Source: Entrophospora sp. SA101
Lineage: Eukaryota > Glomeromycota > Glomeromycetes > Entrophosporales > Entrophosporaceae
Assembly (NCBI GenBank): GCA_958430865.1
Contig: CAUDNR010001269.1
Span: forward strand, 17,512 to 81,511
Direction: 5' to 3'
Length of the DNA: 64,000 bases
Below the pieces are notes generated by a model. That model had not been told where the DNA came from and did no database searches. It saw nothing but the letters and a program-made list of their open reading frames with translations. Below, piece by piece: positions 1 to 64,000 of the stretch. Both the position numbers and the translations under genes were made by a program. The number at the start of each line of letters is the position of its first letter. Within the stretch, counting starts at the first letter, position 1.

Positions 1-377
1 TGAATTCGTTAATTTCGGCAAATTTGAAACACATCTTGAATTATTAATATTATTAAATGATGATGACGATAATGATGATGATGATGCTGATAAAAATGAT
101 TATCACTAAATTTATGTTATACAATTTTGTTAAGGAAAGAAGGAAAGGCGTTTTTTCTAATCTGGTGCTTGTGTTGCTTTCTTATGAAGGAAAATTAGAA
201 TAGGCTTGTTATTTATTATTTCTTGACGGAAAGTATCAACTTCAGCAATTAAATCCTGTTTAAATGTTATACTAAGTTTCGTGAAACATAAAATAAAGTG
301 AGTTTTTAAAACAATTGTTTCAATTCTTTCAAAAATAAATTAATTATTTTGAATTCTGAATTTTAAAAAATTTAATA

Positions 378-1198
378 ATGTATAAATACATTGAAGTTCA
401 CATTGGTGAGAAAATTAAAGTAGTAAACATCATTTGATTAGTATTTTTAATTCGCTAATTATTAAAAAAATTTTGTTAAAAAATAGTTGAAGCAAAAGAC
501 GTTAAAGACACTGATACTATTGGTATGTGAAGTGAATATATTAATAAACAATGTATATTTGAATTATAATATTTTTTTTAATTAAAAATAATTTAATTGA
601 TATCTTTTTATATAAATAACTAATAGGCAAAGGTTTGTATGATAAAAATTTTTAAAAAAACTCTTCCACAGAAAACCATTATGTTAATTATTTTAATTTA
701 TTTAGGTGATCCATACATTCAATTTTGGTTTGATAGTTCTGCTACAAAATATAGAACTGATGCGAGGGCTGGAACAGCCACTCCTGTTTGGGATAAAAAA
801 TTCAAAATGTTAGTGTGTATATATATATATATATAATTCATGATAATAATTTGTTATTTCTAATATATTATTGTTATTTACATCCTCTTTTCCTCAAAAA
901 TTTAGCAAATATGAAAATCAAAAGGTTCTACATCTTCAACTTCTAGACGATGATGTCGGCAAAGATGACATTGTAAATATTGGCAATTTTTATATAATTG
1001 TTAATTTAAAATAAAAAATTTTGCTTAATCACACAATATTTAATAACATATTATTAGATTGGTGATGCGACATTAGAGCTTAGTGAGTTTGAACGTGCTG
1101 ATGATAAAAGATACGTTGATAAATGGTGTAGTGTACAGTCTAAGGATGATGCAAAATCTAATGGCGAGGTCCGTGTTATTTTAGAACTTATTGATTAG
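378..1198 (+). CDS. Small single C2-domain protein, copy 1 (six exons, 126 aa)
   Basis: A stand-alone C2 domain, a family that usually binds phospholipid membranes in a calcium-dependent way. Exons: 378-405, 487-522, 627-632, 706-808, 906-972, 1058-1198; they total 381 nt and close in frame at TAG. The product opens MYKYIEVHIVEAKDVKDTDT, then GKGDPYIQF, the usual first calcium-loop pattern (D19, D25). The second loop has D72-D74 and D78-D79. The rest matches C2 strand order (TPVWDKKF, VLHLQLLDDD, a late WCSV strand). There is no signal peptide or transmembrane segment, so the protein is probably cytosolic. Exon 3 is only 6 nt (GCAAAG, flanked by AG and GT) and supplies the G-K part of the loop. 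The ATG was chosen because it starts the first beta strand and splices in phase. Identical copies lie at 28396 and 53567. Family sure; partner and role unknown. Confidence 0.85.
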
Positions 1199-2013
1199 TT
1201 GAATGAGTGAAGTAATTATCTTTACATATTAAGTATTCCTCTTCTCTTCATATAAATATACATTTATGTAAATTATTAAATTATTATGCTTGTATCTTTC
1301 TTGCAAATTGGAATTTCTCATGTACAAAATATCAAATAAAAATTTTTTTTTTTAAAAATTTTATTAAGTTAAAGGTTCAATAAATTTGATAGTGTCTAAA
1401 CAATCAAAAAAGTTGCTACCTCCAATTCTGGTTCTTCCTCGACTGTTGAAATTAATATTGTTTATGATTAATTTTAGAATTTTATCCAACCAACACAACT
1501 AAATCAAATTGTCATGAATTATTGAAATCACCGCTACCGTCGAAATTTATAGCCTTAGAACTTACTTGTCGTGAAGCATCTTCAACTTCAAAGAATCTGC
1601 TTCTTCTTTTATGATTTTTTATATTTGGTTTGGCATGTTTTGAATTAATTCTTGTCTAATGATTTCCATCACCCCTTACATTAAGATATTTATTACTAGA
1701 GCGTAAAGCACTTTTCCAAAATTCCAAAAGTTGTTATTTATATCCAAACTTTTTTCAGTGTAAAAAAATTAATCATTATTAAAAAGTTTTTTTCGTTTTT
1801 GATTTATTTGTGAAAGGAACTTCAAATATATTAATAATATTTTTTCCGATTGTAATTATTATAAGTATTCTATATTCTTATTATCAGAAACATCAATATG
1901 GACTTTAGAATCTTCTAAAACATTATGATTTAAAACATCTGCCTTGTTCAATTGTTTCATCATCAAAGTTCACACAGTCCACGCAACTATTAATCAATTC
2001 GAAATTAGAGTTA
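1199..2013. other. Intergenic DNA, no gene seen
   Basis: AT-rich downstream flank of the C2 gene with stops in all frames and no recognisable coding or RNA gene. It is repeated unchanged in the other two A blocks. Confidence 0.6.
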
Positions 2014-2219
2014 CAGTCTACTCTCTCTATAACGACCCTCTCTATAACGACCACCAAGTAAAATTTCTCTATAACGAACTTCCCTTTTGTCCCCGTTTCA
2101 ATTTTTTATAATTAATTTCTCTCCCTATAACGACCATCTTAATAAACTCTCTCTATAACGACCAAAAGCAGAGAAATTAGATATAGGGACAGAAGGTTCG
2201 TTATAGAGAGAGTGAACTG
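2014..2219. mobile_element. MITE with pogo/Tigger-like ends, copy 1
   Basis: A 206-bp element with terminal inverted repeats. The left end reads cagtctactctctctataa; the right end, inverted, reads cagttcactctctctataa. Both are bordered by the dinucleotide TA (2012-2013 and 2220-2221), the expected target duplication. The interior repeats the motif tctctataacgacc several times. CAGT ends with a TA duplication are typical of pogo-type elements in the Tc1/mariner superfamily. It has no coding capacity, so it is non-autonomous. Confidence 0.8.
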
Positions 2220-3120
2220 TATATTTAATTTGATCGGACAAACGTCATGTGAAATAAATTTATTTAATATTTGTCATCAATAATTGATATTTTATAACCT
2301 TCTGAATACTTTTTTATGCATATCGTTATCTTCTTCCATGTTTTTATGGCAATAAAACTACTGGTTTTATTTATATAGATAGATGTTGATATCAATATTA
2401 ATTAATGCAGAAAGAAAGGGGGCGTAATGTAACATAACTGTATTGTATATTTTATATATATTAATTATATTAATATGTATAAGACTCCGAACGAATTGAG
2501 TCAAATTTTAAAGTGACTCAAACCAGAGTTTTAAATTGATGTTATACTTTAAAAGTAAAATGTACCCATAACTAGAATAAGATCATTTCAATGTACAGAA
2601 TAGGTACTAGTGCTGAATAGATGTGGAATGAATACATACTAATATGGAAAAATATACTTTCCAATACTAATATCCTAAAAATATGGAAGTATTTTTGGTC
2701 TGGGCAATAAAAAAGAACATCGTGATTTGAAAAAAGATTTAAAGAACAACATCTCGAAATCTTACTATGCAAAATGGGTATGGTCTTTTTATATTGTCCA
2801 GACCCTTCTGTAGGTGAAAGTCCATTTTTTTCTATATTAATATGTATATTCCGCATTGGTATGTATTCATTTAACATTTAACATTAAGTTAAGATTGGAT
2901 GGATATAAAAAATAAGGAAGTATCTTGCATAAAAACATCAACCGTTCTTATATATATGTATATTTTAACTTTAGTGGTTATTATATTGGTTGCAACATTA
3001 AAGATCGTTAAACTTTATACATTTAATAATATTATTTCAATTCAATCATTAACACCAAAGGAACAAAATTAATTATTTCGCAATAAAAGCTATTTATTTG
3101 TTTATTTTATTAATTTATGC
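2220..3120. other. Intergenic DNA, no credible gene
   Basis: AT-rich. A 101-codon minus-strand open frame at 2572-2877 has no recognisable domain and lies over an imperfect inverted repeat (parts of 2610-2665 against 2835-2870 around atactaatatgga and tatgtattcatt). It looks like chance or transposon-derived sequence. Confidence 0.5.
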
Positions 3121-3400
3121 ATGCTAATTATTAATTATTCAAGTTATTTGTTTTATTTTCTTTTATTCAAATTATTTGCTTTATTCAAATTACTATTCAT
3201 TTTATCATTTTGTTCATTTTGTTCGTTTTATTCACTTTGTTTGTTTCATTTGTTTTATTCCATTCATTTTTATTCGATTTATTCATTACTCAAATTGAAT
3301 CACTCAAATTATTCAAATTATTTTTCATTCAAACTATTTGTTTTATTCAAGTAAACCTTATTCGAATAGAAACCCTAAAGATTATGATATTATTTTAGTA
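3121..3400. repeat. Low-complexity ttattcaaattattt / ttgttcattttgttc tract
   Basis: Imperfect tandem repetition of short T-rich units such as attcaaattatttg and tttgttcattttg. The two overlapping open frames here are low-complexity Phe/Leu/Ser strings and are not genes. The tract begins where block A' diverges from A and A'' (position 3140). Confidence 0.65.
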
Positions 3401-4039
3401 CAAAGAGCTTTAGAAATATTTAACCAATAACTTAATTACAATTCTATAATTAGTCATATGTCTTTAATAAAACAAACACGACTTAGCTATTTAATCATTT
3501 CCTTGTATGTGAATGCCTCCATCCATCAAATATCCATGATGGTCATGAATATGTTTGCTGTTATAATTGACACAACAAGCAATTGCATCACCCAGGTAGT
3601 AATGATACCAAGGCCATGCATGAATGAAATTTTTAATAATGTGTGTCTACCCAGATCTCCGGGGTTCACAATAATAGATAATAAATCTGATGTTGATTAC
3701 AGGCGCTAGATTTAATACAATTTTCCTGTCACAAACACGAAATAAGGCATTTTCATGCCTCCTCATAACTGTGGATTTTCTTCCACAGGTGAGGTAACTC
3801 AAACATGTTGGAGGCTTTAGACAAAACTTCCCCTTATCTCCCCCTCAGACCAGGCTGGCTGTTGTCATATGGGCATTGATCACTGATGAGGATTGGCATT
3901 TCTGTGAAGATTTCTTTGTGTTATATACCTCTAGAATAAAGTCAGTGTCTGCAACTGATTGATGCTTTGGATTTTCCTATGTTCAGAGTTTTGATCCTGG
4001 GTTGTTGTCTTGTTGGTGGCATGCCTACTCACCCCCATT
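3401..4039. other. Non-coding, locally GC-richer repeat flank
   Basis: No gene recognised. From about 3590 the base composition is richer in G and C than its surroundings, up to the adjoining dispersed repeat, so this is probably the outer part of the same element. The motif gtgtctgcaactgatt (about 3943) recurs near 10635. Confidence 0.4.
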
Positions 4040-4400
4040 TTTAAATAACAAATTCAGTTAGTTAAATAAAAATCAAAGAGAAACAGAGAATTTGGGAAAA
4101 TAACTAATTTATAATATACCAAACAAAATCTGAACCATTTTATAATTTCAGGGCCACCAACCCTGCTCTGAATTGCAACCTCCCGTGCTTGAAACGAATT
4201 GCAGATTATCTTAATATTTCTCCAGGGTTGCGACTTGTCACAGAGCCATCTTTGCCCTAGGAGTAGGATTGTTGCAGGTGGCTTTTTGTCTAATGTGCTA
4301 GCAGCCTTCTCTGGTCTGGGGAGATTAGTGAAAAGTGTCATTGATGATTGATGTAGTCTCGGCAAACTCCAGTTCCACACGCCTTCTGCCCTATAGAAAA
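4040..4400 (-). repeat. Dispersed repeat family R3, copy a (carries peptide remnant)
   Basis: This segment recurs, diverged, at 61430-62160 in the same orientation and at 8345-9065 and 9165-9291 inverted. Read on the minus strand it encodes a peptide conserved between copies (FTNLPRPE, then AxTLDKKxPATI, then IQSRVGGPEI), open here as a 117-codon frame at 4054-4407. Conservation of the peptide across diverged copies suggests a former coding element such as a retroposed gene or transposon fragment. No family is recognised. Confidence 0.6.
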
Positions 4401-4439
4401 TAAACATATGGAATGTATAAGAATTTCCTTATATTTGAT

Positions 4440-4788
4440 ACAGAATAAATTTTTAGATACGGAATGGACGTATTTAATCTACGTTTTGAAATTTATCAAT
4501 GTAATGCAATTTATGGATGTATACGGAAAATGTACGGAATTAAGAAAATTATAATAATAATAATAATACTGAAAAGGTATGTTTTGATTCCGCATATAAG
4601 GTACGGAATTTGTAACATGCTTTTTGATTCCGTATATAAGTACGGAATTTATAACATACTAATACTGAAAAGGTACGTTTTTGATTCCGCGTATAAGGTA
4701 CGGAATAGGGTACGGAATTTGCAACATACTGAAAAGGTATGTTTTGATCCTGCATATAAGGTATGGAATAGGTACATATTAGTACTCC
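4440..4788. repeat. Satellite I array (ttttgattccgcatataagg unit), B block
   Basis: Short tandem units built on gaaaaggtatgttttgattccgn-atataaggtacggaatttgcaacatact, about 50-60 bp each and several copies with indels. Open frames across it are artefacts of repetition. It corresponds to 57640-58047 and, inverted, to 36531-36735. A lone unit is also at about 14740-14865 in block D. Confidence 0.75.
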
Positions 4789-5475
4789 CGCCTATATTAT
4801 TGAATGATTGATAAAACATTCGTTTTGCAAACTTCATAGATCTTGACTAACACTTACTTCGCCTATATAATTATTGAATAATTGATAAATATTCGTTTTG
4901 CAAGTTTCATAGATCTTGACTAATACTTGCTTCGCCTATATAATATTAAATAATTGACAATAATAAAATGTTGATTAAATATATTTATAAACAGCTTTGT
5001 AGATCTCAACTTTAATACTTGCTTCAATCAAACCCACCTATATATTATTGAATAATTGATAACATTCGTTTTGCAAGTTTCGTAGATCTCGACTACTTTA
5101 ATACTTACTTTGATCAAACCCGCCTATATAATTATTGAATAATTGATAAACATTCGTTTTGCAAACTTCATAGATCTTGACTTTGACACTTGCTTCGATC
5201 AAACCCGCCTATATAATTATTTGAATAATTGATAATAATAAAACGTTGATAAATATATTAACTACTTTAATACTTACTCGCCTATATAATTATTGAATAA
5301 TTGATAAACATTCGTTTTGCAAACTTCATAGATCAAACCTGCCTATATAATTATTTGAATAATTGATAATAATAAAACGTTGATAAATATATTAACTACT
5401 TTAATACTTACTTCGATCAAACCCGTCTATATAATTATTGAATAATTGATAATAATAAAACGTTAAATATATTTT
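4789..5475. repeat. Satellite II array (cctatataattattgaataa unit), B block
   Basis: Around eight monomers of roughly 75-95 bp with the order cctatataattattgaata, attgataaacattcgttttg, caaacttcatagatcttgac, then acttacttcgatcaaaccc. Monomers vary in length, some carrying an extra aataataaaacgttgataaa segment. The core attattgaataat is a near palindrome. The array is shorter in B'' (58048-58428) and inverted in E (35960-36530). Confidence 0.8.
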
Positions 5476-5520
5476 GCAAGTTTTATCAATTATTCAATAG
5501 TTTGTGTAGGAGTAATTCAT
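5476..5520. repeat. Inverted fragment of satellite 2 monomer
   Basis: The sequence ttatcaattattcaatagtt followed by tgtgtaggagta is the reverse complement of the satellite 2 monomer found at 37340-38454. It marks the point where homology between B and B'' ends. Confidence 0.55.
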
Positions 5521-5639
5521 ATTTGCAGAATTTTCAATCATATTTGCAAATCTCATTGTACAAAAGTACTTGAAATTTTTTTTTTTAAAAACATTAATAA
5601 CAATTTTTCTTTTAAAAACATTTATTAATAACAATTTTT
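5521..5639. other. AT-rich spacer
   Basis: Poly-T/poly-A rich sequence with no gene seen. Confidence 0.4.
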
Positions 5640-6035
5640 TTCTTTTATATATTTATTATGTAGTATGGTTAGAATTCGATTAGAGCTTCCTAAGAATCAG
5701 AAAAAGCAGAAACAGCTATTTTAACTTTCCTCGAAATAGACATTTATTATTATTATAAATAACATTAACATTTTTTTTACTCGAAGTTCCTTTTATATAC
5801 TTAATATGTATTATGGCTTAGATATTCAATAAGAGCTTTCTAGGAATCAGCAAAAGCGGAACAGCTGTTTAACTTTCTTCGAAATAGACATTTATTATTA
5901 TTATACATAACATTGATAGCATTTTTTTACTCGAAATTTCTTTCATATGTACTGTAGTATCGTTTAGATAAATCTGATTAACTTTCTAGGAATCACCAAA
6001 AGCGGAAAACAGCTATTTTAACTTTCCTCGAAGTA
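5640..6035. repeat. Three-copy tandem repeat, about 140-150 bp unit
   Basis: Three diverged units each contain ctaggaatcagcaaaagcgg, acagctattttaactttcct and cgaaatagacatttattatt (starts near 5689, 5839 and 5977). No coding potential seen. Confidence 0.7.
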
Positions 6036-6750
6036 GACAAAGAAATGTATGGTAGTAGTATAAATTATAATAGTACAACATGATGTTATTTATTTAACAT
6101 ACTTTCTTCTTATTTATTATCCTAATTGTATAATGTGTTTCTAATAGAAAGATTTATCTTCAATTGAAAAAATCCACTTGTAGATTGATGGCTTATTACA
6201 TTACACACTGTATTAAGGATGATAACTTGGAGTTGGTGAATAAATATGTGGCGAAGATTGTATTTTTATTTATACATTTACTGCATACTGCTGATCTTAT
6301 ATTCTTAGATTATTTAACCGTTTTACATAACATTGTTTTTTTTTATATGCTATCTTATATTTTTAGATGATACATCAAGTTTCAACTAAGGAGTTAGCAG
6401 ATAAATACGAGGCGAAGATTACAATCTTATTAATTGTTTTACATGTTCATACTATACTGAAGTCAAAACGGTTAAATTATGTCATGTCACATGAGAACCA
6501 ATGATCTAACTTAATGAAACATGGCTTATTAGAATAGTATTGTAAAGGTAATATAATGGTGTTTTAATGTTCATAATGATATACAGCAAACAAAAATATC
6601 TCATTAACTAGTGATTCGAATTTTATGAATTAGACATCTATTGAGAGAATTCGAATGGTAGTTGTTTTTATTCAAAACAGCCAGATATTGGTAATTTCAG
6701 TTAATTTGATACGTTTTTTCTCATGATATGTATTACTTTATTAATAGCAA
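6036..6750. other. Intergenic DNA with a weak internal duplication
   Basis: The segment around 6230-6330 (gtgaataaatatgtggcgaa) is echoed at 6395-6470 (gcagataaatacgaggcgaa), suggesting an old local duplication. A 68-codon plus frame at 6164-6370 overlaps it but shows no domain. No gene is supported. Confidence 0.4.
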
Positions 6751-7035
6751 TAAAAAATTATAATTCATACGGAATTTCCGTATCTATAGATCAAATACAT
6801 GTAATTTCATATTAATATGGAAAATTGCGAATTTCCGTATATTTTACAATTTTTTCCAGAATAATTCCTATCTTTTATAATAATCATTTTCCATAGCAAT
6901 AAAAATTGTAATTCATACGGAATTTCCGTATATAAATTTCTATAGATCAAATATACGTAATTTCAGTTAATTTGATACGTTTTTTAAATAAAACCTCATG
7001 CACGGAAAATTGCGAATTTCCGTATATTATTATGT
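6751..7035. repeat. Direct repeat of about 150 bp with tacggaatttccgta palindromes
   Basis: Two tandem, diverged copies (about 6755-6850 and 6905-7030), each starting with aattcatacggaatttccgt and ending with aaaattgcgaatttccgtat. The palindromic core resembles that of satellite I. Confidence 0.6.
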
Positions 7036-7042
7036 TATTATA

Positions 7043-7180
7043 CAAGTATAACGGGATAAATAGTGAGTGTCATTATAACGGGTGCGCGTAAATTTGTATT
7101 TATAAATTTGGTTTTTAAAAAAATGTCATTATAACAAGATTGTCATTATAACGAATGTCATTTATAACGGGAGTGACTTG
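7043..7180. mobile_element. Short TA-flanked MITE with ataacg repeats
   Basis: About 138 bp bounded by caagt and acttg and flanked by TA on both sides. The interior repeats gtcattataacg several times. The ataacg motif is shared with the pogo-like MITE at 2014-2219, but the terminal repeats are shorter, so assignment is tentative. Confidence 0.5.
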
Positions 7181-7455
7181 TATAATTAAATCATGATAAA
7201 TGTAATGGATGATTTATGGAAATTAATAGGAATAATCTAAACATTATAGCCAAACAATTTATTTATTTATTTTACTATTTAAGTTTAGAAACATTTGGAT
7301 AGATGAGATTATCTTATTTTTTTTAATCATTATAAATAGAATATTATTTAAGAAATAAAAAGGATAACATTTTTGTTCGTAAGAAAGTGTTTAATTTGTT
7401 TTTGAAGTGTTATGGATATTTGAAAGTGTTGCTAATAATAATAATGAATTAAATA
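7181..7455. other. Intergenic DNA, nothing seen
   Basis: AT-rich sequence without recognisable coding or repeat structure. Confidence 0.4.
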
Positions 7456-7587
7456 AAAAACATAAAAAACACAATACTTGTAGATGAAGACTTGGAATTT
7501 GTTGACACCTTTAACATTATACATCCTGCCGATGATGTTGAGGCAAAGTGGAAATTACAAGATCTATTTAAAGATTCTCTTGGGTAA
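7456..7587 (+). pseudogene. Short coding remnant (DEDLEFVDTF ... KLQDLFKDSLG)
   Basis: A run of about 40 codons ending in TAA reads ILVDEDLEFVDTF, then IIHPADDVEAKWKLQDLF. Its balanced acidic and hydrophobic composition differs from the Phe/Ile/Asn strings of surrounding non-coding frames, so it looks like a real exon or gene fragment. No start codon or partner exon is obvious nearby. Family not recognised. Confidence 0.4.
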
Positions 7588-8160
7588 CTGCATATTTAAT
7601 TTTGCTAATAAATGAATAAAAGAGAAAATTTGGTTTTAAATGTATTATGAGATAAATTAAAAGATTATTTTATTTTAGTTATTTGATAAAATTCATTATA
7701 AATTAAGTTTAATATGTTATGACATTATGGGCTAATTGGACTTATAATGTCCAATTAGTTTTCTTTTAGCCCTTTTGTCCTTACGGTCAATTAGCTTGTG
7801 CCCAAAAGCCAGTTGACTGGCAACACCACCTTTAATCAAGACAATAAATAGTAATAGTAAGGTTATAAATAATTTTATTTGAAGAATTATTAGTGTAAAT
7901 CATAATTTAATATTATTATTAAGTGAATTTTAGAAATCTATTCTTGATTCATTGTAGTTTTTTGTGATCATCTGATTGTTTTAATATTAAAAAATTCTTG
8001 TTTCAATGGGATTTTTGTGATATTAATATTATTACTATTTTTAAAACTAATGTCCGTTTTTTTACCTCTTGTTAAATTACTTTATAATTATGAACAACTG
8101 AAAAAGTGGGTGAAAAATATGAAAAAAGTAGTAATATAGTGATACTACTACAGTGCAGAA
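7588..8160. other. Intergenic DNA containing a perfect small palindrome
   Basis: No gene. ctaattggac (7732-7741) and gtccaattag (7749-7758) form a perfect 10-bp stem with a 7-base loop, within a segment where gcccaaaagcc and gggctaattgg add further inverted symmetry. Probably a degenerate MITE. Confidence 0.45.
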
Positions 8161-8338
8161 TAGTGTTGGTCGCCAAAACTATTTTGAAGAGGTGAAAGTC
8201 AAAACTAAAATTAAAAGTTATATGTCAAAACTAAATCAAAAGTCAATAGTCAAAAATCAAAACTAGTTTCGACTTATGGCGAAACCTTTTGACTTTCGCA
8301 CGGTTGCGAAACTCTCGAGTTTTGGAAACCAACACTAG
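8161..8338. mobile_element. MITE-like element with tagtgttggt ... accaacacta ends
   Basis: About 178 bp with terminal inverted repeats: tagtgttggtcgccaaaact at the left and agttttggaaaccaacacta at the right. The interior is a run of gtcaaaactaaa-type repeats. No clear target-site duplication can be read, so the superfamily is left open. Confidence 0.65.
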
Positions 8339-8344
8339 TTAATA

Positions 8345-9065
8345 CCTAACCAGAGGTACTTATTTTTATTTGTATTGATATTTTTTATTTTATATAAATA
8401 TTTTAATTGGAAATCAAAACGCAGAGCAGATCTTGCTGGGTAAATAATTACAAGATTTTCATTGATAATATTTTGCTTTTTGTAATCCATAATATTAATA
8501 ATAATAATATTATTATATTATTATAATTACAAGATGCCAAGACAACACACCATTGAATATGAAACATTTTGATATGCAACGTTTGATTATTGGAAATTTA
8601 CAGGCGTTGAAGCACACATGCTGCCTTGAACACTTTACAGTCATTCTCTCATCTTCCTCATGTACACAAGGCTAATCTGACCAAGATGCCCCTGATGATA
8701 CAATGATGCAACAGAATTCCAGGGGGGGGTAACGTGGCCCTGGAGTTTACCGAGACTGCACCACCGTCAATGACACCTTTCACTAATCTTCCCAGACCAG
8801 AGATGGCTGCTGCCATGCTAGCCAAAAAGTTGCCTGCAACAATCCCACCTCTAGGGTAAGGATGGCTCTGTGACCATGTTGCAACTCTGGAGGAATATCA
8901 AGAGAATCTGCAACTCGTTCAAGCACAGGAGGTCACAATTCAGAGCAGGGTTGGCGGCCCTGAAATTGCATTTGGGCTCTGATGTTAAGAGGAAAGTTGT
9001 AAAATAGTGTTTGTTTTGTATAATCACTTTCATAAATGCTCTGTTTCTCTGATGCTAACCAATTT
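8345..9065 (+). repeat. Dispersed repeat family R3, copy b (inverted relative to copies a and d)
   Basis: Nearly the whole segment matches the reverse complement of 61430-62160, from the gaggtacttatttttattt end to the tctgtttctctgatgctaac end. On the plus strand the conserved peptide reads LEFTETAPPSMTPFTNLPRP, later LQLVQAQEVTIQSRVGGPEI. It has at least one in-frame stop (after IPPLG), so this copy is not an intact gene. Family unknown. Confidence 0.65.
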
Positions 9066-9164
9066 ATAATTTTGGGTAAGGATTGAAATGGGTTTTTGCC
9101 CAATCAGTTCCCCTGTTATATAGTTTAAAAATATCGCATGATTATATACATCCTTGTCAGCAAT

Positions 9165-9291
9165 ATGGCCAACAAGGAAAAAGTTATAAAATGGTTTGGA
9201 TTTTGTTTGGTATGTTTTGTTATAAATTAATCATTTTCCCAAATTTTCTGCTTCTCTTTAATTTTTATCTGACCAACTGAATTTGTTATTT
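9165..9291. repeat. Partial R3 repeat, copy c, cut by assembly gap
   Basis: The reverse complement of 4040-4145 is recognisable here (ataaaatggtttggattttg through gaccaactgaatttgttatt). It stops at the N run, so the true end is unknown. Confidence 0.55.
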
Positions 9292-9301
9292 NNNNNNNNN
9301 N
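9292..9301. other. Assembly gap (10 Ns)
   Basis: Ten consecutive Ns. A fixed length of ten is usually a scaffold-join placeholder, so real distance and continuity across it are unknown. Confidence 0.95.
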
Positions 9302-9883
9302 TAATAATTTATTAATAATAATTTATTGTATAACATTCATTGTATTAATGGGTTTATTATTATGCATGCGACCATCAAGGTAATAATAATATATTACTAA
9401 TAATTCTTATTGTATCAACGGGATTTACTGGTTTATTGTTACGCATAGTAAGTAATAATATAATAATTCTTATTAAATATATAACATTGTATTAATATTT
9501 CTCTTCTTCCAAAATGAGATTTGCTATCACTATTATTGTTATGCACATGACCATCAAAGCATAACGCAGTAAGTAATAATATAATTTTTATTATATATAT
9601 ATATAACATTGTGATTAATATTTCTTTCTTCCAAAATGGTTCATAGTTAAACAATGGGTTATTTTTACACAACAATTAAAGAAAAAAATTAGTTATCATC
9701 ATTATTATTGCTATTTATAAAATTTATTTGTATTTAAATAAATAAATAAAATTATTTAAAACAATATATTTTCTAGTAATTTTAAGAATAAATCAATTAT
9801 AAATCAAGTATAGTTCAGGTTTAATTTAAGTATAATTTAAGTATGGTTCAAGTATGATAAGTAGAAAATAAGTAGAAAATCAT
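9302..9883. repeat. 582-bp direct repeat, left copy
   Basis: It starts at the first base after the gap and matches 12135-12716 at a constant offset of 2833, with only a couple of substitutions noticed (for example cgcatagtaag against cgcatggtaag). Internally it is made of diverged subunits containing ttccaaaatg, gaccatcaa and gtaagtaataat. No coding capacity. It may be a long terminal repeat or a contig-end duplication. Confidence 0.75.
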
Positions 9884-10072
9884 TTTGTATATTAATATCT
9901 ATCATATTCATTCATCATTTTCCATTTATTTGTTATTTACATAACAATAATAATAAGAATAATAATATTTAATTTAATTTATTTGAATATTAATAAGTCA
10001 TGTTATTTGTATTAATCATTCCTTTTAAGGAAAGATTAACTCGGGATTTCCTCATATAGGTATAAATCACAT

Positions 10073-10164
10073 GGGGAATGGTTAGAACTCGGTTCTGGAA
10101 CCGGTTCATGGGTCGGTTCAGAACTGCTCAGAACCGGTTCCCTAGTGGAACCGCCTCATCCCTA
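10073..10164. mobile_element. Small GGTTC-rich inverted-repeat element (hAT-like ends)
   Basis: It begins ggggaatggttagaactc and ends gtggaaccgcctcatcccta, giving imperfect inverted ends of the GGGATGaG..GGTTC type, with repeated ggaaccggttc and gaactgctcagaacc inside. Much richer in G and C than its surroundings. hAT assignment is a guess from the ends. Confidence 0.45.
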
Positions 10165-10624
10165 GACCTGTGACTGTCAGTGAAGGAAAGGATCTACATA
10201 GTAAAATTCCGGGATAAGCATCATAGTAAAATCAATTAGTGTCCATAATCTGGAACCACTGCAGAAATAGCATAATATTTTACATGTAGATTTGTACTTT
10301 AAAATTTACTAAATAAAACTCTGAATATCTGGTTATCTTTTTAATTTAAATTTATAAAAATAGCTCCAAAATTTATAAAGTTACATAATTCAGAATTGTT
10401 TTTCTAAAATCAAAACAAATATTATTGGCCAAAACATACAGATCTTTCATTGAAAAATGATTTATATGAAGAAAAACTTGCCAAGAGCTTTATTAAATTT
10501 CCAAAACCATGTATTACACGCATTTTTAACTGCTTTATAAGCCTACCAAAAAAATAGTCAATAATTTCAAATTATAATCATAAAAATGGATGTCCAGATT
10601 TAACATTTAAATCTAACCATGACT

Positions 10625-10725
10625 CTAAAATTGGTGTCTGCAACTGATTTGAAATTCTGCAATTAGTTGTGACCTAGGTTGAAACATCCCAAATTGCAAT
10701 TTCTTAGACCAGACACCAACTTTAC
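10625..10725. mobile_element. Small foldback element (ttggtgtctg ... cagacaccaa)
   Basis: ttggtgtctgcaactgattt near 10632 and tagaccagacaccaacttt near 10706 form inverted ends about 90 bp apart. The inner sequences aattctgcaattag and aattgcaatttc are also partly complementary. Non-coding. Confidence 0.45.
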
Positions 10726-12134
10726 ACACCTCAATAATTATTGGTTTAAATATAGCTGTTTTGCCACTTTTTGACCCGTGATAGTTTATTGACCTATTAA
10801 AATTAATATTATAAATTTTCCTCTGTTATTATTATATGTAACAATTACTGTTAGTTCTTTCTAGATATAAATAAACAGTAAAAATAAATAAAGTCAATAG
10901 CTACCATTGTGGTTATTAAATATATTTAATAATATTATTATTCTGGAACACATTCTAATTATTTTATATATTTTAATCATCCGGAAAATATAAAAAAATT
11001 TTACACATGTCAATTGTAAGTTTAATAATAAAAAAGTGTAAAACTTACGTCGGCACTGTAAGATTTACACAATATTACATCGGCATTGTAAGATTTATGC
11101 AAGTTTACGCTAAATTAATTTCCTGATGATATATGAATTTTATACCCACAATCCAGGACTGCTCCTTAAATAACAGATAACTGACAAATTTAATAGCCCA
11201 TATATTTGTAAGTAAATGTAGTTTTTTACTTTTGATTCACATAGTTTGATATAAGATTTTTTTTATGTAACATAATAAATGCATGACTTTCTATGGGTGC
11301 AAAAAATCGATTACTATTATTATTACTATGAAATTTAAAAAATTTGCCTGGATCGGCATTAATTAAATCATTCCTTAACTGGTGGATCACGAATTAGCTC
11401 ATCGAAAGCTGCAGCTGGTATCCTTAATTACAATATAAACTAGAATAACGAGTTCACCATCATTGAAAGATTTTCTTTTAGGAAACAGTTGGAATTATTA
11501 TGATTGTTTTCTGGATGTCCAGATTGCCCTTTTTTGAAATTCATTTATAATTATAACATTAATTAAAGTGGAGTTTATCATTATACAGTAATATTAAACT
11601 TCTCTGTTGATCTGCAGGATACATCACACAACCAATATTTTTTTGTTTACATAAAATGAAGATTACATCTTTGAAACTATAGTATTATTAAAAAAGGAGC
11701 TAATCAAAAGACAGTATAATTAATAACAGCTGAATTATGAACAAACAGCATATGGATCTTTGAGAAATCTTTGGTTTATTTTATTTTGCTCACTCTTTCA
11801 TTCATCTATTCATTAATTAAAAGAAAATGTGTAACTTCAAAAAACAGATAATGGGGAAACATAACATAGTTAATACTAGTAGATAATGAATAATATTACT
11901 ATTTATATAACATCATATTAATATTTGTTTTTTCAAAAAAACAGATCTACCAATTAAACATTGGGATTGGATTATTGTTCAAAGCATAATGGTGGATGGT
12001 AAGTAATAATATATCAATTACTAATAATACTTCTTATTATATATATATAATGTATTAATGAGGTTTACTATTATGATTATTGTTACATATGCAACTGATT
12101 TATTATAATGGCTTATTGTTAACATGGTAAGTAA

Positions 12135-12716
12135 TAATAATTTATTAATAATAATTTATTGTATAACATTCATTGTATTAATGGGTTTATTATTATGCAT
12201 GTGACCATCAAGGTAATAATAATATATTACTAATAATTCTTATTGTATCAACGGGATTTACTGGTTTATTGTTACGCATGGTAAGTAATAATATAATAAT
12301 TCTTATTAAATATATAACATTGTATTAATATTTCTCTTCTTCCAAAATGAGATTTGCTATCACTATTATTGTTATGCACATGACCATCAAAGCATAACGC
12401 AGTAAGTAATAATATAATTTTTATTATATATATATATAACATTGTGATTAATATTTCTTTCTTCCAAAATGGTTCATAGTTAAACAATGGGTTATTTTTA
12501 CACAACAATTAAAGAAAAAAATTAGTTATCATCATTATTATTGCTATTTATAAAATTTATTTGTATTTAAATAAATAAATAAAATTATTTAAAACAATAT
12601 ATTTTCTAGTAATTTTAAGAATAAATCAATTATAAATCAAGTATAGTTCAGGTTTAATTTAAGTATAATTTAAGTATGGTTCAAGTATGATAAGTAGAAA
12701 ATAAGTAGAAAATCAT
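12135..12716. repeat. 582-bp direct repeat, right copy
   Basis: Match to 9302-9883. Homology ends at aagtagaaaatcat in both copies. The sequence upstream of 12135 (ttaacatggtaag) cannot be compared because the left copy begins at the gap. Confidence 0.75.
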
Positions 12717-12808
12717 GCTTAATTTCTACTTAAATTTGCAAGGAACGAGAATGTTTTAAGTGTTTCCCCATAATAGTCAAAATGTGCTTAAATTACACTT
12801 GAAATATG

Positions 12809-12896
12809 CTTAAAACATACTTATTTCATGCTCAAAGCATTAATTAATTCTACTTAAATTAAGTGAGTTTTGAGCATGAAATAAGTATGTTTTAAG
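12809..12896. repeat. Perfect 28-bp inverted repeat at the broken 5' end of a pseudogene
   Basis: Positions 12809-12836 and 12869-12896 are exact reverse complements (arm starts cttaaaacatacttatttca), with a 32-base loop. Related aagt/actt-rich motifs occur upstream. The right arm ends where the coding frame of the following pseudogene begins. Confidence 0.75.
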
Positions 12897-14479
12897 TGTG
12901 CAAACTTTGCATAAGGCATTTTTCTCTGAAGGAGCTAACAAGCATTAGGATATGTGGTGGATTTCGCTACCAACCATGTCCAGGAATGAAAGATAAGTTG
13001 CATGTTGATGAAGAATATGCAATTTACTTTAACAAAACATACAGTAACAATGCAATGAGATATCATGTGTTGAAAACTAGTAGTATTGATAATATTTCAT
13101 ATCCTTCCTATGATTTTATGATGTTGAATGTGACAAGCATACAGAAGGAGGGTTATGGAATTATTGACACAATGGTTGTAGATCATGGTAATGGTGGACT
13201 TTTAATAAATAATGCAATCAAACCCAATTTAAAAACCAATGGGAGTCTTAGCTGGTCAATTCAAGGCTTGTGGTTGTAACCACATGTCAGTTGTCATTCA
13301 ACCAATCTCACAATAATTTCATGGGAAAACAATACCTCCTCTTTGTTTACTGATTGGATAGGCTATGTGGTTATTAACAACACTGATATAAATTCACCAT
13401 ATATAAGTACAATCAATGATTGAGACCAATCAACCAATCTTCCAGCAAAAAGCAACTGGTATAGTCGTTTTATACAATCTCTTCTTATGCAAGAATTAAA
13501 TATGACAGCAAATGGAACTTTTTTTGAGTCACCTGTTCTTAAAGTTAATTTTGAGGAGCCAAAAACTGTTAATTCAGGAAAATCACTTAATAGTTATTTT
13601 GATTCTGATGTTAAATTTAACTCAACACTTAGCTTGTATGCTTTAATTGAGTGTGAATGATATGGTAAAGTAGACAATCTTACAAAAAATGTAGTTGGTG
13701 TTGACTGCTGGATATTACTTGGATTTCCCATACATACTACATGAGGAATTGAACAAACTTTGTACAGCTGTGCTAGTGTAGTTGAAGCAAGTGTAAAGAC
13801 CATCAAATTGCAATCCAGTACAACAGGAGCAATTAATATAACAGATGTGCAAACTATCCCAGCACAATGGTATATTTAAAAGGGAACCCTTAATATTGCT
13901 GAAATGAATCCTTGGTGGGGAGGAGTTGAATTTGGAGAAAAACTTCCTAATAATAGTTTTTTAGTAAGTGAAAATACTCTTTTGTTACCAGCAGGAACTT
14001 CCAACATATGGGATATCGATGCAAATGCTGCTTCTGCTCCTGTTATTGCAGTTGACATGATGCGTAAGCTTGAGGATAGTTTAAAAGGTTATCGAGGAGA
14101 TGGGATTGGAAATTTGGCGTTATTACAACAATGGAAAGAAGAGGGATTAACTGAAAAGGATATAAGTGGTATGTACAAACGCCAGTGGAATGATATTATG
14201 ATCAATATGGTGACTCCTACCAACCAGGCTAAAATCGTTGGTACCACTCAATTTACGGTGAACAAAACATGCTATGATGTACAGTTTGCTACACAGTACT
14301 TGATAGCCATGTTTGGTCTAATAATTATATTCTACATACTTTTAGCAAGCCTTAGAAATGTAGATGCTTTCAATTCATTGATTAAAATTAGACATGTCGT
14401 TCAACAAATGGATCTTGGTAAAGTAATAATAAATGTACTGGAATATGGAGAGGCAAACACAGTTGGCCCATCACAATAG
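12896..14479 (+). pseudogene. Decayed gene for a secreted/membrane glycoprotein, five in-frame stops
   Basis: One uninterrupted reading phase runs for 528 codons, broken only by stops at 13277 (TAA), 13421 (TGA), 13658 (TGA), 13742 (TGA) and 13877 (TAA). There is no frameshift. The frame carries many Asn-X-Ser/Thr sites, cysteines and a transmembrane segment near the C-terminus (YLIAMFGLIIIFYILLASL, about 14311-14352), suggesting an ectodomain anchored by one helix. The last open stretch, 13904-14479 (191 codons), includes NPWWGGVEFGEKLPNN. The 5' end runs into a perfect inverted repeat, so the start is missing. Duplication D begins inside it at 13284. Family not recognised; stop codons argue strongly against function. 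Confidence 0.75.
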
Positions 14480-14989
14480 GTAAAAAAATTAATATCATTG
14501 GGCAAAAAAGGGTTTGAAAAACCCGATCCTAGCAAAAACCCTTATCATGATTTATTTATTTGGAATTTTTTTATACATAATTTAATAATTCCTTCATGCT
14601 ATGAAATAAAAGTTGCACATATGTGCTTTATTGACCCCATGAAAAATAAAATACGGAATTAACGTGTGTTAAATACGTTCTTAAAAATGTAAATTAACGT
14701 ATTTACGGTTTTGAAAAAATTTCCCTATTCAAATTTAGTATTAGTGTGAAATTGAATTGGTACGGAATCAGCACAGAATTTGAAAAGTAAAAGGTGCATT
14801 TTAAATTGTAACACACTGAAAAGGTACGTTTTTGGTTCCGCGCATAAGGCATGGAATTTGTGACATAATAATAAATGAATACATTTATTTTATTCATTAT
14901 GATTATACAATATTTTATTTAAAATCTATATCATCATCATTATCAATAATTTCAACATTTTAGATTTATATATTTAATATGCAACGGTC
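14480..14989. other. Non-coding spacer with a lone satellite I-like unit
   Basis: No gene. About 14740-14865 resembles satellite I (gaaaaggtacgtttttggtt, ccgcgcataaggcatggaat). The preceding segment repeats taacgtgtgttaaatacgtt-type motifs. Confidence 0.5.
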
Positions 14990-15250
14990 GCATTTACTTC
15001 GTTGAGAATTATTTCGTCGACAATCATTTCGTCGACACCCATTTCGTCGAAAATTATTTCATCCTCGAGCCAGAGACCGAACGAGTTAGATGTGAGGAGT
15101 GTGAGAAATTATTTAAGAAATTAGGTGAGGAAAGCGGGTTGTGTGGGAAGTGTGAGGAAAAATTTGTTTAATGAAGTTTTTTTTTTGTGACGAAATAATT
15201 TTCGACGAAATGAACTTTCGATGAAACAAACTTTCGACGAAATGAATTCA
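14990..15250 (+). mobile_element. Inverted-repeat element carrying a tiny CxxC...CxxC reading frame, copy 1
   Basis: Arms of about 60 bp made of repeated atttcgtcga units (about 14997-15060, inverted at 15188-15247) enclose a different, G-rich centre. The centre has a 34-codon frame at 15067-15171 ending in TAA, with RCEECEKLFKKLGEESG and LCGKCEEKF, a four-cysteine zinc-knuckle pattern. No ATG lies in the frame. Its use of GAG, GTG and GGG contrasts with the AT-rich neighbourhood, suggesting a captured host or viral-type exon inside a foldback transposon. Function unknown. Confidence 0.6.
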
Positions 15251-15294
15251 GACCAAGCAATGTTATTATTATTATTAATTTATTAATTTTAAAA

Positions 15295-15892
15295 ATGTCG
15301 GATAGATTCGCCAGAAAAAATAACGAACAAGTAAAGTTAAAGAAACTTCAAGGCAAGTGTTATTAGAGTAATGTTAGTAGCCATTAGTTAAGATCTAGTT
15401 ATATACAAACTTTGTAGAGAACCTTCTGAAGCAACAAAATAAACAATAAACATCAATGAGCATTTAAATGGTGATTTAAAAGCAAATGGAATAAAATCAT
15501 CAACTCCTGGAAAGAAAAGAAAGTGTGTGAGCTTTTCGTCAGATGTTTCGAAGAAGACAGTGCACAAATTACCATAGACAGCAGAACTGTACCATAACAA
15601 GCAATTAGACCATGGCATAAATCATGGCCAACAAGAAACAACTACTACAACTACCACCACTATTGTCTGATCAAGAACATTAAATACGTCAATTGACAAT
15701 TATTTTATGGTTAATGGCCCATTACACTGAAATTCAACAGGAAATTCAACACTTACAACAACTGCAAGAACAACAAAAACAACAACAACAATTATAATTA
15801 CAATAATTACAACAATAATAACAGCAGCAGCAGCAAAATCATGATCAACAAGAACAGCAACAACAACAATACCACACCTCAAATATTTGATT
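15295..15892 (+). pseudogene. Decayed polyQ-rich gene with a possible PP1-docking motif, copy 1
   Basis: A start (MSDRFARKNNEQVKLKKLQ, ATG at 15295) is followed, after a possible intron, by coding-like sequence EHLNGDLKANGIKSSTPGKK, then RKCVSFSSDVSKKTVHKLP, then a Thr-rich stretch and a Gln-rich tail. KCVSF fits the [RK]x(V/I)x(F/W) docking pattern of protein phosphatase 1 partners, but such short matches arise by chance. The frame is broken by TAA, TAG and TGA. In the polyQ tail several TAA codons stand among CAA codons, as expected from C-to-T change. Non-functional as read. Confidence 0.5.
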
Positions 15893-16779
15893 GTATTAAT
15901 ATATGAATTATTGAGAAATAAATCTGAACTTTCTTACATCTGTAGTTAATGGATGAATATATATATAATAAAATAAATGGAATTTCCTTATATCTATAAT
16001 AAATAGAATTGGTGGGTGAATATGTATAATAATAAAGCTCCTGACGGGTCGGGTTCGGGTTGATTTTGGGTTAATAAAAAAATTTTGTGATTTACATAAA
16101 TTCAGATAATAAAATTAATTAAATATAAAAGGCGAAACAGTTGTAATGGTTTAAAAGCTGCAATTGGTGTTATGCGTGACGCAAAACACAATTCATGATG
16201 CAAGGGATGCAGGACGCAATTCGTGACTCAAGACGTAACTCAAGGAGATTCGTGATGCAATAGATACATAATTAAAGACACAAGGCTAGCGGATGATGGC
16301 CGGGAACTAACCATAGTTTAGGCCTAATCTTGCAGCGAAGTTGGCGAAACTTAAACTGCGGGTTGTTTTATTGAACAAAAAAAAAGAATTGATTTGTTTT
16401 ATTATTACAAGCCGAATTAGGTCAAAAAAAGAATTATTTTTATGATGATCATAATCTTTTTTAATAAATATAAATAAATAATAGGAATGCAAATATAAAA
16501 TATTAATAAAAAATACAAAACGTAAGAGACTATATAGATCACATGTCCGGCATACGATTGGACGGTACTTCGATAAATCCGTTTTATTTATCATAAAACT
16601 TTGGTCATGGTTTGACAATTTAACCACAGTTTAGGAGTTTACCCATGGTTTAGGTAATTTTTAAGTTACGTCACTGAGTATATTAATATAAGATGTATAA
16701 ATAAATTAGCCTATCAAATTAAAACTTATAGTTAGTGTCCAACTAAAACTTTTGGGCTTAGAGATTAACTACATGTGAA
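15893..16779. other. Non-coding spacer with short repeats
   Basis: No gene. At about 16150-16270 units like gacgcaattcgtgac and gatgcaa repeat imperfectly. At about 16308-16650 aaccatagtttagg and inverted or direct variants (ccatggtttaggt, ccacagtttagg) bracket a 320-bp segment, a possible degenerate MITE. The 106-codon minus frame at 16307-16627 overlies this and is not credible. Confidence 0.4.
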
Positions 16780-17640
16780 TATGCAGTGTGATTCAAAAAA
16801 ATGGTGGTTGTGACGTAAAATTATTCAAAGTTGTCAAAAAGATTCCCATTTTTTTTAATAATAGTAAATGTAGTTAGATGATTTACATGTTTGCTAACAC
16901 AAAATTAGAAGCATAACGTAAACCATTTTGCATTTTTGGATGAATGGTATCCATTCACAAAAGGAAGACAAACATATATTCCTTTGTGCCATTGAGAAAA
17001 ATTAAAGAATCCGTTCTATTGAACACAAAGGGTCTTCCTTATAAGGTTACACAAAACTTGCCACGTTTTATTGGACAAGTTATTCGCTGTTTCAACACAC
17101 CAATTTGCAGTTAAACGCATAATGTGTCAATTTCACAATTTACTGTTTAATGACATATGAGAAAAAGGTTACAAAAGTTCCGTACCCCGATACTAACTAC
17201 ACGTCACTTTGAAGCTCGGGTAAAGCTCATTTGAACGACAAGTGGAGTCGTAAGTCCTTACAGATAAAATAGCATTTGATCCTTTTCATTGGTGGCATAA
17301 ATGCCAGTTTGTAGATTACCAAAATCACGGCAAAAAGTAATGACATGGAGAGGAATTTCATTGATATCATGGTTGGGCCTTACATGTTAACATATTGCAG
17401 AACTAGCTTTTACCTGCTCCACAAAGGTCGCATGATAGAAACTGGCGTTTGCGATAATCCGAAGCAAACATCACGTTTTGCGAAGATTACATTGCTGAGA
17501 ATAGGATTGACTTGATTGACTGGCCATTCAATAGACCTGATCTCAATCCGATGGAGAACATGTGGTAAAGAAGAACGCTTAAAAATTTGATGAATTGAAG
17601 CAATTTATGGTTGAAGAATGCCTCAGTAGACAGTTAAAAT
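16780..17640 (+). mobile_element. Dead Tc1/mariner transposase remnant, copy 1
   Basis: Plus-strand frames show two signature pieces of the Tc1/mariner DDE transposase. VMTWRGISLISWLG begins at 17337 and is equivalent to the VxxWGGIS block around the second catalytic Asp. WPFNRPDLNPMENMW lies at 17521-17565, equivalent to the WPxxSPDLNPIENxW block. The blocks lie in different frames and are separated by stops, and a TAA follows the second block, so the gene is frameshifted and inactive. Terminal repeats could not be delimited. Confidence 0.75.
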
Positions 17641-19139
17641 ATTATTATGTCTGTGAAAAAGAGACGTGAATTAGTTTTAGAAAAAAACGATTATAGAATT
17701 TCTTATTAATTTAAATAATATACTTTTTACATATCACAATTTGTAACTTAAAAAGGCTTTAAACATCTAACGAATGATATATTAGCATAATACAAGAATT
17801 CAGCAATGAAACATTCTATGACAATTCTATGAATTATATCTTAATACTATGAAGTTGAGAAGCCATGCAAAACTTATGACGGCTGTGTTTGGTTATTTCT
17901 TTTAATATGATACATAGAACACAAGCTAAGATGGTTCAAAAAAAAAACAATTGAGCGGGCACACACAAATCCATTCTAGATAAAAAAAAGATAGACGGGT
18001 ACTAAGATCCAGGAGAAAGGAGAGACACACTGAAATTGATTAATAATCGGGACGATTGATTGATTGAATTGATTGATAATATTAATGCAGTACATATTCA
18101 ATATCAAACAACATAAAAGGAAATACGTGAAATACAGAAGAAGCTCACGAAATAGAGAGAAAAGCAAAAGAAGGATTCACCAAGCTTAATTTACAAACTT
18201 ATTTATTCATATATTGATTCACGTTATTTTAAATATGTTAAATTTGATCGTTAATTTTATCGTTTTTGATTGGTTGAGTTTTTTTAAATGATGCCGAAAT
18301 CATGTCCTTTTTAAGTTAAACGAAATATACATTATTGAAGAAGAATAAAAGTGGCTTTAATAAATTCATTTACAGCAAATGAAACCAAAATATTATCAAG
18401 CGTTTTATTATTGTATGAGATTTCTTTGGTCAAGTATAAATGTCCCAATACCCTGGTCTATAAGATACAAAGTAAAGTATTCAAATTATAATATTAAAAA
18501 CTTGCGCGATAACTCTTTAAGTTTCGATTTTCTATGTATATGCATGCGCAGACTTGAATAAATGGCATCATGGAATAAATATATTATAGCGTTAAAATGC
18601 TGTATCAAACAAAATTACCTGATTTACATGGCCACTTAACAGTTGTTTCTTCAAGAAATAATTTATCATCATCGAATTTAATATGTTCGTTTGTTCTTTT
18701 TCAAATAATGCCATAATATGTTTCTCAGATATTATAAGATATATACACATCTATGCATGCATTTTAAATGCACGTGTGCACACACAGACTATCAAAATTC
18801 AAAACTTCACTATCTGGTCCATCGTAAATAACACATGTAAAGCAGAAGTTTGAATATGATTTTGTGTTTTAGCTGCTGTGAAAAATATGTTCAACGACAA
18901 CATTAGAAAAGTTTTCCGAGTATACGCATGCATATTTTACATTTTGTGGATATGTATATTAATATTAATATATACTGTAATAGTAAGTACTATGGCGTGC
19001 AGATTTTTGGTTTTAAATTGTGTGCATATTTGTCTTAATGCATATAATATATATTATCAGAAAAGGAAAAAAAATCACCCATTATAATAATAAAGGGGTT
19101 TTTTCCTAGGGGTAAGTAAATATATTAATTTAGAATATA
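17641..19139. other. Intergenic DNA, no credible gene
   Basis: AT-rich with scattered short open frames (for example a 69-codon plus frame at 18878-19087 of hydrophobic residues) lacking domains or exon partners. A gattgattgaattgattg repeat lies near 18055. Confidence 0.4.
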
Positions 19140-19236
19140 TGGGGCATGCTCACCCAATCCAAGAGGTTTAACCTTAGGATCGACGTCTCAAATAGTAAGG
19201 TTAACCCTTGTTGTAGACCCTTGGATTGGCTGGGCA
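19140..19236. mobile_element. Long imperfect palindrome / foldback element
   Basis: ggggcatgctcacccaatccaag at the left pairs with the right-hand segment cttggattggctgggcatgc, and the inner ggtttaacctta pairs with taaggttaaccc. About 95 bp can form one long hairpin. Non-coding and probably a MITE. Confidence 0.6.
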
Positions 19237-21560
19237 TGCAACAAAGTGAACATTTGTACTACGAATGATTACAGGACCAATTAAATAATTGGGGGACATG
19301 TAATTGTTGTAAATTATTATTTAAAAATCAAAACAGTTGTCGAAGGCAGTTTAAGACCTATGAAATTCCCTGTTGAATGGAACACCTCACCACCAGACTT
19401 AAGGTTGCTTGCCAAAAATCCTCCAGAAATCAATCAGCAGGGTTTCGGCAGGTTACACATTAATTGTTTATTATACTTGTATGTTTTTCATATGACTCAA
19501 TTAATTGCATCAAAAAGTCACCCCATTGAGTCAAGTGTAAGCATGTTAGCTGAAGTTGACTCTCTTAATAAAGGTGTAATAGTTTTTCATAAATGCTGAA
19601 GTTAATTTTATTAGTTGCCAAAATTATATCTGAAATTATTTGGACTCTTTGATTAAATATTAAAAGGCTGGGTAGATTTTTTATGCCTATTGATACAAAG
19701 AATATTGTAAATACAAAATTGCTTACCAAAATTGATTTTTTCAAAAACCATTTTAACTAACATTCTTATCAACCTATTTCTACCATAGTTAACAAGTTTG
19801 GAAATTGTCCATACAATGAATAAGCAAAATCAGTCAATTCTCTTGGAAAATATATTAACTTAAAAAAAATAAATACAATGGAACAAATTACAATAGATAG
19901 ATTCATGTCTTGAAATTTTTTTTTTAATTTAAAAACTTTAATTAGTGTCACATGAGTCACCAATATGTGCAGCCAATAAATGCTTTAATTCCCTAAATGC
20001 CCAAGGGGGGTGCACTTAGGGAGGTTGACTGTAACAGTTTTAAATCGAATTTAATTAATGAAAAGAAGCACGAACTAAATTTATGGTATTTTACCAAAAT
20101 CATTTTCCTGTTGCTGCTTCATTATATACAACATAACAATCCATTGCAGATAAGAAGGATGGTCGAATTTATCTCACGCATAAAATTTTAAATTTTGCAA
20201 TGTTCTCAAAGAAGGATTTTCTTATACATTCCATTTTCTTGGCTGGCATTACCTAACTCGCCGGGATCAATTTTGGAGCTAGAATTTCAGCTGATGTTCT
20301 TTTGTTCTGATTACTGGCCGCGCGGGTCTATTTTTCATTTCCAAACTTTAGTCTGGTAGACAGCCTCTACTTTTTCTCGGGTGGTTTGTGAGCGCACTCA
20401 CCTAAATTTAAACCTATTGAATTTACTTCAACTGTCACTGCAAAAGTAGGAATCCCAATATTTTGCAATAAACTCCGCAAAAAATTGTTTATGAACCAGA
20501 GCTCGTTGAACAACACCCAAAAAAATAAGATAAATGAATTAATTGCCTTGGCATGAAAATTTTCGATAATTTATATACAACCCTAGAAGAAAATATAACA
20601 ATAAATACAATAGCCTTTTTTAGAAATATAATGTTTTCCCCCGCCAAGTAGTATTACAAAATTATTCATCATTGATCGTCCGACCACGAATTAATAATAA
20701 TAATAATTAATTAAATTAATCAAACCAATTTTTTATTAGTTATCGAAAAAATACTCATAATAAGCATAACTACGCCACAAGGTAAGAATAACCTGATTTG
20801 TTCAAAACCATTTTTTAGAACTAGAACATATTAATATTAATATTACTGTATAAAAATGGTAAATTTGGAACCACGTAAAAAAGCTAAGCTATTTATTTAT
20901 TTACTATATGTTATCATAATTACGAGGGTCCCAGAGGTTGTTTTTTGCTGGAGACCGAAAATGACGTAAATGTTAGCATAGTCAGTATGGTTATTACATC
21001 CTTCTTTCTTGTATGGCATTTTCCCTTTAAAGCACTACCATAATTTTTCTTCAAGTATTTAGAACCTTGAGTTGAACCCTTGAAAAATCTTTGGTGGGCT
21101 TTGCAATCAATGATTGGCTGCTGTGGCTTAATACCTCTTTATATGGATAGATAGGTGCAATTGAACACAAAAATAAAAAAAACTTGAGTTTATTAATAGA
21201 AAATCCTAAAAAAAAAAAAAAAAGTAAAAAAAATTTATTAATTTATTAAATTATGTACTACCACTTTTTAATGTAATAATAATAAATAAAACAATAAATA
21301 ATAAATAAATAATAATGCTACATATACATGAACGGACGAACCTTCTTCTCAAAAGAAAAACTCTTAGAAAATTTTTATTTATTTTAATTTTAATAAAAAC
21401 TATTCTATAAAATAAAATAAGATAAAAATATTCTTATTTTTTTCTTTATTTTTAATATTCTGATCATTACTGACCTCTTTTAACTTAAAAGAGATTAACA
21501 TTCATTCTTTTAATTAATATATAAATAAAAAATTGTTATAATACTTAATAATAGTAATAC
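19237..21560. other. Intergenic DNA upstream of ADAM, with a solo transposon end
   Basis: No convincing gene in 2.3 kb. Near 19998-20033, ggtgcacttagggaggttga followed by ctgtaac resembles a pogo-type terminal repeat (inverted: cagtcaacctccctaagtgc), but no opposite end was found. 20250-20560 has higher complexity and some GC, possibly a decayed exon, with no recognised protein. 21190-21540 is A/T homopolymer rich and presumably includes the ADAM promoter; no promoter element can be fixed. Confidence 0.45.
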
Positions 21561-24500
21561 ATGGGCTCATTACCCCTTTTTAATCAATGGTTTATATGGC
21601 TTTTTGCCTTGACAACATGGATAATATGTGTTAATGGTAAATTATTATTTTCATTCAATTTCAAAACCATAACTCAAACTTAAAAATATTAATTATTTAT
21701 ATCTTTTTCAGCTGATAGTTATTCATCAAACCCTTTGACATATTTGGAATTTGTTAGTGATCCTAGTATAGATATACTTCCTAGAAATAGATTTGAGTCA
21801 CACAATCAAGAATATTTAATACAAGATTTAGATGATAAATCATTACGACATGATGACTCAATGCGTATACGATTTATAGCGTTTAATAGGACATTTAATC
21901 TTCATCTTGAACCTCATTACGATTTATTACATCCCGAAGCCACCATCACCATACACCATGCAGACGATACCAGCACCACAACACGATTACTACTTGACGA
22001 TCATAGGTTGTATAAAGGATATTTATTAGATGTTAAATTTACCGATAAACGATTAACTGAGGATATGATTGGTTTAAAGAGAAAATCCTTATCAGAAGAA
22101 CTTTTTGGTTCTGTTGGTGTCCTTGGTTGGGCAAGTATTCATGTTCACGATGATGGAAGGTAATTATTATTATTAACTTTGAAAAAAAAAATTTTTTCAA
22201 TGTAATATTTAACAATAGCAAATTAATTGTAATTTTTTTTTTTTAAGTCGATCAAACAGGAAACCAATATTTGAAGGCGCATTTTCCTATAATAATGATA
22301 TATATCATATTAAAACTATTGAGAATTTCAAAATAACCCGGTTTAGAGATGATCCAGCAATACCCAATCTTTCTGCACGTCATATTAATCATCGTTATGC
22401 TACAATGGTTATATTTCGTGATTCTGATATAAAAAATTCTGATCATAATCGAAGATCTTTAACCGATGAAAATGTACAAACTTGCGGCAGCGATGATATT
22501 CTTGGTATCAAAACTAACAGAAATGACCATCTTTTAACTCATACTGATGAAAATTCTAATCCACTTTCTCCATGGTGGAAAAGATTGGACTTTAGTTCAA
22601 ACATAAAAGGAAACTTGGATGTTTCCTATCATAGTAATAGTAATAATTTATTTAAAAGAGGTGCGTCAGGTTGTCCAGATGCTAGAAAAGTTGCTTATAT
22701 GGTTTGTTTTTATTCTTTAACTTCATTTATTTTATACACTTATCCCCCCAAAAAAAGAACTCTTCTAATCAAGTCATTTATCCTATCAATGAATATTCAT
22801 TCAAAAAAAAATGTGTTTAGGGTGCAGCCGCTGATTGTACATATGGTATGTTATAATATTATTGTCGGTTTTTAATTCTAATTATATTATAAATTACTTT
22901 ATAAATTCAAAATAAACCTTATTTCTCTAAAAAAAACCCCTCCCTTTTTTTTCCTAGTCACTTCCTATAAATCGAGTGATGCAGCTCGAAAACAAATACT
23001 CACTGATTGGGGTACTGCATCTGCTGTTTATGAAAGAACTTTTAATGTGACGCTTGGTCTTATAAAAATTGATATACGTGATGCAGCATGTCCTGCTACC
23101 CCCGATAGTGCCGTACTTTGGAATAGAGATTGTAGTGATAGTTATTCTATAAATACTCGTTTAAGTGATTTTAGTTTATGGAGGGGAAAACTTACTAGTA
23201 AGTATATTTCCCTCGTTTATTTAACTATTTTTTTCGATATATAAAAATTTATTTTTTGGATAAATACGATCAAATTTTAATTGTTAAATATTTTATAGAT
23301 GATACTGACACAGCTTTATGGCATCTTATGTCAAAGTGCAAGTAAGTTAAAGAAAAAAAATATTATTTAGTAGTTATATCATCATCAACAACATTGATCT
23401 CATGTTATTTTAAAAAAAAATTTTTTTAACTTGTGATGCTTGCTTTTAACTAATACATATTTATAGTACTGGATCAAAAGTTGGTGTTGCATGGTTAGGT
23501 CAGCTTTGTACGATTACAGCAAATTCTCAAACCACTGGTAAATAAATAAAAACTTTTTTATATTATATTTCCATGTATTTATTATATGTATTATATATTT
23601 AATCACTCGTAATCATAATTAAAATTAATTTAGAACAAGGTACAGCGTATGTATCAGGAACTGGTGTATCAACCATAGTTAAAGATGAATGGAAAGTTGT
23701 TGCTCATGAAATTGGACATGGATTTGGTAATTAACATTAAAAGTTAATAATATTTACTAATTATAATTGTAATAGTATTTAACATTATAATAATAATGAT
23801 GATGATGATGATGATGAATTTTAGGTGCATCTCATGATTGCATAGCAGCAAATTGTCCTTGTACCAGTGCTGCTCAATGTAATTGTTGTCCATTATCCTC
23901 AACTGTTTGTGATGCCGGCGGCAAATATATAATGAACCCAACTAGCAATGTGCTTACAAATGATTTTAGGTAAAAAAAGTTTTATTTATTTATTAAGGTT
24001 ACTTAAATATATGCATATTAATTAATATATATTATTTTATTTAGTCCTTGTTCAATTCAAGATGTATGTAGTATGCTATTAAGTATTGGTACTTGTCTTA
24101 AAGGTTTGTATTTATATTATATTATATTATATTATATATATATATATATATGCATTCTTAAAAAGATATGAAATTTATAAATTTATAAAATTTATAAATA
24201 TACATTTAATTTTTAGATCCAAGTGATACAAATTCAAAAATTTTAAGTCAAGCTATGTGCGGAAATGGTTTAAAAGAAGATGGCGAAGAGTGTGATTGTG
24301 AGTAATAGTTAGTTACTAATTATATACATATATATATATATTCAATATTCTTTACTCAAAATAAAATTTTATATAAACAGGTGGCACTGATTGTCAAAAT
24401 GATCAATGTTGTGATGGCACTACTTGTAAATTCAAACCTGGTGCTGTATGCGCGTAAGTTGACTATTTATTTTGATTGCTAGAATAATTTAATGAATAAA

Positions 24501-26171
24501 GTATTCATATAACTAACAATTTGTATGCAAATTCACATGTATATACTTGTAGTGATTCAAACGATCTGTGTTGTCTAAATTGTAAATATAAAACTGCCGG
24601 TATAGTTTGTCGACCACCAACTTCTAATTGTGACATAAGCGAAGTATGTACTGGCACGTCTGGGGATTGCCCTGTGGATAAACACATTGATGATGGAACT
24701 ACTTGTGGCACAAATCTTGAATGTGCCGGTGGTATATGCACTTCAAGAGATGCGCAATGTAATGTACGCGGTTCTAAAATGGGTATCACCAAAGCATGCT
24801 CATCTGTTGAATCCACGAGTTGTGTAATAAGTTGCTTAAATCCTAATGATACTCGTTCATGTCTTGAAATGAGTGGATATTTTGTGGATGGGACACCGTG
24901 TGGTCTTGCTGGCAGATGCAATAAAGGACAATGTGCTAATGGATCACTATGTAAATTATTAATTAATCAATCAATCAATTTATTTATTCAAGTAATTTGC
25001 AAATAATAATGATGATATCTTCTTTTAATGTTAAAAAAAGTTCAAGCTATAGGATCTTGGATAGCAAAAAACCTAAAAATAGTTATTCCTGTTGGAATAA
25101 TTATCGGGCTTATGATATTAGTTTGGTATGATATTGATTATTGTCGTTATTATTGTCATTATTACTATTTTTCTTTCCTCTCTTTTAAAAAATGAAACTA
25201 AAAAAACTTTTCCCCCAATAAATAGTATATGTAATTGCGTTTATCGTTCTCGTAAAAAGCGACGCTTGGCAAAAAATAAACTGTCAATATCATCGACTGA
25301 TAGCTCCAGATATCTTTATTCTCCTGTAAATCCATCCCACACAACTGCCAATCTATCCAGAAGCAACCGCATCGCAACCGGTGATAATACTCCTACTCCA
25401 AGTGGATGGGTTGACCCTACACCTTACAATGGACCCAAATCACCCCCTGAAACACATCGAAACGTACCCGCCTCATCACAGCCACGCGAAAGGATAGTGC
25501 CAATGCCAGATCCTTATCATTATAATCGATCTACGGATCGGTTATTTCCTGGCTCATCATCTTCTTCTTCATCCTCATTATCATCATCATCACCATCACC
25601 TCCACGTCCACCACCTTCAGCACAAACAACATCACATCAGGTGTACGATAATAATAACAACAACAACAACAACAACAACAATAATAATACAAGGTCTGTT
25701 TCACCACGTCAAATGTATGATAATACAAGGTCTGCTTCACCACGTCAAATGTATGATAATACAAGGTCTGCTTCACCACGTCAAATGTATGATAATACAA
25801 GGACAAATCAACCATCAAATCAAATGTATATCAATACAATGACAAATCAACCAATACAGAGACAAGATAATCAATCACCGCTGAGCGGTAATAATAGAAG
25901 GCAAAATTCACCACATCAAATGCAAATTAATACAAGAACAAATCAACCACCTTCATCACACCAACTTAATCCAAGGACCAATCAACCAATACCACGACAA
26001 GATAATCAATCGCCAATATTATCACCATCAGGCAGTAATAGAGGGCACAATTCACCACCAATACAACGACAAGATAATCACTCGCCAATATTCTCAGTAT
26101 CAGGTAATAATAATAGAGGGTATAATCAACCTGATCGTAATGAACCTTATAACAACGATCAATCAAGATAA
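21561..26171 (+). CDS. ADAM-family metalloprotease-disintegrin, copy 1 (15 exons, 1078 aa)
   Basis: A type I membrane zinc metalloprotease of the adamalysin (ADAM) family, expected to cleave or shed surface proteins. Exons: 21561-21636, 21712-22159, 22248-22701, 22821-22845, 22958-23197, 23299-23341, 23467-23537, 23634-23726, 23825-23969, 24045-24103, 24217-24297, 24381-24453, 24553-24950, 25041-25125, 25226-26171. They sum to 3237 nt in one frame. Order: signal peptide (1-25); prodomain with a cysteine-switch candidate (TCGSDD, C254) and dibasic K311-R312; catalytic domain with HEIGHGFGASHD (477-488) and Met-turn M520; disintegrin domain (about 563-650, EECDCG, CKFKPGAVC); Cys-rich region; one helix (about 749-763, IPVGIIIGLMILV); and a 315-aa tail. 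The tail has Ser and Asn runs and three copies of NTRSxSPRQMYD. All catalytic residues are present. An identical copy lies at 46732. Confidence 0.9.
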
Positions 26172-26408
26172 GATGAAGTTAAAAATTATAAAATTGTCAT
26201 ATATACATTCACACACATATATACATAACGGGGGGTGTAAATTGTGTACAGTAATTTTTTAAAAAAGATATATTTATTTTTTGTTTAATTGTTAGAACTA
26301 TTTATGTAATAATATAATTTTATAATTTAAAAAAAGAAAGGTTTATTTAATTGTGATTTTAGAAATAACAATTAATATTAATAAAAAAACTAATAAAAAT
26401 GGTTATTT
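26172..26408. other. ADAM 3' flank
   Basis: AT-rich, no gene. A ggggggtgtaaattgtgtac segment follows a tatatacatacac repeat. Converges on the minus-strand pseudogene. Confidence 0.4.
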
Positions 26409-27753
26409 TTATTTCCTTGAATTATATTTTCGTGTGTGTGTACCTTCTTTTTTGGCTGAATCTTCAACTTTTTTTATGCCTTCATCATTGACATCACTTT
26501 TATCGTTGCTTGAAAAGTTGACAAGGATTGACTGGAATAACTTTTAATGATTTACCGTCTCAACTATGCTCATAAGAATTGCAGGTAAGATTTCCTTCAG
26601 GAAAATAAGGATCAAGCTATTTTACCTCTTTTATTAATGTCGACATCGCATATGACTCAAGAAATTCAACCGAGTAGGTAGATGGTGTAGGGGTCATTTC
26701 GAGGATCTTTGTAGGTACGAACAACTTGAGAGTACTTAGAGGGTTATCGATCTCCAGTAATTTGTTTGTTGGGTAGGTCCAACACAAATCCATTTTTCTA
26801 ACATATATTTCAAAATGGTTTTCTGTCGACATTTGTCACTGTGCTTTCATATATGATTTGACATTCAACCTTCCCTAATATTCTACCCGAGGTGGTTCAT
26901 AAATTTCACTGAAATGAAATACTGCTTGCTCTTTTATACGACATGAATGGGTGTAAATATAAACTTTGTATTTTGTCAACCTAATGGAGAATTTCACCAA
27001 CAAGTTCATTTATTTTCTCAATGTGTATATATATATTGGTTTCAAATAGTAATCGCTTACTGAACTGGCCCGGATCTTTGATTGTAACAACTAGCGCAGC
27101 ATCTTACATGAAACTGCAAATGGATTTTAGTTGATTTGACATTATTGCCACAAAACAAACAGCGAATCTAGGAAAATCAAATATATTCCAACCTGGTGGT
27201 GGAGGTCGTTTTTTGGCCCGTTGAAATAATAAGCCAATCTTGACCTCTTCCAAATTTGTAGAGTTATCTTATCAGTCAGGATAAAGTGAAATCTAGAGCA
27301 TGTTTGTGCCAATGCCAATAAACCAGATGTTGGAGAATCTTCAATGTGGCGTGTATATTTATAAAAGGCGCCGTTTGTTTTTTTGTAATTGGTTGGATGT
27401 GATTCAACCTGAAGATGATTATTATTGTTGTTATTATTATTACTGTCATTGTCCGCACAAGTTTTCTTACGCTGTGAAACTTTTTCTTTATGTGATTCTT
27501 GACAAGTAAATAGGAAGACGGATTTTATAAATAATCTTGACTGTTGCAATGTTTTTCTCTCTTTCGGTTCTAACAAATAATACTTGGCGATTTGATGAGG
27601 GAAATGAAAATTCCAATAATCAAATCATTATACCCACCAAATATAGGTTTGTACTGAAACATTATTTTTTATTCTTAAAAAAGAAAAGTCTGCCTCGAAA
27701 TCAATTTTTCAACTAGCATTTTTCTCCCGAATTTTTTGTTGTCGTTTTTCATC

Positions 27754-27792
<39 letters not shown>

Positions 27793-27850
27793 CCATCAAT
27801 AATGCCTATATCAGTTCCTAATCCTACATTGTCATCCACCATATTCTTTG
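26409..27850 (-). pseudogene. Decayed F-box-like gene, copy 1
   Basis: Minus-strand coding pieces follow one another in different frames. First FHFPHQIAKYYLLEPKERK (about 27575-27625), then an open stretch 27142-27576 with an Asn run and LLALAQTCSRFHFILTDK followed by ITLQIWKRSRLAYY. Next RLTKYKVYIYTHSCRIKEQ (26874-26982), then 26617-26832 (STENHFEIYVRKMDLCW), then a Lys/Glu-rich end (VEDSAKKEGTHTRKYNS) with TAA at 26409. The LLxLAxTCSRFHxIL pattern resembles the latter half of an F-box, the Skp1-binding module of SCF ubiquitin ligases. Several frameshifts and stops separate the pieces, more than introns can explain. A (CAT)n run near 27755 may lie in its 5' part. Confidence 0.5.
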
Positions 27851-28395
27851 AGCAATTTCAAAAAAATATTCGTTTGCTCCAATTTATGGTGCATATTAAT
27901 AATATAAAGTAGTTATTATATGGTAGATAGTCTGGTCCCCTATTAATAAAAAGTGATTTGATGAGGTTGTTAATACTAACATCAAAGATACGATGGGCTT
28001 TTGAGGGTTAAGGTTTGGTGAATTCGTTAATTTCGGCAAATTTGAAACACATCTTGAATTATTAATATTATTAAATGATGATGACGATAATGATGATGAT
28101 GATGCTGATAAAAATGATTATCACTAAATTTATGTTATACAATTTTGTTAAGGAAAGAAGGAAAGGCGTTTTTTCTAATCTGGTGCTTGTGTTGCTTTCT
28201 TATGAAGGAAAATTAGAATAGGCTTGTTATTTATTATTTCTTGACGGAAAGTATCAACTTCAGCAATTAAATCCTGTTTAAATGTTATACTAAGTTTCGT
28301 GAAACATAAAATAAAGTGAGTTTTTAAAACAATTGTTTCAATTCTTTCAAAAATAAATTAATTATTTTGAATTCTGAATTTTAAAAAATTTAATA
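27851..28395. other. D/A' junction and C2 promoter region
   Basis: No gene. Position 28019 is where block A (window position 1) begins to match. The sequence is continuous across it and again at 53189/53190, so D and A are naturally adjacent. Confidence 0.5.
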
Positions 28396-29216
28396 ATGTA
28401 TAAATACATTGAAGTTCACATTGGTGAGAAAATTAAAGTAGTAAACATCATTTGATTAGTATTTTTAATTCGCTAATTATTAAAAAAATTTTGTTAAAAA
28501 ATAGTTGAAGCAAAAGACGTTAAAGACACTGATACTATTGGTATGTGAAGTGAATATATTAATAAACAATGTATATTTGAATTATAATATTTTTTTTAAT
28601 TAAAAATAATTTAATTGATATCTTTTTATATAAATAACTAATAGGCAAAGGTTTGTATGATAAAAATTTTTAAAAAAACTCTTCCACAGAAAACCATTAT
28701 GTTAATTATTTTAATTTATTTAGGTGATCCATACATTCAATTTTGGTTTGATAGTTCTGCTACAAAATATAGAACTGATGCGAGGGCTGGAACAGCCACT
28801 CCTGTTTGGGATAAAAAATTCAAAATGTTAGTGTGTATATATATATATATATAATTCATGATAATAATTTGTTATTTCTAATATATTATTGTTATTTACA
28901 TCCTCTTTTCCTCAAAAATTTAGCAAATATGAAAATCAAAAGGTTCTACATCTTCAACTTCTAGACGATGATGTCGGCAAAGATGACATTGTAAATATTG
29001 GCAATTTTTATATAATTGTTAATTTAAAATAAAAAATTTTGCTTAATCACACAATATTTAATAACATATTATTAGATTGGTGATGCGACATTAGAGCTTA
29101 GTGAGTTTGAACGTGCTGATGATAAAAGATACGTTGATAAATGGTGTAGTGTACAGTCTAAGGATGATGCAAAATCTAATGGCGAGGTCCGTGTTATTTT
29201 AGAACTTATTGATTAG
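28396..29216 (+). CDS. Small single C2-domain protein, copy 2
   Basis: Same gene as at 378-1198, shifted by 28,018. Exons 28396-28423, 28505-28540, 28645-28650, 28724-28826, 28924-28990, 29076-29216. All splice sites, the 6-nt micro-exon and the 126-aa reading frame are preserved, with no difference noticed. Downstream it is followed by the MITE and then by unique block E rather than block B. Confidence 0.85.
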
Positions 29217-30031
29217 TTGAATGAGTGAAGTAATTATCTTTACATATTAAGTATTCCTCTTCTCTTCATATAAATATACATTTATGTAAATTATTAAATT
29301 ATTATGCTTGTATCTTTCTTGCAAATTGGAATTTCTCATGTACAAAATATCAAATAAAAATTTTTTTTTTTAAAAATTTTATTAAGTTAAAGGTTCAATA
29401 AATTTGATAGTGTCTAAACAATCAAAAAAGTTGCTACCTCCAATTCTGGTTCTTCCTCGACTGTTGAAATTAATATTGTTTATGATTAATTTTAGAATTT
29501 TATCCAACCAACACAACTAAATCAAATTGTCATGAATTATTGAAATCACCGCTACCGTCGAAATTTATAGCCTTAGAACTTACTTGTCGTGAAGCATCTT
29601 CAACTTCAAAGAATCTGCTTCTTCTTTTATGATTTTTTATATTTGGTTTGGCATGTTTTGAATTAATTCTTGTCTAATGATTTCCATCACCCCTTACATT
29701 AAGATATTTATTACTAGAGCGTAAAGCACTTTTCCAAAATTCCAAAAGTTGTTATTTATATCCAAACTTTTTTCAGTGTAAAAAAATTAATCATTATTAA
29801 AAAGTTTTTTTCGTTTTTGATTTATTTGTGAAAGGAACTTCAAATATATTAATAATATTTTTTCCGATTGTAATTATTATAAGTATTCTATATTCTTATT
29901 ATCAGAAACATCAATATGGACTTTAGAATCTTCTAAAACATTATGATTTAAAACATCTGCCTTGTTCAATTGTTTCATCATCAAAGTTCACACAGTCCAC
30001 GCAACTATTAATCAATTCGAAATTAGAGTTA
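29217..30031. other. Intergenic DNA, copy of 1199-2013
   Basis: Same content as the first A block; no gene. Confidence 0.6.
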
Positions 30032-30237
30032 CAGTCTACTCTCTCTATAACGACCCTCTCTATAACGACCACCAAGTAAAATTTCTCTATAACGAACTTC
30101 CCTTTTGTCCCCGTTTCAATTTTTTATAATTAATTTCTCTCCCTATAACGACCATCTTAATAAACTCTCTCTATAACGACCAAAAGCAGAGAAATTAGAT
30201 ATAGGGACAGAAGGTTCGTTATAGAGAGAGTGAACTG
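30032..30237. mobile_element. MITE with pogo/Tigger-like ends, copy 2
   Basis: Identical in position and sequence to 2014-2219, TA-flanked. It was carried by the segmental duplication rather than inserted independently. Confidence 0.8.
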
Positions 30238-32165
30238 TATATTTAATTTGATCGGACAAACGTCATGTGAAATAAATTTATTTAATATTTGTCATCAATA
30301 ATTGATATTTTATAACCTTCTGAATACTTTTTTATGCATATCGTTATCTTCTTCCATGTTTTTATGGCAATAAAACTACTGGTTTTATTTATATAGATAG
30401 ATGTTGATATCAATATTAATTAATGCAGAAAGAAAGGGGGCGTAATGTAACATAACTGTATTGTATATTTTATATATATTAATTATATTAATATGTATAA
30501 GACTCCGAACGAATTGAGTCAAATTTTAAAGTGACTCAAACCAGAGTTTTAAATTGATGTTATACTTTAAAAGTAAAATGTACCCATAACTAGAATAAGA
30601 TCATTTCAATGTACAGAATAGGTACTAGTGCTGAATAGATGTGGAATGAATACATACTAATATGGAAAAATATACTTTCCAATACTAATATCCTAAAAAT
30701 ATGGAAGTATTTTTGGTCTGGGCAATAAAAAAGAACATCGTGATTTGAAAAAAGATTTAAAGAACAACATCTCGAAATCTTACTATGCAAAATGGGTATG
30801 GTCTTTTTATATTGTCCAGACCCTTCTGTAGGTGAAAGTCCATTTTTTTCTATATTAATATGTATATTCCGCATTGGTATGTATTCATTTAACATTTAAC
30901 ATTAAGTTAAGATTGGATGGATATAAAAAATAAGGAAGTATCTTGCATAAAAACATCAACCGTTCTTATATATATGTATATTTTAACTTTAGTGGTTATT
31001 ATATTGGTTGCAACATTAAAGATCGTTAAACTTTATACATTTAATAATATTATTTCAATTCAATCATTAACACCAAAGGAACAAAATTAATTATTTCGCA
31101 ATAAAAGCTATTTATTTGTTTATTTTATTAATTTATGCATGCTAATTATTAATTATTTCTTTTTGTTTTTTTTTTCCTGTTGTTGTTCATTCAAATTTTT
31201 ATTATATTGTGAATATTTACATTTACTATTATTATTATTGTAATTACCAGAACTAATTCCACATGGTTTCCATATTTTTAGGTATTAGTATTGGTATTAG
31301 TATGTGAAAGCGCATTTTCCCACATTAGTATCTATTCCATATCAAAATGTGTTTGCCTGGTGCATTCCATATCAAAACACGCCTTTTCCGTATTCAGACC
31401 GCATCTATTCGGTATTAGTACCCATTATGTACATAGCCTTTTATAGGGCATAGATTTGTCAAGGTGAATTGGTTATAAGCACATTTATTTTAAAAATGCG
31501 GACATCCGTATAAAATACTAATACATTCAAGCATCGTTTTAATGGTACTGATCACCAAAATTCGTTGTAATGATCAATACAGTTTTTAATGGATGATGAT
31601 GTTGTTGAGACATTTTCAAAGGTTTTAATCGTAAAATTTTTATTTGATAAAAGAAAATTTCATCTTTATTTATACAGATTTCTTGGTGTTATTTTTTTTA
31701 TTTTAATTAAACAATTTTATTATTGTTCATTAATATTAATATTATCGTAGTCTTTTTTAAATTCGTTGTAACGCGGTTAGTACTATTACTATTTGAATGG
31801 ATGGTAATATTTGGCCTGATAAATAAAAATTCATTAATATTAAAAGAGATTCATTATAAAATGTATTATTATTGTGAATCCTATTTAATCCTTCATCCAG
31901 TAAATGATTGGTTAAATATGCAAAATGATTGATGAATTTTCAGATAGGATATTTGCTGGAGAAGTCCCATAGAACATTTTAAAAAAAAACCAATGTTCTA
32001 ATTAATGATTGAAATATTATGATAACCAAACTGATTAATAAATGAGCATTTAAAATTAATTATATAATTTGTGATGTATCAGCTATTAATAGGAATTACA
32101 TGAGACAATAAATAATCATTTTTAATTGATCCTAATGAATTATATAAGACACTGACTGATTAAAT
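30238..32165. other. End of block A' and start of unique block E, no gene
   Basis: To 31157 this copies 2220-3139. From 31158 it is unique. At about 31255-31440 repeated motifs (attccatatcaaaa, ggtattagtattggtattag) resemble diverged satellite I-type units. A 69-codon plus frame at 31723-31932 lacks any domain. The 3' flank of the convergent DRG2 gene lies at the right end. Confidence 0.5.
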
Positions 32166-34312
32166 CTATTTTTTTTTAACAACTAAATTTTTTTTTCAAA
32201 GAATTAAAAAAGTGTCAATATTTTATATAGATATGATAATGATGATAATAGTTAATAATACCTTGAATAACATCTTCATTTTCTACAATATGTGTTGAAC
32301 CCACTTTTTGTGGATTATGTTTAGTAGAAATTCCCTATAAAATAAATTAATAAATGAATATATATCAAGAAAAAAATTTTTTTTTTTGAAATTTTTATAA
32401 TCATTCATTACCCAAACCAAAGCATATTTGAATTCATCAACTAAAGAACGATGAATTACATGACACTAAATAAAAATAAATAATTTTATTATTATATGTT
32501 AAAAGTATAAGGATAAATTTGATATTTAAAATTTCTTTAACTCACCACATGTTCAACAGTTGCACCTCTCCTAACAATCAAACCACTCCCAAAATCAGGA
32601 TATTCTGTATAAGATTATAAAATTATCTCCTTTATTAATATCAAGGCACCAGAATCAATCACATGTACATTAGAAAAATACTACCTCCTCTTTTTTTAGT
32701 GTAAACTCTTAATAAATTTAAATTCTTCCAAATCTGATCAACAAGAAAATCAAGGTTCAAATCCATTTCACAACTAATGAATGAATAAATGATAAATTTA
32801 TATTAAAAAATTCATAAGAAATTAAAAAGATTAAATGCAAAATGGTTTATCATTGCAATTGAATAAACAATAATAACCTAATGACTAATGAATTAGGCTC
32901 ATGAGCTAATTTATCCAATTCTTCCAAAGTAATAGAATCAATCTTGTTATAGCACTAAATAATAATGATGTCTTGATTAATAGATTGGTTGATTGATTTG
33001 ATATATAAATAATAATAATAATAATAATATGCAATATATATGTACATATAAACAGTTAATATATTTACGATTCCCCAATACCACATCAATAAATTCATCT
33101 ACTGTAACATCTTCTCTAACCAAAACTTCTGCATTAAAGATTTCTTGAAGTAAAAATAATTTTATATATAATTAAAAACAATATTATTTTATTATAAGGA
33201 TTAAATAAACATATTATTTTATATAAAAGGATACTGTAATCATGTAAAATATGATAAACCATTTTTTCATTTAAATGATTTAATTTAACAGTGGCATTAA
33301 AGCTAATGCCACCACCTTTCTTAACCTTGAAATAAACATTTGGTTTTTCTTTATTTAATCTAATCCCCACAGCTTCTAATTCACGTTCTAATAACATCCT
33401 ATGATTAATCAATTAAAATAATATTGCATTATATTAATGTTATTAGAATATGTAATTAAAATATTTCAATACTTGAATTTATTTAATTAATTTATTTAAT
33501 TACTTTTGTTGTGTGGTTTTTGTAGCATCCAACATAATCAATATTAAATCTGCAGTCCTTGCAACAGCAATTACTTGTCTTCCTCTACCTTTACCTATTT
33601 CAATACAGAAATTGTTATTATTATTATTAAGTACGAGGCATGACAAACTTATGATTAATTAAAAATACACACATAAATATATATATGCTTATTTATTTAT
33701 TTTTGAACCTTGTGAAGCTCCTTCAATAATTCCAGGTAAATCAAGTAATTGAATATTTGCTCCATTGTATTCAATCTTGCCCGGGATACATGTTAAAGTA
33801 GTGAATTCATATGCACCAGCTTCAGAATGAGTCTTGGTGAGTCGATTAAGTAAAGTTGATTTACCAACTGAAGGAAATCCAATCAATGCAACTCGTGCAT
33901 CCCCAGATTTCATAACATCGAACCCTTCACCCTGATGATGATGAATTGGATTGTAAATCAATAAGTTTGGCTGGTTAACTAATCTTAAAAAGTTACAGTA
34001 ATAAAAGTAAATATAAAAATAATAACATTTTCTTAATTTTTCGCATGTTTGTCTTACTTTTGCACTAGAGCCCTTTGATGGTTCCAAAAGCTGCACTCTA
34101 TATTTTGCTAGTTTTGCTTTTAATAAGCCAAGGTGATATTCAGTTGCTAAAATGAATATATGTATATATTAATAATATATATATGCATCATAGTCATAAT
34201 TAAAAAGCAATAATCAAAATTTTATTATAATTAAAACAAATGTTCTACCTTTATTTTTTTGAGTACGAGATATTTCTCTTTCAATTTCAGCAATCTTTTC
34301 AAGAATTCCCAT
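32166..34312 (-). CDS. DRG2: Developmentally regulated GTP-binding protein 2 (DRG2/Rbg2), 12 exons, 365 aa
   Basis: An OBG-HflX superfamily GTPase. Eukaryotic DRG2 (yeast Rbg2) works with a DFRP partner such as Gir2/RWDD1 and associates with translating ribosomes. Exons from the 5' end: 34312-34249, 34146-34058, 33931-33709, 33594-33504, 33398-33235, 33143-33046, 32954-32878, 32773-32685, 32604-32546, 32465-32412, 32334-32262, 32182-32166. They total 1098 nt and end in TAG. The start [20 protein letters not shown] matches the family N-terminus. G1 is GFPSVGKST (69-77), G3 is DLPG (115-118) and G4 is NKID (246-249). The C-terminus has the TGS region and ends EDVIQVVKKK. The length equals the usual DRG2 length and all motifs are intact. 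It is the only clearly conserved housekeeping gene here and is not duplicated within the window. Confidence 0.93.
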
Positions 34313-34599
34313 TTTTTTTTTTTTTTTGTTAGATTGATGCAAAAGATGTATTGGTATCAGCATGTGCTAAATTGAATTGTACACCCACCTGTCACTGCCT
34401 TTTTTAAGTTTTATATATTATTTTAAAACCAAAACCCGGAATTCGAAGAACAATAATAATAAATAATAATAATAAGTTGATTGTGCGAATACGACAATTA
34501 ATAACAACAACAATAAACATAGACAACAATAACATAGTTACAAACCATACTGAAATTTTAGATCAAAGTCTTGTAACATTGACTAAACGTAAAATTGAG
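34313..34599. other. DRG2 promoter side, no gene
   Basis: A T-homopolymer directly precedes the DRG2 start, then AT-rich sequence with aataataataataa. No further feature seen. Confidence 0.4.
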
Positions 34600-35935
34600 G
34601 CAGAAGTGTTCAACTCCTAATACCTAACAAACGTCCAAAAAGAAATTATATCTTACTTCAACAATAGGAAAGATTATAAACCAGAGAAATGTACTTGTTC
34701 AAGAAAATTACAATTTAATCAATATCAAGCATGTAAACATAATAAATTTATAATTTATCAATTATTTATCTATTTAATCAGATGGTTCATTTATAAAAAA
34801 TCTTGTTTATTTTTTGTTGGAATGTAAACAAGAAATCAGATAGATGCAGATTTTAAAAATCTTGAGTATTTTGACATTGATCCTGTAACATATGAAATAA
34901 TAGAAGGTTCAAATTTTATTTCAGATCAGAAACCTGCTCCAATGCTAGAATCAAGAGAAACCCATTAAGTCAAGAGGATTGACAATATATATTAGATATA
35001 ACTACTATCATGACTTAAACAGTGATAATATTTTTAAAAAAATTAATATGTTCTTTGAAATATTAAAATTAGATTTAATAGCCTCTACTTTTAGAATGAA
35101 TTTTCTCATATAGATAAATCTCCATATTGAAAAATATCAGAACAAATGGTAGACAATTATGTGATATTTATCAATACATAATTTTTAGTGGGTTTTGATA
35201 TGCATGGTGTGATAGAGAAATGAGTATTACATGTTATGACAAGTGGGATGATTTGTCACCAGAAACCTTTTTGACACTTGGTAAATGTTCTTTCAGACAT
35301 AGACATGAAAAAAAAAACATATGTTGGGTATTTGTTTCTATCAACATCCAGAAATTGAGAAATTTTACAGGGAAACATTCAAATTACTTAAAGATGATCC
35401 AATAATTAATGAAAATAATTCTGATTTGCTTAATGCTGGACTAAATAAATCCATAACTGCTATAGAGTTGACTGAATCAACAAAACCAATGAAATTGGTA
35501 ATATTTAAAAAAACCTATAAAGTCAATAAGATCAACAAAATCTACAAAATCTTTAGAGTCAATGACTACTAAAGAATTTTTGAACTGACTGTAACTTTTC
35601 CTGCTTTTATCAAGTCTGGACCAGATTAACTATCATTAGATAAATCTAGCAACAGTGACGACTTTATAATAACTGAAAAATTTTTTTTATGGAAGATTAT
35701 CTATTACTATAAACAGCACCATCAACAATAATAAGGATTATTTAATGGAACCGATGGATATATAGATTTAGAAATTTATTACAACTTACATGAGAGTTAT
35801 GATCAACTTTGATAGGATAATGGAGAAATGACACATGAAAAACTTTGTGAAATTTGAAAAAAAAGGTTATCCATTTGTGATTAGGAACTTGAAATATGAA
35901 TATCAGCTTTGGAATCCAGGTTTACCTTAGTAGAC
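34600..35935 (+). pseudogene. Decayed unrecognised coding region
   Basis: Several plus-strand pieces read like protein: VQKEIISYFNNRKDYKPEKC then TCSRKLQFNQYQACKHNK (34621-34829); NLEYFDIDPVTYEIIEGSN (from about 34857); MSITCYDKWDDLSPETFLTL (35220); and MLGICFYQHPEIEKFYRETF (35321), which continues LLKDDPIINENNSDLLNAGL. The third and fourth are joined through a run of ten A at 35308-35317, with a frame change there, so a one-base slip separates them. Further remnants near 35740-35930 contain stops. It is probably a former transposon or lineage-specific family gene. No domain named. Confidence 0.5.
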
Positions 35936-35959
35936 TATTTGGTAATATTCCATGTGATA

Positions 35960-36530
35960 TATATAGGCGGGTTTGATCGAAGTAAATTTTAGTCAAGATC
36001 TATGAAGTTTGCAAAATGAATGTTTATCAATTATTCAACAATTATATTGACAGGTTTGATCGAAGTAAGTATTAAAGTAGTTAAAATATATTTATCAACA
36101 TTTTATTATTATCAATTTATTCGAATAATTATATAGGCAGGTTTGATTGAAGCAAGTGTCAAAGTCAAGATCTATGAAGTTTGCAAAACGAATGTTTATC
36201 AATTATATAGGCGGGTTTGATTGAAGTAAATATTAAAGTAGTCGAGATCTATGAAACTTGCAAACTGAATGTTATCAATTATTCAATAATTATATAGGTG
36301 GGTTTGATTGAAGTAAGGATTAAAGTTGAGATCTACAAAGCTGTTTATAAATATATTAATCAATGTTTTATTATTGTCAATTATTTAATATTATATAGGC
36401 GAAGTAAGTATTAGTCAAGATCTATGAAACTTGCAAAATAAATATTTATCAATTATTCAATAATTATATAGGCGAAGTAAGTGTTAGTCAAGTTTGCAAA
36501 ACGAATGTTTTATCAATCATTCAATAATAT
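35960..36530. repeat. Satellite II array, inverted copy in block E
   Basis: Reverse complement of the B-block monomers: tatataggcgggtttgatcg, agtcaagatctatgaagttt, gcaaaatgaatgtttatcaa. It precedes inverted satellite I, so the whole I-II block is inverted relative to 4440-5475. Confidence 0.8.
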
Positions 36531-36735
36531 AGGTGAGAGTACTAATATGTACCTATTCCGTACCTTATATGCGGGATCAAAACATACCTTTTCAGTATGT
36601 TGCAAATTCCATACCCTATTCCGTACCTTATAGACGGGATCAAAAAGTACCTTTTCAGTATGTTGTAAATTCCATACCTATTCCGTATTTTATATACGGA
36701 ATCAAAAGGCACCTTTTCAGTATTAGTATCAGTCA
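36531..36735. repeat. Satellite I array, inverted copy in block E
   Basis: Units such as taccttatatgcgggatcaa and aacataccttttcagtatgt in tandem. The open frames on both strands reflect the repeat. Confidence 0.75.
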
Positions 36736-37339
36736 CAGGACATTTCCCGCCGATCTATAGGAGGTTGTAAAACATAGTAAAATTTGGATGATCTGCATCA
36801 TAGTAAAATTCGAATTTACATAGTAAAATTTTATAATCGAATGTCTTCACACCCTCGTTTGATACCCTTGCTGTGTAGCAACCACCACCAAATTTGAGAT
36901 ATAATTTCTTTATCATATGTATCTATTTTATGAAAAATCTTAAAGCAGGTTGTTAATAAAACCGAAAATAATCTGACCCTCAAAGTCAAATTTTGCCTTT
37001 ATATTCATATGCGTAAAATTTTGTTTGACGCGTCCAATTGCAAGTATAAGCAGAAATAAATGTCCAAACATTACATTATTATGAATATTTACAGATTTTT
37101 GATCACTTAGGTATGTCTTTTATAGTAAAATCATTTATTTTAAAAGTAAATATAATAAATAAATAGATTTTAAAATTTTTCTTTACCTATATACATAAAT
37201 AATGATTAGAATAATAAACAAGCAACAATGATGATTAAATTAAAAGGTGTTTTATCTCTGACTTTATTCATTTAATTATTTATCATAGTGATGTTATTAA
37301 ATATAAGTTAAAATAAAAGAGAAATTTATATACATAAAT
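36736..37339. other. Unique spacer, no gene
   Basis: No coding signal. The motif catagtaaaattcgaat and variants recur three times near 36775-36830 and again near 10195-10240, a minor shared repeat. Confidence 0.4.
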
Positions 37340-38454
37340 AAATAATAAACATAACTATTGAATGATTGATAAAACGTTTGTTAGTATATTTTCGATCACT
37401 CCTATACAACTATTGAATAATTGATAAAACATTTGTTAGTATGTTTTGCTCATAGATCTTGTCCTTATTGCTTACTTCGATCACTCCTACACAAACTATT
37501 GAATAATTGATAAAACGTTCGTTAGTATGTTTTGTTCATAGATCTTGTCCTTAATGCTTACTTCAATCACTCCTATACAACTATTGAATAGTTGATAAAA
37601 CGTTCCTTAGTATGTTTTGTTCATAGATCTTGTCCTTAATGCTTACTTCGATCACCCCTATACAATTATTGAATAGTTGATAAAACGTTCGTTAGTATGT
37701 TTTGTTCATAGATCTCACCGCTATCGCCAACTAATATGAATTTACGTTTGGGTTGTCCTTAATGCTTACTTCGATCACTCCTATATATACAATTATTGCA
37801 TAGTTGATAAAACGTTTGTTAGTATGTTTTGTTCATAGATCTTGTCCTTGATGCTTACTTCGATCACTCCTATACAATTATTGAATAGTTGATAAAACGT
37901 TCCTTAGTATGTTTTGTTCATAGATCTTGTCCTTAATGCTTGAATAATTGATAAAATGTTTGTTAGTATGTTTTGTTCATAAACCTTGTCCTTAATGCTT
38001 ACTTCAATCACTCTATACAAACTATTGAATAATTGATAAAACGTTTGTTAGTGTATTTTGTTCATAGATCTTGTCCTTAATGCTTACTTCAATCACTCCT
38101 ATACAACTATTGAATAATTGATAAAACGTTTGTTAGTATGTTTTGTTCATAGATTTTGTCCTTAATGCTTACTTCGATCACTCCTACACAATTATTGAAT
38201 AGTTGATAAAACGTTCCTTAGTATGTTTTGTTCATAGATCTTGTCCTTAATGCTTACTTCGATCACTCCTATACAACTATTGAATAATTGATAAAACATT
38301 TGTTAGTATGTTTTGTTCATAGATCTTGTCCTTAATGCTTACTTCGATCGCTCCTACACAAACTATTGAATAGTTGATAAAACGTTTGTTAGTATGTTTT
38401 GTTCATAGATCTTGTCCTTAATGCTTACTTCGATCACTCCTATACAACTATTCA
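37340..38454. repeat. Satellite 2 array, about 13-14 monomers of about 86 bp
   Basis: Tandem monomers read tattgaataattgataaaac, gtttgttagtatgttttgtt, catagatcttgtccttaatg, cttacttcgatcactcctat. They share the order and much of the sequence of satellite II, so the two arrays have a common origin. One monomer near 37711-37755 holds a foreign insert (caccgctatcgccaactaat). The last monomer is cut at ctattc, exactly where block D' begins. Confidence 0.85.
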
Positions 38455-39650
38455 ATGTCAGTTGTCATTCAACCAATCTCACAATAATTTCATGGGAAAA
38501 CAATACCTCCTCTTTGTTTACTGATTGGATAGGCTATGTGGTTATTAACAACACTGATATAAATTCACCATATATAAGTACAATCAATGATTGAGACCAA
38601 TCAACCAATCTTCCAGCAAAAAGCAACTGGTATAGTCGTTTTATACAATCTCTTCTTATGCAAGAATTAAATATGACAGCAAATGGAACTTTTTTTGAGT
38701 CACCTGTTCTTAAAGTTAATTTTGAGGAGCCAAAAACTGTTAATTCAGGAAAATCACTTAATAGTTATTTTGATTCTGATGTTAAATTTAACTCAACACT
38801 TAGCTTGTATGCTTTAATTGAGTGTGAATGATATGGTAAAGTAGACAATCTTACAAAAAATGTAGTTGGTGTTGACTGCTGGATATTACTTGGATTTCCC
38901 ATACATACTACATGAGGAATTGAACAAACTTTGTACAGCTGTGCTAGTGTAGTTGAAGCAAGTGTAAAGACCATCAAATTGCAATCCAGTACAACAGGAG
39001 CAATTAATATAACAGATGTGCAAACTATCCCAGCACAATGGTATATTTAAAAGGGAACCCTTAATATTGCTGAAATGAATCCTTGGTGGGGAGGAGTTGA
39101 ATTTGGAGAAAAACTTCCTAATAATAGTTTTTTAGTAAGTGAAAATACTCTTTTGTTACCAGCAGGAACTTCCAACATATGGGATATCGATGCAAATGCT
39201 GCTTCTGCTCCTGTTATTGCAGTTGACATGATGCGTAAGCTTGAGGATAGTTTAAAAGGTTATCGAGGAGATGGGATTGGAAATTTGGCGTTATTACAAC
39301 AATGGAAAGAAGAGGGATTAACTGAAAAGGATATAAGTGGTATGTACAAACGCCAGTGGAATGATATTATGATCAATATGGTGACTCCTACCAACCAGGC
39401 TAAAATCGTTGGTACCACTCAATTTACGGTGAACAAAACATGCTATGATGTACAGTTTGCTACACAGTACTTGATAGCCATGTTTGGTCTAATAATTATA
39501 TTCTACATACTTTTAGCAAGCCTTAGAAATGTAGATGCTTTCAATTCATTGATTAAAATTAGACATGTCGTTCAACAAATGGATCTTGGTAAAGTAATAA
39601 TAAATGTACTGGAATATGGAGAGGCAAACACAGTTGGCCCATCACAATAG
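38455..39650 (+). pseudogene. Decayed membrane glycoprotein gene, copy 2, 5' truncated
   Basis: Same frame as 13284-14479 with the same four stops after the break (38592, 38829, 38913, 39048). The first 388 bp of the 12896 pseudogene are absent and satellite 2 takes their place. Shared stops mean inactivation came before duplication. Confidence 0.75.
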
Positions 39651-40160
39651 GTAAAAAAATTAATATCATTGGGCAAAAAAGGGTTTGAAAAACCCGATCC
39701 TAGCAAAAACCCTTATCATGATTTATTTATTTGGAATTTTTTTATACATAATTTAATAATTCCTTCATGCTATGAAATAAAAGTTGCACATATGTGCTTT
39801 ATTGACCCCATGAAAAATAAAATACGGAATTAACGTGTGTTAAATACGTTCTTAAAAATGTAAATTAACGTATTTACGGTTTTGAAAAAATTTCCCTATT
39901 CAAATTTAGTATTAGTGTGAAATTGAATTGGTACGGAATCAGCACAGAATTTGAAAAGTAAAAGGTGCATTTTAAATTGTAACACACTGAAAAGGTACGT
40001 TTTTGGTTCCGCGCATAAGGCATGGAATTTGTGACATAATAATAAATGAATACATTTATTTTATTCATTATGATTATACAATATTTTATTTAAAATCTAT
40101 ATCATCATCATTATCAATAATTTCAACATTTTAGATTTATATATTTAATATGCAACGGTC
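39651..40160. other. Spacer, copy of 14480-14989
   Basis: Contains the lone satellite I-like unit at about 39911-40036. Confidence 0.5.
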
Positions 40161-40421
40161 GCATTTACTTCGTTGAGAATTATTTCGTCGACAATCATTT
40201 CGTCGACACCCATTTCGTCGAAAATTATTTCATCCTCGAGCCAGAGACCGAACGAGTTAGATGTGAGGAGTGTGAGAAATTATTTAAGAAATTAGGTGAG
40301 GAAAGCGGGTTGTGTGGGAAGTGTGAGGAAAAATTTGTTTAATGAAGTTTTTTTTTTGTGACGAAATAATTTTCGACGAAATGAACTTTCGATGAAACAA
40401 ACTTTCGACGAAATGAATTCA
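40161..40421 (+). mobile_element. Inverted-repeat element with CxxC...CxxC frame, copy 2
   Basis: Copy of 14990-15250. The 34-codon four-cysteine frame lies at 40238-40342. Confidence 0.6.
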
Positions 40422-40465
40422 GACCAAGCAATGTTATTATTATTATTAATTTATTAATTTTAAAA

Positions 40466-41063
40466 ATGTCGGATAGATTCGCCAGAAAAAATAACGAACA
40501 AGTAAAGTTAAAGAAACTTCAAGGCAAGTGTTATTAGAGTAATGTTAGTAGCCATTAGTTAAGATCTAGTTATATACAAACTTTGTAGAGAACCTTCTGA
40601 AGCAACAAAATAAACAATAAACATCAATGAGCATTTAAATGGTGATTTAAAAGCAAATGGAATAAAATCATCAACTCCTGGAAAGAAAAGAAAGTGTGTG
40701 AGCTTTTCGTCAGATGTTTCGAAGAAGACAGTGCACAAATTACCATAGACAGCAGAACTGTACCATAACAAGCAATTAGACCATGGCATAAATCATGGCC
40801 AACAAGAAACAACTACTACAACTACCACCACTATTGTCTGATCAAGAACATTAAATACGTCAATTGACAATTATTTTATGGTTAATGGCCCATTACACTG
40901 AAATTCAACAGGAAATTCAACACTTACAACAACTGCAAGAACAACAAAAACAACAACAACAATTATAATTACAATAATTACAACAATAATAACAGCAGCA
41001 GCAGCAAAATCATGATCAACAAGAACAGCAACAACAACAATACCACACCTCAAATATTTGATT
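40466..41063 (+). pseudogene. Decayed polyQ-rich gene, copy 2
   Basis: Copy of 15295-15892 with the same stops among the Gln codons. Confidence 0.5.
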
Positions 41064-41950
41064 GTATTAATATATGAATTATTGAGAAATAAATCTGAAC
41101 TTTCTTACATCTGTAGTTAATGGATGAATATATATATAATAAAATAAATGGAATTTCCTTATATCTATAATAAATAGAATTGGTGGGTGAATATGTATAA
41201 TAATAAAGCTCCTGACGGGTCGGGTTCGGGTTGATTTTGGGTTAATAAAAAAATTTTGTGATTTACATAAATTCAGATAATAAAATTAATTAAATATAAA
41301 AGGCGAAACAGTTGTAATGGTTTAAAAGCTGCAATTGGTGTTATGCGTGACGCAAAACACAATTCATGATGCAAGGGATGCAGGACGCAATTCGTGACTC
41401 AAGACGTAACTCAAGGAGATTCGTGATGCAATAGATACATAATTAAAGACACAAGGCTAGCGGATGATGGCCGGGAACTAACCATAGTTTAGGCCTAATC
41501 TTGCAGCGAAGTTGGCGAAACTTAAACTGCGGGTTGTTTTATTGAACAAAAAAAAAGAATTGATTTGTTTTATTATTACAAGCCGAATTAGGTCAAAAAA
41601 AGAATTATTTTTATGATGATCATAATCTTTTTTAATAAATATAAATAAATAATAGGAATGCAAATATAAAATATTAATAAAAAATACAAAACGTAAGAGA
41701 CTATATAGATCACATGTCCGGCATACGATTGGACGGTACTTCGATAAATCCGTTTTATTTATCATAAAACTTTGGTCATGGTTTGACAATTTAACCACAG
41801 TTTAGGAGTTTACCCATGGTTTAGGTAATTTTTAAGTTACGTCACTGAGTATATTAATATAAGATGTATAAATAAATTAGCCTATCAAATTAAAACTTAT
41901 AGTTAGTGTCCAACTAAAACTTTTGGGCTTAGAGATTAACTACATGTGAA
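41064..41950. other. Spacer, copy of 15893-16779
   Basis: Same short repeats; no gene. Confidence 0.4.
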
Positions 41951-42811
41951 TATGCAGTGTGATTCAAAAAAATGGTGGTTGTGACGTAAAATTATTCAAA
42001 GTTGTCAAAAAGATTCCCATTTTTTTTAATAATAGTAAATGTAGTTAGATGATTTACATGTTTGCTAACACAAAATTAGAAGCATAACGTAAACCATTTT
42101 GCATTTTTGGATGAATGGTATCCATTCACAAAAGGAAGACAAACATATATTCCTTTGTGCCATTGAGAAAAATTAAAGAATCCGTTCTATTGAACACAAA
42201 GGGTCTTCCTTATAAGGTTACACAAAACTTGCCACGTTTTATTGGACAAGTTATTCGCTGTTTCAACACACCAATTTGCAGTTAAACGCATAATGTGTCA
42301 ATTTCACAATTTACTGTTTAATGACATATGAGAAAAAGGTTACAAAAGTTCCGTACCCCGATACTAACTACACGTCACTTTGAAGCTCGGGTAAAGCTCA
42401 TTTGAACGACAAGTGGAGTCGTAAGTCCTTACAGATAAAATAGCATTTGATCCTTTTCATTGGTGGCATAAATGCCAGTTTGTAGATTACCAAAATCACG
42501 GCAAAAAGTAATGACATGGAGAGGAATTTCATTGATATCATGGTTGGGCCTTACATGTTAACATATTGCAGAACTAGCTTTTACCTGCTCCACAAAGGTC
42601 GCATGATAGAAACTGGCGTTTGCGATAATCCGAAGCAAACATCACGTTTTGCGAAGATTACATTGCTGAGAATAGGATTGACTTGATTGACTGGCCATTC
42701 AATAGACCTGATCTCAATCCGATGGAGAACATGTGGTAAAGAAGAACGCTTAAAAATTTGATGAATTGAAGCAATTTATGGTTGAAGAATGCCTCAGTAG
42801 ACAGTTAAAAT
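41951..42811 (+). mobile_element. Dead Tc1/mariner transposase remnant, copy 2
   Basis: Copy of 16780-17640. The WPFNRPDLNPMENMW block is at 42692-42736, followed by the same TAA. Confidence 0.75.
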
Positions 42812-45800
42812 ATTATTATGTCTGTGAAAAAGAGACGTGAATTAGTTTTAGAAAAAAACGATTATAGAATTTCTTATTAATTTAAATAATATACTTTTTA
42901 CATATCACAATTTGTAACTTAAAAAGGCTTTAAACATCTAACGAATGATATATTAGCATAATACAAGAATTCAGCAATGAAACATTCTATGACAATTCTA
43001 TGAATTATATCTTAATACTATGAAGTTGAGAAGCCATGCAAAACTTATGACGGCTGTGTTTGGTTATTTCTTTTAATATGATACATAGAACACAAGCTAA
43101 GATGGTTCAAAAAAAAAACAATTGAGCGGGCACACACAAATCCATTCTAGATAAAAAAAAGATAGACGGGTACTAAGATCCAGGAGAAAGGAGAGACACA
43201 CTGAAATTGATTAATAATCGGGACGATTGATTGATTGAATTGATTGATAATATTAATGCAGTACATATTCAATATCAAACAACATAAAAGGAAATACGTG
43301 AAATACAGAAGAAGCTCACGAAATAGAGAGAAAAGCAAAAGAAGGATTCACCAAGCTTAATTTACAAACTTATTTATTCATATATTGATTCACGTTATTT
43401 TAAATATGTTAAATTTGATCGTTAATTTTATCGTTTTTGATTGGTTGAGTTTTTTTAAATGATGCCGAAATCATGTCCTTTTTAAGTTAAACGAAATATA
43501 CATTATTGAAGAAGAATAAAAGTGGCTTTAATAAATTCATTTACAGCAAATGAAACCAAAATATTATCAAGCGTTTTATTATTGTATGAGATTTCTTTGG
43601 TCAAGTATAAATGTCCCAATACCCTGGTCTATAAGATACAAAGTAAAGTATTCAAATTATAATATTAAAAACTTGCGCGATAACTCTTTAAGTTTCGATT
43701 TTCTATGTATATGCATGCGCAGACTTGAATAAATGGCATCATGGAATAAATATATTATAGCGTTAAAATGCTGTATCAAACAAAATTACCTGATTTACAT
43801 GGCCACTTAACAGTTGTTTCTTCAAGAAATAATTTATCATCATCGAATTTAATATGTTCGTTTGTTCTTTTTCAAATAATGCCATAATATGTTTCTCAGA
43901 TATTATAAGATATATACACATCTATGCATGCATTTTAAATGCACGTGTGCACACACAGACTATCAAAATTCAAAACTTCACTATCTGGTCCATCGTAAAT
44001 AACACATGTAAAGCAGAAGTTTGAATATGATTTTGTGTTTTAGCTGCTGTGAAAAATATGTTCAACGACAACATTAGAAAAGTTTTCCGAGTATACGCAT
44101 GCATATTTTACATTTTGTGGATATGTATATTAATATTAATATATACTGTAATAGTAAGTACTATGGCGTGCAGATTTTTGGTTTTAAATTGTGTGCATAT
44201 TTGTCTTAATGCATATAATATATATTATCAGAAAAGGAAAAAAAATCACCCATTATAATAATAAAGGGGTTTTTTCCTAGGGGTAAGTAAATATATTAAT
44301 TTAGAATATATGGGGCATGCTCACCCAATCCAAGAGGTTTAACCTTAGGATCGACGTCTCAAATAGTAAGGTTAACCCTTGTTGTAGACCCTTGGATTGG
44401 CTGGGCATGCAACAAAGTGAACATTTGTACTACGAATGATTACAGGACCAATTAAATAATTGGGGGACATGTAATTGTTGTAAATTATTATTTAAAAATC
44501 AAAACAGTTGTCGAAGGCAGTTTAAGACCTATGAAATTCCCTGTTGAATGGAACACCTCACCACCAGACTTAAGGTTGCTTGCCAAAAATCCTCCAGAAA
44601 TCAATCAGCAGGGTTTCGGCAGGTTACACATTAATTGTTTATTATACTTGTATGTTTTTCATATGACTCAATTAATTGCATCAAAAAGTCACCCCATTGA
44701 GTCAAGTGTAAGCATGTTAGCTGAAGTTGACTCTCTTAATAAAGGTGTAATAGTTTTTCATAAATGCTGAAGTTAATTTTATTAGTTGCCAAAATTATAT
44801 CTGAAATTATTTGGACTCTTTGATTAAATATTAAAAGGCTGGGTAGATTTTTTATGCCTATTGATACAAAGAATATTGTAAATACAAAATTGCTTACCAA
44901 AATTGATTTTTTCAAAAACCATTTTAACTAACATTCTTATCAACCTATTTCTACCATAGTTAACAAGTTTGGAAATTGTCCATACAATGAATAAGCAAAA
45001 TCAGTCAATTCTCTTGGAAAATATATTAACTTAAAAAAAATAAATACAATGGAACAAATTACAATAGATAGATTCATGTCTTGAAATTTTTTTTTTAATT
45101 TAAAAACTTTAATTAGTGTCACATGAGTCACCAATATGTGCAGCCAATAAATGCTTTAATTCCCTAAATGCCCAAGGGGGGTGCACTTAGGGAGGTTGAC
45201 TGTAACAGTTTTAAATCGAATTTAATTAATGAAAAGAAGCACGAACTAAATTTATGGTATTTTACCAAAATCATTTTCCTGTTGCTGCTTCATTATATAC
45301 AACATAACAATCCATTGCAGATAAGAAGGATGGTCGAATTTATCTCACGCATAAAATTTTAAATTTTGCAATGTTCTCAAAGAAGGATTTTCTTATACAT
45401 TCCATTTTCTTGGCTGGCATTACCTAACTCGCCGGGATCAATTTTGGAGCTAGAATTTCAGCTGATGTTCTTTTGTTCTGATTACTGGCCGCGCGGGTCT
45501 ATTTTTCATTTCCAAACTTTAGTCTGGTAGACAGCCTCTACTTTTTCTCGGGTGGTTTGTGAGCGCACTCACCTAAATTTAAACCTATTGAATTTACTTC
45601 AACTGTCACTGCAAAAGTAGGAATCCCAATATTTTGCAATAAACTCCGCAAAAAATTGTTTATGAACCAGAGCTCGTTGAACAACACCCAAAAAAATAAG
45701 ATAAATGAATTAATTGCCTTGGCATGAAAATTTTCGATAATTTATATACAACCCTAGAAGAAAATATAACAATAAATACAATAGCCTTTTTTAGAAATAT

Positions 45801-46731
45801 AATGTTTTCCCCCGCCAAGTAGTATTACAAAATTATTCATCATTGATCGTCCGACCACGAATTAATAATAATAATAATTAATTAAATTAATCAAACCAAT
45901 TTTTTATTAGTTATCGAAAAAATACTCATAATAAGCATAACTACGCCACAAGGTAAGAATAACCTGATTTGTTCAAAACCATTTTTTAGAACTAGAACAT
46001 ATTAATATTAATATTACTGTATAAAAATGGTAAATTTGGAACCACGTAAAAAAGCTAAGCTATTTATTTATTTACTATATGTTATCATAATTACGAGGGT
46101 CCCAGAGGTTGTTTTTTGCTGGAGACCGAAAATGACGTAAATGTTAGCATAGTCAGTATGGTTATTACATCCTTCTTTCTTGTATGGCATTTTCCCTTTA
46201 AAGCACTACCATAATTTTTCTTCAAGTATTTAGAACCTTGAGTTGAACCCTTGAAAAATCTTTGGTGGGCTTTGCAATCAATGATTGGCTGCTGTGGCTT
46301 AATACCTCTTTATATGGATAGATAGGTGCAATTGAACACAAAAATAAAAAAAACTTGAGTTTATTAATAGAAAATCCTAAAAAAAAAAAAAAAAGTAAAA
46401 AAAATTTATTAATTTATTAAATTATGTACTACCACTTTTTAATGTAATAATAATAAATAAAACAATAAATAATAAATAAATAATAATGCTACATATACAT
46501 GAACGGACGAACCTTCTTCTCAAAAGAAAAACTCTTAGAAAATTTTTATTTATTTTAATTTTAATAAAAACTATTCTATAAAATAAAATAAGATAAAAAT
46601 ATTCTTATTTTTTTCTTTATTTTTAATATTCTGATCATTACTGACCTCTTTTAACTTAAAAGAGATTAACATTCATTCTTTTAATTAATATATAAATAAA
46701 AAATTGTTATAATACTTAATAATAGTAATAC
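42812..46731. other. Intergenic DNA, copy of 17641-21560
   Basis: Includes the foldback element at 44311-44407 and the solo pogo-like end at about 45169-45204. No gene. Confidence 0.45.
44311..44407. mobile_element. Long imperfect palindrome, copy 2
   Basis: Copy of 19140-19236. Confidence 0.6.
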
Positions 46732-49700
46732 ATGGGCTCATTACCCCTTTTTAATCAATGGTTTATATGGCTTTTTGCCTTGACAACATGGATAATATGT
46801 GTTAATGGTAAATTATTATTTTCATTCAATTTCAAAACCATAACTCAAACTTAAAAATATTAATTATTTATATCTTTTTCAGCTGATAGTTATTCATCAA
46901 ACCCTTTGACATATTTGGAATTTGTTAGTGATCCTAGTATAGATATACTTCCTAGAAATAGATTTGAGTCACACAATCAAGAATATTTAATACAAGATTT
47001 AGATGATAAATCATTACGACATGATGACTCAATGCGTATACGATTTATAGCGTTTAATAGGACATTTAATCTTCATCTTGAACCTCATTACGATTTATTA
47101 CATCCCGAAGCCACCATCACCATACACCATGCAGACGATACCAGCACCACAACACGATTACTACTTGACGATCATAGGTTGTATAAAGGATATTTATTAG
47201 ATGTTAAATTTACCGATAAACGATTAACTGAGGATATGATTGGTTTAAAGAGAAAATCCTTATCAGAAGAACTTTTTGGTTCTGTTGGTGTCCTTGGTTG
47301 GGCAAGTATTCATGTTCACGATGATGGAAGGTAATTATTATTATTAACTTTGAAAAAAAAAATTTTTTCAATGTAATATTTAACAATAGCAAATTAATTG
47401 TAATTTTTTTTTTTTAAGTCGATCAAACAGGAAACCAATATTTGAAGGCGCATTTTCCTATAATAATGATATATATCATATTAAAACTATTGAGAATTTC
47501 AAAATAACCCGGTTTAGAGATGATCCAGCAATACCCAATCTTTCTGCACGTCATATTAATCATCGTTATGCTACAATGGTTATATTTCGTGATTCTGATA
47601 TAAAAAATTCTGATCATAATCGAAGATCTTTAACCGATGAAAATGTACAAACTTGCGGCAGCGATGATATTCTTGGTATCAAAACTAACAGAAATGACCA
47701 TCTTTTAACTCATACTGATGAAAATTCTAATCCACTTTCTCCATGGTGGAAAAGATTGGACTTTAGTTCAAACATAAAAGGAAACTTGGATGTTTCCTAT
47801 CATAGTAATAGTAATAATTTATTTAAAAGAGGTGCGTCAGGTTGTCCAGATGCTAGAAAAGTTGCTTATATGGTTTGTTTTTATTCTTTAACTTCATTTA
47901 TTTTATACACTTATCCCCCCAAAAAAAGAACTCTTCTAATCAAGTCATTTATCCTATCAATGAATATTCATTCAAAAAAAAATGTGTTTAGGGTGCAGCC
48001 GCTGATTGTACATATGGTATGTTATAATATTATTGTCGGTTTTTAATTCTAATTATATTATAAATTACTTTATAAATTCAAAATAAACCTTATTTCTCTA
48101 AAAAAAACCCCTCCCTTTTTTTTCCTAGTCACTTCCTATAAATCGAGTGATGCAGCTCGAAAACAAATACTCACTGATTGGGGTACTGCATCTGCTGTTT
48201 ATGAAAGAACTTTTAATGTGACGCTTGGTCTTATAAAAATTGATATACGTGATGCAGCATGTCCTGCTACCCCCGATAGTGCCGTACTTTGGAATAGAGA
48301 TTGTAGTGATAGTTATTCTATAAATACTCGTTTAAGTGATTTTAGTTTATGGAGGGGAAAACTTACTAGTAAGTATATTTCCCTCGTTTATTTAACTATT
48401 TTTTTCGATATATAAAAATTTATTTTTTGGATAAATACGATCAAATTTTAATTGTTAAATATTTTATAGATGATACTGACACAGCTTTATGGCATCTTAT
48501 GTCAAAGTGCAAGTAAGTTAAAGAAAAAAAATATTATTTAGTAGTTATATCATCATCAACAACATTGATCTCATGTTATTTTAAAAAAAAATTTTTTTAA
48601 CTTGTGATGCTTGCTTTTAACTAATACATATTTATAGTACTGGATCAAAAGTTGGTGTTGCATGGTTAGGTCAGCTTTGTACGATTACAGCAAATTCTCA
48701 AACCACTGGTAAATAAATAAAAACTTTTTTATATTATATTTCCATGTATTTATTATATGTATTATATATTTAATCACTCGTAATCATAATTAAAATTAAT
48801 TTAGAACAAGGTACAGCGTATGTATCAGGAACTGGTGTATCAACCATAGTTAAAGATGAATGGAAAGTTGTTGCTCATGAAATTGGACATGGATTTGGTA
48901 ATTAACATTAAAAGTTAATAATATTTACTAATTATAATTGTAATAGTATTTAACATTATAATAATAATGATGATGATGATGATGATGAATTTTAGGTGCA
49001 TCTCATGATTGCATAGCAGCAAATTGTCCTTGTACCAGTGCTGCTCAATGTAATTGTTGTCCATTATCCTCAACTGTTTGTGATGCCGGCGGCAAATATA
49101 TAATGAACCCAACTAGCAATGTGCTTACAAATGATTTTAGGTAAAAAAAGTTTTATTTATTTATTAAGGTTACTTAAATATATGCATATTAATTAATATA
49201 TATTATTTTATTTAGTCCTTGTTCAATTCAAGATGTATGTAGTATGCTATTAAGTATTGGTACTTGTCTTAAAGGTTTGTATTTATATTATATTATATTA
49301 TATTATATATATATATATATATGCATTCTTAAAAAGATATGAAATTTATAAATTTATAAAATTTATAAATATACATTTAATTTTTAGATCCAAGTGATAC
49401 AAATTCAAAAATTTTAAGTCAAGCTATGTGCGGAAATGGTTTAAAAGAAGATGGCGAAGAGTGTGATTGTGAGTAATAGTTAGTTACTAATTATATACAT
49501 ATATATATATATTCAATATTCTTTACTCAAAATAAAATTTTATATAAACAGGTGGCACTGATTGTCAAAATGATCAATGTTGTGATGGCACTACTTGTAA
49601 ATTCAAACCTGGTGCTGTATGCGCGTAAGTTGACTATTTATTTTGATTGCTAGAATAATTTAATGAATAAAGTATTCATATAACTAACAATTTGTATGCA

Positions 49701-51342
49701 AATTCACATGTATATACTTGTAGTGATTCAAACGATCTGTGTTGTCTAAATTGTAAATATAAAACTGCCGGTATAGTTTGTCGACCACCAACTTCTAATT
49801 GTGACATAAGCGAAGTATGTACTGGCACGTCTGGGGATTGCCCTGTGGATAAACACATTGATGATGGAACTACTTGTGGCACAAATCTTGAATGTGCCGG
49901 TGGTATATGCACTTCAAGAGATGCGCAATGTAATGTACGCGGTTCTAAAATGGGTATCACCAAAGCATGCTCATCTGTTGAATCCACGAGTTGTGTAATA
50001 AGTTGCTTAAATCCTAATGATACTCGTTCATGTCTTGAAATGAGTGGATATTTTGTGGATGGGACACCGTGTGGTCTTGCTGGCAGATGCAATAAAGGAC
50101 AATGTGCTAATGGATCACTATGTAAATTATTAATTAATCAATCAATCAATTTATTTATTCAAGTAATTTGCAAATAATAATGATGATATCTTCTTTTAAT
50201 GTTAAAAAAAGTTCAAGCTATAGGATCTTGGATAGCAAAAAACCTAAAAATAGTTATTCCTGTTGGAATAATTATCGGGCTTATGATATTAGTTTGGTAT
50301 GATATTGATTATTGTCGTTATTATTGTCATTATTACTATTTTTCTTTCCTCTCTTTTAAAAAATGAAACTAAAAAAACTTTTCCCCCAATAAATAGTATA
50401 TGTAATTGCGTTTATCGTTCTCGTAAAAAGCGACGCTTGGCAAAAAATAAACTGTCAATATCATCGACTGATAGCTCCAGATATCTTTATTCTCCTGTAA
50501 ATCCATCCCACACAACTGCCAATCTATCCAGAAGCAACCGCATCGCAACCGGTGATAATACTCCTACTCCAAGTGGATGGGTTGACCCTACACCTTACAA
50601 TGGACCCAAATCACCCCCTGAAACACATCGAAACGTACCCGCCTCATCACAGCCACGCGAAAGGATAGTGCCAATGCCAGATCCTTATCATTATAATCGA
50701 TCTACGGATCGGTTATTTCCTGGCTCATCATCTTCTTCTTCATCCTCATTATCATCATCATCACCATCACCTCCACGTCCACCACCTTCAGCACAAACAA
50801 CATCACATCAGGTGTACGATAATAATAACAACAACAACAACAACAACAACAATAATAATACAAGGTCTGTTTCACCACGTCAAATGTATGATAATACAAG
50901 GTCTGCTTCACCACGTCAAATGTATGATAATACAAGGTCTGCTTCACCACGTCAAATGTATGATAATACAAGGACAAATCAACCATCAAATCAAATGTAT
51001 ATCAATACAATGACAAATCAACCAATACAGAGACAAGATAATCAATCACCGCTGAGCGGTAATAATAGAAGGCAAAATTCACCACATCAAATGCAAATTA
51101 ATACAAGAACAAATCAACCACCTTCATCACACCAACTTAATCCAAGGACCAATCAACCAATACCACGACAAGATAATCAATCGCCAATATTATCACCATC
51201 AGGCAGTAATAGAGGGCACAATTCACCACCAATACAACGACAAGATAATCACTCGCCAATATTCTCAGTATCAGGTAATAATAATAGAGGGTATAATCAA
51301 CCTGATCGTAATGAACCTTATAACAACGATCAATCAAGATAA
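46732..51342 (+). CDS. ADAM-family metalloprotease-disintegrin, copy 2 (15 exons, 1078 aa)
   Basis: Same gene as at 21561-26171, shifted by 25,171. Exons run from 46732-46807 to 50397-51342 with the same intron lengths. The zinc motif HEIGHGFGASHD spans the intron after 48897. Both copies keep every exon, all disintegrin cysteines, the membrane helix and the repeated tail, including equal lengths of the Asn-codon and Ser-codon runs. Both are therefore potentially functional, or the second is an assembly repeat of the first. The upstream sequence is identical for over 8 kb, so regulation should be the same unless distant block E or C matters. Confidence 0.9.
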
Positions 51343-51579
51343 GATGAAGTTAAAAATTATAAAATTGTCATATATACATTCACACACATATATACATAAC
51401 GGGGGGTGTAAATTGTGTACAGTAATTTTTTAAAAAAGATATATTTATTTTTTGTTTAATTGTTAGAACTATTTATGTAATAATATAATTTTATAATTTA
51501 AAAAAAGAAAGGTTTATTTAATTGTGATTTTAGAAATAACAATTAATATTAATAAAAAAACTAATAAAAATGGTTATTT
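51343..51579. other. ADAM 3' flank, copy 2
   Basis: Copy of 26172-26408; no gene. Confidence 0.4.
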
Positions 51580-52924
51580 TTATTTCCTTGAATTATATTT
51601 TCGTGTGTGTGTACCTTCTTTTTTGGCTGAATCTTCAACTTTTTTTATGCCTTCATCATTGACATCACTTTTATCGTTGCTTGAAAAGTTGACAAGGATT
51701 GACTGGAATAACTTTTAATGATTTACCGTCTCAACTATGCTCATAAGAATTGCAGGTAAGATTTCCTTCAGGAAAATAAGGATCAAGCTATTTTACCTCT
51801 TTTATTAATGTCGACATCGCATATGACTCAAGAAATTCAACCGAGTAGGTAGATGGTGTAGGGGTCATTTCGAGGATCTTTGTAGGTACGAACAACTTGA
51901 GAGTACTTAGAGGGTTATCGATCTCCAGTAATTTGTTTGTTGGGTAGGTCCAACACAAATCCATTTTTCTAACATATATTTCAAAATGGTTTTCTGTCGA
52001 CATTTGTCACTGTGCTTTCATATATGATTTGACATTCAACCTTCCCTAATATTCTACCCGAGGTGGTTCATAAATTTCACTGAAATGAAATACTGCTTGC
52101 TCTTTTATACGACATGAATGGGTGTAAATATAAACTTTGTATTTTGTCAACCTAATGGAGAATTTCACCAACAAGTTCATTTATTTTCTCAATGTGTATA
52201 TATATATTGGTTTCAAATAGTAATCGCTTACTGAACTGGCCCGGATCTTTGATTGTAACAACTAGCGCAGCATCTTACATGAAACTGCAAATGGATTTTA
52301 GTTGATTTGACATTATTGCCACAAAACAAACAGCGAATCTAGGAAAATCAAATATATTCCAACCTGGTGGTGGAGGTCGTTTTTTGGCCCGTTGAAATAA
52401 TAAGCCAATCTTGACCTCTTCCAAATTTGTAGAGTTATCTTATCAGTCAGGATAAAGTGAAATCTAGAGCATGTTTGTGCCAATGCCAATAAACCAGATG
52501 TTGGAGAATCTTCAATGTGGCGTGTATATTTATAAAAGGCGCCGTTTGTTTTTTTGTAATTGGTTGGATGTGATTCAACCTGAAGATGATTATTATTGTT
52601 GTTATTATTATTACTGTCATTGTCCGCACAAGTTTTCTTACGCTGTGAAACTTTTTCTTTATGTGATTCTTGACAAGTAAATAGGAAGACGGATTTTATA
52701 AATAATCTTGACTGTTGCAATGTTTTTCTCTCTTTCGGTTCTAACAAATAATACTTGGCGATTTGATGAGGGAAATGAAAATTCCAATAATCAAATCATT
52801 ATACCCACCAAATATAGGTTTGTACTGAAACATTATTTTTTATTCTTAAAAAAGAAAAGTCTGCCTCGAAATCAATTTTTCAACTAGCATTTTTCTCCCG
52901 AATTTTTTGTTGTCGTTTTTCATC

Positions 52925-52963
<39 letters not shown>

Positions 52964-53021
52964 CCATCAATAATGCCTATATCAGTTCCTAATCCTACAT
53001 TGTCATCCACCATATTCTTTG
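51580..53021 (-). pseudogene. Decayed F-box-like gene, copy 2
   Basis: Copy of 26409-27850 with the same frame breaks. The longest open piece is 52313-52747 on the minus strand. Confidence 0.5.
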
Positions 53022-53566
53022 AGCAATTTCAAAAAAATATTCGTTTGCTCCAATTTATGGTGCATATTAATAATATAAAGTAGTTATTATATGGTAGATA
53101 GTCTGGTCCCCTATTAATAAAAAGTGATTTGATGAGGTTGTTAATACTAACATCAAAGATACGATGGGCTTTTGAGGGTTAAGGTTTGGTGAATTCGTTA
53201 ATTTCGGCAAATTTGAAACACATCTTGAATTATTAATATTATTAAATGATGATGACGATAATGATGATGATGATGCTGATAAAAATGATTATCACTAAAT
53301 TTATGTTATACAATTTTGTTAAGGAAAGAAGGAAAGGCGTTTTTTCTAATCTGGTGCTTGTGTTGCTTTCTTATGAAGGAAAATTAGAATAGGCTTGTTA
53401 TTTATTATTTCTTGACGGAAAGTATCAACTTCAGCAATTAAATCCTGTTTAAATGTTATACTAAGTTTCGTGAAACATAAAATAAAGTGAGTTTTTAAAA
53501 CAATTGTTTCAATTCTTTCAAAAATAAATTAATTATTTTGAATTCTGAATTTTAAAAAATTTAATA

Positions 53567-54387
53567 ATGTATAAATACATTGAAGTTCACATTGGTGAGA
53601 AAATTAAAGTAGTAAACATCATTTGATTAGTATTTTTAATTCGCTAATTATTAAAAAAATTTTGTTAAAAAATAGTTGAAGCAAAAGACGTTAAAGACAC
53701 TGATACTATTGGTATGTGAAGTGAATATATTAATAAACAATGTATATTTGAATTATAATATTTTTTTTAATTAAAAATAATTTAATTGATATCTTTTTAT
53801 ATAAATAACTAATAGGCAAAGGTTTGTATGATAAAAATTTTTAAAAAAACTCTTCCACAGAAAACCATTATGTTAATTATTTTAATTTATTTAGGTGATC
53901 CATACATTCAATTTTGGTTTGATAGTTCTGCTACAAAATATAGAACTGATGCGAGGGCTGGAACAGCCACTCCTGTTTGGGATAAAAAATTCAAAATGTT
54001 AGTGTGTATATATATATATATATAATTCATGATAATAATTTGTTATTTCTAATATATTATTGTTATTTACATCCTCTTTTCCTCAAAAATTTAGCAAATA
54101 TGAAAATCAAAAGGTTCTACATCTTCAACTTCTAGACGATGATGTCGGCAAAGATGACATTGTAAATATTGGCAATTTTTATATAATTGTTAATTTAAAA
54201 TAAAAAATTTTGCTTAATCACACAATATTTAATAACATATTATTAGATTGGTGATGCGACATTAGAGCTTAGTGAGTTTGAACGTGCTGATGATAAAAGA
54301 TACGTTGATAAATGGTGTAGTGTACAGTCTAAGGATGATGCAAAATCTAATGGCGAGGTCCGTGTTATTTTAGAACTTATTGATTAG
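53567..54387 (+). CDS. Small single C2-domain protein, copy 3
   Basis: Same gene as at 378-1198, shifted by 53,189. Exons 53567-53594, 53676-53711, 53816-53821, 53895-53997, 54095-54161, 54247-54387. The 126-aa frame and the 6-nt micro-exon are kept. This copy, like copy 1, is followed by block B rather than block E. Confidence 0.85.
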
Positions 54388-55202
54388 TTGAATGAGTGAA
54401 GTAATTATCTTTACATATTAAGTATTCCTCTTCTCTTCATATAAATATACATTTATGTAAATTATTAAATTATTATGCTTGTATCTTTCTTGCAAATTGG
54501 AATTTCTCATGTACAAAATATCAAATAAAAATTTTTTTTTTTAAAAATTTTATTAAGTTAAAGGTTCAATAAATTTGATAGTGTCTAAACAATCAAAAAA
54601 GTTGCTACCTCCAATTCTGGTTCTTCCTCGACTGTTGAAATTAATATTGTTTATGATTAATTTTAGAATTTTATCCAACCAACACAACTAAATCAAATTG
54701 TCATGAATTATTGAAATCACCGCTACCGTCGAAATTTATAGCCTTAGAACTTACTTGTCGTGAAGCATCTTCAACTTCAAAGAATCTGCTTCTTCTTTTA
54801 TGATTTTTTATATTTGGTTTGGCATGTTTTGAATTAATTCTTGTCTAATGATTTCCATCACCCCTTACATTAAGATATTTATTACTAGAGCGTAAAGCAC
54901 TTTTCCAAAATTCCAAAAGTTGTTATTTATATCCAAACTTTTTTCAGTGTAAAAAAATTAATCATTATTAAAAAGTTTTTTTCGTTTTTGATTTATTTGT
55001 GAAAGGAACTTCAAATATATTAATAATATTTTTTCCGATTGTAATTATTATAAGTATTCTATATTCTTATTATCAGAAACATCAATATGGACTTTAGAAT
55101 CTTCTAAAACATTATGATTTAAAACATCTGCCTTGTTCAATTGTTTCATCATCAAAGTTCACACAGTCCACGCAACTATTAATCAATTCGAAATTAGAGT
55201 TA
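54388..55202. other. Intergenic DNA, copy of 1199-2013
   Basis: No gene. Confidence 0.6.
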
Positions 55203-55408
55203 CAGTCTACTCTCTCTATAACGACCCTCTCTATAACGACCACCAAGTAAAATTTCTCTATAACGAACTTCCCTTTTGTCCCCGTTTCAATTTTTTATAA
55301 TTAATTTCTCTCCCTATAACGACCATCTTAATAAACTCTCTCTATAACGACCAAAAGCAGAGAAATTAGATATAGGGACAGAAGGTTCGTTATAGAGAGA
55401 GTGAACTG
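55203..55408. mobile_element. MITE with pogo/Tigger-like ends, copy 3
   Basis: Copy of 2014-2219, TA-flanked. Confidence 0.8.
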
Positions 55409-57228
55409 TATATTTAATTTGATCGGACAAACGTCATGTGAAATAAATTTATTTAATATTTGTCATCAATAATTGATATTTTATAACCTTCTGAATACTT
55501 TTTTATGCATATCGTTATCTTCTTCCATGTTTTTATGGCAATAAAACTACTGGTTTTATTTATATAGATAGATGTTGATATCAATATTAATTAATGCAGA
55601 AAGAAAGGGGGCGTAATGTAACATAACTGTATTGTATATTTTATATATATTAATTATATTAATATGTATAAGACTCCGAACGAATTGAGTCAAATTTTAA
55701 AGTGACTCAAACCAGAGTTTTAAATTGATGTTATACTTTAAAAGTAAAATGTACCCATAACTAGAATAAGATCATTTCAATGTACAGAATAGGTACTAGT
55801 GCTGAATAGATGTGGAATGAATACATACTAATATGGAAAAATATACTTTCCAATACTAATATCCTAAAAATATGGAAGTATTTTTGGTCTGGGCAATAAA
55901 AAAGAACATCGTGATTTGAAAAAAGATTTAAAGAACAACATCTCGAAATCTTACTATGCAAAATGGGTATGGTCTTTTTATATTGTCCAGACCCTTCTGT
56001 AGGTGAAAGTCCATTTTTTTCTATATTAATATGTATATTCCGCATTGGTATGTATTCATTTAACATTTAACATTAAGTTAAGATTGGATGGATATAAAAA
56101 ATAAGGAAGTATCTTGCATAAAAACATCAACCGTTCTTATATATATGTATATTTTAACTTTAGTGGTTATTATATTGGTTGCAACATTAAAGATCGTTAA
56201 ACTTTATACATTTAATAATATTATTTCAATTCAATCATTAACACCAAAGGAACAAAATTAATTATTTCGCAATAAAAGCTATTTATTTGTTTATTTTATT
56301 AATTTATGCATGCTAATTATTAATTATTCAAGTTATTTGTTTTATTTTCTTTTATTCAAATTATTTGCTTTATTCAAATTACTATTCATTTTATCATTTT
56401 GTTCATTTTGTTCGTTTTATTCACTTTGTTTGTTTCATTTGTTTTATTCCATTCATTTTTATTCGATTTATTCATTACTCAAATTGAATCACTCAAATTA
56501 TTCAAATTATTTTTCATTCAAACTATTTGTTTTATTCAAGTAAACCTTATTCGAATAGAAACCCTAAAGATTATGATATTATTTTAGTACAAAGAGCTTT
56601 AGAAATATTTAACCAATAACTTAATTACAATTCTATAATTAGTCATATGTCTTTAATAAAACAAACACGACTTAGCTATTTAATCATTTCCTTGTATGTG
56701 AATGCCTCCATCCATCAAATATCCATGATGGTCATGAATATGTTTGCTGTTATAATTGACACAACAAGCAATTGCATCACCCAGGTAGTAATGATACCAA
56801 GGCCATGCATGAATGAAATTTTTAATAATGTGTGTCTACCCAGATCTCCGGGGTTCACAATAATAGATAATAAATCTGATGTTGATTACAGGCGCTAGAT
56901 TTAATACAATTTTCCTGTCACAAACACGAAATAAGGCATTTTCATGCCTCCTCATAACTGTGGATTTTCTTCCACAGGTGAGGTAACTCAAACATGTTGG
57001 AGGCTTTAGACAAAACTTCCCCTTATCTCCCCCTCAGACCAGGCTGGCTGTTGTCATATGGGCATTGATCACTGATGAGGATTGGCATTTCTGTGAAGAT
57101 TTCTTTGTGTTATATACCTCTAGAATAAAGTCAGTGTCTGCAACTGATTGATGCTTTGGATTTTCCTATGTTCAGAGTTTTGATCCTGGGTTGTTGTCTT
57201 GTTGGTGGCATGCCTACTCACCCCCATT
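55409..57228. other. Non-coding, copy of 2220-4039
   Basis: Contains the T-rich attcaaatt low-complexity tract at 56310-56590. No gene. Confidence 0.5.
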
Positions 57229-57589
57229 TTTAAATAACAAATTCAGTTAGTTAAATAAAAATCAAAGAGAAACAGAGAATTTGGGAAAATAACTAATTTA
57301 TAATATACCAAACAAAATCTGAACCATTTTATAATTTCAGGGCCACCAACCCTGCTCTGAATTGCAACCTCCCGTGCTTGAAACGAATTGCAGATTATCT
57401 TAATATTTCTCCAGGGTTGCGACTTGTCACAGAGCCATCTTTGCCCTAGGAGTAGGATTGTTGCAGGTGGCTTTTTGTCTAATGTGCTAGCAGCCTTCTC
57501 TGGTCTGGGGAGATTAGTGAAAAGTGTCATTGATGATTGATGTAGTCTCGGCAAACTCCAGTTCCACACGCCTTCTGCCCTATAGAAAA
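57229..57589 (-). repeat. Dispersed repeat family R3, copy of 4040-4400
   Basis: Identical to copy a, including the 117-codon minus frame (57243-57596) with FTNLPRPE and IQSRVGGPEI. Confidence 0.6.
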
Positions 57590-57639
57590 TAAACATATGG
57601 AATGTATAAGAATTTCCTTATATTTGATACAGAATAAAT

Positions 57640-58047
57640 TTTTAGATACGGAATGGACGTATTTAATCTACGTTTTGAAATTTATCAATGTAATGCAATT
57701 TATGGATGTATACGGAAAATGTACGGAATTAAGAAAATTATAATAATAATAATAACAATAATACTGAAAAGGTATGTTTTGATTCCGCATATAAGGTATG
57801 GAATTTGTAACATGCTTTTTGATTCCGTATATAAGTACGGAATTTATAACATACTGAAAAGGTACGTTTTTGATTCCGCGTATAAGGCACGGAATAGGTA
57901 CGGAATTGCAACATACTAATACTAATACTGAATGTACTTTTTGATTCCGTCTATAAGGTACGGAATAGAGTACGGAATTTGCAACATACTGAAAAGGTAT
58001 GTTTTGATCCCGCATATAAGGTACGGAATAGATACATATTACTACTC
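57640..58047. repeat. Satellite I array, B'' block
   Basis: Same family as 4440-4788, but the two arrays differ from about 57746 by an extra aacaat and by different unit order and number. This is the first point where the left and right copies of A-B diverge. Confidence 0.75.
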
Positions 58048-58428
58048 CCGCCTATATTATTGAATGATTGATAAAACATTCGTTTTGCAAACTTCATAGA
58101 TCTTGACTAACACTTACTTCGCCTATATAATTATTGAATAATTGATAAGTATTCGTTTTGCAAGTTTCATAGATCTTGACTAATACTTACTTCGCCTATA
58201 TAATATTAAATAATTGACAATAATAAAATGTTGATTAAATATATTTATAAACAGCTTTGTAGATCTCAACTTTAATACTTACTTCAATCAAACCCACCTA
58301 TATAATTATTGAATAATTGATAACATTCGTTTTGCAAGTTTCATAGATCTTGACTAACACTTGCTTCGATCAAATCTGCCTATATAATTATTGAATAATT
58401 GATAGTAATAAAACGTTAAATATATTTT
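58048..58428. repeat. Satellite II array, B'' block (shorter)
   Basis: About five monomers against about eight in 4789-5475. It ends at aaacgttaaatatattt, after which block F is unique. Confidence 0.8.
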
Positions 58429-59581
58429 CTCTTTTCTTATATTAAAATAAATAGTTTGCTCTTGGGGAGCTGTGGATTCCACGCAAAATACATATATGAA
58501 TTTTATGAAAAAAATTAATAGAATTGCAACATTACAAGAAAAAAATGTAACTAGTTTTAATAGTAATTCTCAACTATTTTTATGAATAAATAATGAATTT
58601 TATTATTTTAAATTAAAAAAAAACTTATTACGAATTATTCGTTGTTATTAATTCAATCTTGCATGCTGCAGAATAACAAGTTATCTAACTTTGTATAGCA
58701 TTCGTTACCTGTATGAAAAAAAACCTTGCAAAATGTTAATTATTTTTTAGAAAATTTTGTTCTACCTCCATCCTTTTTCAAATTGTCTATAGAAATTATT
58801 TATTAACAAAATTATTTCTTTGAAATAAGTTTTTTTTATTGGGCTAATAAGGAAAAATAAATACAATAGCTAATATATCCAATGGTTGACAGAAGGTCAA
58901 TATGCTAGATCTTTACTTAACATGGGTAAAAAATTTTCTTCAAAAGTTATCAAAAGCAAAAGCAACTAAACTTCATCCACACACTTCTATTCACGTAACT
59001 TTTTACAATATACAGTAATACTTCTTACTATTTAGAAAAGGTTTTTCCAATGCAAGTTGGCAATATAATGTAAATCAAAAGTCTATAATGGTCATTATTA
59101 AAAAATAATTTATTATTATATAATAAGTTTGATATCTCAGACCTGCATAACAAATTTCTATCGTTGATCGGCGGACCACCAATTAATAAATTTACTCCGA
59201 AAAAACATATTAAAAATTTTACCCCTTTTTAGATATGACCTTTTTTATTTTTACCCACTTTTCATATAACATCAATTATGATTTGGCCTGGGACTATTAA
59301 ATTGTTATCAAAACAAAAAAATAGTTACACGTATTAGAGGCCTGCATCGGGTTGGGTCAACAGGAGGGAACATCCTATATAAGGAATGGATTTTCACAAT
59401 TGATTTCAATTTTTTTTATACAGTTTAAAATACTTTTACAAGGGTATTACGTAGCCCATTCTTACAATAAATCATGTGCAAATAATTACACAAATTTGAA
59501 GCTTTACACTTTGTTGTTATCATATCTTTTGAATCCCTTTGAATCCCACAACTTTCATAATACGATTTACTCGAAGAAAAA
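58429..59581. other. Intergenic DNA upstream of the 472-aa gene
   Basis: AT-rich without a gene. Near its end aacaggagggaac (59359-59371) is followed by a TATA-like tatataagg at about 59377, some 200 bp before the ATG. The motif cgttgatcggcggaccacca near 59162 resembles cattgatcgtccgaccacga near 20662, a minor dispersed repeat. Confidence 0.45.
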
Positions 59582-61000
59582 ATGTCTGAAATTAAACATT
59601 GCACAGAATGTAAAACCATTAAATCAGCTAAATTTCGTCAACTAAAAGGCAATAAATGGAAAGAAGCTGAGAACAACGACTTAGTAAAGGTAACGTGGAC
59701 AGAAGGCGTTGTTTTATGTAACGTTTGTTATATGAATTTCGTAGAAAATCCTTTAAAAAGAGGATCTAGGAGAGCAAAAACTACAGATGAGGAAGGAGAA
59801 GCGGATGAGGAAGAGGAAGAGGAAGAGGTAGAGGTAAGTGAAAAGATTGATTTTACTAAAGCCATCAAGATGATTGCTAAAATCTTTTATGAAAGAGAAT
59901 ATAATAATAAAGAAGGTCCTATATACGAATTTGATGAAATGCGAAGATTGCTTCAAGAAATAGAACCAAGCTTGAAGGGGTTTTTTGACCAATTATATTT
60001 AGCAGCTCGTCCATTTGAACGTAATGAACAAACGATGGACCGTATGAAGAGATTAATGGTGTTCATATGTTATCTTCTTGCTTCATTAAACAATACAAAA
60101 ATTAATTCTTTTAAGTTTGACCTTGCATTCTATTTAGATTCGGTAGGTACAAGTAATGAAGGCCTAAATACAATGGCGAACCTTGGAGCAACCACAACAT
60201 CAAGAGCAGTAGATCGTAAAAAGAAGCAAGTTGCAGATGAACATGAAAAATATGTAGAGGATGCACTTACAAAATATTCAAAAAGTGCATTCATGTTGAA
60301 TGTTGATGATTATCATAACATTCATGTCCAGAGACGACCTGATACTACTACTACATCTTGGGCGGCACATATGGCAACTATTGTAACAAATCCATGTCCT
60401 AACATGTTAGCAATACCACGTAATGGGGCATCGAATCCAAAAATCTTTGATGATGAGTTGATTATGAAACATCTTGATAACCGATTTATCACAAATCTTG
60501 GTGTCTCTTATAATGATCGCATGCAAGACTATATAGGTAACGAATGTTCTGATGATGAGCTCATGATTAGACTAACATTGCATAGTTACAATGATAGGTT
60601 AGTGGAAAAAAAGACCGATCGGCACCTTCCAAGAGGCTTTGTTACTTCTAGGAAACCATCTACTAACATTTTTTGTGATTACGTATATTGTGATTACACT
60701 AACTATACTGATTTGAATAATTGTAGTGTACTCGCGTGTGGACATGGTTATCACAATCATTGTCTACAAAGGTGTCAATCTAAATGTTTGATATGCTTGG
60801 ACTATCTTAAAGTCGAAATCAAAAAAAATGTCCGCGCACTAAAAGAAAGTATGACAAAAAGATTAAACGAAAATGAATTTATCGAAAATAACGAATATAC
60901 AGTTGATGATGATTCGGGTAATGTTGAATCAGCAACTGACGATGCAGCAACGATGGAAATTTTATTAGAAAATGCAAAAAAAACATTTTTTGAGTTGTAA
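59582..61000 (+). CDS. Intron-free 472-aa protein with N-terminal CxxC pair and C-terminal RING-like cluster
   Basis: A single long exon, unlike the intron-rich neighbours. N-terminus: C7-x2-C10 and C46-x2-C49, a four-cysteine zinc-binding pattern. An acidic run (EEEEEEEVEVSE, about 76-87) follows, then a helical middle. A conserved-looking block MLNVDDYHNIHVQRRPD (about 239-255) is followed by AAHMATIV. Near the C-terminus CSVLACGHGYHNHC (381-394) with C398 and KCLIC (401-405) resembles a RING-H2 half. ATG is preceded by gaagaaaaa. The lack of introns, the DDYH block and the inverted aacaggagggaac motifs on both sides hint at a transposon-borne or domesticated gene. An E3 ligase or DNA-binding role is possible. 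Function not established. Confidence 0.75.
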   Translation: MSEIKHCTECKTIKSAKFRQLKGNKWKEAENNDLVKVTWTEGVVLCNVCYMNFVENPLKRGSRRAKTTDEEGEADEEEEEEEVEVSEKIDFTKAIKMIAKIFYEREYNNKEGPIYEFDEMRRLLQEIEPSLKGFFDQLYLAARPFERNEQTMDRMKRLMVFICYLLASLNNTKINSFKFDLAFYLDSVGTSNEGLNTMANLGATTTSRAVDRKKKQVADEHEKYVEDALTKYSKSAFMLNVDDYHNIHVQRRPDTTTTSWAAHMATIVTNPCPNMLAIPRNGASNPKIFDDELIMKHLDNRFITNLGVSYNDRMQDYIGNECSDDELMIRLTLHSYNDRLVEKKTDRHLPRGFVTSRKPSTNIFCDYVYCDYTNYTDLNNCSVLACGHGYHNHCLQRCQSKCLICLDYLKVEIKKNVRALKESMTKRLNENEFIENNEYTVDDDSGNVESATDDAATMEILLENAKKTFFEL

Positions 61001-61429
61001 ATTTTGTTTATTAAATAAATTTGTTTTTTCATACAAATCTTAAATTGGTCATGTTTACATTTTGTCGTCATTCATTATATTAAGGTTATTTTGATTATAT
61101 CGAGAGATATGGTCAAGAGAAGAGTTAGGAAGAGAGTTATTTTTCAACCAAGTCGAAAACTAACCCTTTAAATACATTTTCGAGTAGTACAATTTAATTT
61201 ATTAGACTATTTTGAAGGCTTGTCGCGTGGTTGCTTCCAAATTCTTAAATTCGTTAACGAAACAATTGTTGGTGAAGTAATTGTTGACAAAATGAATCAA
61301 ACCCATATTTATTTCTACATTATCAAATTCACGATTTTAATTGGTCAATCACAAAATTGCATGGGTTAAATTTTTGTGTTCCCTCCTGTTAATTTTGTGT
61401 TCCCAGTACGTTCCCTCCTGTTAAATTGG
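61001..61429. other. 3' flank of the 472-aa gene with paired inverted motifs
   Basis: No gene. gttccctcctgtt occurs at 61378-61390 and 61410-61422 and is the reverse complement of aacaggagggaac at 59359-59371. The R3 repeat begins directly after it. Confidence 0.55.
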
Positions 61430-62160
61430 TTAGCATCAGAGAAACAGAGCGTTATGAAAATAATGAATATACAAACAAACACTATTTTACAACCTCCCTC
61501 TTAGCATCAGAATCCAAATGCAATTCAGGGCCACCAACCCTGCTCTGAATTGTGACCTCCTGTGCTTGAAACAAATTGCAGATTCTTGTTTCTTCAATGG
61601 ATCTGGATATTTACATGGCACTACAATTCATCTGCAGAGTTGCGACTTCTTGGTCACAGTGCCATCCTTGCCCTAGAGGTAGGATCGTTACAAGCAACTT
61701 TTTGTCTAGTGTTCCAGCAACCATCTCTGGTGAGGGAAGATTAGTGAAAGTGTCATTGACGATTGATGCAGTCTCAGTAAACTCAGGGCCATGCGTCCCC
61801 CCCCTGGATTTCAACATCATTGTATCATCGAGTGTAGCAGGTCAGATCAGCCTTGTGTACACGAGGAAGATGTGTGAATGACTGTAAGTGTTCAAGGCAG
61901 CATGCATGCTTCAACATCTGTAAAATTTCCGATAATCAAACGTTGCATACTCAAATTGTTTCTTTTTCAATTGTGCCGCATTGACATCTTCTTGTGATTA
62001 TAATAATATATTTATATTAATATTATTATAAAAAGCAGAATATTATCAATGAAAATCTTGTAATTACCCAGCAATGATCTGCTCCGCGTTTTGATTTCCA
62101 ATTAAAATATTTATAATAAAATAAAAATATCAATACAAGTAAAAAATAGTACCTCTATTA
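61430..62160 (-). repeat. Dispersed repeat family R3, copy d
   Basis: The longest copy with 8345-9065, to which it is inverted. It starts gttagcatcagagaaacaga and ends aaaaatagtacctctatta. The minus strand encodes GPEFTETASIVNDTFTNLPS followed by LDKKLLVTILPLGQGWHCD. Open frames on both strands reflect this remnant. No intact gene. Confidence 0.65.
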
Positions 62161-62369
62161 TTAACACTTCTTCTTTAGGAGACCCAAACCAAACCAAACC
62201 GAACAACAACGCTCATGTTTTGTCACCTTGGACTCTGTCAAAAAATAAATTGTTTTTCCAAGAAAAAAAAAAATCAATTCGCGTCTGTCCTACCAAAAAA
62301 AAAACCAATAGATAAATAATTGTGCTACGCGTCGATTTAAATCTGAAACTTCTTTCTTTATTTTATAAA
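62161..62369. other. Short upstream region of the terminal gene
   Basis: Contains ccaaaccaaaccaaaccgaa and two A-rich runs. No defined promoter element. Confidence 0.35.
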
Positions 62370-64000
62370 ATGCCACAAAAGAAAGATTTGAACAAAAGAA
62401 GAAAAGCCGACGGTCGCGAGGATGCATTGATCGGGTAAGTGTTTTAAGGATGGTGGTGGTGGTTATCGCCCGCCACTTGTCGTCACTCTAGTTATTATTT
62501 AACTAAGGTCTAATTTAAACATTCATTTTTTCATTTAATGAAAAGGGAATCACAAACGACCATATCCAAGTGAGTGTTCTTATTATATAAAGGATTGTTA
62601 TCAGATTGCAATTCGTCTGTCATTCTAATCATCATATTTATAAGTTTTGTTTTTGCTTATGATTTGTTTTTTTACAAACCATTAAAATATTATATAATTG
62701 GAAATTGATTCCTTTATGTTACTTGTTTAAACATTAAAGTGAGCTGAGTTTGCCACAAGTAAGTAATTATACACTCATCATCAGAAAACCAGTCAAGAAT
62801 TATACATTCTTTCTATTATGAGCATATTTGTCTATATGTACCATGAAAAGATTACAATTATATTTATCTAATTGTATTATTTTTTTTTTTTTTTTTTACA
62901 AAGGTTAAAAGACGCAAAAAACTTTTAACGGTATGAAATGTAACTCAAAATAATTTTTTTTTGACCATGGCTGTTCTATAATCTTTCTGCTTAACTAGGT
63001 ATCAGATGATGATGATAATGATGATAATGATGATAATGAAGAAGATGCAATCAAATACTTCACCAGAAACATCCCAAATTTTGGGAAGGGTATAATTGTA
63101 GGTTATTCTTTAGCTTTATAAGTGCAATAAGCTTTTAGACTAAAAACTAATCAAACTGAAATTATAGAGTGATGAGTTGTATCAAGAGTTGATTAGGAAA
63201 TATCGGGAGTCTGAAGAAAGGTATTTATTTACTCTATATAGAATAATTTAATAATAATAAGCAAAATTCTTATAACCATATTTAAACTACATAATCTAGC
63301 AACTTGATAAAATTTGGTGTTGTAGACCTTGATGATTTGAATAAGCCAGCATTTTATGAACAGTTGAAACTTAGCTATCAAAGACAATTCAAAGGGTTAG
63401 AAAAGATTCTTGGAGATGAAGTAATAGCAAAAATGTTGGAAAAAATTGGATCTTTCAAAGAAACAGAATCTATAGAAAGTTTTTTTGAATCTTTCAATAA
63501 ATATGAAAACTTTAGAAGTGTTATATTTGTTGATAGAATGCGACATTTCATTTTGTCTGCAGTAAAAACATTGTAACAAACAATTTTTTTTAAATAGTAT
63601 CAAATTTTCATAGAATACTCAAATATTTACCATTTTGGTTATCTATCTTGTATTTAGTTGGAATGTTTTCTCCAGAAGTGAAACATATTTTGATGCTGAA
63701 CACAGCGAGCCACATCTAAATACATTCCTTTACACACCATTATTTGATGCACTGTTTTTCAGCAAAGAATATATTTTATCAGTGAACAGGTAATGTGTTT
63801 CTTACCTTCTTTTTATTGAATTGTAAAGACATTAATTTTTTTTTAAGATGATTTCAACCTAAATTTCATTAACAATAGTTCAAGTGAAGCAAACAGTGAA
63901 AGAAGGAATTATAACATCAAATCAGAACGAATAAGACGTGCTTTAATTCCAGATATCAAAGTTTGCTATGCAACACATGAAGTAGAAACCATTGTTTTTG
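62370..64000 (+). CDS. Multi-exon unrecognised gene, 5' part only (runs off the window)
   Basis: Nine exons join in phase: 62370-62434, 62546-62569, 62740-62758, 62904-62930, 62999-63097, 63168-63220, 63300-63572, 63658-63789 and 63879 onwards. The product starts MPQKKDLNKRRKADGREDAL and has a basic patch (VKRRKKLLT) and an acidic run (SDDDDNDDNDDNEED). A helical region follows (FYEQLKLSYQRQFKGLEKIL, MLEKIGSFKETESIESFF), then FWNVFSRSETYFDAEHSEPH and RRALIPDIKVCYATHEVETI at the edge. The apparent stop after AVKTL at 63574 is intronic, since the donor after 63572 gives F-W-N-V. The first small exons are less certain than exons 5-9. It may belong to a lineage-specific fungal family; no domain or function can be named. 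Confidence 0.7.

Follow-up and report, generated by a model that had tools for sequence, protein, structure and literature searches.

Artificial duplications have been described in assemblies made after whole-genome amplification (Pacasus paper, PMC6218980, in the part of its text available to us). One of the closest described cases is SA101 (Entrophospora/Claroideoglomus), whose nuclei were amplified by MDA and for which 24 single-nucleus assemblies were merged by Lingon, with Nanopore scaffolding (PMC6987183). In the available text of that paper, workflow 2 yields 130.41 Mb (2n) in 4,632 contigs compared to 70.81 Mb from pooled reads, a consensus built from normalised single-nucleus assemblies is presented as prone to duplication, and the merging of single-nucleus assemblies made with normalised reads is reported to give duplicated single-copy genes and an inflated size (PMC6987183).

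The window analyzed here, a stretch of DNA of 64,000 nucleotides, corresponds to positions 17512-81511 of a contig of 81,511 bp (C1052) and contains a 17.9-kb repeat. Judging by the protein of the DRG2-type gene found next to the repeat, the DNA comes from the same fungus as the SA101 single-nucleus assemblies of PMC6987183, or from a very close one. The present assembly (101,348,593 bases, or 101.35 Mb, in 2,123 contigs) differs from that of workflow 2 and fits no row of the table in the available text of PMC6987183, so that we can only infer its tie to the workflow described there; the size gap to workflow 2 could be due to loss of short contigs, or the present assembly could be a different one made for a close strain. 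Exact repeats inside one contig, which we find here, are not described for the SA101 assemblies in the same available text. The Pacasus cases are alike in that repeats there are often inverted and vanish once chimeric reads are split, and unlike in that those repeats are palindromes whereas the repeat in the window is direct (PMC6218980, available part). With a recent tandem segmental duplication the repeat has in common its direct order, its sharp ends and the genes carried along, and it differs in showing zero divergence, in the distribution of the flanks of one locus over three copies, and in its setting among identical repeats found genome-wide. On the sequence evidence presented below, we consider it very probable that the repeat is a false duplication, in which a single locus was assembled repeatedly and its versions were linked head to tail.

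The repeated core and its genes

Direct comparison of positions 13284-31157 with positions 38455-56328, both on the forward strand, gave agreement at all 17,874 of 17,874 bases with 0 mismatches. The agreement ends sharply at both edges, beyond which identity at the offset of 25,171 is at background level in the next 500-bp windows. Chance is excluded as the source of an identity of 17,874 bp. A sequence-only reading of this DNA had proposed a 17.9-kb duplication at that offset without divergence, which is exactly what the comparison shows; it had also taken the region to be doubled, and there the repeat is present while the count was incomplete, the core occurring three times. We refer to the two copies above as copies 2 and 3. 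Copy 1 lies at positions 2771-20650 of C1052 and begins before the window, whose positions 1-3139 (forward strand) are the tail of the copy 1 core and equal 28019-31157 and 53190-56328. A plasmid origin was also considered; the 17.9-kb block has no megablast match in the plasmid collection, which is little informative because the organism is a fungus.

Across a stretch that takes in introns and simple repeats, all three copies are mutually identical (17,110 of 17,110 bp); for copies 2 and 3, agreement even in fast-mutating simple repeats had been remarked on earlier. The only core differences between copy 1 and copy 2 are 17 changes, namely 16 substitutions and a single 6-base length change, and they all sit in a 233-bp block at C1052:3308-3540; none is seen in the 2,789 bp before this block or in the 17,110 bp after it. 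Copies 2 and 3 have a common version of the block. The version in copy 1 is a mosaic in which 6 of the 17 changes are as in a relative on another contig (C1712, 96% identity) and 11 are not. Relatives elsewhere differ by 4-8%.

Each core carries an ADAM-type metalloprotease gene with scattered exons, modeled by eye at 21693-26171 (forward strand) and recurring at 46864-51342 and in copy 1. In order, the gene consists of a propeptide (33.1 bits, cut-off 23.7), a reprolysin catalytic part (39.1 bits, cut-off 27) with HEIGHGFG...ASHD, a disintegrin domain (42.1 bits, cut-off 35.1), a stretch resembling a membrane segment and, last, a tail of low complexity; the exon with HEIGHGFG also matches Reprolysin_4 (25.9 bits, cut-off 22). 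The ADAM protease that had been read from the sequence is therefore confirmed by its propeptide, reprolysin and disintegrin domains. The C2 gene placed in the repeat by the same reading is suggested at most by C2-like fragments at 28645-29213 (forward strand), the first of which scores 21.1 bits, just under the cut-off of 22, and the second of which has no family.

When 3,314 bp of the ADAM gene were compared with the assembly, with 18 of 18 candidates scored, three matches were at 100% and all of them in C1052, whereas the other 15 of the 18 were only 33-82 bp long. No full copy of the ADAM gene was thus found in the assembly outside C1052 among the 18 scored candidates, which counts against a false duplication because a real tandem array predicts the same confinement to one contig. 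A 256-residue piece of the protein has named relatives in Phycomyces, Coemansia, Modicella and Endogone and no named relative in Glomeromycotina; the length limits of this search excluded full-length relatives, so absence of ADAM from Glomeromycotina does not follow. Among eight papers listed for fungal ADAM proteins, none dealt with the topic.

Flanks, spacer and joins

The DNA on either side of the core is distributed unequally among the copies. The left flank of copy 2, at 11032-13283 (forward strand), is identical over 2,252 bp to the left flank of copy 1 at C1052:519-2770, a length that is bounded by N at the start of C1052 and may extend further left. The right flank of copy 1, at 3140-5259 (forward strand), is over its first 1,427 bp exactly equal to the right flank of copy 3, at 56329-58426 (forward strand), after which the two diverge inside a repeat-rich array. 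Copy 1 consequently has both flanks, copy 2 the left one only and copy 3 the right one only, and the order across copies 2 and 3 is left flank, core, spacer, core, right flank. As both the flank to the left of copy 2 and the flank to the right of copy 3 recur at copy 1, the repeated block is larger than 17.9 kb, and the shared flanks make the three copies look like one locus in pieces rather than like neighbors with separate histories.

A displaced piece of the left flank, 582 bp long with 2 mismatches to 12135-12716, is found at 9302-9883 (forward strand), where it starts directly after a 10-N assembly gap in the sequence (9292-9301). The DNA to the right of copy 1 (5500-7028 and 8338-9291) consists of repeats that are seen at 80-94% in many other contigs. 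To the right of copy 3, a gene at 59585-60997 encodes a protein that has no Pfam family and many Gigaspora relatives. Pieces of this gene occur at 91-99% in several other contigs, and its last part recurs in four contigs at 98-100%, with the similarity reaching ~61423, at the start of a repeat family.

Sequence comparison delimits a spacer of 7,297 bp between copies 2 and 3 (31158-38454). It contains the DRG2-type GTPase gene at 32200-34312 on the reverse strand, whose exons were spliced by hand with the last exon left out. Of 348 aligned residues, the resulting protein shares 346 with a protein of Entrophospora sp. SA101, the alignment having one 12-residue gap, and of the two mismatches one is at a hand-chosen splice point and the other is real in the present sequence; the next named relatives in the same listing are from Rhizophagus (88%) and from Diversispora and Gigaspora (86-87%). 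Two properties of the spacer count against a false duplication. The DRG2 part is matched only here among the best 40 of 349 candidates, and since it is unrepeated the assembly does not repeat everything; moreover, the sequence runs from copy 2 to copy 3 without an N gap.

The right end of the spacer is a satellite array of ~85-bp units (37402-38454, forward strand), and the start of copy 3 interrupts this array in the middle of a unit. The C1712 relative spans the join of left flank and core at 95.9% over 1,883 bp without gaps. Because the relative crosses it, this join is the older one, and the join of spacer and core in copy 3, where the satellite array meets the core at 38454/38455, is derived. 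The left end of the spacer has a 91% relative in C329 that begins within ~10 bp of the 31157/31158 join and has a different left neighbor. As far as their sequence tells, both core-spacer joins look like wrong joins in low-complexity or satellite DNA, and the short stretches of matching sequence there are as compatible with erroneous joining during assembly or amplification as with real breakage. Elsewhere, at C1712:35228-40238, the core start in forward orientation is fused to the left flank in reverse orientation with an overlap of ~6 bp, an inverted join of the type known from amplification chimeras.

Repetition across the assembly

Searches with window DNA, evaluated for the best-scored candidates, revealed at least 15 contigs with equal-scoring twin matches inside the contig (C1095, C86, C274, C1323, C2078, C1797, C1377, C2034, C1545, C1102, C1164, C1490, C1124, C1412 and C864), in 5 of the 15 in opposite orientation. 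Six of the 15, chosen for visible twins and not at random, were compared. The twins are identical over 4,000 bp in C1545, C1164, C1095 and C864, the inverted twin in C1490 has 1 mismatch in 3,985 bp, and C86 repeats 13.4 kb at 99.65% and, inverted, 2.3 kb at 100%. C1712, which was chosen because it matches the core and not from the twin-match set, repeats 9.1 kb at 99.4% as well as 2.8 and 2.5 kb at 100%. The within-contig repeats are hence not all exact, 99.4% being the lowest identity among those compared, and near-exact ones are common, so that the 17.9-kb repeat is not unusual against its own assembly. When only 10-N gaps are used as gap evidence and long N runs are set aside, C1052, C1712 and C86, the three contigs examined at length, have one gap each, and a repeated piece begins 0, 78 and 18 bp after it, respectively.

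Housekeeping genes are multiplied as well. The expected number of proteasome genes is 14. Grouping of 78 rows by hand, according to score and position, resulted in ~17 genes of the proteasome family present as ~36 copies; 12 of the 17 groups have at least two copies, 5 are single, and 4 are repeated inside one contig (C2, C1683, C714 and C1256). A proteasome gene region occurs four times in C1256, without a difference over 2,000 bp per copy and at uneven spacing (26,320; 26,782; 22,502), and C714 contains a tandem copy that is exact over 1,321 bp or more. The MCM family forms 4 groups with 6 copies, where 2 of the 4 groups are doubled on different contigs and none of the 4 is repeated inside one contig. 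The large subunit of RNA polymerase occurs as one single gene (C275) and as two pairs, one with similar but unequal scores (C1777/C1871) and one with equal scores (C454/C793). The groups that remain single (5 of 17 for the proteasome and 2 of 4 for MCM) count against a false duplication.

Frames similar to a bacterial RNA polymerase large subunit were also noted in C2074, C1799 and C555, open only with TGA readthrough (3, 2 and 1 TGA, respectively). In mollicute-type bacteria TGA is read as tryptophan, and the sequence of these contigs suggests mollicute-type endobacterial DNA in the assembly. Such endobacterial-looking contigs are unexpected for sorted nuclei and again count against the false duplication account.

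Origin of the repeat and gene counts

The sequence-only reading had left three options unranked, namely recent duplication, homogenisation and placement of the same sequence twice by the assembler. The evidence favors the last, because near-exact within-contig repeats, both direct and inverted, recur through the assembly and housekeeping genes expected only once occur two to four times. The source would be an Entrophospora-like arbuscular mycorrhizal fungus whose assembly holds the same genomic DNA many times over. One real locus, with left flank, core and right flank arranged as in copy 1, would have been assembled repeatedly, the probable sources being nuclei amplified separately or wrong paths through the assembly graph, and the resulting pieces would have been joined head to tail in one contig rather than merged. 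An amplification and merging step would then lie behind the copies, and the true copy number would be one. This is the simplest account, and it would cover the agreement of the copies in introns and simple repeats, their common possession of the flanks of one locus, and the repetition of many other genes. The copies are nearly identical, the exception being the 17 changes in the mosaic block of copy 1 (233 bp); their flanks belong to one locus; and repeats of the same type run through the assembly, single-copy genes included, with some genes remaining single. False duplication alone leaves two facts unaccounted for, which are the presence of all copies of the block in one contig and the unrepeated spacer.

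These two facts speak for a real and very recent tandem triplication, in which three ADAM-bearing blocks are arranged with the DRG2-bearing spacer and its satellite DNA between two of them. The sequence continuous without N between copies 2 and 3 fits a triplication too, and joining at short stretches of matching sequence can occur in a real duplication as well. We nevertheless regard this as unlikely. It would have to reconcile the three copies without a single change across 17.1 kb, simple repeats included, with an assembly in which near-exact repeats, many of them inverted, and multiplied proteasome genes are common, and with the observation that copies 2 and 3 jointly carry one left and one right flank of the locus seen in copy 1.

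Another possibility is a true circle of core and spacer (25,171 bp), either natural or made during amplification, that was copied by a rolling circle into tandem units. The order core, spacer, core is what would result if such a circle were traversed one and a half times, and the four copies in C1256 are roughly 22-27 kb apart; however, their spacing is not constant, and the many inverted pairs are not a rolling-circle product, which makes this explanation very improbable. Least credible of all, to the point of being nearly negligible, is that old copies are kept identical by gene conversion, which could produce the mosaic block of copy 1 that partly resembles the C1712 relative. Conversion would need to have erased every difference across 17.1 kb, coding and non-coding alike, and to have stopped precisely at 13284 and 31157, with relatives elsewhere still differing by 4-8%, and it leaves unexplained the identical housekeeping genes repeated through the assembly.

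If the copies were real, they would mean that a protease gene has very recently been amplified in tandem in a mycorrhizal plant symbiont. Under the preferred interpretation as a false duplication, the main value of the 17.9-kb repeat is a warning on gene counts. Used without correction, the assembly leads to wrong counts, inflated threefold for the ADAM protease and two- to fourfold for proteasome genes, and studies of gene-family expansion in mycorrhizal fungi that rely on this assembly should collapse identical repeats first.
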